Origin: an uncultured Williamsia sp.
GTDB taxonomy: Bacteria > Actinomycetota > Actinomycetes > Mycobacteriales > Mycobacteriaceae
Assembly: GCF_947494875.1 (NCBI RefSeq)
Contig: NZ_CANLWM010000001.1
Span: 992,001 to 1,056,000, forward strand
DNA: 64,000 bases
Reading direction: 5' to 3'
The notes below the pieces were generated by a model, which saw only the letters and a list, made by a program, of their open reading frames with translations, was not told where the DNA came from and made no database searches. This document shows positions 1 to 64,000 of the stretch, piece after piece. Positions within the stretch are counted from its first letter, which is position 1, and each line of letters opens with the position of its first letter. The position numbers and the translations under genes are program-made.

Positions 1-226
1 CGACACCGCGACACAGGACCAGGGGACCGACACCCCGACCGAGGCGCCCGCCCCGCCACAGACGGTCACGGTCACCCCACCGCCACAGACGGTCACACGG
101 ACGACGACGCCGCCCCCGGTCACGACGACGACCCCGCCGACGACGACCACCACGGTCCCGGATCCCAGCGGTGGTGCCGGTGGGTCCCCGGCCGCGTCGG
201 TGGTGAAGCCCTCTTCGGCAGGCTGA
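1..226 (+). CDS. Thr/Pro-rich C-terminal tail of a protein (5' end outside window)
   Basis: Reading frame 2 is open from the window edge to a TGA at 224-226 and encodes about 74 residues. The tail is low-complexity: PPQTVT occurs twice (PPQTVTVTP, PPQTVTRTTTP), followed by Thr runs and a Gly/Ser/Ala-rich end (SGGAGGSPAAS). Such tails are typical of extracytoplasmic linkers in actinobacterial membrane or secreted proteins, but no domain is visible, so no function is assigned. The stop is 3 bp from the convergent stop of the flavohaemoglobin gene. Frame and composition are clear; identity is unknown. Confidence 0.6.
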   Translation, partial: DTATQDQGTDTPTEAPAPPQTVTVTPPPQTVTRTTTPPPVTTTTPPTTTTTVPDPSGGAGGSPAASVVKPSSAG

Positions 227-229
227 CCC

Positions 230-1390
230 TCAGACCGGGTCGTGGTCGATGAGTCGACCGGGGACGCCGGCGACGATGAGGGCTCGACGCGTCGTCTCGA
301 TCATCGACGCCGATCCGGCGAGGAGCACCTGGCGCTGCGACCAGTCGCCGGCACGCGCCACGACGTCGGCGAGCCGTCCGGTGCGGTGGTCGGCATGCAG
401 AGCCGCGAGGTCGACGGCGTCGTCGAGCCACCACGGGTCGGTCTCGGTCTCCGACATCAGCGTCACCGACAACCACGGGTTGACCGTCGCGAGATGCATC
501 AAGCGCCGTGCGTCGTACAGCTCACCGGGGTAGCGCGTCCCCCAGAACAGGTGTGTCGGTGCGACATCGACCCGTCGGGCAAGGTCGTGCAGGATCGCCC
601 GCAGGGGAGCGATGCCGGTCCCGCCGGCGACCATCAGCGTCGGCCGGGTCGGGTCGACGCTCAGCGTGCCGTGGCTCTGCGCGAGCGTCCACACGTCGCC
701 GACCGCGGTCTCGGCCACGATGGACGTGCTGACGCTGCCGCCAGGCACCGACCGCACGTGGAACTCGATCTCCCCGTACGGGTTCGGCGGGATCGCGGGG
801 GACAGGTGGCGCCAGACGCGCGGCCACTGCGGGATCGACACCTCGACGTACTGGCCCACGTCGAACGCCTCCGCGACGTGCTCGGGGTGCTCGGCGACGA
901 GGCGCACCACGGCGAGATCCCGGGTCAGCCGGTACTTCTCGACCACCCGCGCCGACCACGTCGGCGGGCTCGTCGCCGTCATCGCCGCCCCGCGCATCAC
1001 CCCGGTCACCAGCGACGTGGTCTGCACCACCGGGCCGGCGTCGTCGTCGGCGGGATCGAGGTCCGCGACGGCGAGCAACTGGCCGGCCAGCACCCGGCCG
1101 AACACGTCGTAGTGGCTGTCGACCACCCCGAACTTGCGGTGGTCGCGGCCCAACTGGGCGAGGGTCTCGACGAGCTGGGGGTGGGTGGCCGGATCGGGCA
1201 ACGATTCCAGGACGTGGTCGAGCATCCCGAACAGGGCCGCACGCTGGTGGGTCATCGTCAGCGGGAACAGGTCACGCAGATCGGGATCGACGGAGAACAG
1301 CCGCGTGTAGAAGTCCTCGACGAAGCGATCGGGATCGGAGCGGATCATGTCGCGCACCGTCGTCAGCCCAGGACGTGCGTGACTTCCCAT
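230..1390 (-). CDS. Type II flavohaemoglobin-like protein (Rv0385-like)
   Basis: An N-terminal globin domain is fused to a ferredoxin-NADP reductase-like FAD/NAD(P) module, so the protein probably transfers electrons from NAD(P)H through FAD to haem; NO or redox detoxification is the family role. Residues 1-135 are globin-like, with B10 Tyr (about Y28), E7 Gln (about Q49) and the proximal His (about H84 in GRDHRKFGV). The reductase has RHLSPA in place of the usual RxYS FAD motif, and the NAD motif GGTGIAP. The ATG at 1390 (386 aa) is preferred because an AGGAGGAGG tract lies upstream; an ATG at 1432 would add 14 residues. M. tuberculosis Rv0385 is of similar length and also lies beside clpB. 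It is divergent from the monooxygenase gene. Confidence 0.82.
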   Translation of the reverse strand: MGSHARPGLTTVRDMIRSDPDRFVEDFYTRLFSVDPDLRDLFPLTMTHQRAALFGMLDHVLESLPDPATHPQLVETLAQLGRDHRKFGVVDSHYDVFGRVLAGQLLAVADLDPADDDAGPVVQTTSLVTGVMRGAAMTATSPPTWSARVVEKYRLTRDLAVVRLVAEHPEHVAEAFDVGQYVEVSIPQWPRVWRHLSPAIPPNPYGEIEFHVRSVPGGSVSTSIVAETAVGDVWTLAQSHGTLSVDPTRPTLMVAGGTGIAPLRAILHDLARRVDVAPTHLFWGTRYPGELYDARRLMHLATVNPWLSVTLMSETETDPWWLDDAVDLAALHADHRTGRLADVVARAGDWSQRQVLLAGSASMIETTRRALIVAGVPGRLIDHDPV

Positions 1391-1506
1391 GTGCGATGCG
1401 ACCTCCTCCTCGACGACGCCCACCGTACCCACGCCGTGCAGGGCGCTTTCCCCTCACCGTGGTCGCAATCGTCGCGCGTGGAGGCCGTCTCCGGTTCGCT
1501 GGCAGG

Positions 1507-2925
1507 ATGACCCGCCCCATCCGCTTCAACGCCTTCGACATGAACTGCGTCGCCCACCAGTCCCCGGGGCTGTGGCGCCACCCGCAGGACCGGTCGTGGG
1601 ACTACACCACCATCGACTACTGGGTCGACTTGGCGCGGTTGCTCGAGCGCGGCGGGTTCGACGGCCTGTTCATCGCCGACGTGCTCGGCACCTACGACGT
1701 CTACGCCGGCACCGACGAGGCCGCCATCCGTCAGGGCGCGCAGACCCCGGTGAACGACCCGCTGCTGCTGGTCTCGGCGATGGCGCACGCGACCGAGCAC
1801 CTCGGTTTCGGCATCACCACCGGAACCGGGTTCGAGCATCCCGTGCCGTTCGCCCGGCGCATCTCGACCCTCGACCATCTGACGAGGGGCCGGATCGGGT
1901 GGAACGTCGTCACCGGCTACCTGCCGTCGGCGGCGCGCAACATGGGCGAGACCGATCAACTCGCGCACGACGCCCGCTACGACCACGCCGACGAGTACCT
2001 CGAGGTCCTCTACAAGCTGTGGGAGGGGTCGTGGGAGGACGACGCCGTCCGCCGCGACCGCGAGGCGGGGGTGTTCGCCGATCCCGCGAAGGTGCACCAC
2101 ATCGGCCACCAGGGCACCCACTACTCGGTGCCGGGGATCCACGTCTCCGAGCCGTCGCCGCAGCGATCGCCGGTGATCTACCAGGCCGGGGCGTCGCCGC
2201 GCGGCATGCGGTTCGCGGCGGGCAACGCCGAGGCGATCTTCGTCGCGGCGCCGACGAAGGAGATCCTGTCGTCCGTCGTCGGGAAGATCCGCGCGGAGCT
2301 CGTCGCCGCGGGCCGGGGTGCGTACGACGCGCGCATCTACACGCTGCTGACGATCATCACCGACGCGACCGATGAGGCCGCGCAGGCGAAGGCCGCGGAG
2401 TACCGCTCCTACGCCAGCGACGAGGGCGCTCTCGTGTTCATGTCGGGCTGGATGGGCATCGACCTGTCCGCCTACGACCTCGACGAGCCCATCGGCAACG
2501 TCGAGTCCAACGCCATCCAGTCCGCTGTGGCCGCGTTCTCCCAGGCCGACCCGGACGGCAAGGAGTGGACGGTGCGTGACATCGCCGCGTGGGGTGGCAT
2601 CGGCGGGATGGGGCCGGTGCTCGTCGGGTCGGGGGAGTCGATCGCGCAGCAGCTGGAGGAGTGGGTCGCCGAGACCGACGTCGACGGGTTCAACCTCGCC
2701 TACGCGGTGACGCCGGGGACCTTCGCCGACGTCGTCGAGCACGTCGTCCCCGCGCTCGAGAGGCGCGGCAGCTACCAGCGCGAGTACACGCCGGGCACGC
2801 TGCGCCACAAGCTCTTCGAGCGCGGTGACCGCCTGCCCGACAACCACCGCGGCGCGAGCTACCGCGTCGGTGGACCGAACTCGACCATCGACGACTCGAT
2901 CCGGTCGGGCGTCAGCGCGGGGTGA
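1507..2925 (+). CDS. NtaA/SnaA/DszA-family FMN-dependent monooxygenase
   Basis: A 472-aa luciferase-like TIM-barrel monooxygenase of the NtaA/SnaA/DszA group, which uses FMNH2 from a separate flavin reductase to oxidise sulfones, chelators or similar xenobiotics. Family signatures are the N-terminal NAFDMNC segment, RGRIGWNVVTG near residue 120, the SPQRSPVIYQAGAS region near residue 220 and a C-terminal LRHKLFERGDRLP tail. The ATG at 1507 aligns with the conserved start; upstream ATGs add unrelated sequence. It is divergent from the flavohaemoglobin and overlaps the convergent TetR gene by 14 bp. The substrate cannot be read from sequence; dibenzothiophene-sulfone-type chemistry is only one option. 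Confidence 0.85.
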   Translation: MTRPIRFNAFDMNCVAHQSPGLWRHPQDRSWDYTTIDYWVDLARLLERGGFDGLFIADVLGTYDVYAGTDEAAIRQGAQTPVNDPLLLVSAMAHATEHLGFGITTGTGFEHPVPFARRISTLDHLTRGRIGWNVVTGYLPSAARNMGETDQLAHDARYDHADEYLEVLYKLWEGSWEDDAVRRDREAGVFADPAKVHHIGHQGTHYSVPGIHVSEPSPQRSPVIYQAGASPRGMRFAAGNAEAIFVAAPTKEILSSVVGKIRAELVAAGRGAYDARIYTLLTIITDATDEAAQAKAAEYRSYASDEGALVFMSGWMGIDLSAYDLDEPIGNVESNAIQSAVAAFSQADPDGKEWTVRDIAAWGGIGGMGPVLVGSGESIAQQLEEWVAETDVDGFNLAYAVTPGTFADVVEHVVPALERRGSYQREYTPGTLRHKLFERGDRLPDNHRGASYRVGGPNSTIDDSIRSGVSAG

Positions 2926-3502
2926 CGAACGGCGCGGCGGCCAGGAGCAACGCCTCGTCGTAGCGGGCCGAGCGCTCCGCGTCGGTGTCGTCGGCGAAGG
3001 TCCTGCCGGACAGCTCGAGTCCGACCATTCCGTGAGCGACGACCCACAGGTGCATCGCGATCCGATCGGGGTCACCGGTCATCGACCCCGCCCCGACCGC
3101 CGCCTCGACGCGGTCGACGAGAGGCTGGAAGGTCGCGTCGGCGGCCGACGTGTCGTCGTCGGTGAGCACGAGACCTGCCGGCGGCGGACCGAACATGAGC
3201 GTGTACAGGCTCGGTGACTCCAAGGCCGCCGCCCGATAGGCGCGTCCCGCGGCGGTGAGCGCCGACAGCGGGTCCGCGCCGGTCGCCTCGTCGAGCCGAG
3301 CGCCGAGACGTCGGAAACCCTCGCGGTACAGCGCCGACAGCAGCGTGTCTTTGCCGCCGAAGTGGGTGTAGACGGCCATCGTCGACGTACCCGCCGCGGT
3401 GGCCAGCTTGCGCGTGGACAGGCCCGACGGACCCACCTCGTGCAGGATCCGGGCCGCCTCGTCGAGGAGGCGGCGGGAGAGATCATCGTTGACGTCAGCC
3501 AC
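2912..3502 (-). CDS. TetR/AcrR-family transcriptional regulator
   Basis: A 196-aa one-component repressor. The N-terminal helix-turn-helix (about residues 8-58) has the typical STRKLATAAGTSTMAVYTHF recognition region; the remainder is an all-helical ligand/dimerisation domain with a WVVAHGMVGLEL segment. It starts at a GTG (3500-3502). It is divergent from the membrane-protein gene with about 20 bp between starts, so the two promoters overlap. TetR repressors in this arrangement normally control themselves and the neighbour. The 3' end overlaps the monooxygenase gene on the other strand. Confidence 0.9.
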   Translation of the reverse strand: MADVNDDLSRRLLDEAARILHEVGPSGLSTRKLATAAGTSTMAVYTHFGGKDTLLSALYREGFRRLGARLDEATGADPLSALTAAGRAYRAAALESPSLYTLMFGPPPAGLVLTDDDTSAADATFQPLVDRVEAAVGAGSMTGDPDRIAMHLWVVAHGMVGLELSGRTFADDTDAERSARYDEALLLAAAPFVTPR

Positions 3503-3510
3503 CTGACCAG

Positions 3511-3520
3511 CATATAACAG
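3511..3520. promoter_or_regulatory. Overlapping divergent -10 elements for two leaderless genes
   Basis: Only about 20 bp separate the GTG of the TetR gene (3502) from the GTG/ATG of the membrane-protein gene (3522/3525). Within it, catataacag reads TATAAC on the plus strand (3513-3518), 6 nt before the ATG, and TATATG on the minus strand (3516-3511), 8 nt before the TetR GTG. Both spacings fit leaderless transcripts in actinobacteria. A TetR dimer bound here would block both promoters. This is inferred from motif position only. Confidence 0.5.
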
Positions 3521-3521
3521 T

Positions 3522-4031
3522 GTGATGAGTCCTGTCGTCGCCGTTCACGCGGTCTGCGCAACCCTCGCGCTGCTGCTGGGGCCGGTGGTCCTGCTCCGCC
3601 GCCCGCGCGGCGACACCGCCCACCGGTGGCTGGGCAGGATCTGGGTCGGCGTCATGTACGTCGCACTGGCCACGTCGATGTTCATCGAGCAGCTCCGACC
3701 GGGGCACCTCAGCTTCTTCCACGCACTGACGGCCTTCACGACGATCACGATCTCCGTCGGACTCTGGGCCGCGGTCCGCGGACGCGTCGAGATGCACCGG
3801 CGGTTCATGCGGAACTCGTGGTTCGGCGTGGTGGGTGCGTTCACAGGTGCGGTGGCGGTCCCGAGCCGGGACGTGCCGCAACTCGCCACCCACGACCCGA
3901 TCCTGTTCACGACTGCGGTCGTCGGTCTCGTCGGAGGGTGCGTCGCACTGGTCGTGGCAGTGGAGGTCGTCGCACGTCGGCGATGGACGACGCGACCATC
4001 ACACGCGATGACGTCCGTAGGGTCGGGGTGA
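3522..4031 (+). CDS. DUF2306-like integral membrane protein
   Basis: About 169 aa with four predicted membrane spans (VVAVHAVCATLALLLGPVVLL, a second near residues 45-60, ALTAFTTITISVGLWAAV, and a C-terminal LFTTAVVGLVGGCVALVVAV). The GDTAHRWLGRIWVGVMY and RVEMHRRFMRNSWF segments, with conserved His/Arg between helices, are typical of the DUF2306 group of small membrane proteins of unknown function. Either the GTG at 3522 or the ATG at 3525 is the start; the leaderless-type -10 favours 3525. It is divergent from, and probably repressed by, the TetR regulator. Role unknown. Confidence 0.75.
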   Translation: MMSPVVAVHAVCATLALLLGPVVLLRRPRGDTAHRWLGRIWVGVMYVALATSMFIEQLRPGHLSFFHALTAFTTITISVGLWAAVRGRVEMHRRFMRNSWFGVVGAFTGAVAVPSRDVPQLATHDPILFTTAVVGLVGGCVALVVAVEVVARRRWTTRPSHAMTSVGSG

Positions 4032-4053
4032 TCGACGAGCGGCAGGAGGCAGC

Positions 4054-6252
4054 ATGGCCGACGAGGCCCCCACCGACCCGCGGGTCGCGCTGACGCGTGG
4101 CGCCGATTTCTGGTCGACCGAGGCGGTCGGCGATGTGCCGTCGTTGGTCCTCACCGACGGCCCGCACGGTGTCCGACGCCAACGCGGCGACGCCGACCAC
4201 CTCGGCATCGCCGATTCGGAACCCGCGACGTGCTTCCCACCCGCGGTCGGACTCGCTCAGAGCTGGGACCGCGATCTCGTCGAGGGGGTCGGGGTCGCTC
4301 TCGGTCGGGAGGCGCGCGCTCTCGGCGTCGACGTGTTGCTCGGTCCCGGGGTCAACATCAAGCGCGATCCCCGCGGCGGCCGGAACTTCGAGTACTGGTC
4401 CGAGGACCCACTTGTCGCCGGCGTGCTGGGCGCCGCGTGGGTGACCGGCGTCCAATCCGTCGGCGTCGGTACGTCTCTGAAGCATTTCGCGCTCAACCAG
4501 GCCGAGACGGACCGGATGCGGTCGAGTTCCGACGTCGACGAGCGCCCGATGCGCGAGATCTACCTCCGGGCGTTCGAACGCATCGTGCGGACCGCGCGCC
4601 CGTGGACGGTGATGTGTTCCTACAACCGGATCAACGGGGTGTACGCGGCCGAGAACCACTGGCTCCTCACCGACCTCCTGCGCGGGGAGTGGGACTTCGA
4701 CGGGCTCGTCGTCAGCGACTGGGGTGCGGTGCGGGACCGCGTCGCCGCCCTGGGCGCGGGCCTGGACCTGACGATGCCCGGCGACGGCGGGACGGGGGAC
4801 GCCTCGGTCGTCGCCGCGCTCGAGTCCGGTGTCCTCGACGCAGCCGATCTCGACCGCGCCACCGCGGCGGTGGCGAGGCTCGCCGAGCGGACCGCCGTCG
4901 GCCGCGCGCACCGGGACGACGTCGACCACGATGCGCACCACCGCCTCGCGCGCGAGGTCGCCGCGCGGTGCGTGGTCCTGCTGAAGAACGAGGGCGGCGT
5001 GCTGCCACTGCGTCCCGGCGCCCGCATCGCCGTCATCGGCGAGTTCGCGCAGTCGCCGCGGTACCAGGGCGGCGGCAGCTCGCACGTCGCGGCCACCCGC
5101 GTCGACATCCCGGTCGACGAGATCCGTGCGCACGCCGGCGACGAGTCCGTCACCGCGGCTCAGGGTTTCACCACGGACGACTCGGGCGACGCGGTCGCGC
5201 TGCGGGCCACCGCCGCCGGTGCGGCGGCCGACGCGGACGTCGCGGTGGTGTTCCTCGGGCTGGGCGACACGCAGGAGTCCGAAGGGTTCGACCGCCCCGA
5301 CATCGAGGTGCCCTCGGACCAACTGGAGCTCGTGGCGGCAGTCGTCGCGGCCCAGCCGCGCACCGTGGTGGTGCTGTCGCACGGCGGCGTGGTCCGCCTC
5401 GCGCCGTTCGTCGACGACGTCCCGGCGATCGTCGACGGAGGGCTTCTCGGTCAGGCCGGTGGGGGAGCACTCGCCGACGTGCTGTTCGGCGTCGTCACCC
5501 CATCGGGCCGACTGGCCGAGACGGTCCCGGTGCGCCTCGCCGACTGCCCGTCGTACCTCGACTTCCCCGGCGAGCACTCGCATCTGCGCTACGGGGAGGG
5601 CGTCTTCGTCGGCTACCGCGGCTTCGACGCGCGCGAACTGCCCGTCACGTTCTCGTTCGGACACGGACTGTCCTACACGGACTTCGAGTACTCCGAGCCG
5701 ACCGTGACCCTCGACGGTGACACCGTGCGCGTCGAGGTGCACGTCACCAACACCGGCGCGGTCGCCGGACGCGAGGTGGTGCAGGTCTACGTCGGTCGCA
5801 CGGAGTCGACGGTGGTGCGCCCGGTGCGCGAACTGAAGGCCTTCACCGTGACGCCGGAGCTCGAGCCGACGGCGTCGCACCGCGTCGCGATGTCCTTCGA
5901 GCGGGCGGCGTTGGCGCACTGGGACGTCCGCGTCGGGAGGTGGATCGTGGAGGGTGGGTCCTGGGACGTCGAGATCGGGGCGTCGAGTCGCGACATCCGC
6001 CTCGAGGCGTCGGTGACCGTGACCGGGGACGACATCGATCTCCCGGTCACCTGGCAGTCCACGCTCGTCGAGGCGCTCGCGGATCCCGCCGTCGCCGAGG
6101 CGTTGTCGTCGTCGATGCCCGACGGTGCGGGGGGCATGGCCGGGTCCGATCTGCTGACCCTCGTCGGGTCCATGCCGCTCGACCGGCTGCGGAACTTCGG
6201 ACTCGCCTCGCCCGCCCTCGTCGACCTCCTCGGCGATCCCGACGCCGTCTGA
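4054..6252 (+). CDS. Glycoside hydrolase family 3 beta-glucosidase-like enzyme
   Basis: A 732-aa GH3 enzyme, probably an exo-acting beta-glycosidase releasing terminal sugars. The order is an N-terminal (beta/alpha)8 domain with LTDGPHGVR, KHFALNQ and the nucleophile motif VVSDWGA (Asp about 222), a C-terminal alpha/beta-sandwich beginning near LLKNEGGVLPL (about residue 310), and a fibronectin III-like domain at about 545-625. There is no signal peptide, so it is probably cytoplasmic and acts on imported oligosaccharides or glycosides. The ATG at 4054 follows AGGAGGC. The sugar specificity is not visible, and no sugar transporter is adjacent. Confidence 0.88.
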   Translation: MADEAPTDPRVALTRGADFWSTEAVGDVPSLVLTDGPHGVRRQRGDADHLGIADSEPATCFPPAVGLAQSWDRDLVEGVGVALGREARALGVDVLLGPGVNIKRDPRGGRNFEYWSEDPLVAGVLGAAWVTGVQSVGVGTSLKHFALNQAETDRMRSSSDVDERPMREIYLRAFERIVRTARPWTVMCSYNRINGVYAAENHWLLTDLLRGEWDFDGLVVSDWGAVRDRVAALGAGLDLTMPGDGGTGDASVVAALESGVLDAADLDRATAAVARLAERTAVGRAHRDDVDHDAHHRLAREVAARCVVLLKNEGGVLPLRPGARIAVIGEFAQSPRYQGGGSSHVAATRVDIPVDEIRAHAGDESVTAAQGFTTDDSGDAVALRATAAGAAADADVAVVFLGLGDTQESEGFDRPDIEVPSDQLELVAAVVAAQPRTVVVLSHGGVVRLAPFVDDVPAIVDGGLLGQAGGGALADVLFGVVTPSGRLAETVPVRLADCPSYLDFPGEHSHLRYGEGVFVGYRGFDARELPVTFSFGHGLSYTDFEYSEPTVTLDGDTVRVEVHVTNTGAVAGREVVQVYVGRTESTVVRPVRELKAFTVTPELEPTASHRVAMSFERAALAHWDVRVGRWIVEGGSWDVEIGASSRDIRLEASVTVTGDDIDLPVTWQSTLVEALADPAVAEALSSSMPDGAGGMAGSDLLTLVGSMPLDRLRNFGLASPALVDLLGDPDAV

Positions 6253-6274
6253 GGGCAGGGACGCAGCGACGCTG

Positions 6275-6300
6275 TACGGTCTACCGAACGAGCGATCGGT
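6275..6300 (+). promoter_or_regulatory. Candidate promoter and TetR-type operator upstream of SDR gene
   Basis: A TANNNT-type -10 (TACGGT, 6275-6280) is followed by an imperfect 18-bp palindrome, ACCGAACGAGCGATCGGT (6283-6300), with 5-bp perfect outer arms ACCGA/TCGGT and 14 of 18 symmetric positions. The spacing places the palindrome over the start of transcription, where a TetR-like repressor would act. The regulator is not identified in the immediate neighbourhood. Confidence 0.45.
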
Positions 6301-6344
6301 CACGTGTGGCCGCGGTCGCAGACCACGACTGATCGGAGGCCCGG

Positions 6345-7193
6345 ATGGGGACGTTCGCGGTGACGGGAAGCGCGTCCGGGATGGGCGCGGCGGTGACGGC
6401 TCGGCTCATCGCCGACGGTCACCGCGTGATCGGTGTCGATCGCCAGACCGCCGACGTCGTGGCCGATCTGTCGACGGAGGCGGGGCGGACCGAGGCGACG
6501 CGCGCGGTCCTCGACCTGGCCGACGGGCACCTCGACGGAGCGGTGATGGCGGCCGGGCTGGGTCCCACACCACGCAAGGAACACCTCGTCGCGACGGTCA
6601 ACTTCTTGGGTGTCAGAGACCTGCTGACCGGGTGGCGCCCGGCACTGGAGGCCGCCGGCGGGAAGGCGGTCGTGATCGGGTCGAACTCGTCGACCACCAC
6701 CCCGCTGGTCCCGAGGTCCGCCGTCCGTCGACTCCTCGCCGGTGATGTCGACGGCGCGGTGCGCGTGATGCGCAGGTTCGGTCCGGCGGCGGGGGCGTTC
6801 ACCTACGCGGCGTCGAAGATCGCCGTGACCCGCTGGGCCCGGCGTGCCGCGGTCACCCGGGCCTGGGCCGGATCCGGGATCAACCTCAACGTGATCGCCC
6901 CGGGTGCGGTGATGACCCCGATGCTGCGGACGCAGCTGCAGGGACAGAACGCCGGCCAGTTGCGGGCGTTCCCGATCCCGACCCGACGCTTCGGCGACCC
7001 GGAGAACATCGCGGCGTGGATCGTGATGATGCTCGGTCCCGCGGCGGCGGACATGGCCGGGAGCATGGTCGTCGTGGACGGTGGGACCGACGCGCACTTC
7101 CGGTCCGATCACTGGCCCGCTCCCGTCCCGCTCCGGTCGCTTGCGCGCTACGGGTTCCGCTTCCTGCGGCACGACGCGCACGTGGTCGACTGA
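6345..7193 (+). CDS. Short-chain dehydrogenase/reductase (SDR)
   Basis: A 282-aa NAD(P)-dependent SDR. It has the glycine-rich cofactor loop TGSASGMG near residues 7-14, catalytic Tyr/Lys in YAASK (about residues 151-155), and the AGSMVVVDGG strand near the C-terminus. After the SDR core there is an extra basic/aromatic tail of about 35 residues. Sequences of this shape are often annotated as steroid or alcohol dehydrogenases, but the substrate is not deducible. It lies 43 bp upstream of an extended-SDR gene on the same strand, so the two probably act together. Confidence 0.85.
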   Translation: MGTFAVTGSASGMGAAVTARLIADGHRVIGVDRQTADVVADLSTEAGRTEATRAVLDLADGHLDGAVMAAGLGPTPRKEHLVATVNFLGVRDLLTGWRPALEAAGGKAVVIGSNSSTTTPLVPRSAVRRLLAGDVDGAVRVMRRFGPAAGAFTYAASKIAVTRWARRAAVTRAWAGSGINLNVIAPGAVMTPMLRTQLQGQNAGQLRAFPIPTRRFGDPENIAAWIVMMLGPAAADMAGSMVVVDGGTDAHFRSDHWPAPVPLRSLARYGFRFLRHDAHVVD

Positions 7194-7236
7194 GGCGCGC
7201 GCTGCACGTCGCAGCCATGTCATCGGGGGAGGACTG

Positions 7237-8304
7237 ATGATGTCGGGTGAGGTGGGCCGCCATGTCCTGGTGACCGGCGGGTGCGGACTCGTCGGACGCC
7301 ACACGGTCGAGTCGCTCGTGCAGGCGGGCCACGAGGTCGTCGTGATGGCGCGACGGAGCCGGTCGAACGAGAAGACCGTCCAGCGCTTGCGCCGCCTGGG
7401 GCCGGGACGCGTCGACGTGCGATGGGGCGATCTCGCCGATGCGGAGTACGTGGCGGGCACCGTCGCCGAGGTGCGGCCCGACGCGATCGCGAACATCGCG
7501 GCGATGATCCCGCCGGCCTGCTATCGATCGCCCGGACGCGCGCGCCGGTCGAACGTACTGGCCGTCGAGAACATCGTCCGGTCGGTCGAGGGGACGACGG
7601 TGCGCCTGGTGCAGGCGTCGAGCGTCGCGATCTTCGGCCCACGGAACCCCTTCCACCACGACGACCTGCTCGCCGCCGACACCCCGCTGCGACCCCGAGA
7701 TCTCTACGGCGAGACCAAGGCAGCGGCCGAAGAGGTGATCCGCCGCGGCGACATCGACGGGGTCGTGCTGAGGCTCGGCGGCGTGATCGACGTGGCGCGT
7801 CCGTTGTGGTTGGAGGGCGACGAGGTCCGGATGGAGGCGGTGATGCCCGCGGACGGGCGCATGCACAGCATCGACGTGCGCGACGCGGGTGCCGCGTTCG
7901 CGGCCGCGAGCGTGTCCACGACGCTCGCGGAGCGGACGTACATGCTCGGCGGGGACGCCTCGCACCGACTGCGCACCGGGGATTTCGCCGACGCCTACGC
8001 GTCCGCGCTGGGCATCACCCGAGGGTTGCCGAAGGTCCGCCACGGCGATCCCGATGACGACGACACCTGGTTCGCGACCGATTGGATGGACACCGCGTCG
8101 GCGCAGCGCGATCTCGATTTCCAGCACCACACGTTCGACGACTCGATGTCCACCCTGCGTCACCACGCGAGGTTCGCGCGGCCGCTCGCGCGGGCGGTGC
8201 AGCCACTGGTCCGGCGAGCGCTCGCCGCACGCACCGCAGCGATCGCGACGTATCCGACCCCGTGGCACGCGATCGACGGGGTACTGGCCTGCCGCGAGAC
8301 GTAG
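7237..8304 (+). CDS. NAD-dependent epimerase/dehydratase (extended SDR, 3-beta-HSD-like)
   Basis: About 355 aa. The Rossmann motif VLVTGGCGLVGRH sits at the N-terminus, then GDLADAEYV, an ASSVAIFGP strand and a YGETKAAAEE Tyr-x-x-x-Lys active site, characteristic of extended SDRs acting on sugar nucleotides or sterols/terpenoids. The start is ATG 7237 (or 7240), directly after GGGGAGGA. It follows the SDR gene on the same strand with 43 bp between. No sugar-nucleotide genes are nearby, so a lipid, steroid or xenobiotic substrate is more likely; this is inference. Confidence 0.8.
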   Translation: MMSGEVGRHVLVTGGCGLVGRHTVESLVQAGHEVVVMARRSRSNEKTVQRLRRLGPGRVDVRWGDLADAEYVAGTVAEVRPDAIANIAAMIPPACYRSPGRARRSNVLAVENIVRSVEGTTVRLVQASSVAIFGPRNPFHHDDLLAADTPLRPRDLYGETKAAAEEVIRRGDIDGVVLRLGGVIDVARPLWLEGDEVRMEAVMPADGRMHSIDVRDAGAAFAAASVSTTLAERTYMLGGDASHRLRTGDFADAYASALGITRGLPKVRHGDPDDDDTWFATDWMDTASAQRDLDFQHHTFDDSMSTLRHHARFARPLARAVQPLVRRALAARTAAIATYPTPWHAIDGVLACRET

Positions 8305-8310
8305 GGCGGA

Positions 8311-8342
8311 TCTAGACACATTGCTGCACGACTGTCTAGTGT
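8311..8342 (+). promoter_or_regulatory. Repressor operator overlapping the promoter of the DHA2 exporter
   Basis: A perfect inverted repeat CTAGACA (8312-8318) / TGTCTAG (8333-8339) with a 14-nt centre overlaps a plausible promoter: -35 TAGACA (8313-8318), 18-nt spacer, -10 TAGTGT (8337-8342). A dimeric TetR/MarR-type repressor on the arms would cover both hexamers, the usual logic for drug-inducible exporters. The matching regulator is not recognised in this window. Confidence 0.55.
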
Positions 8343-8368
8343 CGGTCGCACACCGGCGATAGGCAGTC

Positions 8369-10009
8369 ATGACCGCACCCACCGCGCCCGCCCCCACGTG
8401 GACCGTCCGTCGGATCTGGCTGACCGTGGTCAGCTCGCTGGGACTGACGCTGGTGATGTCGTCGATGGTCGCCCTCAACACGGCCCTGCCGGACATGGCG
8501 GTCGACCTGTCGGCCACGCAGACACAACTGACCTGGATCATCGACGGCTACACGCTCGTCCTCGCGTGCCTTCTGCTTCCGGCGGGGGCACTCGGTGATC
8601 GGTTCGGGCGGCGCGGGGCGTTGATCGGCGGGCTCGTGGTCGTGACGCTCGCGTCGGTCATCCCGCTCGTCGTCGACGGTCCGACGGCCATCATCGTGTC
8701 GCGAGCTCTCGCGGGGGTCGGTGCAGCTTTCGTCATGCCGGCGACCCTCTCCCTGCTGACGACGGCGTTCTCCGACGCCGACCGCGTGAAGGCGGTCGGG
8801 GTGTGGGCCGGCGCCGCCGGCTCCGGCGCGGTCGTCGGGTTCCTCGGCAGCGGGATCCTGCTGCGCTACTTCGAGTGGCCGTCGATCTTCGTCGCGTTCG
8901 TCGTCGCCGGGGCGCTGCTCGCCGTCCTCGCGTGCACCGTGACCTCCTCGCGCGAGGAGGTCGCGGCCCCCTTCGACGTCGTCGGCGCGGTGCTCAGCGC
9001 GGCGGCCATCGCGGTGTTCGTGTTCGGTGTGCTCGAGGCCCCGCACCGAGGATGGTCGGACCCACTGGTGTGGGCGTCGATGGTGGCCGGTGTGGTCCTC
9101 GCGGCCGCGTTCACCGTCGTCGAACTGCGGCGCGAGCATCCCCTGCTCGACATGCACCTGTTCCGGCGCGCGGACTTCGCGACGGGCGCGTTCGTCGTGA
9201 CCGTCGTGTTCATGACGAACTTCGGCCTGTTCTTCGTCGTGATCCAGCAGTACCAACTGATGCTCGGGTACTCCCCGCTGCGGTCGGCGTTCGCGCTGAT
9301 GCCGATGGTGGTGCCGATCGTGCTGCTCAGCGTCTGCACCCACTGGTTCCTGCCGCGACTCGGCCTGCGGATCGTGGGGACGCTCGGATGTCTGCTCACC
9401 GGCGTCGGTCTGATCTGTCACCGCACCATCTCTGCGCAGTCCGGCTACTGGGCTACCACCTGGCCGCTGATCGCGGTCGCCGCGGGTGTCGGGTTGTGCG
9501 CGGCGGCCTGCACCCTCGCCATCAGTGCGGCGACACCGCGGGAGAAGCAGGGCGTGGCGTCGGCGGTCAACGACGTGACCCGGGAGATGGGCGCTGCCAT
9601 CGGCATCGCCCTGTCCGGGTCGATCCTCGCCGCCGGATACACCCACGCGCTGGTCGACCGCCTCGGGGGGGCTCCGGAGCAGGTGGTGGACGCGGCCCGG
9701 CAGTCTCTGGCCGCCGCGTTGACCGTTGCCCAGCGACTCGGGCCGCAGGGTGCACCGGTGGAGTCAGCGGCCCGGGACGCGTTCATCTCGGGCATGCACG
9801 ACTCGATGACGGTGCTCGGCATCGTGGCGATCGTCGGTGGGCTGCTCGTCGTCGTGTGGTCGCCGGGTCGCGACAACCGGCAGTTCCGATGGATCCGGGT
9901 CGCCCTGGCCCGTCATCGCGGTCACGACCCCCGCGCGGTCCGCGCTGCGTGGTCGGCGCCGATGTCGACCCGGGCGGTCGGGGAGGGGATGGATACCATC
10001 CCCCGATGA
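8369..10009 (+). CDS. MFS drug exporter, DHA2 (14-TMS) type
   Basis: A 546-aa integral membrane proton-drug antiporter. Hallmarks are WIIDGYTLVLACLLLPAGALGDRFGRR (loop 2-3 motif A), an ARALAGVGAAFVMPATLSLL-like motif C region and about 14 hydrophobic spans. The cytoplasmic C-terminus is long (about 60 residues, basic). A repressor-type inverted repeat overlaps its promoter. The stop overlaps the thioesterase start (ATGA), so the two are translationally coupled, which suggests a substrate linked to acyl-CoA or fatty-acid-like compounds. Confidence 0.88.
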   Translation: MTAPTAPAPTWTVRRIWLTVVSSLGLTLVMSSMVALNTALPDMAVDLSATQTQLTWIIDGYTLVLACLLLPAGALGDRFGRRGALIGGLVVVTLASVIPLVVDGPTAIIVSRALAGVGAAFVMPATLSLLTTAFSDADRVKAVGVWAGAAGSGAVVGFLGSGILLRYFEWPSIFVAFVVAGALLAVLACTVTSSREEVAAPFDVVGAVLSAAAIAVFVFGVLEAPHRGWSDPLVWASMVAGVVLAAAFTVVELRREHPLLDMHLFRRADFATGAFVVTVVFMTNFGLFFVVIQQYQLMLGYSPLRSAFALMPMVVPIVLLSVCTHWFLPRLGLRIVGTLGCLLTGVGLICHRTISAQSGYWATTWPLIAVAAGVGLCAAACTLAISAATPREKQGVASAVNDVTREMGAAIGIALSGSILAAGYTHALVDRLGGAPEQVVDAARQSLAAALTVAQRLGPQGAPVESAARDAFISGMHDSMTVLGIVAIVGGLLVVVWSPGRDNRQFRWIRVALARHRGHDPRAVRAAWSAPMSTRAVGEGMDTIPR

Positions 10010-10827
10010 CCACCGTCCCCACCTGGGTGAGCATCGCCGAGCAGTTCACGGACCCGGCCGAGACCCGTTTCGAGCTGGCTCCCGCCGCCGACCAGTCGTC
10101 GGACGAGCTGACCATGGAGATGCCGATCGGTCGCTGGCGGACCCCCGCGACCGGCGCGCTCAGCGCGGGTCTGCTCGCCATGCTGGTCGACTCCGCCGGC
10201 GGCACGGCCAACTTCCTGGCCTACGGCGCCGACCGTGTGACCGTCACGACCGAACTGTCCGTCGACCTCCTCGTGCCCCTGCCGTCCGGCCGGGTGGCGA
10301 GGTCCAGCGGGCGGACGGTGGCGCGCGACGGCGCGACGGCCATGGCCCGATCGACGATCACCGTCGACGGCGCCGAGGTCGGGCACGGGATCGTGCGGAC
10401 CGCGGCGCTCGGCGGGATGACCCCGCTCGACGGCCTGCCCGAGGACACCGTCGAGGGATCCGACCGCGACGACCTGGTCCGGATGCTCGGCCTCGGCGGG
10501 CCCGTCGACGGCGACCACGACGCGGTCGCCGCTCTCGCTGACCCGTGCCTGCAGAACGGTGTCGGCATCGTGCACGGCGGGATCATCGTCGCCGCCGCCG
10601 AGACGGTGGCAGCGGCGACGATGAACCGTTCGCGGGAGGTGTCGCTGGCGACGGGTTCCATCCGCGCAAACTACCTCCGCCCCATGGCCGTCGGGGGCGA
10701 GGCGCGCTACGAGGCGCGGATCCTCCGCGCCGGCCGGAGCACGGCGATCGTCGACGTGACCGCGGTCGGTGCCGACGGCAAGGCGGCGGCCGTCGTCCGG
10801 GTCACGGGGTACGCACCGGGCCGGTGA
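10006..10827 (+). CDS. Tandem hotdog acyl-CoA thioesterase (PaaI-like)
   Basis: 273 aa made of two hotdog domains. The first (about residues 45-140) contains GALSAGLLAMLVDSAGG. The second (about 170-270) contains NGVGIVHGGIIVAAAETVA, where the HGG segment is the classical hotdog catalytic/CoA-binding region. Such proteins hydrolyse acyl-CoA thioesters. The ATG at 10006 overlaps the exporter stop by 4 bp; much longer readings of this frame run back through the exporter gene and are shadows. It ends 4 bp from the convergent MerR gene. Confidence 0.8.
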   Translation: MTTVPTWVSIAEQFTDPAETRFELAPAADQSSDELTMEMPIGRWRTPATGALSAGLLAMLVDSAGGTANFLAYGADRVTVTTELSVDLLVPLPSGRVARSSGRTVARDGATAMARSTITVDGAEVGHGIVRTAALGGMTPLDGLPEDTVEGSDRDDLVRMLGLGGPVDGDHDAVAALADPCLQNGVGIVHGGIIVAAAETVAAATMNRSREVSLATGSIRANYLRPMAVGGEARYEARILRAGRSTAIVDVTAVGADGKAAAVVRVTGYAPGR

Positions 10828-10831
10828 CCGC

Positions 10832-11581
10832 TCAGGAGCGGTGCTCGTAGGCGGCGCCCACGAACTCCATCTGCTCCGTGGTCGGTCCCGCGAACATGGG
10901 TTGCGCGGTCTCGTCGGCCTGCAGCTCGGCGTTGTCGTGCGCGACCTGGTACAGCGATTCCTTCAGTCCCGGGTCGTTGCCGTGGAACTCCTCCAGCAAC
11001 CCCATCCACTCCACCGCGAGCGCGACCGCCCGCGGTGAGGAGGGATCGACGCCCTCGGCCATCGCCGCGTCGACCTCGGCCATCAGGCTCGGCCACCGGT
11101 TCTCGACCTGTGCGATGCGCTCGTCGCCGACGGTCTCCCGTCGGCGGGCGAGCTCACCCATCTGATCGGCGTCGAAATACTTCGCCATCGTCTCGTCCAT
11201 CGTCGTCACCTCTCGGATCACGTCGAGGAGATCCGACGACGACGTCGACCGCACGCCGGACAGGCTCGCGCCGATCCTCGCCCGCACCGACTGGAGGGCC
11301 GAGATCTGCTCGGCCAACAGGCGGTCGTGGGCGCGCAGCGTCGACTCCAACGACGACGTGTCCTCGAGCACCTCGGCGATGCGGTCGAGCGGCAGACCGA
11401 GGTGGCGCAGCGCGATCACCCGGTAGAGCCGCTCGACGTCGGAGTCGTCGTAGAGCCGATAGCCCGCGGCCGTGCGGTGGGACGGTCGTACCAGGCCGAG
11501 CTCGTCGTAGTGGTGCAGTGTGCGCACCGTCAGACCTGTCAGCTCGGCCAGGCGACCCACCCGCAGCATGCCGTCCGTCAT
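10832..11581 (-). CDS. TipAL-type MerR-family regulator
   Basis: 249 aa. The N-terminal MerR winged helix (LRVGRLAELTGLTVRTLHHYDELGL) is followed by a coiled-coil dimerisation helix (about 80-115) and a C-terminal TipAS-like antibiotic-recognition domain of about 120 residues (from MDETMAKYFDADQMGELARRRE). TipAL proteins bind thiopeptides or other drugs and activate resistance genes by untwisting a 19-bp promoter spacer. Its own promoter has that architecture (11622-11652). Probable targets are itself and possibly nearby exporters. Confidence 0.87.
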   Translation of the reverse strand: MTDGMLRVGRLAELTGLTVRTLHHYDELGLVRPSHRTAAGYRLYDDSDVERLYRVIALRHLGLPLDRIAEVLEDTSSLESTLRAHDRLLAEQISALQSVRARIGASLSGVRSTSSSDLLDVIREVTTMDETMAKYFDADQMGELARRRETVGDERIAQVENRWPSLMAEVDAAMAEGVDPSSPRAVALAVEWMGLLEEFHGNDPGLKESLYQVAHDNAELQADETAQPMFAGPTTEQMEFVGAAYEHRS

Positions 11582-11621
11582 CGGAACTCCTCACCCGACG
11601 CACCGTGCGCCGGTGACGACC

Positions 11622-11652
11622 ATGCTCGAGCCCCACGCTGCGTGAGGGTCAA
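11622..11652 (-). promoter_or_regulatory. MerR-type promoter/operator with 19-bp spacer
   Basis: On the minus strand, TTGACC (11652-11647) and GAGCAT (11627-11622) flank a 19-nt spacer that holds an interrupted dyad (CTCACGC-A-GCGTGGGG-like). This over-long spacer with a central dyad is the hallmark of MerR-activated promoters and lies about 40 bp upstream of the TipAL-like gene, implying autoregulation. Confidence 0.6.
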
Positions 11653-11658
11653 GACCGA

Positions 11659-12081
11659 TCAGTAGATGAGTTTGCCGACCTCGGTGGGGCAGTACGCGGT
11701 GACCGCGGCGCGGACGAAGCCCTTGGCCTTGGACTCGTCGCCGTTGTACTTGTCCTTCACGTCGTTGCCGGCGTCCGCGGCGCTCTTGCCGTCGTTCAGG
11801 CTCGAACACACGTCACGCGCCTCGGAGGTCATGTCGGAGTCGTCGCCGAACTTCAGGTTGCCCACACCGAGAGCGCCGATGAAGGCGCTGTCGCGGGCGG
11901 CAGACGCCGCGTCGCCCACCGCGTTCGCCGCGCTCGAGGCGGCGCCACCGATCGAGTCCGCGGCACGCGAGGCCGACTGCGACGCGGTGTCGGCGGAACT
12001 CGGGGAGCTGGAGTCGGAGTCGGAACACCCCGCCAGGACCAGTGCTCCTGCCGCGATCGCCGCGAAAACCAGCTTCTTCAT
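11659..12081 (-). CDS. DUF732-like secreted lipoprotein
   Basis: 140 aa. A short basic start (MKKL), a hydrophobic segment and the lipobox VLAGC (Cys19) give a type II signal peptide, so the protein is probably lipid-anchored at the outer face of the plasma membrane. A Ser/Asp/Ala-rich linker follows, then a small domain with two Cys (DVCSSLNDG and TAYCPTEVG) as in mycobacterial DUF732 proteins, which usually form a disulfide. The start at 12081 is chosen for the signal peptide; the upstream in-frame extension lacks coding character. Function unknown. Confidence 0.75.
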   Translation of the reverse strand: MKKLVFAAIAAGALVLAGCSDSDSSSPSSADTASQSASRAADSIGGAASSAANAVGDAASAARDSAFIGALGVGNLKFGDDSDMTSEARDVCSSLNDGKSAADAGNDVKDKYNGDESKAKGFVRAAVTAYCPTEVGKLIY

Positions 12082-12214
12082 GCCGCCCTCTTCCTCCACC
12101 GTCGACGCCTGCCGTCGAGCGTGTCCAGTATGGCCGGAACGCAGGGACCACCGGACCGACATCGCACATCGGTCATCGCGGCGAAGGATCGTCGAGAAAA
12201 ATTGTCGTCGACGA

Positions 12215-12241
12215 TGTCGAGAACCGTGCGACGGTGACGTC
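12215..12241 (+). promoter_or_regulatory. Candidate ECF42-type sigma promoter
   Basis: TGTCGA (12215-12220), 17 nt, then CGTC (12238-12241), about 50 bp upstream of the DGPF/ECF gene pair. My recollection of the published ECF42 group is a TGTCGA -35 and CG(A/T)C -10 upstream of DGPF-protein genes. The match implies that the sigma factor encoded downstream activates its own operon. Confidence 0.5.
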
Positions 12242-12292
12242 CCAGGGGTACGAGCGACGCACCGGCGTCGCGACGAACGCGAGGAGACAACC

Positions 12293-12700
12293 GTGAAGTA
12301 CCTGATGCTCAAGCACTACCGCGGCGGCCCGACCCCCGGATTCCGCGGCGCACCGATGGATCGGTGGACACCGGAGGAGGTCGATGCCCACATGCAGTTC
12401 ATGCGGGACTTCGCCGACTCGCTGAAGGAGACCGGCGAGTTCGTCGACGCGCAGGCGCTCTCGCCCGAGGGGACCTTCGTGCGCCACGACGGCCCCGGAC
12501 GCCCGCCGGTGACAGACGGGCCGTTCGCGGAGACCAAGGACCTGATCGCGGGCTGGATGGTGATCGACGTCGACTCCTACGACCGCGCGCTCGAACTGGC
12601 GGGCGAGCTCTCGGCGGCGCCCGGTGCCGGCGGTGAGCCGATCCACGAGTGGCTCGAGCTGCGGCCGTTCCTCGAGATGCCTCCGGTGATGACCGACTGA
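12293..12700 (+). CDS. YCII-related DGPF-domain protein
   Basis: A 135-aa single-domain protein starting MKYLMLKHYRGG, with the family motif DGPFAETKDLIAGWMVIDVDS (about residues 75-95). DGPF proteins are ferredoxin-like YCII-fold proteins, often genetically linked to ECF42 sigma factors; their chemistry is not established. The GTG at 12293 follows GAGGAGA; longer in-frame readings run into the divergent lipoprotein region. It lies 4 bp upstream of the sigma gene, so the two form an operon. Confidence 0.85.
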   Translation: MKYLMLKHYRGGPTPGFRGAPMDRWTPEEVDAHMQFMRDFADSLKETGEFVDAQALSPEGTFVRHDGPGRPPVTDGPFAETKDLIAGWMVIDVDSYDRALELAGELSAAPGAGGEPIHEWLELRPFLEMPPVMTD

Positions 12701-12704
12701 GAGC

Positions 12705-13853
12705 ATGACCGTGGTCGACGACGTGGAGTTGCGGGCCCTGGTGCCCGCGGTGATCGGCGTCCTCGTCCGGCGCGGCGCAGACTTCGCGTCGGCCGAGGAC
12801 GCCGTGCAGGAGGCGCTGGTCACCGCGCTCGCATCCTGGCCCGACGACCCACCACGGGACCCGCGGGCATGGCTCACCACGGTCGCGTGGAGGTCGTTCC
12901 TCGACGCCGTGCGGTCGGAGTCGGCACGGCGACGACGCGAGGACACGGTGTCGCTGGAACCGGAGCCGGGACCTGTTGCGGCACGCGACGACTCGCTCGA
13001 CCTGTACCTGCTGTGCGCTCACCCGGACCTGACGCCGGCGTCGGCTGTCGCACTGACCCTGCGCGCCGTCGGCGGGCTGACCACCCGACAGATCGCCGAG
13101 GCGTACATGGTCCCGGAGACGACCATGGCGCAGCGGATCAGTCGCGCGAAGAAGACGGTGAGCCGGCTGCGTCTCGGCGGGCCCAGTGACCTGGGCACCG
13201 TGCTCCGGGTCCTGTACCTCGTCTACAACGAGGGGTACGGCGGTGACGTCGACCTCGAGGCGGAGGCGATCCGACTCACCCGCATGCTGGCCGCGATGAC
13301 CGACGACCCCGAGGTCGCGGGTCTGCTGGCTCTGATGCTGCTGCACCACGCCCGGCGAGCGTCGCGGACAGGGCGGAACGGACAGCTGATCCCGCTGGAC
13401 CGCCAGGACCGCAGCCGGTGGGACACCGCGCTGATCACCGAGGGCGTCGACATCCTGCAGACCGCGCTCGCACGGGATCGACTGGGGGAGTACCAAGCTC
13501 AGGCGGCGATCGCCGCTCTGCACGCCGACGCGTCCTCCGCCGACGAGACCGACTGGGTGCAGATCGTCGAGTGGTACGACGAGCTCGTCGCCCTCACCGA
13601 CAGCCCCGTCGCCCGGCTCAACCGGGCGGTCGCGGTCGCGCAGGCGGACGGTCCCCGGGCCGGGTTCGCCGCGCTCGCCGACCTCGACCCGGAGTTGCCC
13701 CGCCACGTCGCGGTGCGCGCACACCTCACCGAGATGGCGGGCGACCTCGTCGCAGCGGGGGATCTCTACACGGCTGCTGCCGCGTCGGCGTCGTCGGTGG
13801 CCGAACGCGATCACCTGATCCGGGAGGCCGCGCGCGTGCGATCGCTCAGTTGA
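12705..13853 (+). CDS. ECF42-type RNA polymerase sigma factor with C-terminal TPR-like extension
   Basis: 382 aa, twice the length of a normal ECF sigma. Region 2 covers about residues 10-75 (DFASAEDAVQEALVTAL...WLTTVAWR) and region 4 about 105-155 (GGLTTRQIAEAYMVPETTMAQRISRAKK). A 200-residue helical extension follows (YNEGYGGDV, LLALMLLHHARR, QAAIAALHA, the last near residue 270). This extension and the adjacent DGPF gene define ECF42. No anti-sigma factor is adjacent, in keeping with the extension serving as an intramolecular control element. It overlaps the convergent DUF1345 gene by 8 bp. Confidence 0.88.
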   Translation: MTVVDDVELRALVPAVIGVLVRRGADFASAEDAVQEALVTALASWPDDPPRDPRAWLTTVAWRSFLDAVRSESARRRREDTVSLEPEPGPVAARDDSLDLYLLCAHPDLTPASAVALTLRAVGGLTTRQIAEAYMVPETTMAQRISRAKKTVSRLRLGGPSDLGTVLRVLYLVYNEGYGGDVDLEAEAIRLTRMLAAMTDDPEVAGLLALMLLHHARRASRTGRNGQLIPLDRQDRSRWDTALITEGVDILQTALARDRLGEYQAQAAIAALHADASSADETDWVQIVEWYDELVALTDSPVARLNRAVAVAQADGPRAGFAALADLDPELPRHVAVRAHLTEMAGDLVAAGDLYTAAAASASSVAERDHLIREAARVRSLS

Positions 13854-14547
13854 GGATGTTGATCGCCCGGGCGAGCACCATGGCGACCGTCGCCAGCGCG
13901 ATCACCGACTGCACCATCATCGCGAGCTTCGCCCAGCGGGTCATCGGCATGGTGTCGGTCGGGCTGAACGCCGTGGCGTTGGTGAACGACACGTAGAGAT
14001 AGTCGGCGAAGCGGGGTTCCCAGTCCGGAGGCGACATCTCGGGTGTTGCCATCTGGGGGAACAGGAAGTCGGGGTGTTCGCGGATCCCGGCAGCCCGCGC
14101 GGCGGGTCCACCGCGATCGAGATCCCAGTACCAGAGACCGAACACGATGATGTTCGTCAGGTAGATCGCGCCGCCGGTCGCCAGCAGCTCCGGCGCCTTC
14201 GCGTGATGCGACGACGACACGATGTCGACGACCAGTCGGACCGCGGAGTACGCGTTGGCCAGACTCGCGACGGCGATGAGGCCGAGGCTGATCGCGCGGA
14301 TCGGGCGGGTGCCCCTCTCGATGCGCAACGGGTTGGACACCACCAGCGTCACCAACAGGACCGCCTCGACAGCCGGCAGCAGCCACCGCGAGGACAGGTT
14401 GAGCCGCTCGGGCAGCGCGAGTTGCAGGGCGATGACCGCGACGATCGCCAGCGCCGCCGCCCACCGCGGCTCGCCCGCGGTGATCCGTCGCCACGCGGGC
14501 AGCGCGTCGTGCTCGACTCGGCGAAAGGGGCGCTCGGATGAGGACAT
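13846..14547 (-). CDS. DUF1345 integral membrane protein
   Basis: 233 aa with about five hydrophobic segments (AALAIVAVIALQLAL, LLPAVEAVLLVTLVV, AISLGLIAVASLANAYSAV, LATGGAIYLTNIIVFGLWYW, and a C-terminal LAMMVQSVIALATVAMVLA). The DYLYVSFTNATAFSPTDTMP segment resembles the ion-channel pore-loop-like region typical of DUF1345 proteins. The function is undetermined; a channel or membrane-stress role is only suggested. It overlaps the sigma-factor gene by 8 bp, tail to tail. Confidence 0.75.
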   Translation of the reverse strand: MSSSERPFRRVEHDALPAWRRITAGEPRWAAALAIVAVIALQLALPERLNLSSRWLLPAVEAVLLVTLVVSNPLRIERGTRPIRAISLGLIAVASLANAYSAVRLVVDIVSSSHHAKAPELLATGGAIYLTNIIVFGLWYWDLDRGGPAARAAGIREHPDFLFPQMATPEMSPPDWEPRFADYLYVSFTNATAFSPTDTMPMTRWAKLAMMVQSVIALATVAMVLARAINILN

Positions 14548-14655
14548 GCCGAGATTGTGCCGGGGAAGTCTGCGTGAATTCCTCTATTTAGGACCGAAAC
14601 CGTCCGGAATGCGAACCATGATCGAGATGTCCCGCCGAACGATTCAGGAGAAGCC

Positions 14656-15219
14656 ATGACCGAGACAACGACCGACGACGGCCGCGCCGAACTGCTCGCC
14701 GAACTCGCGCTCGCCCGCGACGTCATCATCGGCACCACCGAGGGGCTCACCGACGAGCAGCTGGGCGAGCGCCCGACCGCGAGTGCGCTCTGTCTCGGCG
14801 GGCTCATCAAGCACGTCGCATCGACGGAGGCCGCCTGGGGACGGTTCGTCGTCGAAGGCACGTCCGCGATGGCCACGGACCTGCCGGAAGGCGTCACGTG
14901 GGAAGACATCTTCAGCGGCACCGCACACACCTGGCCGCAGTGGGCGATCGACCGTCAGAACGACTTCCAGATGCTCGAGGGCGACACCCGCGAGTCGATC
15001 GTCGAGCACTACCGCAACGTCGCGGTGCGGACCGAGGAGATCATCGCCGGCGTCGCCGACCTGTCGCGGACCACGCCGCTCCCCGAGGCGCCCTGGAACG
15101 AGCCCGGCGCGTCCCACAGCGTCCGCCGCGTCCTGATCCACCTCGTCGCCGAGACCTCCCAGCACGCCGGGCACGCCGAGATCATCCGCGAGAGCATCGA
15201 CGGTCGCACGACGATGTGA
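14656..15219 (+). CDS. DinB-superfamily (DUF664-like) protein
   Basis: A 187-aa four-helix-bundle protein. Metal-binding His are suggested by LIKHVASTEAAW (about residue 54) and the late HLVAETSQHAGHAEIIRE segment (about 158-175), the classical three-His DinB/YfiT arrangement. Members include thiol-dependent S-transferases using mycothiol or bacillithiol; in a mycothiol-producing actinobacterium, mycothiol-dependent detoxification is reasonable but unproven. The ATG at 14656 follows AGGAGAAGCC. A DHA2 exporter lies immediately downstream. Confidence 0.8.
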   Translation: MTETTTDDGRAELLAELALARDVIIGTTEGLTDEQLGERPTASALCLGGLIKHVASTEAAWGRFVVEGTSAMATDLPEGVTWEDIFSGTAHTWPQWAIDRQNDFQMLEGDTRESIVEHYRNVAVRTEEIIAGVADLSRTTPLPEAPWNEPGASHSVRRVLIHLVAETSQHAGHAEIIRESIDGRTTM

Positions 15220-15296
15220 GGGGGCGAGCCGGGCCGGACTGGACGATCTGCCCAGTTTCGGGAAGCCCGGATCGAACATCGGTGTTGGACACGCTC

Positions 15297-16769
15297 ATGG
15301 CCACCCAGACCCCACCCGCCGCGACGGAGGAGTTCCAGCCCGACCCGAAGCGGTGGACGGCGCTGGCAGTCTGCCTCGTCGTCGGCTTCATGACCTTGCT
15401 GGACGTGTCGATCGTCAACGTCGCGCTGCCCTCCATCGAGAAGGGCATCGGCGCGACGTCGGCGGACCTGTCGTGGGTGGTGTCGGGCTACGCGCTGGCG
15501 TTCGGTCTGTTCCTCGTCCCGGCCGGACGGATCGGCGACGCCCGCGGCCGCAAGGTGACGTTCATCGTCGGGCTGGTGCTGTTCGTCGCTGCCTCGGCGG
15601 CGTGTGGCCTCGCGGCCGGGCCGCTCACACTCGTGATCGCCCGACTCGTCCAGGGCGTCGCGGGCGGCATCCTCAGCCCGCAGGTCTCAGGCCTCATCCA
15701 GCAGCTGTTCCGCGGTGCCGAGCGCGCCAAGGCGTTCGGCCTGTTCGCCGCGACCATCGGCATCTCGACGGCGGTCGGCCCGCTGCTCGGCGGGGTCCTC
15801 ATCCAACTCGGCGGCGAGCAGCACGGGTGGCGCTACGTCTTCATGGTCAACGTGCCGATCGGCGTGGTCGCTTTCATCGCTGCCATCAAGCTGTTGCCGT
15901 CGGAGCCGAAGGAGGCGCGGCAGCCATTGAAGATGTCCTCGTTCGACCCGCTCGGTGTGGTGCTGCTCGGGCTCGGCGTGGTCGCCGTGATGCTGCCGCT
16001 GGTGCAGGAGCAGCAGTGGAAGGGGTCGGCGAAGTGGTTGCTGCTGATCGTCGCCGCCGTGTTCCTGGGCGCGTTCTTCCTCTGGGAGCGCCGACAGGGT
16101 CAGCGTGACCAGCAGCAGCTCGTCGACCTCTCGCTGTTCCGCATCCGGTCGTACTCACTCGGCTGCATCATCGGCATGGTCTACTTCGCCGGGTTCACGA
16201 CGATCTTCTTCATCTACACGCTGTATGTGCAACAGGGGCTGGGCTATTCGGCCCTCGCCGCGGGCCTCGCGGTGACGCCGTTCGCGGTCGGGTCGGCGGT
16301 GTCCGCGCGGATCGGTGGCGCGATCGTCGGTCGATTCGGCCGCAGCCTCGTCGCCGTCGGCTTGTTGATGGTCGCCATCGGGATGGTCGGTGCCGTCGTC
16401 GCATCGCTGTTCGTGCCGGGTCACGGCGTCGGCTGGGCGGCTGCCTTCCCGCTGCTGATCGCCGGTCTCGGTTCGGGTTTCGTCATCTCGCCCAACATCA
16501 CCCTCACCCTCGACGAGGTGCCGGTGAAGCGTGCCGGCATCGCCGGTGGCGTGCTGCAGACCGGTCAGCGCATCGGATCCGCGGCCGGTATCGCGCTCGT
16601 CGGAGCAGTGTTCTTCGCCCGCGTCGCCGACAACCCCCGCGACTGGGCACCCGCCTTCCAGGTCGGACTCTCCGTCGCGGCGGCCCTCGTCACCGTCGGC
16701 CTCGTCATCGCGATCGTCGACGCCGTCACCGCGCGCAGCAGGGAATCCCGCGAGGCCGTCTCCGCGTGA
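15297..16769 (+). CDS. MFS drug exporter, DHA2 (14-TMS) type
   Basis: 490 aa with 13-14 predicted spans. It has WVVSGYALAFGLFLVPAGRIGDARGRK (motif A), ARLVQGVAGGILSPQVSGLIQ (motif C region) and an N-terminal LDVSIVNVALPSI (motif D1) typical of EmrB/QacA-type exporters. The start is taken at ATG 15297; a GTG at 15282 adds five residues and there is no clear ribosome site for either. It follows the DinB gene and ends at a strong hairpin terminator. Confidence 0.85.
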   Translation: MATQTPPAATEEFQPDPKRWTALAVCLVVGFMTLLDVSIVNVALPSIEKGIGATSADLSWVVSGYALAFGLFLVPAGRIGDARGRKVTFIVGLVLFVAASAACGLAAGPLTLVIARLVQGVAGGILSPQVSGLIQQLFRGAERAKAFGLFAATIGISTAVGPLLGGVLIQLGGEQHGWRYVFMVNVPIGVVAFIAAIKLLPSEPKEARQPLKMSSFDPLGVVLLGLGVVAVMLPLVQEQQWKGSAKWLLLIVAAVFLGAFFLWERRQGQRDQQQLVDLSLFRIRSYSLGCIIGMVYFAGFTTIFFIYTLYVQQGLGYSALAAGLAVTPFAVGSAVSARIGGAIVGRFGRSLVAVGLLMVAIGMVGAVVASLFVPGHGVGWAAAFPLLIAGLGSGFVISPNITLTLDEVPVKRAGIAGGVLQTGQRIGSAAGIALVGAVFFARVADNPRDWAPAFQVGLSVAAALVTVGLVIAIVDAVTARSRESREAVSA

Positions 16770-16772
16770 TCC

Positions 16773-16809
16773 GTAGCAGTTCGTGTCGTCCGACGACACG
16801 AACTGCTAC
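16773..16809. terminator. Bidirectional terminator hairpin, perfect 17-bp stem
   Basis: GTAGCAGTTCGTGTCGT (16773-16789) is followed by a 3-nt loop (CCG) and its exact reverse complement (16793-16809). It lies 3 bp after the exporter stop and 5 bp before the convergent lipoprotein stop, so it can terminate both transcripts. There is no U-tract, which is usual in actinobacteria. Confidence 0.85.
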
Positions 16810-16814
16810 AGGGA

Positions 16815-17399
16815 TCAGGCGCCGCACTCGTACGTGTAGCCGAAGCGATTCAGGTCGCACCAGTCGACGTAGTCCTGTCCCGCCTTGGTCATGTGCAAGA
16901 TGGTGACACCTTTGCCGCCGGTGGTGAACGAGGCCGCGAACTCTGTGCCCGGCACCAGGGGTCCGTTCACGCCCAAACCCCGCTTCTCGTCCCTGCGGAC
17001 GAGGCGAAGCGTCATCCCGTCACCGGTCTTCGACCATGCGGTCCGCCACCGCTCGTAGTTCGCCGCGCCGTCTCCGAGGTCCATCCAGCCTGTGTTGTCG
17101 CTGGAGATGTCCATCTCCGAGTCGTGGGCTTGGTAGTGGCCGACGAACTCCGGTGTGGAACTCCCGGACTGGTTGGTCGCCGTCGTCGGCGCGGGTTGGA
17201 GAGTCGAGGTCTCGTCGTCGGTGGGGTCGGTCGTGTCTACGGGCAGTGGTGTCGTGGTCGGTGCCCGGGTGATCGTGACGACCGTCGTGACCGCAGTCTG
17301 CGGAGACGGGGTGGCGGTGTCCGACGGGGAGGCCCCGCAGGCGGTGAGCGAACACAGCGCGACGACCGCGACAGCGGGGGCGACCAACCTGATCTTCAT
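16815..17399 (-). CDS. Secreted lipoprotein of unknown function
   Basis: 194 aa. The signal peptide MKIRLVAPAVAVVALCSLTAC ends in the lipobox LTAC, followed by a long Thr/Pro/Ser linker (about residues 22-75) and a C-terminal domain of about 110 residues starting near EFVGHYQAHDSEMDI. This domain has a WMDLGDGAANYERW core and two Cys near the end (WCDLNRFGYTYECG). The start at 17399 has GAGGAG 7 nt upstream; a longer in-frame reading to 17519 lacks a signal. I do not recognise the domain family. Confidence 0.75.
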   Translation of the reverse strand: MKIRLVAPAVAVVALCSLTACGASPSDTATPSPQTAVTTVVTITRAPTTTPLPVDTTDPTDDETSTLQPAPTTATNQSGSSTPEFVGHYQAHDSEMDISSDNTGWMDLGDGAANYERWRTAWSKTGDGMTLRLVRRDEKRGLGVNGPLVPGTEFAASFTTGGKGVTILHMTKAGQDYVDWCDLNRFGYTYECGA

Positions 17400-17490
17400 G
17401 ACGACTCCTCGGTGACCGATCATCCGTACGGGTGACATGTCGGGCACATCGGGCAAGTCGTTACCGAATGACACGAAGTGGTGGCCGGGT

Positions 17491-17506
17491 TCGTGCGATC
17501 GCACGA
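17491..17506 (+). promoter_or_regulatory. Perfect 16-bp palindrome upstream of amidohydrolase
   Basis: TCGTGCGATCGCACGA is its own reverse complement and ends 11 nt before the amidohydrolase ATG. It could be an operator for a dimeric regulator or a small hairpin in the leader that includes the ribosome-binding region. No candidate regulator is adjacent. Confidence 0.45.
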
Positions 17507-17517
17507 CACTGGACGAC

Positions 17518-18513
17518 ATGCGGATCGTGGGCCTCGAAGAGCACTACCTCACCGACGACGTCGCGGCCGCGTGGTCGCGGCTGGGGGAGGGACTCGTCGA
17601 CCCGATGGCGGCGTTCCCCGCCGACATGGCGGCGGACGTGGACCGCAAGCTCCGCAGCTTCGGCGACGAACGCACGGCGCTGATGGACGCGGTCGGTGTC
17701 GATCAGCACGTGATCTCGCTGACGACCCCGGGGCTGTTCGATCTCGACGAATCCGAGGCCGTGGCGCTGCAGTCGGCCACGAACGACCAGGTGGCCGACG
17801 CGGTGCGAGGCGCGTCCGACCGGATGCAGGCCTTCGCCACGCTGGCCCCGCAACGCCCCGAGGCGGCGGCCGCCGAACTCGACCGAGCCGTGCGGCAGCT
17901 CGGCTTCCACGGGGCGATGATCTTCTCGCGGGTGCGCGACGAGCCGATCGACAGCCCCCGGTTCTGGCCGATCTTCGAGGCCGCCGAGGCATTGCGCGCA
18001 CCCCTGTACCTGCACCCGCAGGTGGCGCCGGCCGCGGTCCGGCAGGCCTACTACCGCGGTTTCGGCGACGCCGTCGAGATGGGCCTCGCCACCTACGCGA
18101 TCGGGTGGCACTACGACACCGGCGTCGAGTTCCTCCGCCTCACGCTGGCGGGCGTCTTCGACAGGTTCCCGGACCTGCAGATCATCCTGGGCCACTGGGG
18201 AGAGGTGCTCGCGTTCTACGTCGAACGCGCCGACCGCATCGGTCCCGCCGGGGGACTCGACCGCAGCGTCACCGACTACCTCACCGACAACGCTTATCTC
18301 ACCCCGGCGGGGATGCTCAGCCGCCGCTACCTCGGGTGGGCGCGGGACGTGATGCCGATCGAGCGGTTGATGTTCGCCACCGACTACCCCTACGTCCCCC
18401 TCGACGACGGTGCCGCCCGCACCTTCCTCGACGGCAGCGACCTGTCCGAGGCCGACCGCATCGCCGTCGCGTCGGGGAACTGGGACCGACTGGTCGCCGG
18501 GATCCGGCGCTGA
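17518..18513 (+). CDS. Amidohydrolase-2/ACMSD-like metal-dependent hydrolase or decarboxylase
   Basis: A 331-aa TIM-barrel protein of the ACMSD/gamma-resorcylate decarboxylase group. Metal or active-site positions are visible as EEHY (about residues 7-10), LYLHPQ (His about 165), ILGHWGE (His about 224) and FATDYPY (Asp about 289). Family members decarboxylate aromatic acids or hydrolyse related rings. The ATG at 17518 gives the conserved N-terminus; a longer frame to 17437 adds unrelated residues. Substrate unknown. Confidence 0.82.
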   Translation: MRIVGLEEHYLTDDVAAAWSRLGEGLVDPMAAFPADMAADVDRKLRSFGDERTALMDAVGVDQHVISLTTPGLFDLDESEAVALQSATNDQVADAVRGASDRMQAFATLAPQRPEAAAAELDRAVRQLGFHGAMIFSRVRDEPIDSPRFWPIFEAAEALRAPLYLHPQVAPAAVRQAYYRGFGDAVEMGLATYAIGWHYDTGVEFLRLTLAGVFDRFPDLQIILGHWGEVLAFYVERADRIGPAGGLDRSVTDYLTDNAYLTPAGMLSRRYLGWARDVMPIERLMFATDYPYVPLDDGAARTFLDGSDLSEADRIAVASGNWDRLVAGIRR

Positions 18514-18562
18514 CCGACGTCCTCGATCCACAGATCGTCCGGACGGTCCCGTCGTCGCTGGG

Positions 18563-18571
18563 TTGTCCACA
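18563..18571 (+). other. Isolated DnaA-box-like site
   Basis: TTGTCCACA, a perfect actinobacterial-type DnaA box, sits in the 111-bp gap between the amidohydrolase and DUF1877 genes. A weaker copy (GATCCACAG) lies about 40 bp upstream. With one good copy and no dnaA/dnaN genes nearby, this is not an origin; it may be a titration or regulatory site, or chance. Confidence 0.3.
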
Positions 18572-18624
18572 GCAACGAGGGTCGCACCCGTCGGGATGAC
18601 GGGGCGCGCGCCGACGCTGCGCGC

Positions 18625-19068
18625 ATGGGAATCCGCTATTACGCCTATCCGGTGCCGGCCGAGCTCGTCGAGCAGGCCCACGACGACCCCCGGCTGTTCC
18701 TCTCGCACGACCCGTTGATGGACGCGTGGGGTCCGGTCGACGAGCGACCGGTGATGCTCTATCTCGACAAGGCATGGGGTCCGCTGCAGCAACTGCTCGC
18801 GGGGCGACCTGCACTCGACCTCGTCGCCGGCCACGTCCGCTGGATCGGCTACGAGTACGAGCCGTACGTCGTCGTCCTCGACCCCGACGAGGTGGCGGTC
18901 ATCGCCGACGACCTGCTGCTCGTCGACGACGTCGACGAGGACACGGCCGCGACGCTCGGCCCCCTCGACTGGTCCGCCGACACGATCAACGAGTACCTGA
19001 CCGAGGCGCGTGCCTTCACCCGTGCACTGTCCGACGTCGGTCACGGCCTCGTCTACGTGATCGGATGA
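18625..19068 (+). CDS. DUF1877-family protein
   Basis: A 147-aa acidic cytoplasmic protein. The N-terminus MGIRYYAYPV and MLYLDKAWGPLQQLL (about residues 50-65) are typical of actinobacterial DUF1877 (YfbM-like) proteins, whose function is unknown. The C-terminal half is rich in Asp/Glu. It lies 16 bp upstream of the tandem TerD gene, so the two are probably cotranscribed. Confidence 0.72.
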   Translation: MGIRYYAYPVPAELVEQAHDDPRLFLSHDPLMDAWGPVDERPVMLYLDKAWGPLQQLLAGRPALDLVAGHVRWIGYEYEPYVVVLDPDEVAVIADDLLLVDDVDEDTAATLGPLDWSADTINEYLTEARAFTRALSDVGHGLVYVIG

Positions 19069-19084
19069 CGGTTACGGTCGGGAG

Positions 19085-20245
19085 ATGACGACACTCGGCC
19101 GGGGAGAGAACGTCCAGATCGACACCCGCCGATTCGGGGTGTCGGTGTCGGGGCCGTCGGCCGGGACGTGCGACCTGATGGTGTTCCAGGTGACCGCGGC
19201 CGGACGTGTCCGCTCCGACGACGACTTCGTGTTCTTCAACAACCCGGTGGCTCCGGAGGGCGCGGTCCGCCTGACCGGTCCCGACGGCGTCGATGTCGAC
19301 CTGACCGCCGTCCCGGCGGACATCGACACCCTGCGGATCGCGGTCGTCCTCGACGACGCAGCCCCCGGCACCCTCGCCGACGTCCGCGGACTCGCCGTCG
19401 CCATCGGGGACGTCGCGATGCCCGCCATCGGGCTCACCACCGAGCGTGCCGCGGTGCTCGCCGAGATCTACCGCCGCGGCGACGCGTGGAAGGTCCGCAA
19501 CGTGTCCGCGGGGTGGGATGCGGGGTTCACCGCGCTGGTGACCGAACACGGGGTGACCGTCGACGACGCCCCCACACCGTCGGCCGCTCCGAGCGCACCA
19601 CCCGCGGCGCCGACACCGCCGCCCGCCCCGGTGAACCTCGGCAAGATCACGCTGACAAAGTCCGCGCCGACCGTCTCGTTGGCCAAGGCGCGGGACAGGC
19701 CGACCGGCACCATGCGGGTGAACCTGAACTGGAGTCGGGGCGCGGGGGCGGGCGCAGGTGGCCTGTTCCGGAAGAAGTCGTCGGGCATCGACCTCGACCT
19801 GGGATGTCTCTACGAACTCGCCGACGGCAGCAAGGGCGTGGTCCAGGCGCTCGGCAACACCTTCGGCAGCCTGACCGCGCCGCCGTGGATCCTGCTCGAC
19901 GGCGACGACCGGAGCGGCACGGTGTCCGACGGCGAGAACCTCCTCATCGACCTCTCCCACCTCGCGGACTTCCGTCGCATCCTGGTGTTCGCGTTCATCT
20001 ACGAGGGGACACCGAACTGGTCGGCCGCGGACGGCGTGGTGACGCTCTTCCCGCCGGGTGGGACCGAGGTCGAGGTGCGCCTCGACAGCGCCGAGGCCGG
20101 CGCCATCACCTGCGCCATCGCGCTGCTCGAGGTGCGCGACGGGGAGCTGAGCGTCACGCGGGAGGTCCGCTACGTCAACGGCGGACAGCGACTGCTCGAC
20201 GAGACGTACGGCTGGGGCATGAAGTGGGCACGCGGCTCGAAGTGA
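19085..20245 (+). CDS. Tandem TerD-domain stress protein
   Basis: 386 aa with two TerD-type calcium-binding beta-sandwich modules. The first covers about residues 1-160, with SDDDFVFFNNP, IAVVLDD and VRNVSAGWDAGFTALVTEHG. A Pro/Ala linker follows (about 162-182). The second covers about 183-386, with NWSRG, a GIDLDLGCLYEL strand and DGENLLIDLS. TerD proteins are linked to tellurite, DNA-damage and membrane-associated stress responses. No other ter genes are adjacent, so this is an orphan double-domain version beside the heat-shock gene clpB. Confidence 0.85.
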   Translation: MTTLGRGENVQIDTRRFGVSVSGPSAGTCDLMVFQVTAAGRVRSDDDFVFFNNPVAPEGAVRLTGPDGVDVDLTAVPADIDTLRIAVVLDDAAPGTLADVRGLAVAIGDVAMPAIGLTTERAAVLAEIYRRGDAWKVRNVSAGWDAGFTALVTEHGVTVDDAPTPSAAPSAPPAAPTPPPAPVNLGKITLTKSAPTVSLAKARDRPTGTMRVNLNWSRGAGAGAGGLFRKKSSGIDLDLGCLYELADGSKGVVQALGNTFGSLTAPPWILLDGDDRSGTVSDGENLLIDLSHLADFRRILVFAFIYEGTPNWSAADGVVTLFPPGGTEVEVRLDSAEAGAITCAIALLEVRDGELSVTREVRYVNGGQRLLDETYGWGMKWARGSK

Positions 20246-20299
20246 GCTGACCCCGGTGAGCCAGGTCGGTGCTTGCGCCCGTCGACCGACTACCCCATA

Positions 20300-20386
20300 C
20301 TTGAGCGGAACAGACTCAAGTGGTGGTGCGTTGAGTCGTAGGACGGACCAGTCGGCCCGACAAGACTTGCACATACCTCACTCAAG
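20300..20386 (+). promoter_or_regulatory. clpB control region: HAIR operators plus SigH/SigE-type promoter
   Basis: CTTGAGC-N7-ACTCAAG (20300-20320) matches the HspR-associated inverted repeat (CTTGAGT-N7-ACTCAAG) at 13 of 14 arm positions. A second, weaker copy, CTTGCAC-N7-ACTCAAG (20366-20386), ends 12 bp before the clpB ATG. Between the arms of the first HAIR, GGAACA (20307-20312) with CGTT (20329-20332; 17-nt gap after GGAAC) forms a SigH/SigE-type promoter. HspR repression and redox/heat sigma activation would therefore converge on one site. Confidence 0.8.
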
Positions 20387-20398
20387 AAAGGTGAGCCC

Positions 20399-22963
20399 AT
20401 GACCCAACCGAACGGCGGCGGGTTCAACCCGACGACCAAGACGCAGGCCGCGCTGTCTGCCGCGGTGCAGTCCGCGACCGCGGCCGGCAACCCCGATGTG
20501 CGTCCCGCGCACGTTCTCGTCGAACTGCTCCAGCAGCCCGACGGGATCGCATCGCCCCTGCTCAAGGCGGTCGGTGTCGATCCGCAGTCGGTGCTGACCC
20601 AGGCTCAGGCGATGGTTCGCCGGATGCCCTCGGCGTCCGGCGGCAACGCCGCGCCGCAGCTGACTCGCGACAGCATCGCGGCCATCTCGGCCGCCCAGCA
20701 GCTGGCCGGCGAACTCGACGACGAGTACGTGTCCACCGAGCACCTCATGGTCGGTCTCGCGACCGGCGACTCCGACGTCGCCAAGCTCCTGCACGACGTC
20801 GGCGCGACACCGCAGGCGCTGCGTGAGGCGTTCGTGGCCGTGCGCGGCAGCGCGCGCGTCACCTCACCCGATCCCGAGTCGACCTATCAGGCGCTCGAGA
20901 AGTACTCCACCGACCTGACCGCACAGGCCCGCGAGGGCAAGCTCGACCCGGTCATCGGTCGCGACACCGAGATCCGCCGCGTCGTCCAGGTGCTCAGCCG
21001 CCGGACCAAGAACAACCCGGTGCTCATCGGTGAGCCCGGCGTCGGCAAGACCGCGATCGTCGAGGGGCTCGCACAGCGCATCATCGCCGGCGATGTCCCG
21101 GAGTCGTTGCGCGGCAAGACCGTCGTCAGCCTGGATCTCTCGTCGATGGTCGCCGGCGCCAAGTACCGCGGTGAGTTCGAGGAGCGGCTGAAGGCCGTCC
21201 TCGACGACATCAAGGGCTCGGCCGGTCAGGTCATCACCTTCATCGACGAGCTGCACACGATCGTCGGCGCCGGCGCCACCGGTGACTCGGCGATGGACGC
21301 GGGCAACATGATCAAGCCGATGCTCGCCCGCGGCGAGCTGCGACTGGTCGGTGCGACCACGCTCGAGGAGTACCGCCAGTACATCGAGAAGGACGCCGCG
21401 CTGGAGCGCCGGTTCCAGCAGGTCTACGTCGGTGAGCCGTCGGTGGAGGACACCGTCGGCATCCTGCGTGGTCTGAAGGACCGGTACGAGGTGCACCACG
21501 GTGTCCGCATCACCGACTCCGCGCTGGTCGCCGCCGCGTCCCTGTCCGATCGGTACATCACGTCGCGGTTCCTGCCGGACAAGGCGATCGACCTCGTCGA
21601 CGAGGCCGCATCGCGCCTGCGTATGGAGATCGACTCGCGGCCCGTCGAGATCGACGAGGTCGAGCGCATCGTCCGACGGCTCGAGGTCGAGGAGGTCGCC
21701 CTGGAGAAGGAGACCGACGAGGCGTCCAAGCTGCGGCTGGAGAAGCTGCGCGGTGAGCTCGCCGACCAGAAGGAGAAGCTCGCCGAGCTGACCGCCCGCT
21801 GGCAGGGCGAGAAGCAGGCCATCGACTCGGTCCGCGACCTCAAGGAGCAGCTCGAGACGTTGCGCGGCGAATCCGACCGGGCCGAGCGCGACGGTGACCT
21901 CGGTCGTGCCGCAGAGCTGCGATACGGCCAGATCCCCGCACTCGAGAAGCAACTCGAGGCGGCGGCGGACAAGGGCGCCATCGTGAACGAGGACGTGATG
22001 CTCAAGGAGGAGGTCGGTCCCGACGACGTCGCCGAGGTCGTCTCCGCGTGGACCGGCGTCCCGGCCGGCCGCATGCTCGAGGGTGAGACCGCCAAGCTGC
22101 TGCGGATGGAGGACGAGCTCGGTCACCGGGTGATCGGTCAGAGGAAGGCCGTCGAAGCGGTGTCGGACGCGGTACGCCGCGCCCGCGCCGGTGTCGCCGA
22201 CCCGAACCGTCCGCTGGGGTCGTTCATGTTCCTGGGCCCGACGGGCGTCGGCAAGACCGAGCTCGCGAAGGCGTTGGCGGAATTCCTGTTCGACGACGAC
22301 CGCGCGATGGTCCGCATCGACATGAGTGAGTACGGCGAGAAGCACAGCGTCGCACGGCTCGTCGGTGCGCCTCCCGGTTACGTCGGCTACGAGGCCGGTG
22401 GCCAGCTGACCGAGGCGGTCCGGCGTCGCCCGTACACGGTGGTCCTGTTCGACGAGATCGAGAAGGCCCACCCCGACGTGTTCGACGTGCTGCTCCAAGT
22501 GCTCGACGAGGGACGTCTGACCGACGGTCAGGGACGGACGGTCGACTTCCGCAACACCATCCTGATCCTGACGTCGAACCTCGGTGCCGGTGGCAGCGAG
22601 GAGCAGGTGATGACGGCGGTGCGCTCGGCGTTCAAGCCCGAGTTCATCAACCGCCTCGACGACGTGCTGATCTTCGACGGACTGAACCCGGAGGAGCTGA
22701 CGCGGATCGTCGACATCCAGCTCGGTCAGCTCAAGGAGCGCCTGGCACAGCGCCGCCTCGAGCTCGAGGTCAGCGACAACGCCAAGAGGTGGCTCGCCGC
22801 ACGAGGATTCGACCCTCTGTACGGTGCGCGACCGCTGCGGCGGCTGGTGCAGCAGGCGATCGGCGACCAGCTCGCCAAGCAGCTGCTCGCGGGCACCGTC
22901 ACCGACGGTGACGTCGTGCCGGTGAACGTCAGCGCTGACGGCGACTCGCTGGTCCTGGGCTGA
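20399..22963 (+). CDS. clpB: ATP-dependent disaggregase ClpB
   Basis: An 854-aa Hsp100 chaperone that rescues aggregated proteins with DnaK. The layout is an N-terminal Clp repeat domain (1-150), AAA+ module 1 with Walker A GEPGVGKT (about 211), a coiled-coil middle domain (about 400-525; [16 protein letters not shown]), AAA+ module 2 with GPTGVGKT (about 613), and a C-terminal small domain. Length and motifs are full and intact. The ATG at 20399 follows an AAGAAAGGTGAG ribosome site. Control by HspR and an alternative sigma factor is visible upstream; a hairpin terminator follows. Confidence 0.97.
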
Positions 22964-22972
22964 CACCGTCAC

Positions 22973-23033
22973 AAACGTCCGCCATACGTGCGCCGAGGGC
23001 AATGCTCCCTCGGCCGCCGTATGGCGGACGTTT
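22973..23033. terminator. Composite two-stem terminator hairpin (repeat copy 1)
   Basis: The outer stem AAACGTCCGCCATACG (22973-22988) pairs perfectly with 23018-23033. An inner stem GCCGAGGG/CCCTCGGC closes a CAATGCT loop. It lies between clpB and the convergent VOC gene, so it probably terminates both. The inner core is repeated at 32031-32049. Confidence 0.8.
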
Positions 23034-23046
23034 CTGACCGTCCGCC

Positions 23047-23319
23047 TCAGTAGTCGACGCGGAATCCGCCGATCAGCGTCACCACGTTGCCGTCGGGGTC
23101 GGTGATCGGCGCGAGGCGGACACCCTTGTTCGCCTCGACCACGTCGCCGACCTCGACACCGCGCGCCGTCACCGCGGCGATCTCCGCGTCGAGGTCGTCG
23201 ACGGCGAGGTTCAGCTGGGTCCGACCGGCGCGGTCGGCATCGGCGTACACCTGGATCCACGCACCGGGGACCGCCTGCCACTCCACCAGTGACCCGTCAT
23301 CGGTCTCGGCTCCTCTCAT
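23047..23319 (-). CDS. VOC/glyoxalase-family protein, apparently N-terminally truncated
   Basis: 90 aa covering only the later part of a vicinal-oxygen-chelate fold: WIQVYADADRAG, LNLAVDDLDAEIAAVTARGVEV and ITDPDGNVVTLIGGF. Full family members are about 120-130 aa and have an extra N-terminal beta-alpha unit that is absent here. An in-frame TGA three codons before the ATG rules out a simple upstream start. It may be a small paralogue or the remnant of a deletion. It ends beside the clpB terminator. Confidence 0.6.
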   Translation of the reverse strand: MRGAETDDGSLVEWQAVPGAWIQVYADADRAGRTQLNLAVDDLDAEIAAVTARGVEVGDVVEANKGVRLAPITDPDGNVVTLIGGFRVDY

Positions 23320-23409
23320 CGGGGTTCACAGATACCGACCGCTGGGAGCGACGGAACTCATCGGTCGCCTGTTGACCTCGAGTGGAGTCGAGGTCTTAGC
23401 GTCGGCGCC

Positions 23410-23835
23410 ATGGAACACATCGACCGTCCGACGCTGGACCGTGGCGATCACCGCGACGCGGTCACGCACCTCGTCGACCATCTCCAGCGCGGTCTCGACG
23501 CCGCCGACGCCGACACCTACGACCGCACCTTCGCCGACGACATCCTGTGGGGCTCACCGAAGGGGCAGGTACTGCAGGGGTTCGCGCCCCTCAACGCCAT
23601 CCACCGTGCCCAGCTGGGCTCGTCGACGCCGGTCGCCCCGGCGTCGGCGTTCGAAGTGGCGCAGGCGTCGTCACCGACCGACGACGTCGTGATCGCCCAG
23701 ATCCGTCGCCGTGCCATCGACGGCGGGTTCTCGGAGATGGCGATGTACGTGCTGGTGCGCCACGACGGCCGGTGGTGGGTCGCCGCGGGCCAGAACACCC
23801 CGTTGACCGACACCCTGCCGACCACGGTGCGATGA
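23410..23835 (+). CDS. SnoaL/DUF4440-like NTF2-fold protein
   Basis: 141 aa. A helix with AVTHLVDHLQRGLDAADADTYDRTFADDILW is followed by a curved beta sheet ending in MAMYVLVRHDGRWWVAAGQNTPL, the pattern of SgcJ/EcaC-type NTF2-like proteins. These bind small molecules or act as uncharacterised enzymes. There is no signal peptide. It lies 9 bp upstream of the secreted VanX-like gene and may share its transcript. Confidence 0.75.
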   Translation: MEHIDRPTLDRGDHRDAVTHLVDHLQRGLDAADADTYDRTFADDILWGSPKGQVLQGFAPLNAIHRAQLGSSTPVAPASAFEVAQASSPTDDVVIAQIRRRAIDGGFSEMAMYVLVRHDGRWWVAAGQNTPLTDTLPTTVR

Positions 23836-23844
23836 TCCCGAGGC

Positions 23845-24636
23845 ATGAACGTACGACTCCTCGCGGTGTTGGCCGCTGTCCTCGTCGCGCTGTCACTGGC
23901 CGCGCCATCCGCCTCTGCCGCGCCGGTCGATCCGAAGGCTCCGTCGGATTTCGTGGCCCTCAGCGACGTGGATCCGACGATCATCCAGGAGATCCGATAC
24001 TTCACGCCGCACAACTTCACCGGTGATCCCGTCGACGGATACCGCGCGCCGATGTGCATCCTCACCCGGCAGGCAGCCGACGGACTGCACCGCGCGCAGA
24101 TCCTGTTCCTCCTGCAGGGCTACTCGCTGAAGGTGTACGACTGCTACCGCCCCCAACGCGCGGTGAACGACTTCGTCGCCTGGGCGAAGCGACTCGACGA
24201 CCAGCGGATGAAGGCCGAGTTCTACACCGGCGTCGACAAGGCGAATCTGTTCCGGGACGGCTACATCGCCGAACAGTCCGGGCACAGCCGCGGCAGCACC
24301 ATGGATCTCACCCTGGTCCGGCTGCCGGCCCGGCAGACACGGCCCTATGTGCGCGGGCAGAAGCTCGTCGACTGCACGGCGCCCCAGGCGCTCCGCTTCC
24401 CGGACAACTCCATCGACATGGGAACCGGGTTCGACTGCTTCAACACCCTCGCGTGGCCCCTCGACCCGCGAATCCAGGGACAACAGCTGCGCAACCGCGT
24501 GATGCTGCTCAACGGGCTGGTGCAGCAGGGATTCGCGCCGTACTCCTACGAGTGGTGGCACTTCACCTACAAGCCGGAACCGTTCCCGGACACCTACTTC
24601 GACTTCCCGGTGTCCCGATCGTCGCTGCGCAGGTAG
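23845..24636 (+). CDS. Secreted D-alanyl-D-alanine dipeptidase (VanX/M15D-like)
   Basis: 263 aa. The signal peptide (about residues 1-26, ending ASAAPVD) directs export. The mature part has the M15 zinc site SGHSRGSTMD (His/Asp about 148-155) and EWWHF (Glu/His about 236-239). IRYFTPHNF and YDCYRPQRAV are further family signatures. The family hydrolyses D-Ala-D-Ala; as an extracellular enzyme without vanH/vanA neighbours it is more likely a peptidoglycan-recycling or scavenging peptidase than a glycopeptide-resistance determinant. Confidence 0.85.
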   Translation: MNVRLLAVLAAVLVALSLAAPSASAAPVDPKAPSDFVALSDVDPTIIQEIRYFTPHNFTGDPVDGYRAPMCILTRQAADGLHRAQILFLLQGYSLKVYDCYRPQRAVNDFVAWAKRLDDQRMKAEFYTGVDKANLFRDGYIAEQSGHSRGSTMDLTLVRLPARQTRPYVRGQKLVDCTAPQALRFPDNSIDMGTGFDCFNTLAWPLDPRIQGQQLRNRVMLLNGLVQQGFAPYSYEWWHFTYKPEPFPDTYFDFPVSRSSLRR

Positions 24637-24649
24637 CCCGCGGTGATCG

Positions 24650-25330
24650 TCAGCTGAACTCGCTGCTGGCGAGATCCTTGTCGTCGCCGAGAAGGGCTTC
24701 GACGATACGGGCGGCGACGGCGTCCGGATCGGCACCGGACGGCATCTTCGGCGGGTCACCGGCGATCGCGCGATCGGCCAGACCGGTCTCGGTGTGCGGG
24801 GGACGGATGTCGACGACGCGGATCTTGCTCTTGCGTGCCTCCTTCGCGACCGCCGAGAACAGAGCCGCCGCAGCCGATTTCACCGCTGAATAGGTCGCCA
24901 TGAACGCGACCGGCTGCTCGGCCAACACCGCGCTGATGCTCGCGATCACACCGCCCTGTTCCACCACCGGCAGCGCCGCACGCGTGATGCGCAGCGGGCC
25001 GAGGAAGTCGATGAGGACGAGGTCGTCGACGGTGTCGTCGTCGATGTCGACGAGCGGTCCGAAGGCGGCGACGCCCGCCGCGATGACCACCCCGTCGATG
25101 CGGCCGTGCTGGTCACGCGCGGCGTCGATGATCTTCTGGCCGGCGTCGGGTTGACGCAGATCGGCGGCGATCGTGTGAGCGCCGTCGATGTCGAGCTTCC
25201 CGACAGACTCCTCCGACGACCCCGTCAGCGTGAGGGCTGCGCCCTTCTCGGCGAGCCCCTTCGCGATCCGCGACCCGAGTTCGCCGGTTGCACCGACGAC
25301 GACGAACACCTTGTCCTGTGCATCAGCCAT
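24650..25330 (-). CDS. Short-chain dehydrogenase/reductase
   Basis: A 226-aa compact SDR with the cofactor loop VVGATGELGSRIA (about residues 11-23), an IDGVVIAAG strand and the YSAVKSA catalytic segment (Tyr/Lys about 150-154). GATGELG is typical of atypical NADPH-dependent members. It starts at ATG 25330 with GGGGAC just upstream. It is convergent with the VanX-like gene and downstream of the HxlR gene on the same strand. Substrate unknown. Confidence 0.82.
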   Translation of the reverse strand: MADAQDKVFVVVGATGELGSRIAKGLAEKGAALTLTGSSEESVGKLDIDGAHTIAADLRQPDAGQKIIDAARDQHGRIDGVVIAAGVAAFGPLVDIDDDTVDDLVLIDFLGPLRITRAALPVVEQGGVIASISAVLAEQPVAFMATYSAVKSAAAALFSAVAKEARKSKIRVVDIRPPHTETGLADRAIAGDPPKMPSGADPDAVAARIVEALLGDDKDLASSEFS

Positions 25331-25422
25331 GTCCCCATGGTGCCCGCTGAGGCGGGGCCCGAATCGTGTGCGGGAGATCGAACGGCGATCGTGACCGCGG
25401 CCGGGTCGCCGTGATCGAGCCG

Positions 25423-25791
25423 TTATCCCCGACCGCGGTCGGTGCGGGCATTCGCCGCCTCGACGTCGGGCACATGGGTCTCGGCCCACTCGCGGACGGC
25501 CGCGAGCGGCACCAGCAGTGACCGCCCGAGCTCGGTCAGTGCGTACTCGACGTGTGGGGGCTGACCGCCGCGGTCGATGCGGTCGACGAGACCGTCGTGG
25601 TGCAGGGCGCGCAGCGTCTCGGTCAACACCTTCGGGGTGATGCCCTGGATGTGCGCCTTCAGCGCGGTGAACCGCATCGGCCCGTCGGCGAGCGCGGTCA
25701 CCACGAACACGGTCCAGCGCGCGCCGATCCGATGCAGCACCACCCGACTGGAGCATGTCGGTGCCATCACGTCGTACGCACGGGTGCTCAT
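25423..25791 (-). CDS. HxlR-family transcriptional regulator
   Basis: A 122-aa winged-helix protein of the HxlR type, with RIGARWTVFVVTALADGPMRFTALKAHIQGITPKVLTETLRALHHDGLV as the DNA-binding core and a conserved Cys at the start of the domain (APTCSSRVV, Cys about 13). A Cys at this place is often a redox or electrophile sensor in this family. It is divergent from an SDR pair, and palindromes in the shared gap suggest it controls them. Confidence 0.88.
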   Translation of the reverse strand: MSTRAYDVMAPTCSSRVVLHRIGARWTVFVVTALADGPMRFTALKAHIQGITPKVLTETLRALHHDGLVDRIDRGGQPPHVEYALTELGRSLLVPLAAVREWAETHVPDVEAANARTDRGRG

Positions 25792-25808
25792 CGTCGCTGC
25801 TCCTGGTC

Positions 25809-25845
25809 GGTTTCGTTGTAGATACCGGTATCGAAACCATACCGT
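25809..25845. promoter_or_regulatory. Divergent HxlR/SDR promoter with two inverted repeats
   Basis: The 91-bp gap between the HxlR and SDR starts contains a perfect 12-bp palindrome, GATACCGGTATC (25821-25832). An offset inverted repeat, GGTTTCG (25809-25815) / CGAAACC (25832-25838), overlaps it. A TANNNT -10 (TACCGT, 25840-25845) for the SDR genes follows at once. HxlR proteins bind such palindromes as dimers. Confidence 0.55.
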
Positions 25846-25882
25846 CCTGCTCGACAGATTCACGACACCAGGAGGAGACGAC

Positions 25883-26605
25883 ATGACACAGCGACTCGAC
25901 GGCACGACCGTGCTCGTGATCGGCGGTGCGAAGAACCTCGGACTGGCCATCGCCCGCCGGGCGGCGGAGCTCGGGGCCGATGTCGTCGTCGGGGCGCGCG
26001 ACGGCGAGGCGGCGGCCCTGGCCGCGACATCTCTCGGAGCGGGCGCCCGCTCGCTCGCGATCGACGTCACCGACGAGGCGACCGTCCGCGACGCGGCCGC
26101 CACGCTCGGCGCCGTCGACCACATCGTCGTGACCTCGGCGGCACACCACAACGTCGCGGTCACCGAGCTCGACCACGACCGGACTGTCACGGCGTTCGAG
26201 GCGAAGGTGATCGGCCCGATGCTCGTCGCCAAGCATTTCGCGCCGTCGATGCCGGCGAGCGGCTCGCTCACGCTCTTCTCCGGTGTGGCGGCCTGGAAGC
26301 CGTCGCCGGGGAAGGCCGTCATGGGCATCACCAACGGCGCGGTCGCGTTCGCCGCGAGTCACCTCGCCAGGGAACTCGCCCCCGTGCGGGTGAACGCCAT
26401 CTCGCCGGGCATCGTCGACTCGGGGACCTGGGACGGTATGGCCGACGCCGACCGGGGTTCGCTGTTCGACGGGGTCGCCGCCACGAACCCCGTGGGCAGG
26501 GTCGGCAGGAGCGACGACATCGTCGACGCGGCACTCTGGATGATGACCGCGGGCTTCGTCAGCGGCGAGACCATCCACGTCGAGGGAGGCGCACGCAGCG
26601 CATGA
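25883..26605 (+). CDS. SDR-family protein lacking the usual catalytic Tyr/Lys
   Basis: 240 aa with the Rossmann features of a classical SDR (VLVIGGAKNLGLAIARR at about 9-25, DHIVVTSAAHHN, VRVNAISPGIVDSG). In place of Tyr-x-x-x-Lys, the segment reads AWKPSPGKAVMGITNGAVAF, with no Tyr and no Lys at the expected places. It may be catalytically divergent, a binding protein, or use other residues. It starts at ATG 25883 after AGGAGGA and overlaps the next SDR gene by 4 bp. Confidence 0.8.
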   Translation: MTQRLDGTTVLVIGGAKNLGLAIARRAAELGADVVVGARDGEAAALAATSLGAGARSLAIDVTDEATVRDAAATLGAVDHIVVTSAAHHNVAVTELDHDRTVTAFEAKVIGPMLVAKHFAPSMPASGSLTLFSGVAAWKPSPGKAVMGITNGAVAFAASHLARELAPVRVNAISPGIVDSGTWDGMADADRGSLFDGVAATNPVGRVGRSDDIVDAALWMMTAGFVSGETIHVEGGARSA

Positions 26606-27384
26606 GCACCGTCAACACCTACGCAGTCGACGACAAGGTCGTCGTGGTCACCGGCGCGGGGTCCGGCATCGGACGCGCGATCGCCCGGGCGTTCCTGGCC
26701 AACGGGGCCACCGTCGTCGTCACGGGCCGACGTCGTGAACCGCTCGAGGAGACCGTCGCCGGTGCGGACGACGGGCGCGCCGTGGTGCTGCCGGGCGATG
26801 TCGCCCGACGTGAGGACGTCGACGCGATGGTCGCCGCGACACTCGAGCGGTTCGGGCGGATCGACGTCGTGGTCTCCAACGCGGGCGTCCACGACGGCGG
26901 CGGCGACATCACCGAACTGACCGACGAGAACTGGGCACTGCTGCGTGGGGTCAACATCGACGGCTTCCTCCACGTCGCGCAGGCGACGTTGCCCGAACTC
27001 GTGCGCTCCGGTGGGAACCTCGTGGCTGTGTCGTCGGTGTCCGGGATCGCCGGGGACTGGGGTCAGGCAGCGTACAACGCCTCGAAGCACGCGATGACGG
27101 GGTTCGTCCGCTCCCTCGCCCTGGACTACGGCGGACGGGGTGTCCGGGTCAACGCCGTGCTCCCCGCGTTCACCCTCACCGAGATGACGTCGGGGATGGC
27201 CAGCGACGAGAAGGCGTTGGCGCCGTTCGTGAATCGGATCGCACTCGGGCGACCCGGGGAACCCGACGACATCGCGCCGGCGGTGGTGTTCCTCGCCTCC
27301 GACGACGCGCGCTACGTCACGGGGGCGCTTCTCGCGGTCGACGGTGGGACGAGTGCCTCGACGGGCCAGCCTCACACCGAGTGA
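26602..27384 (+). CDS. Classical SDR oxidoreductase (FabG-like)
   Basis: 260 aa with the full classical set: TGAGSGIG (about 17-24), SNAGVHDG, Ser in SSVSGIAG, YNASK (about 155-159) and a C-terminal VTGALLAVDGGTSAS. Its ATG overlaps the stop of the preceding SDR gene, so the two are coupled; the second can supply the catalysis missing from the first. It probably belongs to the HxlR-controlled unit. It overlaps the convergent DUF998 gene by 13 bp. Confidence 0.88.
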   Translation: MSTVNTYAVDDKVVVVTGAGSGIGRAIARAFLANGATVVVTGRRREPLEETVAGADDGRAVVLPGDVARREDVDAMVAATLERFGRIDVVVSNAGVHDGGGDITELTDENWALLRGVNIDGFLHVAQATLPELVRSGGNLVAVSSVSGIAGDWGQAAYNASKHAMTGFVRSLALDYGGRGVRVNAVLPAFTLTEMTSGMASDEKALAPFVNRIALGRPGEPDDIAPAVVFLASDDARYVTGALLAVDGGTSASTGQPHTE

Positions 27385-27983
27385 GGTGACCGCCGTCTGC
27401 TGAGCAGCACGAGTCCCACCGCGACGTCCCAGGCGATGATCGTGTAGACGCTGCCCCGTTCGACGGCACCTTCCACACCCGTGTTCTGGTCGGCGATCGC
27501 GAGCAGCGCACCGAAACTCGCGATCCCAACGACCCCAGCGATGCGGCCGGCGACACAGAGCCAGCGCGCGACACCGACGTCCCGAAAAAGACGCCCGGCG
27601 AGGATCATCGCGGCGTTGCCACCGATGATCGCCAGCAGCGCACCGAACCCGTGCAGTGGTGAGGCGCCGGCGTGGAACAGGCCGACGAGCACGTTGCCGA
27701 CACCGTTCGTCACAGTCAGCGCAGCGAACGCGATCCACGCTCGACCGCGCTGCCGGACGGAACGGGTCAGCAGCACCCCGGCGGTCGCGAACAGCACGCC
27801 GTGGAGGACGAACGCCCCCGCGTTCATCAGGGATGCCGACGGGGACACGCGCGGGACACCGAGCGCGCTGATGTAGTCGCGTGCGTAGCTGTAGTCCGGG
27901 TAAGGCTGTGCAGCAACGGTTTCGCAGATGATGTAGACCGCGCCGGCGACGAGCCACACCCACCCGGCCGCGCGAACGGTCAC
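27372..27983 (-). CDS. DUF998 membrane protein
   Basis: About 203 aa with five to six spans (AAGWVWLVAGAVYIICETVA, LHGVLFATAGVLL, WIAFAALTVTNGVGNVLVG, LLAIIGGNAAMILAG, GVVGIASFGALLAI and a last span). YARDYISALGVP after the first span and the ENTGVEGAVERGSVY-like loop before the last are DUF998 hallmarks. The GTG at 27983 overlaps the kinase stop (GTGA), arguing for coupled translation; an ATG at 28013 lies inside the kinase gene. Function unknown. Confidence 0.75.
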   Translation of the reverse strand: MTVRAAGWVWLVAGAVYIICETVAAQPYPDYSYARDYISALGVPRVSPSASLMNAGAFVLHGVLFATAGVLLTRSVRQRGRAWIAFAALTVTNGVGNVLVGLFHAGASPLHGFGALLAIIGGNAAMILAGRLFRDVGVARWLCVAGRIAGVVGIASFGALLAIADQNTGVEGAVERGSVYTIIAWDVAVGLVLLSRRRSPHSV

Positions 27984-29641
27984 AGGTCGTCGGCCGCTGC
28001 GGCGAAGAACCACGCGACGACGAGGGCACCCGGGTCGACGACGCCGCGCGCCCGGTCACCCACGTAGCTCGCGCGTCCCCGCGACGCGACGAGGTCGCGC
28101 GTCGACTCGGCGCCGTCGGCGGCGGCGGTCGCCACCTCCGCCAGAGATACGCCCGCCCCTAGCGCGTCGGCTGCGGGTGACAGCGCGTCGACGAGGGTGT
28201 CGTCCCCGACCCGGGCGCCGCCGAGGTCCTGGATGCGGCGCAGCGCCTCGACGACGCCGGTCCGGAGCACCTCGAGGCGATCGTCGGACTCTCCTGCGGC
28301 CCGGGCGAGTTCGTCGAAGAACACGCCGAACAGTGCGCCGGACGTCCCGCCCGCCCGGACGAGGAACGAGGTGCCGATGGCCCGCAGGACCTCGCTGTCG
28401 GAACCGCGCAGGGGGAGCCCGAAGTGACGCAGCGCCGCAGCCATGTTGGTCCCGAAGTCGCCGTCGCCGGCCTGCCGATCGAGATCGGTGAGATCGTCGA
28501 TCGACTCCTGCACCCTGCCGACGAACGCGGTGAGCCAGGCGGATTCGTCACCGGAGTCGGCGGCGTCGTCGGGCTCGGCGAAATGCACGTCGACCGGTCG
28601 GGACGCGCCGGTGGCGGTGACGGCGGGCCACCCGGGCGCGCCGGTCGGGGCGTCGAACAGCTCGACGATCTCGTCGTCACAGCGGACGACGGTGAGGGAG
28701 AAGCCGGCCATGTCGAGTGCCGTGACCAGCGACGCGACGAGGCTGCGGCGGACGGTGAACCCGCGGTCGGTGAGCTGTCGGACCGCCTGATCGAACACGA
28801 CGTTCAGCTCCAGCGGATGCGCGGTCCCGAGCCCGTTGACGAAAACCAGCAGGTCGTCCCCGTCATCCGGTTGCAGTGCGGCCAGGATCCGGCCGAGCAT
28901 CCCGTCCACCAGCTCGTCGGCGGGTTGCTGCGGGATCCGGTCGACGCCGGCCTCGCCGTGGATGCCGACGCCGAACTCCATCTCGCCCGGCGCGAGGTCG
29001 AAGCTGGGGCTCCGCGCTTCGGGAACGGTGCACGGCGCGAACGCGACGGAGAAGCTCCGTGCGTTGTGGGCGACCCGGCGGCCGATCGCGGTGACGGTGT
29101 CCAGGCTGTCTCCCCGCGCCGCCGCTGCGCCACAGACCTTCTCGACGAGGACCGTCGCCCCGGTGCCGCGTCGGCCGGGGCCGCCCTCGTCGTCTCCGGC
29201 TCCGGGATCGGTGGCCACGTCGTCGTCGACGAGGACGTGATCGGTGGCCACCTCGTCGCGCACCATCGTCCGTGCGACGCGGAAGTTCATCACGTCACCG
29301 GTGTAGTTCTTCACGATGTGCAGGACACCGGCGCCGCGGTCGACGTGACGCGTCGCCGCTGCCACCTGCAGGGCGTTGGGTGAGGTGAACACCAGACCAG
29401 GGCAGGCGGCGTCGAGCATGCCCGCGCCGACGAGCCCGGAATGCATGGGCTCGTGGCCGGATCCGCCGCCGGACACCAGCGCCACGCCGTCGTCGGTGCG
29501 ATCGGTGCGGTGGAGGAATCCGGGGTCGGGCTCCCACGCGAGGTGGTCGGTGGCGGCGACGAGGCCGGCGATCGCATCGGTGAGGAAGCGGTCGGGGTCG
29601 ACGGCGATCCAGGTGTGCGGCGGTCGGGTGCCGTCAGACAC
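27980..29641 (-). CDS. Dihydroxyacetone kinase (ATP-dependent DhaK-DhaL fusion)
   Basis: A 553-aa single-chain kinase. The DhaK half has SGGGSGHEP (about 58-66), VKNYTGDVMNF (about 110-120) and GIHGEAG, whose His (about 228) would bind the ketose covalently. The DhaL half (from about 350) has the Mg-binding DGDFGTN and GGTSGALFG. Family members phosphorylate dihydroxyacetone or related short ketoses such as erythrulose. It starts with GTG at 29641, overlapping the permease stop by 8 bp, so it is cotranslated with an amino-acid-type permease, unusual for plain glycerol metabolism. Confidence 0.9.
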   Translation of the reverse strand: MSDGTRPPHTWIAVDPDRFLTDAIAGLVAATDHLAWEPDPGFLHRTDRTDDGVALVSGGGSGHEPMHSGLVGAGMLDAACPGLVFTSPNALQVAAATRHVDRGAGVLHIVKNYTGDVMNFRVARTMVRDEVATDHVLVDDDVATDPGAGDDEGGPGRRGTGATVLVEKVCGAAAARGDSLDTVTAIGRRVAHNARSFSVAFAPCTVPEARSPSFDLAPGEMEFGVGIHGEAGVDRIPQQPADELVDGMLGRILAALQPDDGDDLLVFVNGLGTAHPLELNVVFDQAVRQLTDRGFTVRRSLVASLVTALDMAGFSLTVVRCDDEIVELFDAPTGAPGWPAVTATGASRPVDVHFAEPDDAADSGDESAWLTAFVGRVQESIDDLTDLDRQAGDGDFGTNMAAALRHFGLPLRGSDSEVLRAIGTSFLVRAGGTSGALFGVFFDELARAAGESDDRLEVLRTGVVEALRRIQDLGGARVGDDTLVDALSPAADALGAGVSLAEVATAAADGAESTRDLVASRGRASYVGDRARGVVDPGALVVAWFFAAAADDL

Positions 29642-31034
29642 GGGTGTCCTTCCGGGTGTCGACCGGGGAGTCCTGCCCCGCCCGCTGTCGCCACACGCCC
29701 AGCGCGATGATCACCACGGCTGAGATGACCGAGAACCCGATCGCCTGCTGCTGGCTCTTGTCGAACGCCATCAGCACCAGCACCGCGACGATGAACACGA
29801 TGACCGCCGACGTCAGATACGGGAACAGCCACATGCGCACGGGCGGGCGTTCGCCGGACGCCCGCAGGGTGCGGCCGAGTCGCAGTTGGCTGCACGCGAT
29901 CGCGAGGTAGACGAACAGGGCGACGGCGCCGCTGGTCGCCAGCAGGTAGCCGAAGATCTTGTCGGGCAGGACGTAGTTGCCGACGACGGCGAGGAAGCCG
30001 ATCACCATGGAGGCGAGCACCGCGACCCACGGCACGCCCTTGGACGTCAGCGACCGCACCGCACGAGGGGCGTCGCCGCGGTCGCCGAGGGAGAACAGCA
30101 TCCGTGACGCGGTGTACAGCGACGAGTTCAGGCACGACGCGACCGCGGTGAGGATGACGACGTCCATGATCCGGCCGGACTGCGGGATACCGATCGCCTC
30201 GAGCACCGACTGATACGACCCGTCCTGCAGGCGGTTGTAGGGCAGCAGCGACACCACCACGAAGATCGACCCGATGTAGAAGAGCGAGATCCGCCAGATC
30301 ACCGAGTTGACGGCCTTGGTGATTCCGGCCTTCGGATCCGGGGACTCCGCTGCGGCGATGGTGACGATCTCGGTGCCCATGAACGAGAACATCGTCACGA
30401 GCAGACCGGTGATCACGGCACCGAACCCGTTGGGCATGAACCCGTCCGGCTCCCACAGGTTCTTCACGCCGCTGACCTCGGAGCCGGGGAACACGCCGAC
30501 GATCGCCAACACACCGACGACGATGAACGCGACGATCGCGACCACCTTGATGAGTGCGAACCAGAACTCGAACTCGCCGTAGTTGCCGACGCTGACCAGG
30601 TTCGTGACCGTCAGCAGGAGGGTGACGGCCAACGCCCACACCCACTGCGGCCCGCCGAGCAGATTCGTGAGGATCGACGCCGCGGCGGTCGCCTCGACGG
30701 GGATCACCAGCACCCAGAACCACCAGTAGAGCCAGCCGACGGAGAAACCGGCCCAGCGGCCGAGCGCGCGCGTCGAGTACACCGAGAACGACCCCGTGTC
30801 GGGGTTCGCGGTGGCCATCTCGCCGAGCATCCGCATCACGAGGATGACCAGGGTGCCGGCCATCAGATACGAGATGAGCACGGCGGGCCCGGCCTTCTCG
30901 ATGGCGTTCGCGGACCCGACGAACAGGCCCGCCCCGATGACGCCCGCGATCGAGATCATCGTGATGTGCCGGGGCTTGAGTCCGGCGCCGAGCTGGGTGC
31001 CGGGTGTCTGCTCGGTGTCCGAGGTGGTGCTCAT
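29634..31034 (-). CDS. APC-superfamily amino-acid permease (GABA-permease-like)
   Basis: 466 aa and 12 predicted spans. The start of TM1, ISIAGVIGAGLFVGSA, and TM2, PAVLISYLMAGTLVILVMRMLGEMA, are signatures of the AAT/GabP branch of proton-coupled amino-acid importers. SFMGTEIVTIAAAES near the middle is also family-typical. The start is ATG 31034. It is the first gene of a coupled minus-strand set with the dihydroxyacetone kinase and DUF998 genes. A quaternary or amino compound processed further by the kinase is possible; the substrate is not readable. Confidence 0.88.
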   Translation of the reverse strand: MSTTSDTEQTPGTQLGAGLKPRHITMISIAGVIGAGLFVGSANAIEKAGPAVLISYLMAGTLVILVMRMLGEMATANPDTGSFSVYSTRALGRWAGFSVGWLYWWFWVLVIPVEATAAASILTNLLGGPQWVWALAVTLLLTVTNLVSVGNYGEFEFWFALIKVVAIVAFIVVGVLAIVGVFPGSEVSGVKNLWEPDGFMPNGFGAVITGLLVTMFSFMGTEIVTIAAAESPDPKAGITKAVNSVIWRISLFYIGSIFVVVSLLPYNRLQDGSYQSVLEAIGIPQSGRIMDVVILTAVASCLNSSLYTASRMLFSLGDRGDAPRAVRSLTSKGVPWVAVLASMVIGFLAVVGNYVLPDKIFGYLLATSGAVALFVYLAIACSQLRLGRTLRASGERPPVRMWLFPYLTSAVIVFIVAVLVLMAFDKSQQQAIGFSVISAVVIIALGVWRQRAGQDSPVDTRKDTRV

Positions 31035-31106
31035 CCGGTCGATGATCGCGCATCCGCGGCGACGGCGGGGCGCGAGCGGCGAACCGGTCGGTTCTAGGGT
31101 CGGTGC

Positions 31107-32000
31107 ATGACGCCACCGAGGTACGACGACGCACAGCGCGCCCGGGCACGCACCGCCTACGAGACGCTCGAGCCACTGAACGTGCTCGCCTACTTCCACC
31201 CGGGCATCGGCGAGGCACAGTCCGACACGGGCCTCGACCCCTACGCCTGGTACGTCGGTGCCCGCGGCGCGCCGCTCGGTGACTGCGCCGGTTCGGTCGT
31301 GTCCGCGGCGTTCTTCAACTTCAACCCCGCGATCGTCGAACCCGGGTGGGCGGCAGCGCGGAAGGTCGGCCTGGACGTCGTGCACGCGCGTCGCGAGCAG
31401 ATGCTGGCGACCGCGCTCGGCGACATCTGGGGCGACCGTGCCGCGTCGGACGAGGTGCGAACCCTCGCCGACCGCCTGCTCAGCGTCGGGGCATCCGTCC
31501 CGATGGGTGGCCGGACGCTCGCGTCCGCGTGGGCGGAGGCGACGCCACCCGAGGATCCCGCCGTGCGTCTGTGGCATGCGGTGTCGGTGCTGCGCGAGTG
31601 GCGCGGCGACGGCCACGTGGCGGCACTGACCGCCGCCGGGTTCGACCGTGTGGAGGCGGTCGTCTTCCACGAGGCGTCGCATCCGGATCCCGCGATCCGC
31701 AAACGCGGGCTGGGCAAACGCATCTCGCAGCTCACCCGCGGATGGTCCGACGACGACTGGGACGCCGCGTCGTCGGCCCTCATCGCCCGCGGGCTCCTCG
31801 CCGAGACCGGTCCCGACGAGCGGGATGCCTTGTCCGACGCGGGCGGTCGCCTGTACGACGAGCTCGAGGTGATCACCGACGACGCCGCGGCGGCCGCGTG
31901 GGCCGGCGTCGACGACTTCGACGAGCTGATGGGCCGGATCCGCCCCTACATCAAGGCCATCATCGACGCCGGCGTGCTCCCGGGCACGAAGAAGAAGTAG
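31107..32000 (+). CDS. SCO6745-family (SalK-like) helical protein
   Basis: A 297-aa soluble protein. The segment ETLEPLNVLAYFHP near the N-terminus and YVGARGAPLGDCAGSVVSAAFFNFNP (about 45-75) are typical of the SCO6745/SalK-like family common in actinobacteria, with a winged-helix-like C-terminal region (LTRGWSDDDWDAASSALIARGLL). No enzyme motif is visible and its role is unknown; DNA binding is possible. It is divergent from the permease operon and ends at the second copy of the composite terminator. Confidence 0.72.
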   Translation: MTPPRYDDAQRARARTAYETLEPLNVLAYFHPGIGEAQSDTGLDPYAWYVGARGAPLGDCAGSVVSAAFFNFNPAIVEPGWAAARKVGLDVVHARREQMLATALGDIWGDRAASDEVRTLADRLLSVGASVPMGGRTLASAWAEATPPEDPAVRLWHAVSVLREWRGDGHVAALTAAGFDRVEAVVFHEASHPDPAIRKRGLGKRISQLTRGWSDDDWDAASSALIARGLLAETGPDERDALSDAGGRLYDELEVITDDAAAAAWAGVDDFDELMGRIRPYIKAIIDAGVLPGTKKK

Positions 32001-32012
32001 ACGCCGTCACGA

Positions 32013-32069
32013 ACGTCCGCTCCACGGGCGCCGAGGGCAATGCTCCCTCTGCTCACGTGGAGCGGACGT
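32013..32069. terminator. Composite two-stem terminator hairpin (repeat copy 2)
   Basis: The outer stem ACGTCCGCTCCACG (32013-32026) pairs perfectly with 32056-32069 and encloses a second stem around the same CCGAGGGCAATGCTCCCTC core as the clpB terminator. The outer-arm difference from copy 1 (CATACG versus TCCACG) is compensated on the other arm, so pairing is conserved. It lies between convergent genes. Confidence 0.78.
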
Positions 32070-32084
32070 CTGCGACGGGCTGGG

Positions 32085-32912
32085 TCAGCGGGTGACGCCG
32101 ACGAGGACCTCGGTCACCCACTCGTCGGGGTCGTCGCCCATCTCGAGGTACACCTCGCGACCGCGACCGTCGAGATGCAGGCCCTGTTCGGTGGCCCATC
32201 GCCGCAGCAGCTGATAGGTCTCGTCGACGGTGTCCATCGACCCGCGGTGGACCAGCGACACGAACTCACCGGCCGCGACGTCGATCACCTCGAGGTCGGT
32301 GACCGATTCGGGGTGACCGACCAGCGCGTCGGTCGGGAAGCAGGCGCACACCCGCAACGCGTCCTCCGACGTCTCCGGTGCCGACTCGTAGTGCGCCACA
32401 GCCGGTCCGGCCGGTGGATGTCCTGCGGCGACGAGTGTGTCGACGACGGTCGGGTACAGCGACTGGATGAGCGGGCCGATCTCGTCGGAGACGGCGGCGG
32501 ACGCGACCCCGGATCGCCCGTGGAGGCGGGTCGCGGGAAGCGTGACGGTGGTCGGGGTGACGGACATGGTGTTCTCCTGCTCGATGAGTCGGAGTCGCGC
32601 CTGCACGCGGGCCAGGCGGTGTGCGTCGGCCCGGATCGACTCGGCGAGCTCGGCCTGCCGCAGACGCAGCATGGCGCGGAGGTCGTCACCGGTGAGGTCG
32701 TCGTCGAGGACGCGGCGCACGACGTCGAGCCCGAGACCGAGCTCCTTCAGTGCGACGATGCGGTTCAGACGGCGGAGTTGATCCAGGTCGTAATGGCGGT
32801 AGCCGGTGTGCGGGTCGACGAACGCCGGGGTGAGGAGCCCGATGGCGTCGTAGTGCCGCAGCATCCGCACCGACACCCGGCCGAGTGAGGCGAAATCTCC
32901 GATGGTGATCAT
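32085..32912 (-). CDS. MerR-family regulator with GyrI/BmrR-like effector domain
   Basis: 275 aa. The winged helix MITIGDFASLGRVSVRMLRHYDAIGLL is followed by a dimerisation helix (about 75-110) and a C-terminal effector-binding domain of about 155 residues (from about 118), as in BmrR, which senses cationic drugs. The start at ATG 32912 gives the conserved N-terminus; the in-frame extension to 32939 runs into the operator. Its promoter has the MerR long-spacer form with an internal dyad, so it is probably autoregulated. No obvious target gene is adjacent. Confidence 0.88.
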   Translation of the reverse strand: MITIGDFASLGRVSVRMLRHYDAIGLLTPAFVDPHTGYRHYDLDQLRRLNRIVALKELGLGLDVVRRVLDDDLTGDDLRAMLRLRQAELAESIRADAHRLARVQARLRLIEQENTMSVTPTTVTLPATRLHGRSGVASAAVSDEIGPLIQSLYPTVVDTLVAAGHPPAGPAVAHYESAPETSEDALRVCACFPTDALVGHPESVTDLEVIDVAAGEFVSLVHRGSMDTVDETYQLLRRWATEQGLHLDGRGREVYLEMGDDPDEWVTEVLVGVTR

Positions 32913-32922
32913 GGCGCTCACG

Positions 32923-32953
32923 ACGATCCCGTCTGACACCGTGTCAGGGTCAA
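32923..32953 (-). promoter_or_regulatory. MerR-type promoter/operator with 19-bp spacer
   Basis: On the minus strand, TTGACC (32953-32948) and GATCGT (32928-32923) are 19 nt apart. A perfect dyad, CTGACAC-N-GTGTCAG (32933-32947), sits within the spacer. This is the canonical MerR activator site; the start codon is about 10 nt beyond the -10, so the message is nearly leaderless. Confidence 0.7.
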
Positions 32954-32964
32954 CCCCCGTGGTG

Positions 32965-34410
32965 TCACGCGTCCTGGATCCGCGCGAACGCGCGATCGGC
33001 CTCGAGTGTGAAGGCGAGCTCCAGCAGGGTGGCCTCGTCGCCGTGGTCGGCCGAGAGCTGCACCCCCAGGGGCAGTCCCGTCGACGTCGAGGCCACGGGC
33101 AGCGAGATCGCGGGCCCGCCGGTCGCGTTGTTCAGCGGGGTGAACGCGACCCAGCGCACCAGGCGGGGGAAGAGGACGTCGAAACCCTGCGCGGGCGACA
33201 GGTGTCCGAGTTCGGGCGTCGTGTGCGCGACCGTCGGTGAGAGCATCGCGTCCAGTCCCCGGTCGGCGAACGCGGCGCGGTACTTGGCCTCCGACGCGCG
33301 CAGGCGCCACAAGGCCGCGGGTGTCCGCCAGAAGTTCCGCTGGAACCGTCGTGACAGTCCCGTCGTCAACGACTCGAGTTCGGACGCCTCGAACTCGGGG
33401 CTCATGATGCGACGACCGAACTTGGTCAGCGCGAACCCGAGCATGGACCAGTAGTGGACGAAGTCGTCCTTGAAGGCGACGAGGTCCTTCTCGGGCAGGG
33501 GTAGACCGACCGGGATGATCTCGTGCCCGAGTGCCTCGAGCCGCTCCGCGGTGGCCGTGACCGTGGCCCGGGTCTCCTCGTCGACGGGGAGTTCGCTGAT
33601 TGAGCGGTCGACGAGACCGATCCGCATCCGCCGATCCGACGGGCCCTCGACGTGCCCGATGGGCCGCAGGCGTGGGGCCGGTCGGTACCGCTCGACCTGC
33701 GCCGCGAACGCAGCGGTGTCGCGGACGGTGCGCGTGAGGGCGCCGTTGCTCACGAGGTTCACGGGCATCTGGTCGGCGTGGTCGTCGGGCAGCTCCCGGC
33801 CGCGCGTGAACTTCAGCCCGACGAGACCGCACGCGGCGGCGGGGATGCGGATGGATCCGCCGCCGTCGTTGGCGTGGGCGATCGGGACCACACCGGACGC
33901 GACGAGTGCCGCCGATCCGCCGGACGACGCTCCCGCCGAGAACCGGGTGTCCCATGGGTTCGGGGTGGCCGGCGCGTCCTCGAACTCGGTGCTGGCGTTC
34001 AGGCCGAACTCGGGCATCCGCGACTTCGCCAGGCTGATGACACCGGTCGACAGGTACTGGTCGGTGACCGGCGCGTTCCGCCTCGCCGGTCGACCGTGCA
34101 CGGCGCGGGAGCCCTGGTCCGACGGGAGCCCGGCGACGTCGGTGTTGTCCTTCACCACGGTCGGGACACCGGCGAACACACCCTTGCCGGGACTGCGCGC
34201 GAACGCGCGGGCGCGATCGAAGTCGGGGTGGGCGATCGCGTGCAGGGCGCCGACGGTGTCGAGACGGGCGAGTGCGGCGTCGACCGCCTCGAGAGCCGAG
34301 ATCTCGCCGGACGCGATGCGAGCCGCGAGACCGGTCGCGTCGTCGTCGCCGAGCGCGTCGTCGGTGAAGGCGTGGACCCGGACACCGGTGTCCGGGGAGG
34401 TATCCGTCAT
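32965..34410 (-). CDS. Amidase-signature-family amidase
   Basis: 481 aa. The Ser-cisSer-Lys catalytic triad is visible: Lys in VPTVVKDN (about K87), the SAGASSGGSAA segment (Ser about 162-163) and the nucleophile in NDGGGSIRIPA (about S186). The C-terminal part has the TPLNNATGGPAISLP strand. Substrates may be small amides, N-acyl amino acids or carbamates. It is divergent from the GntR regulator, with a palindromic operator between, suggesting it belongs to the same catabolic regulon. Confidence 0.88.
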   Translation of the reverse strand: MTDTSPDTGVRVHAFTDDALGDDDATGLAARIASGEISALEAVDAALARLDTVGALHAIAHPDFDRARAFARSPGKGVFAGVPTVVKDNTDVAGLPSDQGSRAVHGRPARRNAPVTDQYLSTGVISLAKSRMPEFGLNASTEFEDAPATPNPWDTRFSAGASSGGSAALVASGVVPIAHANDGGGSIRIPAAACGLVGLKFTRGRELPDDHADQMPVNLVSNGALTRTVRDTAAFAAQVERYRPAPRLRPIGHVEGPSDRRMRIGLVDRSISELPVDEETRATVTATAERLEALGHEIIPVGLPLPEKDLVAFKDDFVHYWSMLGFALTKFGRRIMSPEFEASELESLTTGLSRRFQRNFWRTPAALWRLRASEAKYRAAFADRGLDAMLSPTVAHTTPELGHLSPAQGFDVLFPRLVRWVAFTPLNNATGGPAISLPVASTSTGLPLGVQLSADHGDEATLLELAFTLEADRAFARIQDA

Positions 34411-34463
34411 CCGCCGACCTTATCGAGCGGGCGAGAACAGGTTCCCTGTCACACGGGTGGTTG

Positions 34464-34497
34464 GATTGTTGACAATCTACCGTCGGGACCGCACCAT
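34464..34497 (+). promoter_or_regulatory. GntR/FCD operator (copy 1) with embedded promoter
   Basis: The palindrome GATTGT-TG-ACAATC (34464-34477) includes TTGACA (34469-34474) as a -35, followed after 17 nt by CACCAT (34492-34497) as a weak -10 directed at the GntR gene. It sits between the divergent amidase and GntR genes. A 13-nt core, ATTGTTGACAATC, recurs upstream of the class III aminotransferase at 47013-47026. Confidence 0.7.
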
Positions 34498-34567
34498 CGG
34501 ATCACTGACCGAGACGAACTGGGGAGACCGCCCTGACTGTCGTGTACGGGCACCACCGGGTGTGCCC

Positions 34568-35296
34568 ATGACCGAAGCCGCAGCCGCCGCAGGCGCACGT
34601 CGCCGTGTGCTCGCGCCCCTGGTGCAGGAGTCGACGCCGGCGATCATCGCCCGGCAGTTGCGCACTGCGATCGCCGAGGGCGAGTTCCCGCCCGGTTCGC
34701 AGCTCACCGAGGCAGGATTGGCCGCTGACCTGGGCGTGAGCCGCGGTCCGCTGCGGGAGGCGATGCAACGTCTCACGCAGGAGGGATTGCTCGTCAGCCA
34801 CCGCAACCGTGGGTTGTTCGTCATCTCCATGGACGACGACGACATCAACGACATGTACGTGGCGCGGACAGCGATCGAGCGCGCCGCCCTCGCGCAGGTC
34901 GTCGCCCGTCACGACGACGAGGACCTCGCGGTGCTGCAGGCCGCCATCGACCACATGCAGCAGTTCGCCGACGACCCGAACGGCCGCGAGATCGCCGACG
35001 CCGACATGGCTTTCCACGCCCAGCTCGTCGAATGTGCTCGCAGCCCACGCTTGTCGCGGATGCACGAGACCGTCCTCGTCGAGACGCGAATGTGCCTGGG
35101 CGCCATGCGCGGTACCTACGTGTCGGCGCAGGCGCGCATCGACGAACACACCGATCTGCTGCGAGCCGTGGAGGCTCGCGACCCGGAGTCGGCCGACCAG
35201 CTGATGATCGCGCACATGCGTGACGGCCTGTCACGGATCATGCCGGAGGAATCGACGGTGACCGCACGGACGGTGCCCCCGCGGCACCCGACCTGA
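34568..35296 (+). CDS. GntR-family regulator, FCD subfamily
   Basis: 242 aa. A winged helix (IIARQLRTAIAEGEFPPGSQLTEAGLAADLGVSRGPLREAMQRL at about 25-68) is followed by an all-helical FCD ligand domain (about 85-230). Metal or ligand positions are suggested by the DADMAFHAQLVE and ARIDEHTDLLRAVEARD segments. FCD regulators sense organic acids and amino-acid derivatives and usually repress catabolic operons. It is next to the MHS symporter gene. The matching operator at two loci indicates its likely regulon. ATG 34568 is used; a GTG at 34562 is possible. Confidence 0.9.
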   Translation: MTEAAAAAGARRRVLAPLVQESTPAIIARQLRTAIAEGEFPPGSQLTEAGLAADLGVSRGPLREAMQRLTQEGLLVSHRNRGLFVISMDDDDINDMYVARTAIERAALAQVVARHDDEDLAVLQAAIDHMQQFADDPNGREIADADMAFHAQLVECARSPRLSRMHETVLVETRMCLGAMRGTYVSAQARIDEHTDLLRAVEARDPESADQLMIAHMRDGLSRIMPEESTVTARTVPPRHPT

Positions 35297-35414
35297 CCAG
35301 CACAAGCGTGCGGATTCTCCGCATCCGGCGAGCCGAGGGTCTACCGTCGAACAGTCTGAGAGTCCGGATCGAGACCGCGTCCGGAGAGTCGATGCCCCCG
35401 ATGGCGGCGGAGGA

Positions 35415-36800
35415 ATGATGACAACCAAGACAGCATCCGACGGTCCCGCGCCGGACCTTCCCGACTCTGACTCGCCGGAGGGGAAGAAGCTGCTGCGGAA
35501 GGCGATCGGCGCGTCTGCCATGGGCAACGCCACCGAGTGGTACGACTACGGCGTCTACGCCGCGACCGCGACCTATCTGACGCAGGCGTTCTTCCCCGGC
35601 GACCTGGGGACCATCGGCACGATGCTCGGCTTCGCGGTGTCGTTCGCGCTGCGCCCTCTGGGCGGCATGGTGTGGGGTCCGATCGGCGACCGTATCGGCC
35701 GAAAAGCCGTTCTCGCCATGACGATTCTGTTGATCTCGATCGCGACCGCCCTCATCGGTGTCCTGCCGACGCACGCGGTGGCGGGCGTGTGGGCTCCGAT
35801 CCTGCTCATCGTCCTACGTGTGGTGCAGGGCTTCTCCACCGGTGGTGAGTACGGCGGCGCGGCGACGTTCATGGCCGAGTACGCCCCGGATGCCAAGCGC
35901 GGCCGGTACGGATCGTTCCTGGAGTTCGGGACGCTCGCCGGTTTCGTCATGGGAACCGCCTTCGTCCTGTTCCTGGAGCTCGGCCTGACCGACGACCAGA
36001 TGCAGACCTGGGGCTGGCGTATCCCGTTCTTCTTCGCACTGCCGTTGGGCCTCGTCGGCCTCTATCTGCGGAGCCAGATGGAGGACACCCCGGTGTTCCG
36101 CGAGATCGAGCAGAAGGGCGAGATCGAGGGCACGGCATGGTCGCGCTTCGTCGACCTGCTCCGCGACTACCGCCGCCCGATCATCATCATGTTCGGGATG
36201 GTGATCGCGCTCAATGTCGCCAACTACACCCTGTTGGCGTACCTCCCGACCTATCTGAAGAACACGATCGGCCTGGACGGCAACAACTCCACGGTGACGA
36301 TGCTCATCGGTCAGTTGGTGATGATGGCGCTGATCCCCTTCGTCGGGCGCCTGTCGGACAGGACCGGTCGCAAACCGATGTGGTGGGGATCGTTGATAGG
36401 CCTGTTCGTGTTCGCGCTGCCCATGTTCTGGTTGATGGGCAAGGGCTTCGTCTGGGCCATCATCGGTTTCGTGGTGCTCGGTGTGCTGTACATCCCGCAG
36501 CTGGCGACCATCTCCGCGACCTTCCCGGCGATGTTCCCGACCCAGGTCCGCTACGCGGGTTTCGCGATCTCCTACAACGTGGCCACGGCGGCGTTCGGTG
36601 GTACCGCACCGCTGGTGAACGACGCTGTGGTGGAGAACAACTCGGGATGGGACCTCTTCCCTGCGGGGTACATGATGATCGCCTGCGCGATCGGCATGGT
36701 GTCCATGCTGTTCCTCCGCGAGACCGCCGGCACGTCCCTGCGCGGGACCGAGATCCCCGGCGAGGCGACCGACGCCGAGAAGGCGCTCACCTCCGCCTAG
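35415..36800 (+). CDS. MHS-family proton symporter, ProP-like
   Basis: 461 aa and 12 spans. GNATEWYDYGVYAATATYLTQAFFP in TM1, FALRPLGGMVWGPIGDRIGRK (motif A), VVQGFSTGGEYGGAATFMAEYAP and WGWRIPFF closely follow the ProP layout, the osmolyte importer for proline, glycine betaine and ectoine. No C-terminal coiled coil is present, so osmotic gating as in E. coli ProP is unlikely; a nutritional importer fits better. A second ATG (35418) is better spaced from GGAGGA. The gene ends overlapping the flavin-reductase stop. Confidence 0.87.
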   Translation: MMTTKTASDGPAPDLPDSDSPEGKKLLRKAIGASAMGNATEWYDYGVYAATATYLTQAFFPGDLGTIGTMLGFAVSFALRPLGGMVWGPIGDRIGRKAVLAMTILLISIATALIGVLPTHAVAGVWAPILLIVLRVVQGFSTGGEYGGAATFMAEYAPDAKRGRYGSFLEFGTLAGFVMGTAFVLFLELGLTDDQMQTWGWRIPFFFALPLGLVGLYLRSQMEDTPVFREIEQKGEIEGTAWSRFVDLLRDYRRPIIIMFGMVIALNVANYTLLAYLPTYLKNTIGLDGNNSTVTMLIGQLVMMALIPFVGRLSDRTGRKPMWWGSLIGLFVFALPMFWLMGKGFVWAIIGFVVLGVLYIPQLATISATFPAMFPTQVRYAGFAISYNVATAAFGGTAPLVNDAVVENNSGWDLFPAGYMMIACAIGMVSMLFLRETAGTSLRGTEIPGEATDAEKALTSA

Positions 36801-37396
36801 CTCGGGCGTTCGAGGTCGACCGTCGAGCTGGGCAGGCCCCACTCCATCCGGCCGAGACGGCTGACGGCGGCGAGCTTGGCGTAGTCGGGCATGCCGTCGT
36901 CGGCCAGGATCTCGGGATCGATGGTCAGGGCCACGACCTCGCCCATCACGACGACGCTGTTCCCGACCTCGACACTCCGGTGCAGGCGGCACTCGATGGC
37001 CACCGGGGAGTCCCGGACGCGTAGACAGTCGACGACGGTGGCGGGGGCCGAGGGGATGTCGGCCTCGACGAACTCGTCGATGTCGCGGTCGAACCCGGCG
37101 GAGCTCGCGTTCGCCTTCTCCATCAGCGCCTGGGTGGCGATGTTGATGACGAACTGGCCGGTCTCGATCGCGTTGCGCGCGCTGTCCTTCGCGCCGCCGA
37201 CCGACGTGAACTGCACGACCGGTGGCGCCGTCGACGACACCGAGAAGAAGCTGTACGGCGACAGGTTGTCGACGCCGTCGGAGCTGCGGCTCGACACCCA
37301 GGCGATGGGCCGAGGAACGATGCTCGAGGTCAGCAGTTGGTAGAAGCGGCCGGGGTCGACCTCGGCGGGGTCGTGCACGATGCGGTCGGAGGACAT
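36797..37396 (-). CDS. Flavin reductase-like FMN-binding split-barrel protein
   Basis: 199 aa with the split-barrel pattern YQLLTSSIVPRPIAWVSS (about 18-35), LSPYSFFSVSSTAPP, VQFTSV and GQFVINIA, typical of the flavin reductase-like group that binds FMN. It could supply reduced flavin or serve as an uncharacterised oxidoreductase. The start is ATG 37396; much longer readings are shadows across the M20 gene. It is the last gene of the minus-strand run (97-bp gap to the preceding gene) and overlaps the symporter stop by 4 bp. Confidence 0.82.
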   Translation of the reverse strand: MSSDRIVHDPAEVDPGRFYQLLTSSIVPRPIAWVSSRSSDGVDNLSPYSFFSVSSTAPPVVQFTSVGGAKDSARNAIETGQFVINIATQALMEKANASSAGFDRDIDEFVEADIPSAPATVVDCLRVRDSPVAIECRLHRSVEVGNSVVVMGEVVALTIDPEILADDGMPDYAKLAAVSRLGRMEWGLPSSTVDLERPS

Positions 37397-37493
37397 GGCA
37401 CCAGTGTGCCCGTGGCCCGTTCCCGCGACCAGAACCGCCTGTCGCGACCGGTGCGACGGTCGCGGGAGGAAGGAATGGTCGCGGGAGCGAGCG

Positions 37494-38714
37494 TCAGCCG
37501 AGGAGGCGCAGGGCGAGAACGGCGTAGGCGCGGGCGGCGGTGACGAGATCGTCCACGGCGACCGATTCGTCGGGTTGATGGGCCTGGCCGTTGATGTCAC
37601 CGGGCCCCAGGACGATGCAGTCGACGCCGAGGTCGCGGCTGACGAACCCGCCGTCGCAGGCGGCGGTCCAGCCGCCGATGGATGTCGTGGCGCCGACGGC
37701 GGTGACTGCGTCGACGGCTGCTCGGACGAAGCCGTTGTCGGGTGCGGTGCGGAATCCCGGCATCGACATCGTGACGGCGACGTCGACCTCGATGCCGTCG
37801 GTGTCGATCCCACGACGACGGACCTCGGCGCGGAGGTCGGCGGCGATCTGCTCGGCGTCCTCGTCGGGCATGAGCCGACGGTCGATGCCGATGGCGCAGT
37901 TCGGCGCGACGGCGGAGATGCCCTGGCCGCCGGTGATGGTCCCGACGTTCCACGTGCCGGCCCCCAGCAGCGGGTCGAGGTCGGCCTGCATCGCGCCGTG
38001 GTCGGCCCGGATGATGTCGATGACCTTCGCGGCGGCGTCGATGGCGTTGCGACCGTCCGCGGGCCGACCGGAATGCGCTGCGCGCCCGCGGATCTCGATC
38101 TCGATGTACGAGGCGCCACGGCAGGCGATCACGGTCTCCATCGCGGTCGGTTCCGCGACGACGCACCCCGCGTAGCCACCAGGATGCAGGGGGTACGACG
38201 ACGGCGACCCGACGAGGTCGCGCACGCCGATGCCGTGCTCCTCCTCGTCGACGGTGCACACCAGCTGCAGGGGACCGGAGAGGGTCTCACCGCGGAGGGC
38301 GTCCATCGCGGCCACGATCGCCGCCAGGCCGCCTTTCATGTCGGTGCTGCCGCGGCCGATGATGCGACCGTCGGCGACGCGCGCGGCGAAGGGGTCCCCG
38401 GTCCAGCCCGGTCCGGGCGGGACGACGTCGGAGTGCCCGAGGAACATCAGGCCGGGACCGTCGCCTCCGGGCAGCGTCGCGACCAGGTTGGGGCGCCCCG
38501 GGGCGGCCTCTCGGATCTCGACGGTCGCGCCGACGCGTTCTGCCGCGGCACGTAGCACCGCCACCGCGTCGCCCTCCGTCCCACCGGGATTGACGCTCGG
38601 GGCCTCGACGAGTGCGGTGGTGAGCGCGACGATCGCCGTGGAGTCGACGCGGTCGCAGACCGACCGCTCACGGTCGGTGGGGGCGGCCACGGGGGACGTC
38701 ACGGCATCGGTCAC
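37494..38714 (-). CDS. M20-family ArgE/DapE-type deacetylase
   Basis: A 406-aa two-zinc hydrolase. Metal ligands are visible in FLGHSDVVP (His), GRGSTDMKGG (bridging Asp), CTVDEEEHG (catalytic Glu-Glu) and CVVAEPT, with the late SAACDGG-like and AHQPDE segments. A dimerisation lid domain lies between about residues 190 and 310. In this gene run it is the best candidate to remove the N-acetyl group from the ectoine-derived intermediate, in place of the AstE-like DoeB. It starts at GTG, overlapping the aminotransferase stop (GTGA). Confidence 0.87.
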   Translation of the reverse strand: MTDAVTSPVAAPTDRERSVCDRVDSTAIVALTTALVEAPSVNPGGTEGDAVAVLRAAAERVGATVEIREAAPGRPNLVATLPGGDGPGLMFLGHSDVVPPGPGWTGDPFAARVADGRIIGRGSTDMKGGLAAIVAAMDALRGETLSGPLQLVCTVDEEEHGIGVRDLVGSPSSYPLHPGGYAGCVVAEPTAMETVIACRGASYIEIEIRGRAAHSGRPADGRNAIDAAAKVIDIIRADHGAMQADLDPLLGAGTWNVGTITGGQGISAVAPNCAIGIDRRLMPDEDAEQIAADLRAEVRRRGIDTDGIEVDVAVTMSMPGFRTAPDNGFVRAAVDAVTAVGATTSIGGWTAACDGGFVSRDLGVDCIVLGPGDINGQAHQPDESVAVDDLVTAARAYAVLALRLLG

Positions 38715-39937
38715 GCGACCATCTTCTCAAGGCTCACCGTGAGCCGCCGGATGCCTTCCTCGATGCGCTCGGGCGTGCTGGAGGCGAAGCAGAGACGCAG
38801 CGCGTTGCGGAACCGGCCGCCCGGCGACAGCGCCGGCCCGGGGATGAAGGCGACGCCGTCGGCGAGTGCGCGTTCGAACAGCTCGCGCGTGTCGATCTCG
38901 CCGAACTCGCCGGTCAGCGTGAGCCACAGGAAGAACCCGCCCTCGGGGTTCGTCGTCGTGACGCGGTCGCCGAGGTGCCGGGCGATCGAGTCGAGCATCG
39001 CGTCCTTGCGTTCCCGGTAGAGCCCGCGGATCTCCTCGAGGTGGGCGTCGAGGCCACCGCGCGCGATGTACTCGGCGACGATGTGCTGGTTGGGCACGTT
39101 GGTGCACGTGTCCATGGCCTGCTTGCCGTTGATGAGCAACTGCCGCAGCGACGGGTCGGCGTCGACCCAGCCGACGCGCCAGCCGGGCGCGAGGATCTTC
39201 GAGAACGTGCGCACCGAGAACAGCAGCGGGTCCTCGGGGCTCAGGGTGCGGAACGTCGGGATGTCGGTGCCGTGGAACCGGAGCAGGCCGTAGGGGTCGT
39301 CGTCGATGATCACCGAGCCCCACCGGTGGGCGAGCTCCAGCAACGCTTTCCGCCGCTCCAGCGACAGCGTGACGCCGGACGGGTTCTGGAACGTCGGGAT
39401 GGTGTAGATCGCCTTCGGGGGTCGGTGATGGTGTGCCACCAGGTCTTCCATGAGGTCGACGCGCATGCCCTCGTCGTCGACAGGGATCTCCAGCAGCTGC
39501 GCCCCGTAGGACAGCGCTGTCGCACTCCCGTTGGTGTACGTGGGGGATTCGACCACGACCAGGTCGCCGGGGTCGACGAAGAGCTTGCACGCCAGGTCGA
39601 GGCCCTGCATGCCACCGGTGGTGATGACGAGGCGGTCCTCGCTCGACGGGTCCGGCGTCCCCGCGAGGTACTTCACCAGCAGTTCGAGCAGACGGGGCTC
39701 GCCCTCGGTGGCGCCGTAGGTGAACGACGAGCTGTCGAGGATGGATCCGGCGATCTCGCGGAACTCCTCCGACGGCACGGCCTCGTCGGCCGGCGAGCCC
39801 ATCGCGAACCGGACGATGTCGTGCTTCTGCGCCGCGAGAAGCGACGTCGACGAGTCGATCATCGACCCGACGAGGTCCTTCGCCCGACCGGCCAGCGGCA
39901 GGGTGGGGCTGTGGTGCGCCAGTTCGGTGGCGGTCAT
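38711..39937 (-). CDS. Class I/II PLP-dependent aminotransferase (2-aminoadipate/LysN-like)
   Basis: A 408-aa fold-type I aminotransferase. PLP Lys is in RTFSKILAPGWRVGW (about K247). Other landmarks are GATEGEPRLLELL (about 74-86), PTFQNPSGVTLS, IIDDDPYGLLRF and the C-terminal RLCFA Arg region. The arrangement follows MocR catalytic domains and KAT/LysN aminotransferases without the winged helix. Its amino donor/acceptor is unknown. Start and stop are tightly packed with the M24 and M20 genes, so it belongs to the operon. Confidence 0.88.
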   Translation of the reverse strand: MTATELAHHSPTLPLAGRAKDLVGSMIDSSTSLLAAQKHDIVRFAMGSPADEAVPSEEFREIAGSILDSSSFTYGATEGEPRLLELLVKYLAGTPDPSSEDRLVITTGGMQGLDLACKLFVDPGDLVVVESPTYTNGSATALSYGAQLLEIPVDDEGMRVDLMEDLVAHHHRPPKAIYTIPTFQNPSGVTLSLERRKALLELAHRWGSVIIDDDPYGLLRFHGTDIPTFRTLSPEDPLLFSVRTFSKILAPGWRVGWVDADPSLRQLLINGKQAMDTCTNVPNQHIVAEYIARGGLDAHLEEIRGLYRERKDAMLDSIARHLGDRVTTTNPEGGFFLWLTLTGEFGEIDTRELFERALADGVAFIPGPALSPGGRFRNALRLCFASSTPERIEEGIRRLTVSLEKMVA

Positions 39938-39971
39938 GGTCGCTCCTTCGTGGTCGCGTGCAGGGTGGTGG

Positions 39972-41165
39972 TCACTTGCGGATCAGTTCGCGCGGGACGG
40001 AGGTGAAGGTCTCGACGCCGGACGCGGTGACCCGCACCGACTCCGACACCTCGAAGCCGTACCCGTCCATCCACATGCCACCGATGACGTGGAAGCACAT
40101 GTTCTCCTCGAGCACGGCCTCGTCCTCGGTGCGGATGCTGATGGTGCGCTCGCCCCAATCGGGGGGATAGGCGATACCGATGGAATAGCCCAGACGCGAG
40201 GGCTTCTCGAGTCCATACTTCGCCAGCGTCCAGTTCCACGTCGACGCGAGCTCTCGCGTCGCGACGCCGGGCCGGATGGTGTCGAGCACGTTGTTCAGAC
40301 CCTCGATGGCGGCACCGGCGACGTAGTCGACATCCGGGTTCGGCGTCCCGATCGCCACCGTCCGCGCCAGGGGACAGTGATAGCGGTTGTGCGCGCCGGA
40401 CAGTTCGACGACGACGGCCTCGTCGTTCGCGAAGGTGCCCTGGTTCCAGGTGAGGTGCGGGGTGTCGGCGGCCGCACCGGTCGGCATCATCGGGACGATA
40501 GCGGGGTAGTCACCCCCGAACTGCTCGGTCCCGGTGATCTGCGCCTGGGAGATCACCGCGGCCGCATCGCACTGTCGCACACCGGCGTCGATGATCTCGA
40601 TCGCGGCGCGCATCGCCTCCGAGCACACCATCCCCGCCTGCCGCATCAGCTGGATCTCGGGATCGGACTTGATCGACCGCACCCAGTTGACGATCTCGAA
40701 GCAGTCGACCAGCTTCCACTCGGGGATCGCGTTGAACAGCGCGCGATACGCCTTGGGTGGGAAGAAGTGCGAGTCCATCTCGAGCCCGACGCTGCCCTGC
40801 TTGGACGCCGGCGCGATGAGGTGCCGCTGGCGCAGCGACCAGGCGACCCAGTCGAACGGGTGCACGTGCGGACGGTGCACGTAGCTCTCCGGGTAGCCGA
40901 CGATCTGGTCCTCCGGCAGCCACGTTGTGCGATGCGCGCCCTTCGCGTCCATCTCCCGCAGGTAGAACACCATCTCGCCCTCGATGGGGACGAACAGCAT
41001 CTGCGGGGTGTAGAACGACCACGCGTTGTAGCCGATGAGGTAGAAGATGTTCGCCGGGTCGGTGACGATGACCGCCGAGAGACCCTGACGTTCCATGAGT
41101 TCCCGGACGCGGAGCAGCCGGTGGGCGTATTCCTCGTCGGTGAAGAGTTGGGATCCGAGGTACAC
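39972..41165 (-). CDS. doeA: Ectoine hydrolase-like M24 protein (DoeA/EutD family)
   Basis: A 397-aa pita-bread-fold protein, the size of ectoine hydrolases. Family-like segments are NAWSFYTPQ, DAKGAHRTT, GGDYPAIVPMMPTGA, HLTWNQGTF, RYHCPLARTVAIG (about 255-267) and IAYPPDWGERT. DoeA opens the ectoine ring to N-acetyl-L-2,4-diaminobutyrate. The usual M24 metal-ligand Asp pair is altered here (VELSG and CPLAR in the places of DxG and DxxR), as in creatinase/DoeA rather than true Xaa-Pro peptidases. The GTG at 41165 follows AGGGGA. Neighbours supply deacetylase, aminotransferases and dehydrogenase. DddP-like or creatinase-like activity is the main alternative. Confidence 0.8.
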   Translation of the reverse strand: MYLGSQLFTDEEYAHRLLRVRELMERQGLSAVIVTDPANIFYLIGYNAWSFYTPQMLFVPIEGEMVFYLREMDAKGAHRTTWLPEDQIVGYPESYVHRPHVHPFDWVAWSLRQRHLIAPASKQGSVGLEMDSHFFPPKAYRALFNAIPEWKLVDCFEIVNWVRSIKSDPEIQLMRQAGMVCSEAMRAAIEIIDAGVRQCDAAAVISQAQITGTEQFGGDYPAIVPMMPTGAAADTPHLTWNQGTFANDEAVVVELSGAHNRYHCPLARTVAIGTPNPDVDYVAGAAIEGLNNVLDTIRPGVATRELASTWNWTLAKYGLEKPSRLGYSIGIAYPPDWGERTISIRTEDEAVLEENMCFHVIGGMWMDGYGFEVSESVRVTASGVETFTSVPRELIRK

Positions 41166-41174
41166 GGCGGTCCC

Positions 41175-42644
41175 CTAGGTCCGCGGGATCGCGAGGTACT
41201 TGGTCTCGAGGAACTCCTCGATCCCGACGCGGCCGCCCTCACGGCCGAGCCCCGACTCCTTGACGCCGCCGAAGGGTGCGGCCGGGTTCGAGACGAGACC
41301 GGTGTTCAGACCGACCATGCCGACCTCGAGCTTCGACGACAGCCGCAGCGCGCGGTCGATGTCCTGGGTGAAGAGGTAGCCGACCAGGCCCCACGGGGTG
41401 TCGTTGGCGAGGCGGATCACCTCGTCCTCGTCGTCGAACGGGATGAGAGCCGCGACGGGACCGAAGATCTCGGTCGCCATGAGATCGGATTCGGCGCTCA
41501 CGTCGGTGAGAACGGTGGGCGGGTAGAAGAATCCGGGCCCGTCGGGCACCGTTCCACCGCACATCACCGTGGCACCCCGCGCGACGGCGTCGTCGACGAG
41601 CTCGCGGACCTTGGTGAGGGCCTTCTCCTCGACGAGCGGACCGACCTGGGTGCCGTCAACGGCACCGTCGCCGACGCGCAGGGCGCTCATCTTCTCCGTC
41701 AGCTTGCTCCCGAACTCGTCGGCGACGCTGCGGTGCACGAAGATCCGGTTGGCCGCCGTGCAGGCCTCGCCCATGTTGCGCATCTTCGCGACCATCGCGC
41801 CGTCGACGGCGCGATCGATGTCGGCGTCGGCGCAGACGACGAACGGCGCGTTGCCGCCCAGTTCCATCGACGTGCGCATGACGGTGCCGGCGGCCTGCTC
41901 GAGCAGCAGCTTCCCCACGGCCGTCGACCCGGTGAAGCTGAGCTTGCGGGCGAGTCCGCTCGTCATCCACTCGGTGACCACGGGGCCGGGGTCGTTCGTC
42001 GTGACGATGTTCAGCACACCGTTCGGCAGGCCGGCCTCGGTGAGGATGCCGGCGAGTGCCAGCGAGGTCAGCGGGGTCAGCTCGGCGGGTTTGAAGACCA
42101 TGGTGCAGCCGGCGGCGACTGCCGGGCCGATCTTGCGGGTCCCCATGGCCAGCGGGAAGTTCCACGGCGTGATGAGCACGCACGGCCCGACGGGCTCCTT
42201 GGTCACGATGACGCGATTGGCCCCGTCGCCGGTGGTGGTGTGGTCACCGCCGATGCGCACGGCCTCCTCGGCGAACCACCGGAAGAACTCGGCGCCGTAG
42301 GCGACCTCACCCTTCGCCTCGGCGAACGGCTTGCCCATCTCGGTGGTCATGATCAGCGCGAGCTCGTCGACCCGATCCATGATGAGCCGGTGTGCGCGGT
42401 AGAGGATCTCGCTGCGCGACCGCGGCGATGTCGCCGCCCACGACGCCTGCGTGGCGGCGGCGGTCTCGATGGCCCGGCGGGCGTCCACGGCACCACCGTC
42501 GGCGACGGTGGCGATCTCCTCGCCGGTCGCGGGGTTGATCACGGGGAACGTCGCGCCGGATTCGGCGGGCACCCACTTGCCGTCGATGAACAGCCCGGTG
42601 TCGAGCGCTCTGATCGTCTCGGCAGCGGATCGGGTGTCGCTCAC
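41175..42644 (-). CDS. NAD(P)-dependent semialdehyde dehydrogenase (SSADH/DoeC-like)
   Basis: 489 aa, aldehyde dehydrogenase superfamily. It has ITPWNFPLAM (cofactor), FTGSTAVGKLL, general-base Glu in MELGGNAPF (about E261), the nucleophile Cys in MGEACTAANRI (about C295) and EIFGPVAAL. These match succinate-semialdehyde dehydrogenases, a family that includes DoeC, which oxidises aspartate semialdehyde in ectoine breakdown. The start is GTG 42644, overlapping the oxidase stop by 4 bp; readings to 43256 are shadows. The M24 gene follows after 9 bp. Confidence 0.92.
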   Translation of the reverse strand: MSDTRSAAETIRALDTGLFIDGKWVPAESGATFPVINPATGEEIATVADGGAVDARRAIETAAATQASWAATSPRSRSEILYRAHRLIMDRVDELALIMTTEMGKPFAEAKGEVAYGAEFFRWFAEEAVRIGGDHTTTGDGANRVIVTKEPVGPCVLITPWNFPLAMGTRKIGPAVAAGCTMVFKPAELTPLTSLALAGILTEAGLPNGVLNIVTTNDPGPVVTEWMTSGLARKLSFTGSTAVGKLLLEQAAGTVMRTSMELGGNAPFVVCADADIDRAVDGAMVAKMRNMGEACTAANRIFVHRSVADEFGSKLTEKMSALRVGDGAVDGTQVGPLVEEKALTKVRELVDDAVARGATVMCGGTVPDGPGFFYPPTVLTDVSAESDLMATEIFGPVAALIPFDDEDEVIRLANDTPWGLVGYLFTQDIDRALRLSSKLEVGMVGLNTGLVSNPAAPFGGVKESGLGREGGRVGIEEFLETKYLAIPRT

Positions 42645-45600
42645 GGTGTCTCCCTCGTCTCGGTCGGGGTCGGGCGGTCGGGGTCGATCAGTTCGGCGAG
42701 GTGCGTCCCGGTCACCGCGTCGATGGCGGCGTCGACCCCGGCGAGGTGATCGACGGCCATCGCGCAGCTGAAACCGTCGGTGAGGACGGGTTCGTCGGGC
42801 CGACGAGATCGCAGTGCCGGTGCGAGCGCCTGCTCGCCGACCGCCATCCCGACCTCGTAGTGTCCCCGCTCGAACCCGAAGTTGCCCGCCACGCCGCAAC
42901 ACCCGTCGGCCGAGCGGACGTCGGCGACGCCGAGGCGACGCAAGACCGACGCCTGGGTCGACGGGCCGAACACCGCGTACTCGTGGCAGTGGGTCTGCAC
43001 GGTGACGGCCTGCGGCACCGGCGGGGGAGTCCAGCCGTCGTCCAGCATCGCGCCGACGTGCGTGGCGAAGCTGCGGACTCGTGCGGCGACCCGCCGCGCG
43101 GCGTCGGTGTGGACGAGCTCGGGCAGGTCCTTGCGCAGCGCGGCCGCGCAGCTCGGCTCGGGGACGACGATGGGACGGTCGGTGCCGTCGTCGAGCGCAT
43201 CGGCCGTGCGGATGAGCACCTTCCGGGCGCGGTCGAGCTGGCCAGTCGAGATCCACGTCAGCCCGCAGCAGTTGTCCCTCTCGCAGCTGACGCTCTCCGC
43301 GCCGCCCATCACCCGCGCCGCCGCCTCGGCCACCTCCGGACGGAACGCCTTGGTGAACGAGTCGACGAACAGCACGGCCGACGCGTCGTCACGCCGGACG
43401 AGCGAACGGAGCGCCGCGCGGACCTGCTTGCGCCGCGCGAACCTCGGCATCGACCGCCGTGCGTCCAGGCCGGCGACGCGGGCGGCCGGGCCGGCGAGAC
43501 GCGTTCCGAGCACCGCGTTGATCATCGGGGCCACCGCAGTGGCGATGCTCAACCACGCCGGCATCCACCCCAGCGAGTAGTGCGACATGGGACGCTTCCG
43601 ACCCCTGTAGTGGTGGTGGAAGAATTCGGCCTTGTAGGTGGCCATGTCGACGCCCGTGGGGCAGTCGGTCGAACACGCCTTGCACGACAGGCACAACTCG
43701 AGCGACTCGCGGACATCCTCCGACCGCCAGCCGGATTCGACGTCGGGCGCCGAGCGGAGCATCTCCTGCAACACACGGGCGCGGGCTCGGGTGGAGTCCT
43801 TCTCGTCGCGGGTGGCGCGGTAGCTCGGGCACATCACGCCGCCGCTGTGCGAGCGGCACCGTCCCACGCCGATGCACGCCTGCGTCGCGTGGACGAACGG
43901 GTCGAGATCGGTGCCCGCGGGGACGTCGGTGTCCGCGGCGTGCGCGGACCCGGGTATGCCGAGATCGAAGACGGTGTTCCAGGTGCGGCGGGGGATGTCG
44001 GCGAGTGCGAGGTCGTCGCCGATCGGTGCCGGGTCCACGATGCTTCCGGGGTTGAGCAGGGCCTCGGGATCCCAGATGCCCTTGAACCGCTCGAACAGTC
44101 GGATCATCTCCGGCGAGTACATGATCGGCAGCAGCTCCGAGCGCGCCCGGCCGTCGCCGTGTTCCCCCGACAGCGACCCGCCGTGGTCCACGACGAGCTG
44201 GGCGGCGTCGCGGACGAAGGCGAGCATCGTCGCGCGGCCGGACTCCGTGCGCTGGTCGAACGTGACCCGGACGTGCATGCAGCCGGCGCCGAAATGGCCG
44301 TACATGACGCCCGTGAGGCCGTGGTGGTCCAGCAGGTCGCGGAAACCCTCGAGGTACTCGGGGAGGCGCGCGGGGGCGACGGCGGAGTCCTCCCAGCCGG
44401 GCCACGACTCGTAGCCCGCACCGGCGTCGGGGTCGTCGAGGTCGACCAGACGCGACGACAGTCCGGCGCCGTCCTCACGGACGCGCCACAGCATCGACCG
44501 CGCCGCGGGATCGGTGACGGTGCGGGTGTCGACGAGGCGGCCGTTCGACCGCAGCTTGTCGGCGAGATCGGCGACGGCTGCGGCGATGTCGTCGACACGA
44601 CCGCCGACGCTGTGCTCGTCGAGTTCGATGTAGATCCAGGCGTTCCCGTCGGGGAGGCCGTCGACCGACGCGCGGCCGCGCCGGGCGCGCATGGTGGCGA
44701 CGATCCGCTCGTCGATGCCCTCGATCGCCGACGGCGCGAAGTCGAGCATCGTCGGCACGTCGCGGGCAGCGTCGACCACGTCGCGGTAGCCGACACAGAG
44801 CAGCTGAGGATGCTGGGAGACGGGGACCAGCGCCACGGTCGCGGCGACGACGATCGCGCAGGTCCCCTCGCTGCCCACCAGCGCGCGGGCGACGTGGAAG
44901 CCGTGCTCGGGCAGGAGGTGTGCGAGGTGATAGCCCGACACCTGGCGGGGTATCCGCTCCAGCTCGACGCGCAGCGGTGCGAGGTTCTCGGTCGCGAGGT
45001 CCCGCAGCGATTGCTCGATCTCGGCGGCGCGGCGTACCGCGACGGTGTCGGACGGGTCGGCGGCGCGCAGGCCTGTCGCGGTCGCGACCAGGAGGTGACC
45101 CTCCGCGGTCACGACGGTCACGTCGACGACGTGGTCGGTGGTACGTCCGTACCGGACGGAGTGGTTGCCGCAGGCGTCGTTGCCGATCGCGCCGCCGAGG
45201 CAGGCGCGCGACTGGCTCGACGGGTCGGGGGCGAAGGTGAGCGCACCGTCGCTGGCCTCGCGGACGTGCTTCTGCAGCGCGGTGAGGACCACGCCGGCCT
45301 GTGCGGACGCGGTGCCTGCGTCGGTGTCGACGGCGAGCACGCGTGTCATGTGTCGCGACAGGTCGATCACGACTCCGGACCCGATGGCGTTGCCGCCCAT
45401 GCCCGTTCCGCCGCCCCGGGGGATGACGGGAACACGATTGCTGTGACACCAGGCGACAGCCGTGGCGACCTCGCCGGCGTCGCGCGGGAACACCACGCAC
45501 AGCGGCCTCAGCCGGTAGTTCGAGGCGTCATAGGAGTACTCGGCCCGACGGCGCGTGGAGTCGTCGGCGAGCAGGCCCAGTTCGCGCAGGGCGCTGCCGG

Positions 45601-45646
45601 CCGCGGCGGCGTCGATCGCCGTCGGCCGTGACGAGGTGACGGTCAT
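42641..45646 (-). CDS. FAD- and Fe-S-containing 2-hydroxyacid oxidase (YdiJ/DLD-like)
   Basis: A 1001-aa three-part protein. A VAO-type FAD domain (about 45-280; VIPRGGGTGMGGNA) and FAD-oxidase C-terminal domain come first. A ferredoxin-like part follows, with two Cys clusters near 587 (CIGVGRCRS...CPSY) and 650 (CLSCKACSTDCPTG). Last come two CCG motifs near 793 (CCGLTW) and 917 (CCGVAGNFG). This is the E. coli YdiJ layout, a respiratory D-2-hydroxyglutarate dehydrogenase group. It presumably oxidises a D-2-hydroxyacid and passes electrons to the membrane chain. Lying second in the operon, it implies a hydroxyacid intermediate. Confidence 0.88.
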   Translation of the reverse strand: MTVTSSRPTAIDAAAAGSALRELGLLADDSTRRRAEYSYDASNYRLRPLCVVFPRDAGEVATAVAWCHSNRVPVIPRGGGTGMGGNAIGSGVVIDLSRHMTRVLAVDTDAGTASAQAGVVLTALQKHVREASDGALTFAPDPSSQSRACLGGAIGNDACGNHSVRYGRTTDHVVDVTVVTAEGHLLVATATGLRAADPSDTVAVRRAAEIEQSLRDLATENLAPLRVELERIPRQVSGYHLAHLLPEHGFHVARALVGSEGTCAIVVAATVALVPVSQHPQLLCVGYRDVVDAARDVPTMLDFAPSAIEGIDERIVATMRARRGRASVDGLPDGNAWIYIELDEHSVGGRVDDIAAAVADLADKLRSNGRLVDTRTVTDPAARSMLWRVREDGAGLSSRLVDLDDPDAGAGYESWPGWEDSAVAPARLPEYLEGFRDLLDHHGLTGVMYGHFGAGCMHVRVTFDQRTESGRATMLAFVRDAAQLVVDHGGSLSGEHGDGRARSELLPIMYSPEMIRLFERFKGIWDPEALLNPGSIVDPAPIGDDLALADIPRRTWNTVFDLGIPGSAHAADTDVPAGTDLDPFVHATQACIGVGRCRSHSGGVMCPSYRATRDEKDSTRARARVLQEMLRSAPDVESGWRSEDVRESLELCLSCKACSTDCPTGVDMATYKAEFFHHHYRGRKRPMSHYSLGWMPAWLSIATAVAPMINAVLGTRLAGPAARVAGLDARRSMPRFARRKQVRAALRSLVRRDDASAVLFVDSFTKAFRPEVAEAAARVMGGAESVSCERDNCCGLTWISTGQLDRARKVLIRTADALDDGTDRPIVVPEPSCAAALRKDLPELVHTDAARRVAARVRSFATHVGAMLDDGWTPPPVPQAVTVQTHCHEYAVFGPSTQASVLRRLGVADVRSADGCCGVAGNFGFERGHYEVGMAVGEQALAPALRSRRPDEPVLTDGFSCAMAVDHLAGVDAAIDAVTGTHLAELIDPDRPTPTETRETP

Positions 45647-45656
45647 GGGCGAGGTG

Positions 45657-46985
45657 TCAGCCCAGCACGTCGTCGACGGCGGCGGAGAACCGTTGCAGGC
45701 CTGCGGTGATCTCGTCCTCGGTGACGACGAGCGCCGGGATCAGACGCACGACGTTGCCGAGCGGTCCGCAGGTCAGCGTGAGCAGTTCGTGGCCGATCGC
45801 CGCCTGTTGCACCGCGGCGGCAGCGGCGGCGTCAGCGACGGGCACGGCGCCCGGGGCGGACGGGTCGACGAACTCGATGCCCGCCATCAGACCGCGCCCA
45901 CGCACGTCGCCGATGCGCGGGTTGCGGGCCTTGATCTCCTGCAAGCCGTCGAGAAGCTGATCCCCACGGACGCGGGCGTTCTCGACCAGGTTCTCGTCGC
46001 GGATGACGGCGAGGGTCTCCACACCGGCCGCAGCGGCCACGGCGTTGCCGCCGTAGGTGCCACCCTGCGAGCCCGGCCACGCCTTGCTCATCAGCTCGGT
46101 CGACGCGGCGATCGCGGAGATCGGGAAGCCCGAGGCGATGCCCTTCGCGGTGATGAGGATGTCGGGGACGACGCCCTCGGCGAACTGGTGCCCCCAGAAC
46201 TTCCCGGTGCGGCCGACCCCCGCCTGCACCTCGTCGACGATGAGCACGATGCCGTGGCGGTCGGCGCGCTCGCGCAGTCCCTGCAGGAACGCGGGCGGCG
46301 TCGGCAGGTATCCGCCGTCACCGAGGACCGGCTCGATGAGCATGGCCGCGGTGTCGATCGGCGCGACGCGCGAGGCGAAGAGGTAGTCGAGCTCGCGCAG
46401 CGCGAACTCGACCGCGGACGCCTCGTCCATCCCGTAGCGGTAGGAGTAGGGGAACGGCGCCATGTGGACGCCGCTCATCAGCGGCGAGAAGCCGGCGGAG
46501 AACTTGGTGCCCGCGGTGGTGAGGCTCGCCGCGGCGACGGTGCGTCCATGGAAACCGCCCTGGAACACCACGATGTTCGGGCGTCCGGTGGCCATGCGCG
46601 CCAGGCGAATCGACGCCTCGACGGCCTCGGACCCGGAGTTGGCGTAGAAGACGGAGTCGAGCCCCTCGGGCAGGACCTCGCCGAGCGCGTCGGTGAGCGC
46701 GAGCAGCGGCTGGTGCATCACCGTCGTGTATTGCGCGTGGATGATCTTCCCGCACTGTTCCTGCGCCGCGGCGACCACGCGCGGATGGCAGTGGCCGGTG
46801 CTGGTGACGCCGATGCCGGTCGTGAAGTCGAGGTAGGCGTGTCCGTCGGTGCCGTGGATCCACGAGCCCTGTGCATGGTCGACGACGACCGGCGTGGCCT
46901 GTTTGAGCGCCGGGCTCAGCGTGGCGCGCGGGCGCGGCGCGGCTGCGGATGTCGAGGCGGGCGTGGAGGCCAACGTGGACGTCAT
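45657..46985 (-). CDS. Class III omega-aminotransferase (GabT/DoeD-like)
   Basis: 442 aa. Landmarks are GIGVTSTGHCHPRV (about 57-70), YANSGSEAVEASIRLAR, FQGGFHGRT, IVDEVQAGVGRTGKFW and the PLP Lys in ILITAKGIASGFP (about K281). Members transfer amino groups from 4-aminobutyrate, diaminobutyrate, ornithine or similar; DoeD converts diaminobutyrate to aspartate semialdehyde. It is the first gene of the minus-strand run. Its ATG lies 6 nt after a weak -10, so its message is probably leaderless, with the GntR operator on the -35. Confidence 0.9.
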   Translation of the reverse strand: MTSTLASTPASTSAAAPRPRATLSPALKQATPVVVDHAQGSWIHGTDGHAYLDFTTGIGVTSTGHCHPRVVAAAQEQCGKIIHAQYTTVMHQPLLALTDALGEVLPEGLDSVFYANSGSEAVEASIRLARMATGRPNIVVFQGGFHGRTVAAASLTTAGTKFSAGFSPLMSGVHMAPFPYSYRYGMDEASAVEFALRELDYLFASRVAPIDTAAMLIEPVLGDGGYLPTPPAFLQGLRERADRHGIVLIVDEVQAGVGRTGKFWGHQFAEGVVPDILITAKGIASGFPISAIAASTELMSKAWPGSQGGTYGGNAVAAAAGVETLAVIRDENLVENARVRGDQLLDGLQEIKARNPRIGDVRGRGLMAGIEFVDPSAPGAVPVADAAAAAAVQQAAIGHELLTLTCGPLGNVVRLIPALVVTEDEITAGLQRFSAAVDDVLG

Positions 46986-46991
46986 GGCCAC

Positions 46992-47026
46992 AGGGTGACG
47001 GGCCGATGGTCGGATTGTCAACAATT
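46992..47026 (-). promoter_or_regulatory. GntR/FCD operator (copy 2) with embedded promoter
   Basis: GATTGT-CA-ACAATT (47013-47026) reads ATTGTTGACAATC on the minus strand, matching 13 nt of copy 1. TTGACA (47021-47016) serves as -35 and CACCCT (46997-46992) as -10 with 18-nt spacing, placing transcription start at or next to the aminotransferase ATG (46985). It also lies between the divergent aminotransferase and hydroxyacid dehydrogenase genes and may control both. Confidence 0.7.
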
Positions 47027-47088
47027 GGACCATCCACCCCGCGCGGTGTCGGATCACCACCGACGACGGGCCGCACTACGGTGGGCGC

Positions 47089-48060
47089 ATGAGTGCCCGA
47101 CCGGTGCGCCTGACCGTCCTCACCCGCGACGATCTGGACCCGCCGCACAATCTCGACGAGATCGCCGAACTGGCCGACATCCGCCTCACGACCGCCGCGT
47201 CGCTGGCCGATGACCTGCGCGGGAGCGGCGTCCTGCTCCTGTGGGACTACTTCTCCTCCGCGTTGCGCGACGCGTGGTCGGGGGCGGACTCCCTGCGGTG
47301 GGTCCACGTGTGTGCGGCCGGGGTGGACGCCATGCTGTTCGACGAGCTGCGCGCCTCCGACGTGACCGTGACCAACGCGCGCGGGGTCTTCGACGGGCCC
47401 ATCGCGGAGTTCGTCCTCGCATCGATCCTCGCCCGCGACAAGCAACTGCACCTCAGTCGCGCATTGCAGCGCGAGCACGACTGGCGCTGGCGCGAGACCC
47501 GACGCATCGCCGGCTCCACGGCGCTGGTCGTCGGGACCGGGGGCATCGGCCGCGCCACCGCCCGGCTGCTCCGCGCCGCGGGTCTCCAGGTGACGGGCGC
47601 CGGACGCACGGCTCGCGACGACGATCCCGACTTCGGCACCGTCGTCTCCACCGGCGACCTCGTCGACCACGTCGGAGACGCGGACAACGTCGTGCTCATC
47701 GCCCCGCTCACCGAGCAGACCGCGGGGCTCGTCGACGCGCGGATCCTGGCCGCCATGAAGTCCTCGGCCCACCTGATCAACGTGGGCCGGGGTGCGCTCG
47801 CGGTCGAGGACGACCTCGTCGCCGCGCTCCGGAACGGGACGATCGCCGCGGCGTCGCTCGACGTCGTCGAGACCGAGCCACTGCCCGACGACAGCCCCCT
47901 GTGGGACATGGAGAACGTCGCGATCTCGCCGCACATGAGCGGCGACGTCGTCGGCTGGCGTGACGAGCTCGCCGACCAGTTCCTCACCCGGCTGCGCGCC
48001 CACGTCGCCGGTGAGGAGCTCGTCGGCGCCGTCGACAAGCAGCGCGGCTACGTGCACTGA
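47089..48060 (+). CDS. D-isomer-specific 2-hydroxyacid dehydrogenase
   Basis: A 323-aa NAD(P)-dependent dehydrogenase. It has the Rossmann loop VVGTGGIGRATARLL (about 144-158), catalytic Arg in INVGRGAL (about R234), Glu in the DVVETEPLP region (about 260) and His in ISPHMSG (about H282). It interconverts a 2-oxoacid and D-2-hydroxyacid. It is divergent from the aminotransferase and shares the GntR operator region, and the operon also encodes a YdiJ-like D-2-hydroxyacid oxidase. Together they could channel reducing power or detoxify a 2-oxoacid by-product. Confidence 0.9.
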   Translation: MSARPVRLTVLTRDDLDPPHNLDEIAELADIRLTTAASLADDLRGSGVLLLWDYFSSALRDAWSGADSLRWVHVCAAGVDAMLFDELRASDVTVTNARGVFDGPIAEFVLASILARDKQLHLSRALQREHDWRWRETRRIAGSTALVVGTGGIGRATARLLRAAGLQVTGAGRTARDDDPDFGTVVSTGDLVDHVGDADNVVLIAPLTEQTAGLVDARILAAMKSSAHLINVGRGALAVEDDLVAALRNGTIAAASLDVVETEPLPDDSPLWDMENVAISPHMSGDVVGWRDELADQFLTRLRAHVAGEELVGAVDKQRGYVH

Positions 48061-48164
48061 CACCGCCCGCCTCGTCGCGGCCGAGATGTTCACAGACGTA
48101 TCTCAGGCTCGGCTCCTAGCCTCGGGTCTCGACGCCGGGAACCGTGAACGAGGAGGTCGGAGAC

Positions 48165-48626
48165 ATGCGCAGACGCCTGCGCCTGAAGACCTCGACACTG
48201 CTCTGCCTGGCCGGACTGGTGGTCGCCGGGATAGGCCTCACGTACTGCGTGCACCTCGGTGCTCAGCGTGACGACTCCGAGGACTCGGAGACGTCGTCGG
48301 CAGCGCTCGAATACCTCACCGCGAGCCCCGCGCAGACCGCCGCACCCGGCGCGCCGGTCGCGTCGGCGCCCACCGAGGTGTCCCGGTCGAAGATGCTGCT
48401 GGGCACGGTCGACTCCGTCGGGTCGTCGCAGATCGTCCTGCAGATGAAGGACGGTCGCACCCACACCATCGGCCTGACCGACACCACCCACTACGAGTCC
48501 CCGCACACCGACGCCCCGGTTCCGGTCAAGGTCGGTGATCTGGTCGTCGTGCACGTGCTGATGGTCGGTGACCGGATGACCGCCGATCTCGTCGTCGACG
48601 GCCGTGTCACCTCGCCGACACCCTGA
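48165..48626 (+). CDS. Membrane-anchored protein with DUF5666/OB-like domain
   Basis: 153 aa. A basic N-terminus (MRRRLRLK) and one hydrophobic segment (LLCLAGLVVAGIGLTYCV, about 12-29) act as signal anchor. A Ser/Pro/Ala linker follows, then an exported domain with GTVDSVGSSQIVLQMKDGRTHTIGL and VKVGDLVVVHVLMVGD, the small beta-barrel pattern of DUF5666-like proteins. The ATG at 48165 has AGGAGG 8 nt upstream; a GTG at 48144 lies before that site. Function unknown. Confidence 0.72.
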   Translation: MRRRLRLKTSTLLCLAGLVVAGIGLTYCVHLGAQRDDSEDSETSSAALEYLTASPAQTAAPGAPVASAPTEVSRSKMLLGTVDSVGSSQIVLQMKDGRTHTIGLTDTTHYESPHTDAPVPVKVGDLVVVHVLMVGDRMTADLVVDGRVTSPTP

Positions 48627-48710
48627 GCGCGGTCTGTCCCGCGCCCTGACCGTCGTGTCGGTCGCGCTCGCGACCACCCGGTCTGACGCGGGCGGATACT
48701 CTGTAGCGCG

Positions 48711-49796
48711 ATGACTGCCGTCTACTTCGTGATCGCGGCCCTCGCCGCGATCGGCGCCGCCGCCCTCCTGTGGCTCGACCGACGCCGCATCGCGACGACC
48801 CGACGCGAACGCGCGGTGTGGGGTGACGGTCACGGGTTCAGCTACGTCGCCGCCGAAGGCGAGGGCGACGAGGGCGAGCCGGCGGTCCGCGACCTGCTGC
48901 ACCGGTCGACCATGGACATCGCCGCCGACGCCGAGATCCGCGACCTCACCTTCGGCCGCCACTACGGCGAGATGGCCGTCGTCTTCGACATCGTCGACGT
49001 CGCGACCGTCGTCGCGGTACGCCGATCGTCGGAGTCGGCCGTCGTGATCGACCTGCGGCAGGAGAAGGTGCTCGCCCCGGCCGAGGAGGACGTCGAGCTG
49101 CTCGGTGCGATGGGCCGCCGCGTGATGTTCTCCACCCACCTCGACATCGCCCGCCGCGTCTGCGACCGGCGCATGGTGGCGCTGGCGACCAACGCCCCCG
49201 ACTACATCGAGGTGCTGTGGAACGAGGGCAGCTGGTCGGTGGCGTCCATGCCGCTCACCAACGACCCCGACCGCCTCGACACCGCCCTCGAGACCGTCCG
49301 ACGGTTCACCGACCTGCTGCGCGTCCTGCCGCCGACCTCCGAGCTGGGTCCCCGACCAGATCCACGTGACCCGACGGCGCCCAGCGGTCGGGGGCGTCGC
49401 GGACTGGCGGAGCCGAAGACCGAGTCGATCACCCGCGACCAGCTGCAGTCGTCGCGCAGCGCGGCACCGGAGCCGTCCGCGGCTCGCGGCCTTGTGCCGG
49501 ACCGCGACGTCTCCGACGTCCCACCGCCGCGTGCGCCGCGACCCACGCCGCGTCCGGCCGGCCCCGACAGCGGCCCGCGCCCGCTGGGGCCGGACAGCGG
49601 TCCTCGCCCGCTGGGGCCGGACAGCGGTCCGCGGCCCTTGGGGCCGGACAGCGGTCCGCGCCCGTTGGGACCGGACAGCGGTCCCCGACCCGCGCGCGAT
49701 GCCGACGGCGCCCCGCGTCGGGGTGTTCAGCCGATGCCCGTCCGTCGCCGCGTCGACCGTCGCCCCGACGACGCCGAGCGCTCGCGCGGTGAGTGA
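48711..49796 (+). CDS. Rv0383c-like membrane-anchored protein with PDSGPRPLG repeats
   Basis: 361 aa. One N-terminal span (VYFVIAALAAIGAAALLWL, about 4-22) anchors a soluble domain of about 180 residues (GFSYVAAEGEGDEGEPAVRD to about 205). A disordered Pro/Arg-rich tail follows, containing four GPDSGPRPL units plus a partial fifth (nt 49560-49691). The position directly before pyrE matches mycobacterial Rv0383c, which in M. tuberculosis lies between pyrE and clpB; here clpB is 25 kb away. Role unknown. Confidence 0.75.
   Translation: MTAVYFVIAALAAIGAAALLWLDRRRIATTRRERAVWGDGHGFSYVAAEGEGDEGEPAVRDLLHRSTMDIAADAEIRDLTFGRHYGEMAVVFDIVDVATVVAVRRSSESAVVIDLRQEKVLAPAEEDVELLGAMGRRVMFSTHLDIARRVCDRRMVALATNAPDYIEVLWNEGSWSVASMPLTNDPDRLDTALETVRRFTDLLRVLPPTSELGPRPDPRDPTAPSGRGRRGLAEPKTESITRDQLQSSRSAAPEPSAARGLVPDRDVSDVPPPRAPRPTPRPAGPDSGPRPLGPDSGPRPLGPDSGPRPLGPDSGPRPLGPDSGPRPARDADGAPRRGVQPMPVRRRVDRRPDDAERSRGE
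49560..49691 (+). repeat. 27-bp in-frame tandem repeat encoding GPDSGPRPL
   Basis: Four full copies and one 24-bp partial copy of a 27-bp unit lie in the tail of the Rv0383c-like gene. Differences are mostly at third codon positions, so the peptide repeat has been kept while the DNA has drifted. Copy number is probably variable between strains. Confidence 0.85.
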
Positions 49797-49821
49797 CACC
49801 CGCCCCACCCGAGAGGACCGG

Positions 49822-50352
49822 ATGAGCCGAGAACGACTGGCCGAGTTGGTGACCGAACTGGCTGTCGTCCACGGGCGCGTCACCCTGTCCTCGGGCAAGG
49901 AGGCCGACTACTACGTCGACCTGCGCCGCGCGACGCTGCACCACGAGGCATCCCGCCTCATCGGCTCGCTGATGCGCGAACTCACCACGGACTGGGAGTT
50001 CGACGCCGTCGGTGGTCTCACCCTCGGCGCCGACCCCGTGGCCACCGCGATCATGCACGCCGACGGTCGGCCGATCGACTCCTTCGTCGTCCGCAAGGCC
50101 GCGAAAGCCCATGGCATGCAACGACAGATCGAGGGCCCCGACATCGTCGGCAAGAAGGTCCTGATCGTCGAGGACACCACCACGACGGGCAACTCGCCGC
50201 TGACCGCCGTCCGCGCCGCACGGGACATCGGCGCCGAGGTGATCGGCGTCGCCACCATCGTCGACCGCGCCACCGGAGCCGACGAGGTGATCGCGGCCGA
50301 GGGCGTCCCCTACCGCCACCTACTGGGTCTGGCCGACCTGGGGCTGGCCTGA
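49822..50352 (+). CDS. pyrE: Orotate phosphoribosyltransferase
   Basis: 176 aa. It converts orotate and PRPP to orotidine 5'-phosphate in de novo pyrimidine synthesis. The PRPP-binding motif VLIVEDTTTTGNS lies at about 112-124. GGLTLGADPVA and the SSGKEADYYVDLR N-terminal segment are further family marks. The ATG at 49822 follows GAGAGGA. It is 25 bp after the Rv0383c-like gene and upstream of the RNA methyltransferase, the order seen in mycobacteria. Confidence 0.95.
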   Translation: MSRERLAELVTELAVVHGRVTLSSGKEADYYVDLRRATLHHEASRLIGSLMRELTTDWEFDAVGGLTLGADPVATAIMHADGRPIDSFVVRKAAKAHGMQRQIEGPDIVGKKVLIVEDTTTTGNSPLTAVRAARDIGAEVIGVATIVDRATGADEVIAAEGVPYRHLLGLADLGLA

Positions 50353-50429
50353 CCGGCGCGGACCACCCCGACGGGCCGGAGGTCCCCGGCCCGACCGAAT
50401 GGGTCACCGGCGCAACCGAACCGGTCGGT

Positions 50430-51041
50430 GTGGGGCCGTGGTCCGACACCCACGACGACCCGCCGCCCGACGACGACCGCCTCGACACCGAGCTGCTCGC
50501 CGAGGGCGATCGTCGTAATGTCGTCGACCCGTATCGCTACTGGCGGCGCGAGGCGATCGTGGCCGACCTCGGCGCGCGTCGCCACGCCTTTCACGTGGCG
50601 ATCGAGAACTTCGCGCACGACGCCAACATCGGGACCGTGGTGCGCACCGCCAACGCGTTCAACGCCGCCGCGGTCCACATCGTGGGCCGACGCCGCTGGA
50701 ACCGTCGGGGTGCGATGGTCACCGACCGCTACCAGCACATCGAGCACCACGCTGACGTCGATGCGCTGCTGCGGTGGGCGCGTGACCGCGACCTCGCCGT
50801 CGTCGCCGTCGACAACACGCCCGGCGCGACCCGCCTCGAGACGGCGGACCTGCCCCGCGACTGCGTCCTGCTGTTCGGTCAGGAAGGCCCCGGCGTCAGC
50901 GACGACGCGCGGGCACGGGCCGACCTGACCGTCTCGATCGCGCAGTTCGGCTCCACCCGCAGCATCAACGCCGGCGTCGCGGCGGGGATCGCCATGCATG
51001 CCTGGATCCGACAGCACGCCGATCTCGGGCAGGCCTGGTGA
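50430..51041 (+). CDS. TrmH/SpoU-family RNA 2'-O-methyltransferase (Rv0380c-like)
   Basis: About 203 aa. The SPOUT knot motifs are visible: HDANIGTVVRTANAFNAAAVHIVGRRRWNRRGA (motif 1, about 65-95), VLLFGQEGPGVSDD (motif 2) and VSIAQFGSTRSINAGVAAGIAM (motif 3, the SAM-binding knot). The target may be tRNA or rRNA. No ATG opens the frame; the GTG at 50430 is the first usable start, and an acidic segment before it is open back to pyrE, so the start is uncertain. An Rv0380c homologue occupies this place in mycobacteria. Confidence 0.85.
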   Translation: MGPWSDTHDDPPPDDDRLDTELLAEGDRRNVVDPYRYWRREAIVADLGARRHAFHVAIENFAHDANIGTVVRTANAFNAAAVHIVGRRRWNRRGAMVTDRYQHIEHHADVDALLRWARDRDLAVVAVDNTPGATRLETADLPRDCVLLFGQEGPGVSDDARARADLTVSIAQFGSTRSINAGVAAGIAMHAWIRQHADLGQAW

Positions 51042-51228
51042 ACCCGCGCTGACCTCGCCCACCCGCGCCGTGCACGGCGCGGATCCACGCGCTCGGCGCG
51101 GGAACAGCCCACCCGCGCCGATCTCGCCCACCCGCGCCGATCTCGCCCACCCGCGCCGACCTGTGAACCCGCGGTGAGCTCGCAAACCCGCGCCGTGGAA
51201 GGCGCGGATTCACGCGCTCGGCGCGGGA
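51042..51228. repeat. Intergenic 19-bp tandem repeat with embedded hairpins
   Basis: The gap between the convergent RNA methyltransferase and DedA genes is built from ACCCGCGCCGATCTCGCCC-like units at 51042, 51061, 51111, 51130, 51149, 51167 and 51186. The units at 51061 and 51186 continue into two near-identical 43-bp modules. In these, CCCGCGCCG pairs with a distal CGGCGCGGG, and the first also holds the perfect palindrome GCGCCGTGCACGGCGC. It may act as a bidirectional terminator or as an intergenic repeat family. Confidence 0.8.
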
Positions 51229-51235
51229 GACGACG

Positions 51236-51970
51236 TCAGTCGCGCGGCAGTTCCGGCTCGGCGGCCTCGGGGACGCCGGCGGCCGCGGCGTTCGCCTTCT
51301 CGGCGCGACGACGCTTGTAGTACTCCCAGAAGATCGGGACGATCGAGACCAGCACGATGACGATGAAGATCGGCTCGATGAGCTTCTGGATGATGTCGAA
51401 CTGGCCCAGCCAGTAGCCGAGCAGCGTGATGCCGCAGCCCCAGACGATCGCGCCGATCACGTTGTACGCGGTGAAGAGCAGGAAGTTCATGCGCGCGGCG
51501 CCGGCGACGATCGGGGCCAGCGTCCGCACGATCGGGACGAAGCGCGCCAGGAAGATGGTGACGGGCCCGCGTCGCTCGAAGAACTCGTGGGCCTCGGCGA
51601 GGTAGCGCTCCTTGAGGACGCGGTTGCCCGGCTTGAACATCGCCGTGCCCGCGTAGCGACCGATCCAGTAGCCGATCTGCCCGCCGATGATCGCCGCGAT
51701 CGGGATGAGGATCAGCAGCTGCCACAGCGACGCGAACCGCTTGACGTCGGCCGACTCGCCCGCAGCGACCAGGCCCGCGACGAACAGCAGCGAGTCGCCG
51801 GGCAGGACGGGGAACAGCACGCCGGACTCGATGAGGATCACGGCCAGCAGCCCGACCAGCGCCCAGGTGCCGAAGTAGCCGAGCAACGTGATCGGGTCCA
51901 GGAACCCCGGCAGCAGGGCCTGGTTCACGGTGGTCGCGTGGGCCGCGTCGGCCAGGTCGGTCGAAGTCAC
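51236..51970 (-). CDS. DedA-family membrane protein (Rv0364-like)
   Basis: A 244-aa integral membrane protein of the DedA (VTT) group, linked to lipid-carrier flipping and membrane homeostasis. Signatures are ESGVLFPVLPGDSLLFVAG (about 48-66), the GQIGYWIGRYAG helix, FLARFVPIVRTLAPIVAGAARM (Arg/Pro motif) and NVIGAIVWGCGITLLGYWLG. GTG 51970 is the start, 8 nt after a TAGGGT -10, so the transcript is probably leaderless. In M. tuberculosis the equivalent gene neighbours fba, as here with pepN between. Confidence 0.9.
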   Translation of the reverse strand: MTSTDLADAAHATTVNQALLPGFLDPITLLGYFGTWALVGLLAVILIESGVLFPVLPGDSLLFVAGLVAAGESADVKRFASLWQLLILIPIAAIIGGQIGYWIGRYAGTAMFKPGNRVLKERYLAEAHEFFERRGPVTIFLARFVPIVRTLAPIVAGAARMNFLLFTAYNVIGAIVWGCGITLLGYWLGQFDIIQKLIEPIFIVIVLVSIVPIFWEYYKRRRAEKANAAAAGVPEAAEPELPRD

Positions 51971-52030
51971 GGGTACACACCCTAGACGGTGCGACCTGAG
52001 GAAACCCTGTGCGCGAGGCGTGTGTACCCG
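51970..52030. promoter_or_regulatory. Divergent DedA/pepN promoter with 11-bp inverted repeat
   Basis: CGGGTACACAC (51970-51980) and GTGTGTACCCG (52020-52030) are perfect reverse complements flanking the gap between the two starts. On the minus strand TAGGGT (51984-51979) is a -10 for leaderless DedA. Symmetry of the arms at both gene heads suggests a shared regulator or paired leader structures. Confidence 0.5.
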
Positions 52031-52046
52031 TGCCAGCATGGTCGTC

Positions 52047-54578
52047 ATGCCCGGCACCAATCTGACCCGTGACGAAGCCCGCGAGCGCGCCGAGGTCGTC
52101 TCCGATCCCGTGTACCGCGTCGACCTCGACCTCACCCTCGACGCCCCCGACGACGGACCGCACCGGTTCGGCTCGGTCACGACGCTGACCTTCGCCGCGA
52201 CCCCGGGTGCCTCGACGTTCGTCGATCTCGTCGACGCCGAGATCGACAGCATCGTGCTCAACGGCACCGACATCCCCGCCGACGCCTACACCGACAACCG
52301 CATCGCCCTGAGCGACCTCGCCGACGAGAACGAGCTCGTCGTCGCCGCACGCTGCGCGTACTCACACTCCGGCGAGGGCCTGCATCGCTTCGTCGATCCG
52401 TCCGACGACCGCGTGTACCTCTACACCCAGTTCGAGGTGCCCGACGCCCGCCGCGTCTACGCGACGTTCGAGCAGCCCGACCTGAAGGCCACCTTCACGT
52501 TCACGGTGACCGCTCCGTCGCACTGGCAGGTGGTGAGCAACTCGGCGTCGCCCGAACCGGATGTCGTCGACGACGGCAACGCTGTGTGGCGGTTCGACGA
52601 GACGCAGCGGATGTCGACCTACATCACCGCGTTGGTCGCGGGGGAGTACCACGTGGTGCGCGACGTCTACTCCGGCGAGTTCGCCGACATCCCGCTCGGC
52701 GTCTTCTGCCGGCAGTCGCTGTCCGACCACCTCGACGCCGACGCGATCCTCGCGATCACCAAGCAGGGCTTCGCGTTCTTCGAGAACGCCTTCGCCATGG
52801 GCTACCCGTTCGGCAAGTACGACCAGCTCTTCGTGCCCGAATACAACATGGGCGCCATGGAGAACGCCGGCGCGGTGACGTTCCGCGACGAGATGATCTA
52901 CCGCAGCCGTCAGACCCGCGCCGCCTACGAGCAGCGCGCGAACACGATCCTGCACGAGATGGCGCACATGTGGTTCGGCGACCTGGTCACCATGAAGTGG
53001 TGGGATGACCTGTGGCTCAACGAGTCCTTCGCCGAGTGGGCGGCTCACCACGCGTCGGCGGAGGCCACCGAGTTCACCGACGCCTGGACCGGCTTCACCA
53101 ACAACCGCAAGAACTGGGCCTACCGGCAGGACCAGTTGCCGTCGACGCACCCGATCGCCGCGGACAACCACGACCTGCACGCCGTCGAGGCCAACTTCGA
53201 CGGCATCACCTACGCGAAGGGCGCGTCGTCGCTGAAGCAGCTCGTCGCCTGGGTCGGCATCGACGACTTCCTCACCGGCTTGCGCGCCTACTTCACCCGC
53301 CACGCGTTCGGCAACACGGAGCTGTCGGATCTGTTGCGGGAGTTGGAGACCGCGTCGGGGCGTGAGCTCGACGGGTGGGCGGCGGAGTGGCTGCAGACCA
53401 CCGGCGTCAACACGCTGCGCGCCCGCTTCGAGGTCGACGGCGACGGGACATTCACGGCGTTCGCCGTCGACCAGTCGGCGCACCCCGACCACCCGACGCT
53501 GCGGCGCCATCGCATCGCGATCGGCCTGTACGACATCGTCGACGGGACGGTCGTCCGCACCGACCGCATCGAGACCGACGTCGAGGGTGAGACCACCGAG
53601 ATCACCGAGCTCGTCGGGAAGAAGCAGCCGGATCTGGTGCTGATCAACGACGACGACCTCACCTACGCCAAGATTCGCCTCGACGAGCGCTCGCTCGCGA
53701 CGCTGCTCGAGCACATCCACCACATCGGCGAGTCGCTGCCCCGCGCACTGTGCTGGAGCGCCGCATGGGACATGACCCGCGACGCGCAGCTCCCCGCGGC
53801 GCGTTTCGTCGACCTGGTGCTTGCCGGCGTCGGGTCCGAGTCCGACCTGACCGCCGTCGCGTCCCTGCTGCGGCAGGCGCAGAGCGCGGTCAGCCTGTTC
53901 ACACCCGAGAGCGAGATCGACGCGCTGCAGGCGCGGTGGGCGCAGGGCGTCCACGACCTGCTCGTCGCGGCCGAACCGCGCAGCGACCACCAGCTGGCCC
54001 TGGCCCGCGGGTTCGCCGCGGCGGCCACCGAGGCGTCGGCGGTGCGGTCGCTCCTCGACGGCGGTCTGGAGGGCCTCACCGTCGACCCCGACCTGCGCTG
54101 GACGTTCGTCGGCGCGCTGGCCCGTCTCGGTGACCTCACCGACGACCAGCTCGACGAGGAGCTGCAACGCGACCCGACCAACTCCGGTTCCGAACGCGCC
54201 GCCGGGGTCCGCGCCATGCGACCGACCGCCGAGGCCAAGGCCGACGCCTGGGAGAAGGCGGCACTCGACCCGTCGACGCCGAACGAGACCCGGCGTGCGT
54301 ACGCGAGCGGGTTCCAGGTGGCGGGACAGGCCGACGTCCTCGAGCCGTACGTCGAGAAGTACCTCGAGCTGGCAGCCACCGTCGTCCCGACGATGGGGGT
54401 GTGGATCGGCCGGATCGTGCTGATCAGCATGTTCCCGCTGGCCAACCCGAGCCAGGCGACCCTCGACCGCGTCGACGCGTGGCTGTCCGACACCGACGCC
54501 GACGCAACCGCCCGCCGTTACGTCAGCGAGGGTCGCGACGACCTCGCCCGGGCGCTCGCCGCCCGCGCGGCGAGCTGA
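52047..54578 (+). CDS. pepN: Aminopeptidase N (M1 family)
   Basis: An 843-aa zinc aminopeptidase that removes N-terminal residues from peptides in the cytoplasm. The exopeptidase motif GAMEN (about 269-273), the zinc site HEMAH (about 303-307) followed 18 residues later by Glu in NESFAEW, and the ERAP1-like C-terminal helical domain (from about 530) are intact. ATG 52047 gives MPGTNLTRDEA, matching the conserved actinobacterial N-terminus; ATG 52038 adds three residues. No signal peptide. Confidence 0.93.
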   Translation: MPGTNLTRDEARERAEVVSDPVYRVDLDLTLDAPDDGPHRFGSVTTLTFAATPGASTFVDLVDAEIDSIVLNGTDIPADAYTDNRIALSDLADENELVVAARCAYSHSGEGLHRFVDPSDDRVYLYTQFEVPDARRVYATFEQPDLKATFTFTVTAPSHWQVVSNSASPEPDVVDDGNAVWRFDETQRMSTYITALVAGEYHVVRDVYSGEFADIPLGVFCRQSLSDHLDADAILAITKQGFAFFENAFAMGYPFGKYDQLFVPEYNMGAMENAGAVTFRDEMIYRSRQTRAAYEQRANTILHEMAHMWFGDLVTMKWWDDLWLNESFAEWAAHHASAEATEFTDAWTGFTNNRKNWAYRQDQLPSTHPIAADNHDLHAVEANFDGITYAKGASSLKQLVAWVGIDDFLTGLRAYFTRHAFGNTELSDLLRELETASGRELDGWAAEWLQTTGVNTLRARFEVDGDGTFTAFAVDQSAHPDHPTLRRHRIAIGLYDIVDGTVVRTDRIETDVEGETTEITELVGKKQPDLVLINDDDLTYAKIRLDERSLATLLEHIHHIGESLPRALCWSAAWDMTRDAQLPAARFVDLVLAGVGSESDLTAVASLLRQAQSAVSLFTPESEIDALQARWAQGVHDLLVAAEPRSDHQLALARGFAAAATEASAVRSLLDGGLEGLTVDPDLRWTFVGALARLGDLTDDQLDEELQRDPTNSGSERAAGVRAMRPTAEAKADAWEKAALDPSTPNETRRAYASGFQVAGQADVLEPYVEKYLELAATVVPTMGVWIGRIVLISMFPLANPSQATLDRVDAWLSDTDADATARRYVSEGRDDLARALAARAAS

Positions 54579-54607
54579 CAGACTGCCGTGACCGGGGCCA
54601 CCGCGAG

Positions 54608-54617
54608 TTGACATACT
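54608..54617 (+). promoter_or_regulatory. Candidate fba promoter elements
   Basis: TTGACATACT contains a consensus -35 hexamer (TTGACA, 54608-54613) and, overlapping it, a CATACT (54612-54617) that could be a -10. Which serves which function is not decided by sequence; either gives a leader of about 60-70 nt before the fba ATG at 54692. Confidence 0.35.
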
Positions 54618-54691
54618 GGCCCCAGGAGCCGCGGACCCGGGGATCCCGCCCGCTGCTCACGGACATCACCGACCGGTTGGAGGACCGTCAC

Positions 54692-55729
54692 ATGCCCATC
54701 GCCACCCCGGAGCAGTACGCGCAGATGCTGGATGCCGCCAAGAAGGGCGGCTACGCCTTCCCGGCCATCAACTGCACGTCGTCGGAGACGATCAACGCGG
54801 CGATCAAGGGCTTCGCGGACGCCGGCAGTGACGGCATCATCCAGTTCTCCACCGGTGGTGCGGAGTTCGGCTCGGGTCTGGGCATCAAGGACATGGTCAC
54901 CGGCGCGGTCGCGCTGGCCGAGTTCGCCAACGTGGTCGCGGAGAAGTACGACGTCCTCGTCGCGCTGCACACCGACCACTGCCCCAAGGACAAGCTCGAC
55001 ACCTACGTGCGCCCGCTGATCGCCATCAGCCAGGAGCGCGTGGACGCCGGCAAGAACCCGCTGTTCCAGTCGCACATGTGGGACGGCAGCGCCGTGCCGC
55101 TCGACGAGAACCTCGAGATCGCCAAGGACCTGCTGGCCAAGGCGGCCTCGGCGAAGATCATCCTGGAGATCGAGATCGGCGTGGTCGGCGGCGAGGAGGA
55201 CGGCGTCGAGAACGAGATCAACGAGAAGCTGTTCACCACCGCCGAGGACTTCGAGAAGACCGTCGACGCGCTCGGCGCGGGCGATGCGGGCAGCCGCTAC
55301 CTGCTCGCAGCGACGTTCGGCAACGTGCACGGTGTCTACAAGCCCGGCAACGTGAAGCTGAAGCCCGAGGTCCTCAAGACCGGCCAGGAGGTCGCGGTGA
55401 AGAAGCTGGGCTCCGGCGCCGGCGACAAGCCGTTCGACTTCGTCTTCCACGGCGGATCGGGCTCGCTGAAGAGCGAGATCGACGAGGCACTGGGCTACGG
55501 CGTCATCAAGATGAACGTCGACACCGACACCCAGTACGCGTTCACCCGCCCGATCGCCGGCCACATGCTCGGCAACTACGACGGCGTGCTGAAGATCGAC
55601 GGCGAGGTCGGCAACAAGAAGGTCTACGACCCACGCAGCTACCTCAAGAAGGCCGAGGCGAACATGAGCGAGCGCGTCGTCGAGGCCTGCAACGATCTCA
55701 AGTCGGCCGGCAAGTCGATCGCTAAGTAG
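54692..55729 (+). CDS. fba: Class II fructose-bisphosphate aldolase
   Basis: A 345-aa zinc-dependent aldolase of glycolysis and gluconeogenesis. Zinc and active-site residues appear in VALHTDHCPKD (about 90-100), ILEIEIGVVGGEEDG (about 164-178), FGNVHGVYKPG (His about 212) and DFVFHGGSGS (His about 252). The length is that of mycobacterial class II enzymes. The ATG at 54692 follows TTGGAGGACC. Its position beside DedA and the Rv0361-like gene matches M. tuberculosis Rv0363c. Confidence 0.96.
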   Translation: MPIATPEQYAQMLDAAKKGGYAFPAINCTSSETINAAIKGFADAGSDGIIQFSTGGAEFGSGLGIKDMVTGAVALAEFANVVAEKYDVLVALHTDHCPKDKLDTYVRPLIAISQERVDAGKNPLFQSHMWDGSAVPLDENLEIAKDLLAKAASAKIILEIEIGVVGGEEDGVENEINEKLFTTAEDFEKTVDALGAGDAGSRYLLAATFGNVHGVYKPGNVKLKPEVLKTGQEVAVKKLGSGAGDKPFDFVFHGGSGSLKSEIDEALGYGVIKMNVDTDTQYAFTRPIAGHMLGNYDGVLKIDGEVGNKKVYDPRSYLKKAEANMSERVVEACNDLKSAGKSIAK

Positions 55730-55771
55730 TCACCGCCCGGCCGGCGGTCCCACCGTCGGCCGGGACGGCTG

Positions 55772-57001
55772 TCACCCGGTGGGCTGTGAACCCGCCGACG
55801 ACGAACACACCTTCCACGACCCGTCCTGCGACTCGAGGCGCAACACGACGTTCGACGTCTTCTCGGGGGCGCCGGTGAGCGCTGCGCTCACCTCGACGAT
55901 CGCGTTTCTCGGGTCGACGACGCGGGCCGCCGTCACGCCACGCACCTCGACGAGCCGACCCGCGTCCTTCTGCGCCTGGTACTGCGCCGCGAACGCCTGA
56001 GGATCGGCGGAGTCGAAGAACTGCTTCCGGTCGCCGCAGGTCACCTCGCGCAGCGTCGTCAGATCACCCTTCGCCAGCGCGCTCGCATACTTCTGCGCGA
56101 CGTCGGCGGCCTGGTCGGCCTGAGGGACCGCCGGGCTCCCGCGTGAGGCGAGCACCGCGACGACGACGACGACCACCGCCACGATGATCGCCGCGACCGA
56201 ACTCGCCCAGACGAGCAGTTTCCGACGCTTCTGCCCGTTGTCGGTTCGTGGTGCGGCGCCGGCCGTGACCGGCGGGATGTACTGCGGTGCAGCCTTCTCT
56301 TCCGCGGCGGGCGCGATGGCCTGCGGCTCCGCGCGCTCGGGTCGGGGTTGGGGCTCCGGTTCCGGGGTCGGCTCCTGCTCCGACGGCGTCGCGGACTCGT
56401 CCTCTGCCGGCGTCTCGGCCGGCTCGCCGTCCTCGTTCTGCGTGTCTTCAGGCGGGGTGTCCTCGGACGGGGTGTCACCGGTCGCGGCGTCGGGGTCGGC
56501 GGACTGCTCGGTCGGCGCGGCCTCGGCGGCGGGCGTGTCCGTGGCATCCGACTCGTCGTCGGCGGACTGCGCCGCGGCGGTCTTCTCCTCGACGTCCGGC
56601 TCAGCCGTCGTGTCAGCCTCCTCGTCGGAGCTCGCGGCGTCGTCGGACTCGGTGGCGGATGCCGGGACGTCGTCGGTCTCGGTGTCGGGGGCGTCCTCGT
56701 CGGCGGGCTCGTCCGCGTCGGATTCCTCTGCGTCCGCCTTCTCGTCCGGCTGCTCGGTCTCGGCGGGCTCGTCGGCGTCGGGAGTGTCGTCGGAGGTGGT
56801 CGCGTCGTCCGCGGGACCCTGCGCCTCGACGTTCCCGGTGGGGGTGGGATCCTCGGTGGGCGCGGAGGCCTCGGAGGGTGTGGTCGCGTCGTCCTGGGCG
56901 GGACGACCCTCGTCGGGGGCGGACGGTGTCGTCCGACGGCGTCGCAGCGATCGCGCCACACGTCCGAGCGCGGAATCGCCGGTGTCGTCAGGATGCGACA
57001 T
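55772..57001 (-). CDS. Single-span membrane protein with long acidic disordered domain (Rv0361-like)
   Basis: 409 aa. Residues 1-235 are a very acidic, low-complexity Asp/Glu/Thr/Pro/Ala region predicted to be cytoplasmic. KRRKLLVWASSVAAIIVAVVVVVVAVLA (about 258-285) spans the membrane. The exterior C-terminal domain (about 125 residues) resembles the NTF2-like lumazine/DUF4878 group, with VAQKYASALAKGDLTTLREVTCG and a second Cys near the end (WKVCSSS). M. tuberculosis Rv0361, next to fba, has the same single-span plan. Role unknown. Confidence 0.75.
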   Translation of the reverse strand: MSHPDDTGDSALGRVARSLRRRRTTPSAPDEGRPAQDDATTPSEASAPTEDPTPTGNVEAQGPADDATTSDDTPDADEPAETEQPDEKADAEESDADEPADEDAPDTETDDVPASATESDDAASSDEEADTTAEPDVEEKTAAAQSADDESDATDTPAAEAAPTEQSADPDAATGDTPSEDTPPEDTQNEDGEPAETPAEDESATPSEQEPTPEPEPQPRPERAEPQAIAPAAEEKAAPQYIPPVTAGAAPRTDNGQKRRKLLVWASSVAAIIVAVVVVVVAVLASRGSPAVPQADQAADVAQKYASALAKGDLTTLREVTCGDRKQFFDSADPQAFAAQYQAQKDAGRLVEVRGVTAARVVDPRNAIVEVSAALTGAPEKTSNVVLRLESQDGSWKVCSSSAGSQPTG

Positions 57002-57116
57002 CGTGCCTCACCTTCATCAGTGCTGGTCCCCGGATGCGCCCCCCAGCGCCGGAATCAGACTAACGAACGGCTCCGGGGAGTCCGGTGACGCCGTCCGCGG
57101 CGTGCACAATGAGCCT

Positions 57117-57533
57117 GTGACGTCATTCGGAGACCTGCTCGGACCGCAACCGACCCTGCTGACCGGCGACGACGAGGCCGAGTCGGACCTGCTGAACGGC
57201 GCAGCCGCCGAGGCCGTCGCCGCGGCGCATCCCACCGCGTCGATCGCCTGGGCGCAGCTCGCGGAGGACGCCCTCGCGTCGGGCGCCACCATCACCGCAT
57301 ACGCGTACGCGCGCACCGGGTATCACCGCGGGCTCGACCAGCTCCGCCGCCACGGATGGAAGGGCTTCGGGCCGGTGCCGTGGAGCCATGAGCCCAACCG
57401 CGGGTTCCTCCGCTGCGTCGGTGTCCTCGCCCGGGCGGCGCAGGCCATCGGCGAGCAGGACGAGTACCTGCGGTGCCTCGACCTGCTGAACGACAGTGAC
57501 CCGGCCGCGGCCGGCGAGCTCGGACTCGCCTGA
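57117..57533 (+). CDS. DUF3151 protein (Rv0360c-like)
   Basis: A 138-aa soluble protein, mostly helical. ASIAWAQLAEDALASG, AYAYARTGYHRGLDQLRRHGWKG, VPWSHEPNRGFLR and AAQAIGEQDEYLRC are the conserved DUF3151 segments. GTG 57117 gives the conserved MTSFGDLLG start; longer in-frame readings run across the divergent acidic-protein gene. The family is restricted to actinobacteria and has no known function. It is divergent from the Rv0361-like gene and overlaps the FUSC-like gene. Confidence 0.85.
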   Translation: MTSFGDLLGPQPTLLTGDDEAESDLLNGAAAEAVAAAHPTASIAWAQLAEDALASGATITAYAYARTGYHRGLDQLRRHGWKGFGPVPWSHEPNRGFLRCVGVLARAAQAIGEQDEYLRCLDLLNDSDPAAAGELGLA

Positions 57534-58689
57534 GCCGGATCCCGCGACGCCGTCGGCGCCGCGGCCGGCCCAGCGTGTGGACTCCGCCCTCGAATCCGTC
57601 CGACGTCGGCAGAATGCGCTGCCCGGCCCGATCCGGACGCGGACGAGGCGGGTCTGGTACTCGCTGATCCCGGTGGTGCAGTGCGCCATCGCCGCCGGCG
57701 TGTCCTGGGCGGTGGCGACCGACGTGATCGGTCACACGCAGCCGTTCTTCGCGCCGATCGCGGCGGTGATCTCCCTCGGGGTGTCCCTGGGGCAGCGCTG
57801 GCGCCGCGCGGTGGAGATGGTCGTCGGCGTGACCGTCGGCATCGGTGTCGGTGATCTCATCGTCAGCCTCATCGGCTCGGGTGCATGGCAGATCTCGGTC
57901 GTCGTGGGATTGGCGATGACCGTCGCCGTCGCCGTCGATCGTGGGCCGCTCGTCCCGTTGCAGGCGGGGAGCTCCGCGGTGCTCGTGGCGACCCTGTTGC
58001 CGCCTGGTGGCCCCGCGGGGGTCAACCGCATGATCGATGCGCTCGTCGGCGGCCTGATCGGGGTGGTGATCGTCGCGCTGATCCCCACGCATCCGGTGTT
58101 GCGTGCCCGTCGTGACGCCGCCGCGGTGCTGCACACCATGGCCGGGGTGGTCGACGGCATCGTCGACGGACTCGGTGCGCGCGACGTCGAGATCGTCTCC
58201 GCCGCTCTGAAACGGGCCCGCTCCACGCAGGGAGCCATCGACACGATGCGGTCGGACCTGAGTGGCGGTCGTGAGATCAGCCGGATCTCCCCGCTCTACT
58301 GGAACTCCCGCCGACGGTTGAGTCGGCTGGAGGCGACCGCGGATCCGATCGACAACGCCGTCCGCAACCTGCGGGTGCTCGCGCGGCGGGCGGTGTCGGC
58401 CATCCAGGCCGACGAGCCCGTCCACGCCGAGGTCGTCGAGGTGGTGGCCGACCTCGTCGGAGCGCTGGACGTGCTGCGACGCATGCTCCTCGCCGATCCG
58501 GGTGAGTCGCCCGACGGCGCCGACGCGGCGCGCGTGCTGCGGTCGATCGCGCGGAAAGCGAAGCCGGAGTTGGTCACCGGCGGCGGGTTGTCGGAGACGG
58601 TGATCCTCGCCCAGGTGCGCTCGATCGTCGTCGACCTGTTGATGGTGGCGGGGCTGAAACGGGAGTCCGCACTCGCGACGTTGCGGTAG
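57496..58689 (+). CDS. FUSC/aromatic-acid-exporter-like membrane protein
   Basis: Up to 397 aa. Six N-terminal spans (about 50-205: VWYSLIPVVQCAIAAGVSWAVA, FFAPIAAVISLGVSLG, AVEMVVGVTVGIGVGDLIV, ISVVVGLAMTVAVAV, SSAVLVATLLPPG, MIDALVGGLIGVVIVALI) precede a soluble helical half. This is the FUSC/ArAE_1 plan, linked to efflux of aromatic acids. The start is uncertain: GTG 57496 overlaps the DUF3151 gene by 38 bp, and GTG 57577 is possible. Confidence 0.78.
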   Translation: MTRPRPASSDSPEPDPATPSAPRPAQRVDSALESVRRRQNALPGPIRTRTRRVWYSLIPVVQCAIAAGVSWAVATDVIGHTQPFFAPIAAVISLGVSLGQRWRRAVEMVVGVTVGIGVGDLIVSLIGSGAWQISVVVGLAMTVAVAVDRGPLVPLQAGSSAVLVATLLPPGGPAGVNRMIDALVGGLIGVVIVALIPTHPVLRARRDAAAVLHTMAGVVDGIVDGLGARDVEIVSAALKRARSTQGAIDTMRSDLSGGREISRISPLYWNSRRRLSRLEATADPIDNAVRNLRVLARRAVSAIQADEPVHAEVVEVVADLVGALDVLRRMLLADPGESPDGADAARVLRSIARKAKPELVTGGGLSETVILAQVRSIVVDLLMVAGLKRESALATLR

Positions 58690-58803
58690 TGTCCGCTGCG
58701 TCGACCGGGGCGGCCGAATACACAACTGCTACCGCATCTCTCGCGATGTCCGAATTCCGATCACGCTGATCGTTACTGTGGACCGGCGCCCCTGGTTCGT
58801 CGA

Positions 58804-58809
58804 TACGGT
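58804..58809 (+). promoter_or_regulatory. -10 element for leaderless ABC-importer operon
   Basis: TACGGT (TANNNT) lies 5 nt before the GTG start (58815) of the first importer gene, at the spacing of leaderless actinobacterial transcripts. No ribosome site precedes the GTG. Upstream, 58690-58803 holds no other recognisable motif. Confidence 0.5.
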
Positions 58810-58814
58810 GACGC

Positions 58815-59459
58815 GTGCACCTGTGGAGCTATCTGAACGGCCGGATCGGTGATCTGGCCTTCCTCACCTACCAGCACGCGTCGCTGGCCTTCCAGACGGT
58901 GCTCGTCGGGACGGTCGTGGCGGTCGTCGTGGCCATCGCCGTGTACCGGCTACCGGTGTTCGCCGCGCTCACGTCGACGACGAGCCGTGTGGCGCTGACG
59001 ATCCCGTCCCTCGCCCTTCTCGCCCTGCTGATCGTGCCGCTGGGTCTCGGCGTCGCGCCGTCGTTCGTGATGTTGGCGTTCTTCGCCACGATGCCGATCC
59101 TGGGCAACGCGATCGTCGGACTCCGGTCGGTGCCGGAGACGGTGGTCGAGTCGGCGCGGGGGATCGGGTTGTCGCGCTGGCGTGTCCTGCTCACCGTCGA
59201 GCTGCCCTTGGCCTGGCCGGTGATCCTGACCGGTATCCGCGTGTCCACGCAGATGGTCGTCGGGGTCGCCGCGATCGTCGCCTACGTCCTCGGACCCGGT
59301 CTCGGGTCGCTGATCTTCAACGGGCTGTCGCGCCTCGGCGGGACAAATGCCCTCGAGATGGCCTTCATCGGAACCGTTCTCATCGTCGCCATCGCCCTCG
59401 TCTTCGACGGACTGCTCGTCGTCCTCGGACGCTTCACCACGACCAAGGGATTGTCATGA
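58815..59459 (+). CDS. Compatible-solute ABC importer, permease (OpuCB/ProW-like)
   Basis: A 214-aa permease with five to six spans. The ABC coupling motif lies at ESARGIGLSRWRVLLTVELPLAWPVILTGIR (EAA loop, about 115-145). The family imports glycine betaine, choline, carnitine or related solutes. It is the first of four tightly coupled genes (permease, ATPase, permease, binding protein). The GTG start follows a leaderless-type -10. The stop overlaps the ATPase start by 4 bp (ATGA). Confidence 0.9.
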   Translation: MHLWSYLNGRIGDLAFLTYQHASLAFQTVLVGTVVAVVVAIAVYRLPVFAALTSTTSRVALTIPSLALLALLIVPLGLGVAPSFVMLAFFATMPILGNAIVGLRSVPETVVESARGIGLSRWRVLLTVELPLAWPVILTGIRVSTQMVVGVAAIVAYVLGPGLGSLIFNGLSRLGGTNALEMAFIGTVLIVAIALVFDGLLVVLGRFTTTKGLS

Positions 59460-60691
59460 CCACGCACCCCACCGACACCGCCGCGACCGACCGCGCGGGG
59501 AGGACCGTCACCGGTGCCACCATCACTCTCGACGGGGTGGTGAAGCGGTACCGCGGCCAGAGCGCCCCCGCGGTCCAGAAGCTCGACCTGACGATCGACG
59601 CGGGCGACATCGTCGCGTTCGTCGGGCCGTCCGGCTGCGGCAAGACCACGACGTTGAAGATGATCAACCGGCTCATCGAGCCGACCGAGGGTCGCATCCT
59701 GATCGGTGACAGGGATGTCACCAAGGAGAACCCCGACTCGCTGCGCCAGTCGATCGGCTACGTCATCCAGTCGGGCGGTCTGTTCCCGCACTGGTCGGTC
59801 CGCAAGAACATCGGGGCCATCCCGCGCGTGCTCGGGTGGGACAAGGCGAAGATCGCCGACCGCACCGACTACCTCCTAGACCTGGTCGGGCTCGACGCCA
59901 CCACCTACGCGGACCGGCTGCCCAAGGACATGTCCGGTGGTCAGCAGCAGCGTGTCGGTGTGGCGCGGGCCCTCGCCGCCGACCCGCCCGTCCTGCTCAT
60001 GGACGAGCCGTTCGGCGCCGTCGACCCGATCACCCGTGTCCGCCTGCAGGACAGCCTGATCCGCATCCAGCACGAGGTCGGAAAGACCATCGTCATCGTC
60101 ACCCACGACTTCGAGGAGGCGACGAAGCTCGGCGACAAGGTCCTCATCCTCTCCGAGGGCGGGAAGATCGAGCAGTACGCGACGCCCGCGGAGATCCTGG
60201 CCAATCCGGCGAGCGCGTTCGTCGAGGAGTTCGTCGGATCCGGCGCGACGTTGGCCCAGCTGACGCTGTCGCGGGTCCGGGACGTCGCGCACGACCCGGT
60301 GACCACGGCCCGCGTCGGCGAGGACGCGCAGTCGGTGATCGGGCGGGCACGGGAGGCCGGGCACACCTGGGTCGTCGTGGTCGACGAGTCGGGCGTCCCG
60401 CGCGCCTGGCCGTCGCTGGACGAGCTGGCCACGAAGCCGACCGTCACCGACTACGTCGACCGCCGCCTGCCGACCGTCGCGGTGTCGTCGACGCTGAACG
60501 ACGCGCTCGACGCGATGCTCGCGGCCAGCCAGGGCGGTGTCCTCGTGACGAGCGGCCGAGGCGTGGTGCAGGGATCGCTGTCGATCGGCTCGGTCATGGA
60601 GATCATCCAGGGGCAACTGGCGGCCAGCCGTGACACCGACGGCGACTCGTCCTACGAGACGCACCAGGACGGTACGGGCGGCCAGTCGTGA
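59456..60691 (+). CDS. Compatible-solute ABC importer, ATPase with CBS domains (OpuCA/ProV-like)
   Basis: 411 aa. Walker A GPSGCGKT (about 58-65), the Q-loop in YVIQSGGLFPHWSV, signature MSGGQQQR (about 160-167), Walker B LLMDEPFGAVD (about 180-190) and the H-loop in VTHDFEEA are complete. A C-terminal CBS pair (about 280-400; LPTVAVSSTLNDALDAMLAASQGGVLVT) would sense ionic strength or nucleotide, as in OpuA/OpuC. It overlaps both flanking genes by 4 bp. Confidence 0.93.
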   Translation: MTTHPTDTAATDRAGRTVTGATITLDGVVKRYRGQSAPAVQKLDLTIDAGDIVAFVGPSGCGKTTTLKMINRLIEPTEGRILIGDRDVTKENPDSLRQSIGYVIQSGGLFPHWSVRKNIGAIPRVLGWDKAKIADRTDYLLDLVGLDATTYADRLPKDMSGGQQQRVGVARALAADPPVLLMDEPFGAVDPITRVRLQDSLIRIQHEVGKTIVIVTHDFEEATKLGDKVLILSEGGKIEQYATPAEILANPASAFVEEFVGSGATLAQLTLSRVRDVAHDPVTTARVGEDAQSVIGRAREAGHTWVVVVDESGVPRAWPSLDELATKPTVTDYVDRRLPTVAVSSTLNDALDAMLAASQGGVLVTSGRGVVQGSLSIGSVMEIIQGQLAASRDTDGDSSYETHQDGTGGQS

Positions 60692-61425
60692 AACGCTTCC
60701 GATCGATCCCGGTCGACGTCTGGTTCGAACCGCTGGTGGTCGTGATCGTCGCCGTGGGTTACGTGATCTGGTACACCACAACCGACTTCACGCCGACCGA
60801 GCAGGCCGCGCTCGAATGGGCGACGCTGCGGTCGACCATCCTCGACCACATCGAGCTGACGGTCGTCGCGGCGGCGATCGTCGTCGCAATCGCGATCCCG
60901 CTGGGGATCCTGCTCACGCGGGAGTCCGCGAAGTGGCTCAGCCCGATCGCGGTGAACATCGCCAACGTCGGCCAGGCGGCACCGGCCGCGGGCCTGCTGG
61001 TGCTGTTCACGTTCTGGCTCGGCACGGGCTTCACGACCGCCGTCGTGGGCCTGGTGGTCTACGCCGTCCTCCCGATCCTGCAGAACACGATCGTCGGTCT
61101 GCGACAGGTGGATCGACGGGTCATCGAGGCGTCGCGCGGCATCGGTTACTCCGCGACGCGGACGCTGCTGCGCGTGGAGCTGCCGCTCGCGATCCCGGTG
61201 ATCCTCAACGGTGTCCGCATCGCGCTGGTGATCCTGGTGGGCACGGCCACGCTGAGCACCTTCATCGGCGCGACGAGCCTGGGCACCCTGATCACCACGG
61301 GTGTCACGCTGTTCCTGCCCAAGCTGCTCGTGTCGGGAGCCGTCCTGGTCGCCCTGCTCGCGCTCGTCATCGACTGGCTCGGCCGTCTGGTCGAGTACTT
61401 CGCCACCCCGAGGGGTATCGCATGA
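60688..61425 (+). CDS. Compatible-solute ABC importer, second permease (OpuCD/ProZ-like)
   Basis: A 245-aa permease with about six spans. The coupling loop EASRGIGYSATRTLLRVELPLAIPVILNGVR (about 150-180) parallels that of the first permease, and IGQAAP-like NVGQAAPAAGLLVLFTFWLG is typical of the OpuC type. It starts at GTG 60688, overlapping the ATPase stop (GTGA), and its stop overlaps the binding-protein start. Confidence 0.9.
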   Translation: MKRFRSIPVDVWFEPLVVVIVAVGYVIWYTTTDFTPTEQAALEWATLRSTILDHIELTVVAAAIVVAIAIPLGILLTRESAKWLSPIAVNIANVGQAAPAAGLLVLFTFWLGTGFTTAVVGLVVYAVLPILQNTIVGLRQVDRRVIEASRGIGYSATRTLLRVELPLAIPVILNGVRIALVILVGTATLSTFIGATSLGTLITTGVTLFLPKLLVSGAVLVALLALVIDWLGRLVEYFATPRGIA

Positions 61426-62405
61426 ACGCTGTCCGCCGCGTCCTGATGGCTGTCGGTGTGCTCGCCGTCGCAACCTCGATGCTTGCCGGATGCGGTCTGG
61501 TCAGCTCCTCGGGCACCTTCCGCACGGCGAACCTGCCCGACGGACAGAAGCCCCTGGAGGGCACCGATCTCGTCGTCACCTCGAAGAGCTTCACCGAGGG
61601 TGTGCTCCTCGGGAAGATCACCGCGACCTACCTGTCGTCGGCCGGCGCGAAGGTGCGCGACCTCACGGGCGCACCGGGCTCCGCGTCGTCGCGGCAGGCG
61701 CAGCTCAACGGAGACGCCGACATCCTGTGGGAGTACACGGGCACCGGTTGGGTCACCTATCACGGCGAGTCTGAGGTGATCACCGATCCACAGAAGCTGT
61801 GGGAGGCGGTGCGGGATGTCGAGAAGCGTGACCACGACCTCGACTGGTTGACGCCGGCCAACTTCAACGACACCTACGCGTTCGCCGCGTCGGCGGCCAC
61901 GGCGAAGCGGCTCGGGGTGACCACGCTGTCGGAGGTGGCGAAGCTCCCCGTCAGCGACCGCACCTTCTGCGTCGACGACGAGTTCTTCAGCCGCTCCGAC
62001 GGGTTCCTGCCGATGCTCGAGAAGTACGGCATCCCCTACAACTCCCCGAACGGGGTGCCGGCCGGCAACGTGACCCGGATGGACGCGGGCGTCATCTACA
62101 CGTCGACCAACCGGTCGTCACCGTGCAACTTCGGCGAGGTCTACACCACCGACGGTCGCGTGAAGAACTTGAACCTGACGGTGCTGACCGACGATCGGAA
62201 GTTCTTCCTGCCCTACAGCGGTACTGCCGTCGTCCGCGGTTCGGTGTTGGACGCGCATCCCGAGCTGCGCCCGTTGCTGGGTCAGATCTCGAGCCGTCTG
62301 ACCGACAGCATCATGCAGGACCTGAACGGGCTGGTCGACATCAAGGGTGAGGACCCGTCGGTGGTGGCCTACAACTGGTTGAAGAGCGAGAAGCTGATCA
62401 CCTAG
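61422..62405 (+). CDS. Compatible-solute ABC importer, substrate-binding lipoprotein (OpuCC/ProX-like)
   Basis: 327 aa. The signal peptide ends in the lipobox MLAGC (Cys24), so the protein is anchored outside the membrane. LVVTSKSFTEGVLLGKI, DLTGAPGSASSRQAQLNGDADILWEYTGTGWV and NFNDTYAFAASAATAKRLGV are signatures of glycine betaine/choline-type OpuAC domains. Aromatic residues such as those in YTGTGW commonly cage the quaternary amine. It is the last gene of the four-gene operon; the solute cannot be named with certainty. Confidence 0.92.
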   Translation: MNAVRRVLMAVGVLAVATSMLAGCGLVSSSGTFRTANLPDGQKPLEGTDLVVTSKSFTEGVLLGKITATYLSSAGAKVRDLTGAPGSASSRQAQLNGDADILWEYTGTGWVTYHGESEVITDPQKLWEAVRDVEKRDHDLDWLTPANFNDTYAFAASAATAKRLGVTTLSEVAKLPVSDRTFCVDDEFFSRSDGFLPMLEKYGIPYNSPNGVPAGNVTRMDAGVIYTSTNRSSPCNFGEVYTTDGRVKNLNLTVLTDDRKFFLPYSGTAVVRGSVLDAHPELRPLLGQISSRLTDSIMQDLNGLVDIKGEDPSVVAYNWLKSEKLIT

Positions 62406-62428
62406 GCGGCGCCCGGGCCTTGCGATAC

Positions 62429-62449
62429 ATGCGTGACTACGCATATGTT
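62429..62449 (+). promoter_or_regulatory. Promoter and possible metal-regulator operator before CDF gene
   Basis: ATGCG-TGACTA-CGCAT (62429-62444) is a 5-bp-arm inverted repeat leading into TATGTT (62444-62449), a TANNNT -10 that lies 6 nt before the ATG (62456), as for a leaderless transcript. An ArsR/SmtB-type repressor site would fit the exporter; no regulator gene is adjacent. Confidence 0.4.
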
Positions 62450-62455
62450 CGTCGT

Positions 62456-63370
62456 ATGGGACTCGGACACGACCACGGGCACGGCGCCCCGACGGCCGAG
62501 GCCGCCTCGCGTCGGCTGTGGCCGATGGCCGTCGGCATGGCCGTCATCGGGACGTTCTTCGTCGTCGAATTGACCGTCGGGATCGTCGTGAACTCGCTGG
62601 CGCTGATCGCCGACGCCGGCCACATGGCCACCGACGTGATCGCGATGGCGATGGGTCTGACCGCGTTGCTCCTCGCCCGGCACGGCAGTGTCACGGGGGA
62701 GAAGACCTTCGGATGGCACCGGGCGGAGGTGTTCACCGCCGTCGCGAACGCGCTGCTGCTGATCGGGGTCGCGGTGTTCGTGCTCTACGAGGCCATCGAG
62801 CGGTTGGGGACCGACCCGCAGGTGCCGGGGCTCACGCTGATCGTCGTCGCCCTCGTCGGACTGGCCGCGAATCTCGTCGTCATGCTGTTGCTCCGCGCCG
62901 ATGCGCAGGGCAGCATCGCCGTCCGCGGCGCCTACATGGAGGTCCTGGCCGACGCGGTCGGCAGCATCGGGGTGTTGGTCGCCGGCGTGATCGCCGTGAC
63001 CACCGGGTGGGGATACGCCGACATCGTCGTCGCCGTGCTGATCGCGTTGTGGGTCGCGCCGCGGGCCATCAAGCTCGCCGCCGACGCGCTCCGGATCCTC
63101 AGCCAGCGTGCGCCCGCACATGTCGACGTGGACGCGGTCCGTGCCGACCTCGCCGCGCTGCCCCAGGTGCACGACGTCCACGACCTGCACATCTGGACGC
63201 TCACCACCGGGATGGACGTCGTGACGGTCCACCTCGGCAGCGACGCCGACAACGCCGAGGTGCTCACCGCGGCCCGCGGGGTGCTCCACGAGCACGGTCT
63301 CGACCACGCGACCGTGCAGATCGACCCGGTCGCGATCCAGGGGAAGTGCCACCGCGATCTGACGTGGTGA
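62456..63370 (+). CDS. Cation diffusion facilitator (Zn/Co/Cd exporter)
   Basis: 304 aa. A His-rich start (MGLGHDHGHG), six spans, the metal-site pair HMATD (His/Asp, about 57-61) in TM2 and DAVGS (about 173-177) in TM5, and a cytoplasmic C-terminal domain (HVDVDAVRADLAALPQVHDVHDLHIWTL) define a CzcD/ZitB-type CDF exporter. The ATG at 62456 is preferred over upstream in-frame codons because it follows a -10 closely. Zn(II) is the most likely substrate from the H/D sites. Confidence 0.92.
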   Translation: MGLGHDHGHGAPTAEAASRRLWPMAVGMAVIGTFFVVELTVGIVVNSLALIADAGHMATDVIAMAMGLTALLLARHGSVTGEKTFGWHRAEVFTAVANALLLIGVAVFVLYEAIERLGTDPQVPGLTLIVVALVGLAANLVVMLLLRADAQGSIAVRGAYMEVLADAVGSIGVLVAGVIAVTTGWGYADIVVAVLIALWVAPRAIKLAADALRILSQRAPAHVDVDAVRADLAALPQVHDVHDLHIWTLTTGMDVVTVHLGSDADNAEVLTAARGVLHEHGLDHATVQIDPVAIQGKCHRDLTW

Positions 63371-63400
63371 CCCTGGATTAGCGAGGTCCGCGTAAACGAC

Positions 63401-64000
63401 CTACGGGACCTTGAAGAAGATCGGATCACCAAAACCAGTGGTGACGGTCCACAAGCCGTCGGCGCCGGTCGGGACCTCGACACACGCGTTCCCCTTCGCG
63501 GTGCCGTCCTTGTAAAGCTCGCCGGAATCGTTGATCGGGTCGGGAATCACTCCACACGAGTCGTCGTAAGTGCGGTTGTCGGAACCCACGAACTCGACCC
63601 GGACCGAGAAGGGCGATTGAGATCCCTCTCCGAGGTATGTCGCCGTGACTGGCACGATCCAGAACTGTGTTCCGGGCTTTGGGGATTCATTGAATTGATT
63701 CTCGCTCGCGACCTCCGCGGTCGCTTCGCGCGGTGTGCCCAGCGTGACAGACCAGTCCTTGTTGCTCACAGTTTGGCCGATGAGAAGCGGATCTTGCCGC
63801 GACCCCTTCTCGGAGGTCGGCCGTGTATCCGTTCGTCCTTCGACTCGGGCGCTAGGTGACTGCGCGGTGAGGTCGGACCCGCCGAAAGTGTCGTCGATGG
63901 AATCGGAGACGAGGGAACCGAAAACCACAAAGCCAACGATCGTCCCGATCGCAGCGACGATCACCGACGCGAGACTGGTCCCTTTTTTCTTTCCCGACTG
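63401..64000 (-). CDS. Membrane-anchored secreted protein, N-terminus outside window
   Basis: The frame is open to the window edge; the first visible residues are QSGKKKGTSLASV, then a hydrophobic span (IVAAIGTIVGFVVFGSLV). An exported part of about 170 residues follows, with two Cys (DDSCGVIPDP and GNACVEVPTG) and WSVTLGTPREATAEV / QFWIVPVTATYLG strands. This is the pattern of DUF4352-like (telokin/immunoprotective) beta-sandwich lipoproteins or membrane proteins of actinobacteria. Base composition is lower in G+C than in neighbours. Any further N-terminal sequence is not seen. Confidence 0.65.
   Translation of the reverse strand, partial: QSGKKKGTSLASVIVAAIGTIVGFVVFGSLVSDSIDDTFGGSDLTAQSPSARVEGRTDTRPTSEKGSRQDPLLIGQTVSNKDWSVTLGTPREATAEVASENQFNESPKPGTQFWIVPVTATYLGEGSQSPFSVRVEFVGSDNRTYDDSCGVIPDPINDSGELYKDGTAKGNACVEVPTGADGLWTVTTGFGDPIFFKVP

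Follow-up and report, generated by a model that had tools for sequence, protein, structure and literature searches.

A candidate actinobacterial regulon for ectoine utilisation in Williamsia, with later steps that may be shared with haloarchaea

A run of genes in the genome of an uncultured Williamsia sp. very probably forms an actinobacterial regulon for the use of ectoine, and perhaps also of 5-hydroxyectoine, as a nutrient. The DNA analysed is a stretch of 64,000 nucleotides (assembly GCF_947494875.1, contig NZ_CANLWM010000001.1, forward-strand positions 992,001-1,056,000), to be referred to as the window, and all coordinates are those of the window (Table 1). The solute would be imported by the ProP-like MFS symporter, its ring opened to N-acetyl-diaminobutyrate by M24 acting without the usual two-metal site, and the acetyl group removed by M20, an ArgE/DapE-type metalloenzyme that would replace DoeB. 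The FCD-GntR protein may act on a palindrome in the HDH/AT3 and FCD/amidase control regions, giving repression until a pathway intermediate appears. The later steps seem unlike the textbook route, in a manner shared with salt-loving archaea. Williamsia is a soil actinobacterium, and no experiment on this cluster was found in the literature.

Table 1. Features of the locus, in window coordinates
Feature	Coordinates	Strand	Basis
AT3, class III omega-aminotransferase, GABA-AT-like	45657..46985	-	PF00202
YDIJ, FAD + 4Fe-4S D-2-hydroxyacid oxidase, YdiJ/D2HGDH/D-LDH-like	42641..45646	-	FAD_binding_4, FAD-oxidase_C, Fer4_8, CCG
ALDH, succinate-semialdehyde-dehydrogenase-like	41175..42644	-	PF00171
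M24, DoeA/EutD-like ring hydrolase, altered metal site	39972..41165	-	PF00557, PF01321
AT1, class I aminotransferase, KAT-II/LysN group (alpha-amino groups)	38711..39937	-	PF00155
M20, ArgE/DapE-type deacylase, candidate N-acetyl-DABA deacetylase	37494..38714	-	PF01546, PF07687
FLAV, flavin-reductase-like protein	36797..37396	-	PF01613, 75 bits
MFS symporter, ProP-like	35415..36800	+	PF00083, PF07690
FCD, GntR/FadR-subfamily regulator	34568..35296	+	PF07729 89 bits, PF00392 64 bits
Amidase, PRK07869 type, divergent from FCD	32965..34410	-	PF01425; NF005899 641 bits (cut-off 418)
HDH, D-2-hydroxyacid dehydrogenase, divergent from AT3	47089..48060	+	PF02826
Palindrome ATTGT-NN-ACAAT, candidate operator, between HDH and AT3	47014..47025	.	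pattern scan
Palindrome ATTGT-NN-ACAAT, candidate operator, between amidase and FCD	34465..34476	.	pattern scan

The gene run proposed in an earlier sequence-only reading is real: a check of the window by open reading frames and Pfam finds all the named genes, 11 in total, with intact reading frames. The intergenic gaps are +10 bp (AT3-YDIJ), -4 bp (YDIJ-ALDH), +9 bp (ALDH-M24), +34 bp (M24-AT1), -4 bp (AT1-M20) and +97 bp (M20-FLAV). The tight packing described earlier therefore holds from the oxidase to M20, where three of the four boundaries are close as claimed, but does not extend to the flavin-reductase gene. The open reading frame list starts AT3 at 47060; the alternative ATG at 46985 is preferred, since the palindrome occupies 47014-47025. 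The amidase and FCD genes are divergent from a common control region.

By sequence comparison, M24 belongs with the ectoine hydrolase DoeA/EutD, as a divergent relative. Its best match in the PDB is DoeA (6twk/6yo9, 1.7e-105), with prolidase at 1e-22. The NCBIfam DoeA model TIGR02993 gives 408.8 bits, below its cut-off of 613, as do the proteins of Priestia (530.8) and Haladaptatus (470.6), and the DddP model gives 24.4 bits. Clustering with DddP or peptidases, which would have told against the earlier assignment, is thus not what is found. The motifs GGDYPAIVP, RYHxP and YPPDWGER are retained, and at the positions that we take to be the metal ligands of M24 peptidases the replacements are identical to those of the doeB-linked proteins of S. 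meliloti and Klebsiella. In the M24 tree, the actinobacterial clade is not nested with the two rows that are linked to doeB. A set from Proteobacteria is its sister, with weak support (84/88), and is linked to M20 in the cases read. This sister group (Mesorhizobium, Shinella, SAR116) is paired with M20 genes where no ectoine context is apparent, and the GGDYPAIVP motif has been lost from it.

A survey of the neighbourhoods of M24 homologues, proposed with the sequence-only reading, covered 57 actinobacterial loci, with presence called by chosen identity thresholds and several loci ending at contig edges. The core set recurs. AT1 and M20 are each near M24 in 53 of the 57 loci, AT3 and ALDH each in 44, and YDIJ and HDH each in 42. 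M24, AT1 and M20 are consecutive in 51 loci, and the six-gene core AT3-YDIJ-ALDH-M24-AT1-M20 is colinear in 35. This co-conservation rules out chance as the cause of the run. FLAV (5/57) and the window-type amidase (4/57) are peripheral and lineage-specific.

A GntR-type palindrome, ATTGT-NN-ACAAT, described here for the first time, is located in both control regions, HDH/AT3 and FCD/amidase. At up to one mismatch there are two sites in the window, compared to 0.09 expected. The actinobacterial loci contain 107 sites, distributed over 50 of the 57, and each of 19 permuted half-sites gives none; there are no sites in 23 proteobacterial loci. Six of the seven Williamsia genomes with M24 have just two sites in the entire genome, flanking M24 at distances of up to about 8 kb (the seventh, G006, was not scanned). 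The palindrome also occurs outside this regulon: 10 relatives that lack M24 have 0-3 sites each (15 in total), and two of the four sites in one Gordonia genome (G305) are off the M24 contig. The operator consensus of FadR/FCD GntR proteins consists of TKGT/ACMA boxes, usually with a GT-AC spacing of 3 (PMC4494728). The palindrome fits these boxes, with a spacing of 2, and the FCD protein, which has both FCD and GntR domains, is the candidate binder. The idea of an FCD-type regulon is thereby strengthened, as its control regions share a defined candidate operator. A search of the window for EnuR (a MocR-type regulator) matches only AT1, in which Pfam shows no GntR domain, and a search of the window for AsnC finds no match.

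The same palindrome links the regulon to ectoine transport in relatives. Among Arthrobacter-type relatives it is found ahead of an EhuB gene that scores above the cut-off, of EutA-like genes and of M24 itself. A block in a Pseudarthrobacter contains EhuB, EhuC and EhuA, all over the NCBIfam cut-offs, together with two EutA-like genes and RidA, and the palindrome is 100 bp upstream of the called start of ehuB. EutA-like genes share the palindrome in Gordonia as well. The substrate call has therefore gained a second footing besides M24, and these genes appear to tie the regulon to ectoine or hydroxyectoine, in support of the earlier ectoine reading. The Williamsia genome itself has ectB and ectC over the cut-off. 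The window has no Ehu block, and near 59.5-60.2 kb there is just a match to a general ABC ATPase; its one transporter candidate is the MFS symporter, which has 41% identity to the MFS protein of the Priestia cluster.

The ectoine assignment is weakened by the sub-cut-off score of M24, its place in the tree, the palindromes elsewhere, and the EutA-like proteins, which reach 91-97 bits where the cut-off is 318. The substrate could instead be another cyclic amidine or acylated diamine, with the Ehu-like and EutA-like proteins of the relatives also shifted in specificity. Such a shift would suit these low scores and the M20-paired sister group, but in a relative this regulon includes EhuB, EhuC and EhuA proteins above their cut-offs, and M24 of the window keeps DoeA motifs that the sister group has lost. 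We consider this substrate very unlikely and retain ectoine.

M20 is a candidate stand-in for DoeB. ArgE/DapE models are at the top of its profile search, none above the cut-off, and what we take to be the metal and catalytic motifs are present. The DoeB/EutE model TIGR02994 has no match in the whole Williamsia genome at E 0.001. M20-family genes also adjoin DoeA-like genes in Priestia, Rhizobium etli, Shinella, SAR116 and haloarchaea; the pairing is thus not confined to this cluster.

The closest structure to AT3 is a 4-aminobutyrate aminotransferase (5e-85), and its scores with GABA-AT models (336-343 bits) are higher than those with DABA-AT models (274-279 bits), none being over the cut-off. 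AT3 has 28% identity over 330 residues to an S. meliloti frame that we presume from its position to be DoeD, which is absent from the gene table and appears disrupted towards its end. The identity to EctB of the same Williamsia genome, a diaminobutyrate aminotransferase, is 33% over 421 residues, and since this is closer than DoeD, diaminobutyrate is a possible substrate. By this weak test AT3 does not look like a DoeD orthologue, which makes the plain ending at aspartate, as first read, doubtful. ALDH scores 576 bits with TIGR01780 (cut-off 646), and its nearest structure is SSADH (7.6e-156). It has 44% identity over 468 residues to an SSADH-family gene in the S. meliloti eut region, as for a DoeC-type (SSADH-family) enzyme. 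The nearest structures to AT1 are 1x0m (7e-85), 3aov and the aminoadipate aminotransferase 2egy.

The likenesses of ALDH to the eut-region protein and of AT3 to EctB would suit a canonical ending, and the textbook pathway combines a class III aminotransferase with an SSADH-type enzyme (PMC5924519, section 8.4). M20 would then release diaminobutyrate (or N-acetyl-diaminobutyrate would go to AT3 and ALDH before deacetylation), these two enzymes would lead through aspartate semialdehyde to aspartate, like DoeD and DoeC, and AT1 would convert aspartate to oxaloacetate. HDH and YDIJ would merely clear side products such as D-2-hydroxyglutarate. We regard this ending as rather unlikely. The low identity of AT3 to DoeD and its GABA-AT character argue against it, as does the position of AT1 between M24 and M20. 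Moreover, in seven actinobacterial loci HDH immediately precedes M24 and shares its strand. In three of these (L035, L036 and L057), HDH-M24-AT1-M20 are on one strand and AT3, YDIJ and ALDH are all on the other.

Genes of the HDH and YdiJ types also recur beside haloarchaeal DoeA-like genes, a further point against the canonical ending. A D-2-hydroxyacid dehydrogenase-type gene is near 10 of the 11 DoeA-like genes read, and a YdiJ-type gene near five, with none seen near the other six; homology was verified for four HDH-type and three YdiJ-type proteins. The two oxidoreductases, left unexplained earlier, are thus not stray, and a role for them can be proposed. HDH has 212 bits with NF041369 (cut-off 400); its nearest structure is the D-2-hydroxyacid dehydrogenase 5mh5, and it is also similar to glyoxylate/hydroxypyruvate reductases. 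YDIJ has a YdiJ-like architecture and, by its NF049975 score (410 bits, cut-off 1350), is not an orthologue. It matches D-LDH and mitochondrial D2HGDH in the PDB, and is 31-33% identical to the haloarchaeal FAD/Fe-S proteins. One stretch, locus L174, carries M24, an amidohydrolase, an EutB-like lyase, HDH, class III aminotransferases, an aldehyde oxidoreductase and an FAD/Fe-S protein.

For the steps after diaminobutyrate, we tentatively propose a D-malate route, or '2-hydroxy-GABA shunt', to oxaloacetate, a nearly even call that is held with lower confidence than the ectoine assignment. AT1 would remove the alpha-amino group of diaminobutyrate to give 4-amino-2-oxobutanoate, and HDH would reduce this to (R)-4-amino-2-hydroxybutanoate ('2-hydroxy-GABA'). 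The GABA-AT-like AT3 and SSADH-like ALDH would convert it through malic semialdehyde to D-malate, which YDIJ would oxidise to oxaloacetate. The strand split, the haloarchaeal genes and L174 favour this route. So do both Citricoccus genomes with M24-M20-MFS (one a MAG), in which AT1, YDIJ and a close HDH are all missing, and the oxidation of D-malate by some D2HGDHs (PMC9504171, section 3.6). It is weakened by the six haloarchaeal loci where no YdiJ-type gene was seen, by Gordonia jinhuaensis (AT1 and HDH present, no YDIJ match at 1e-60), and by two Brevibacterium genomes in which AT1 is absent, yet relatives of YDIJ (46-49%) and HDH (52%) are found. In addition, YdiJ of E. coli and Pantoea does not act on D-malate (PMC9504171).

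The unusual genes might instead serve 5-hydroxyectoine. Once the ring had been opened and the acetyl group removed, AT3 and ALDH would convert 3-hydroxy-diaminobutyrate to 3-hydroxyaspartate and AT1 would yield oxaloglycolate, with HDH and YDIJ handling tartrate, hydroxypyruvate or glycerate. EutA has been linked to hydroxyectoine (PMC5924519), and the EutA-like genes under the palindrome, the reductase likeness of HDH and the EutB-like lyase of haloarchaeal clusters are consistent with this. However, EutA-like proteins have no match in the Williamsia genome, EutA, EutB and EutC have none in the window at 1e-3 (EutB and EutC being searched for in the window alone), and there would be no need for YDIJ if the pathway ended in glycerate. 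This use of the genes appears quite improbable. The D-malate route might, somewhat doubtfully, be generalised to a second ectoine breakdown route in actinobacteria and haloarchaea that bypasses aspartate semialdehyde. In it, the alpha-amino group of diaminobutyrate (or of 3-hydroxy-diaminobutyrate) would be removed by AT1 (actinobacteria) or by the EutB-like lyase (haloarchaea), followed by reduction to (R)-4-amino-2-hydroxybutanoate. A class III aminotransferase and then an SSADH-type or aldehyde ferredoxin oxidoreductase would give D-malate, and a YdiJ-like oxidase would lead into the TCA cycle.

The proteobacterial eutABCDE/doeABCD cluster (with ehuABCD or uehABC, EnuR and AsnC) shares with the run a DoeA-family hydrolase, a class III aminotransferase and an SSADH-family dehydrogenase, and its Ehu transporter and EutA-like proteins are matched in the Arthrobacter-type relatives. 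In comparison, the Williamsia system has no match to DoeB in the genome and none to EutA, EutB, EutC and AsnC in the window, EnuR matches only AT1, and AT3 is not DoeD-like. It has in addition the M20 deacylase, the FCD-GntR regulator with its palindrome, the class I aminotransferase, the D-2-hydroxyacid dehydrogenase, the YdiJ-like oxidase and the MFS transporter. Hydantoin utilisation, by racemase, hydantoinase and M20 carbamoylase, follows a like logic (racemase, ring hydrolase, M20 deacylase), but the ring hydrolase here is M24/DoeA-like rather than a hydantoinase. A 2018 review confines ectoine consumers to Proteobacteria (PMC5924519). The Gram-positive and archaeal clusters of a 2026 survey (PMC13188858) have in common with the run a DoeA-like gene without eutE and an MFS or BCCT transporter; those of Bacillota have an amidohydrolase (abgB) in place of eutE. 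They are called provisional there, and possibly functionally divergent. The words hydroxyacid, GntR, FCD, oxidase, Williamsia, Arthrobacter and Gordonia do not occur in its main text, though some of the genes may appear in its Figs 7 and S11.

Overall, the first interpretation is supported for M24, ectoine, M20 and the FCD regulon, while FLAV and the amidase prove to be lineage-specific and the plain aspartate ending is doubtful. The locus offers a concrete system, with a candidate regulator and operator, a candidate DoeB substitute, and a function pointed to by the Ehu transporter of a relative under the same palindrome. The D-malate route, if true, would account for genes that have so far lacked an explanation in two domains of life. 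As ectoine is a widespread compound and an industrial product, a second breakdown route would matter for nutrient cycling and for the choice of strains.

The class III aminotransferase (AT3), FAD/4Fe-4S oxidase (YDIJ), aldehyde dehydrogenase (ALDH), DoeA/EutD-like hydrolase (M24), class I aminotransferase (AT1), deacylase (M20) and flavin-reductase-like (FLAV) genes are located on the minus strand of the window (C1:992001-1056000 of the 4.77 Mb genome). This gene run and its boundaries, as described in the sequence-only reading, are borne out on re-reading. FLAV is located 97 nt from M20, and the most likely start of AT3 is ATG 46985, not the upstream GTG 47060. The run is flanked by the genes for a D-2-hydroxyacid dehydrogenase (HDH), a GntR-type regulator (FCD), an MFS symporter and an amidase. 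A motif search finds the expected motifs, which we take to be catalytic, in M20, AT1, AT3, ALDH, HDH and YDIJ.

The window M24 protein shares 96% identity with its counterparts in Williamsia serinedens and W. deligens, which places the genome in Williamsia. The best match of this protein among all PDB sequences is the ectoine hydrolase DoeA (6twk/6yo9, 1.7e-105), followed by prolidases, from 1e-22. The DoeA model is also the top NCBIfam model, with 408.8 bits (below the cut-off of 613), and the DddP model scores 24.4 bits. These scores favor DoeA and rule out a peptidase or DddP, the assignments that had been set against the ectoine proposal. In the alignment, the positions that are presumably metal ligands in peptidases are replaced in the window M24 as in the doeB-linked proteins of S. 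meliloti and Klebsiella, and the motifs GGDYPAIVP, RYHxP, YPPDWGER and HPxD are all retained (the motif comparison left out a junk row, L002:1-200). The 20 actinobacterial M24 rows form one clade in the tree, with support of 100/100. The sister of this clade is, with weak support (84/88), a proteobacterial set, whose examined members (Shinella, Mesorhizobium, SAR116) have an M20-family gene alongside and have lost GGDYPAIVP and RYHxP. The tree says nothing on peptidases, as each of the two 'own paralogue' rows of its outgroup is simply the longest open frame at the locus, which is probably a wrong reading. Judged by the scores, the shared replacements and motifs, and the tree, M24 is best described as a divergent DoeA relative that has kept the DoeA signature.

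The M24 query matches 28 Klebsiella plasmid records. The ectoine cluster of the Klebsiella pneumoniae plasmid pINF061.3 (L107) has ehuABCD, a PLP-dependent aminotransferase-family gene that probably encodes a MocR-type regulator, doeA, doeB, and then a cystathionine-gamma-synthase-family gene.

M24 is present in seven of eight Williamsia genomes. A scan of genome contigs with M24 matched 154 stretches, 147 of which encode relatives; the best 80 of these 147 were used, comprising 57 actinobacterial (L004-L060) and 23 proteobacterial (L061-L083) loci. At 35 of these 57 actinobacterial loci AT3-YDIJ-ALDH-M24-AT1-M20 are colinear, and at 51 M24-AT1-M20 are consecutive (the exceptions being L029, L042, L044, L046, L052 and L055). 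The presence counts (see the table) and this gene order reject a chance run, and the counts also reject FLAV and the window-type amidase as core parts.

Positions of features, and presence of the genes at the 57 actinobacterial loci among the best 80 of 147 M24 relatives and at the 45 of them longer than 21 kb (gene calls at some neighbor loci are rough, by codon-position GC or length)
Feature	Position	Loci (of 57)	Loci >21 kb (of 45)
AT1		53	42
M20		53	41
MFS		45	38
AT3		44	37
ALDH		44	38
YDIJ		42	36
HDH		42	35
FCD		39	35
FLAV		5	4
Window-type amidase		4	4
Palindromes in the window	34465-34476; 47014-47025
Palindrome clusters in relatives without M24	G081:C1:1833556-1837269; G057:C78:17248-22711; G242:C34:164403-168739
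DUF3830 genes (examples)	L035:14620-15150; L027:16078-16584
Alanine-dehydrogenase-like genes (identity by eye)	L041:8603-9682; L044:16990-18108; L048:18168-19247; L050:8658-9764
D-2-hydroxyacid-dehydrogenase-family gene after the ect run	L159:4926-5840 (G000:C5, minus)

The minimal unit, M24-M20-MFS, is found in Citricoccus. AT1, YDIJ and HDH were searched for in 14 genomes picked as outliers or examples. AT1 relatives of at least 64% identity are found in ten genomes (missing in both Citricoccus, B. daeguense and B. casei), and HDH relatives of at least 50% identity in 12, the misses being both Citricoccus. YDIJ relatives have at least 59% identity in six genomes and 46-49% in five others; at 1e-60, neither Citricoccus genome has one, nor does Gordonia jinhuaensis. 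From these counts, Citricoccus has lost the three genes jointly, but in Gordonia jinhuaensis and Brevibacterium they vary separately.

An M20-family gene also adjoins the DoeA-like gene in Priestia, R. etli (with ehuABCD and eutBC), Shinella, haloarchaea, and SAR116, where it is 29-31% identical to the window M20. A record under the name Kitasatospora arboriphila NRRL B-24581 (L017) has a cluster almost identical to the Williamsia muralis one (L015, L033), including the AT3/HDH intergenic DNA, and this assembly is therefore probably mislabelled or contaminated.

The palindrome ATTGT-NN-ACAAT is found twice in the 64 kb, both times in divergent control regions, compared to 0.09 sites expected with up to one mismatch allowed; none of 100 shuffles reaches two. 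Each of the six M24-bearing Williamsia genomes scanned (G000-G005) has two sites, all less than about 8 kb from M24. Among the best 80 of 147 relatives, 50 of the 57 actinobacterial loci have 107 sites in total (none in L029, L032, L042, L046, L052, L053 and L055), the 23 proteobacterial loci have none, and each of 19 permuted half-sites gives none over the same 57 loci. Recurrent locations of the sites are ahead of AT3/HDH, of M24 and of the amidase-DUF3830-FCD-MFS run; EutA-like genes and RidA also have them in their control regions. Some sites lie off the M24 contig, namely one of three in the G. aichiensis genome, two of five in G. paraffinivorans and two of four in Gordonia G305. Ten relatives that lack M24 have 15 sites altogether, 0-3 per genome, so the palindrome as a mark of this regulon alone is rejected. 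Three such relatives have two or three sites a few kb or less apart, which may mark another FCD regulon. The palindrome agrees with the TKGT/ACMA boxes given for FadR-subfamily operators in a section of PMC4494728, and we infer that it is bound by FCD.

The sequence-only interpretation is supported in part, and extended. In relatives, further genes share the regulon. At Gordonia and Arthrobacter-type loci these include a PRK06169-type amidase, DUF3830, and one or two Asp/Glu-racemase-fold proteins with EutA as the best NCBIfam model (91-97 bits, cut-off 318). In a Pseudarthrobacter MAG the block runs on with RidA, EhuA, EhuC and EhuB, and the called ehuB start has a palindrome 100 bp ahead of it; EhuB (263.5 bits, cut-off 190.9), EhuC (265.9, 196.95) and EhuA (371.2, 345.4) are all over cut-off. 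L057 has an EhuD relative, 48% identical to S. meliloti EhuD. In the window's own genome, ectB and ectC score over cut-off (the acetyltransferase before ectB was identified by eye), and there is no match for DoeB or for the Gordonia EutA-like protein. Taken together, the EutA-like and Ehu genes in the relatives' regulon and the genome's own ectB and ectC indicate that the substrate is likely to be ectoine or hydroxyectoine.

The gene directly after the genome's own ect run is of the D-2-hydroxyacid-dehydrogenase family, 35% identical to HDH over 250 aa. Many Gordonia and Arthrobacter-type loci have a DUF3830 gene next to the amidase; DUF3830 has no match in the window and no mention in the open-licence literature searched.

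A passage of PMC5924519 confines ectoine consumers to Proteobacteria. PMC13188858 proposes, as provisional, clusters in Gram-positive bacteria and archaea that have an abgB amidohydrolase and lack eutE, and the absence of DoeB and its M20-type substitute are therefore partly published already; hydroxyacid, GntR, FCD and oxidase do not occur in the main text of that paper. The palindrome, regulon, regulator and D-malate proposal (see below) were not found in the open-licence papers searched, where one Gordonia paper, in the part available, treats ectoine synthesis, not breakdown.

The textbook ectoine pathway assigns no step to HDH or YDIJ. A figure legend in PMC5924519 mentions, for one of four proteobacterial clusters, a hydroxyacid dehydrogenase gene whose role is undefined. 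Similar genes accompany the DoeA-like gene in haloarchaea, where 11 of 18 listed loci were examined (some stretches end within the cluster). Ten of the 11 have a D-2-hydroxyacid dehydrogenase nearby, ten an amidohydrolase, nine a threonine-ammonia-lyase, five an FAD/Fe-S protein and four an aldehyde ferredoxin oxidoreductase (L105, L169, L170, L174), although these haloarchaea are near kin and the loci are not independent cases. The sole dehydrogenase miss is L171, which comes from an organism with another copy, a complete one, in L174. HDH shares 35-36% identity with four of the dehydrogenases, and YDIJ shares 31-33%, over about 1000 aa, with three of the FAD/Fe-S proteins. The L170 lyase shares 35-40% identity with the EutB proteins of Priestia, R. 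etli and S. meliloti.

By sequence comparison, AT1 belongs to the KAT-II/LysN alpha-aminotransferase group, HDH to the D-isomer family and YDIJ to the D-2-hydroxyacid oxidase family, AT3 is GABA-AT-like, and ALDH is SSADH-like. AT3 is, however, also 33% identical to EctB, which counts against a route through D-malate that employs these five enzymes, as does the failure of E. coli and Pantoea YdiJ to oxidize D-malate, reported in a part of PMC9504171 together with its oxidation by Pseudomonas D2HGDHs. HDH is located directly before M24 on the same strand in seven of the 57 actinobacterial loci among the best 80 of 147 (L034-L037, L039, L057, L059), and in L035, L036 and L057 AT3, YDIJ and ALDH are all on the opposite strand, a split that coincides with the hydroxy-amino acid of the proposed route. 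M24 has its own palindrome in L036 and L059, and thus HDH and M24 need not be cotranscribed. Four Micrococcaceae loci have alanine-dehydrogenase-like genes near the cluster, with a palindrome close by in L044; these genes may regenerate pyruvate for use as amino acceptor.

In the hypothetical D-malate route, AT1 would convert diaminobutyrate to 4-amino-2-oxobutanoate, which HDH would reduce to (R)-4-amino-2-hydroxybutanoate. AT3 would then produce malic semialdehyde and ALDH D-malate, and YDIJ would oxidize D-malate to oxaloacetate.
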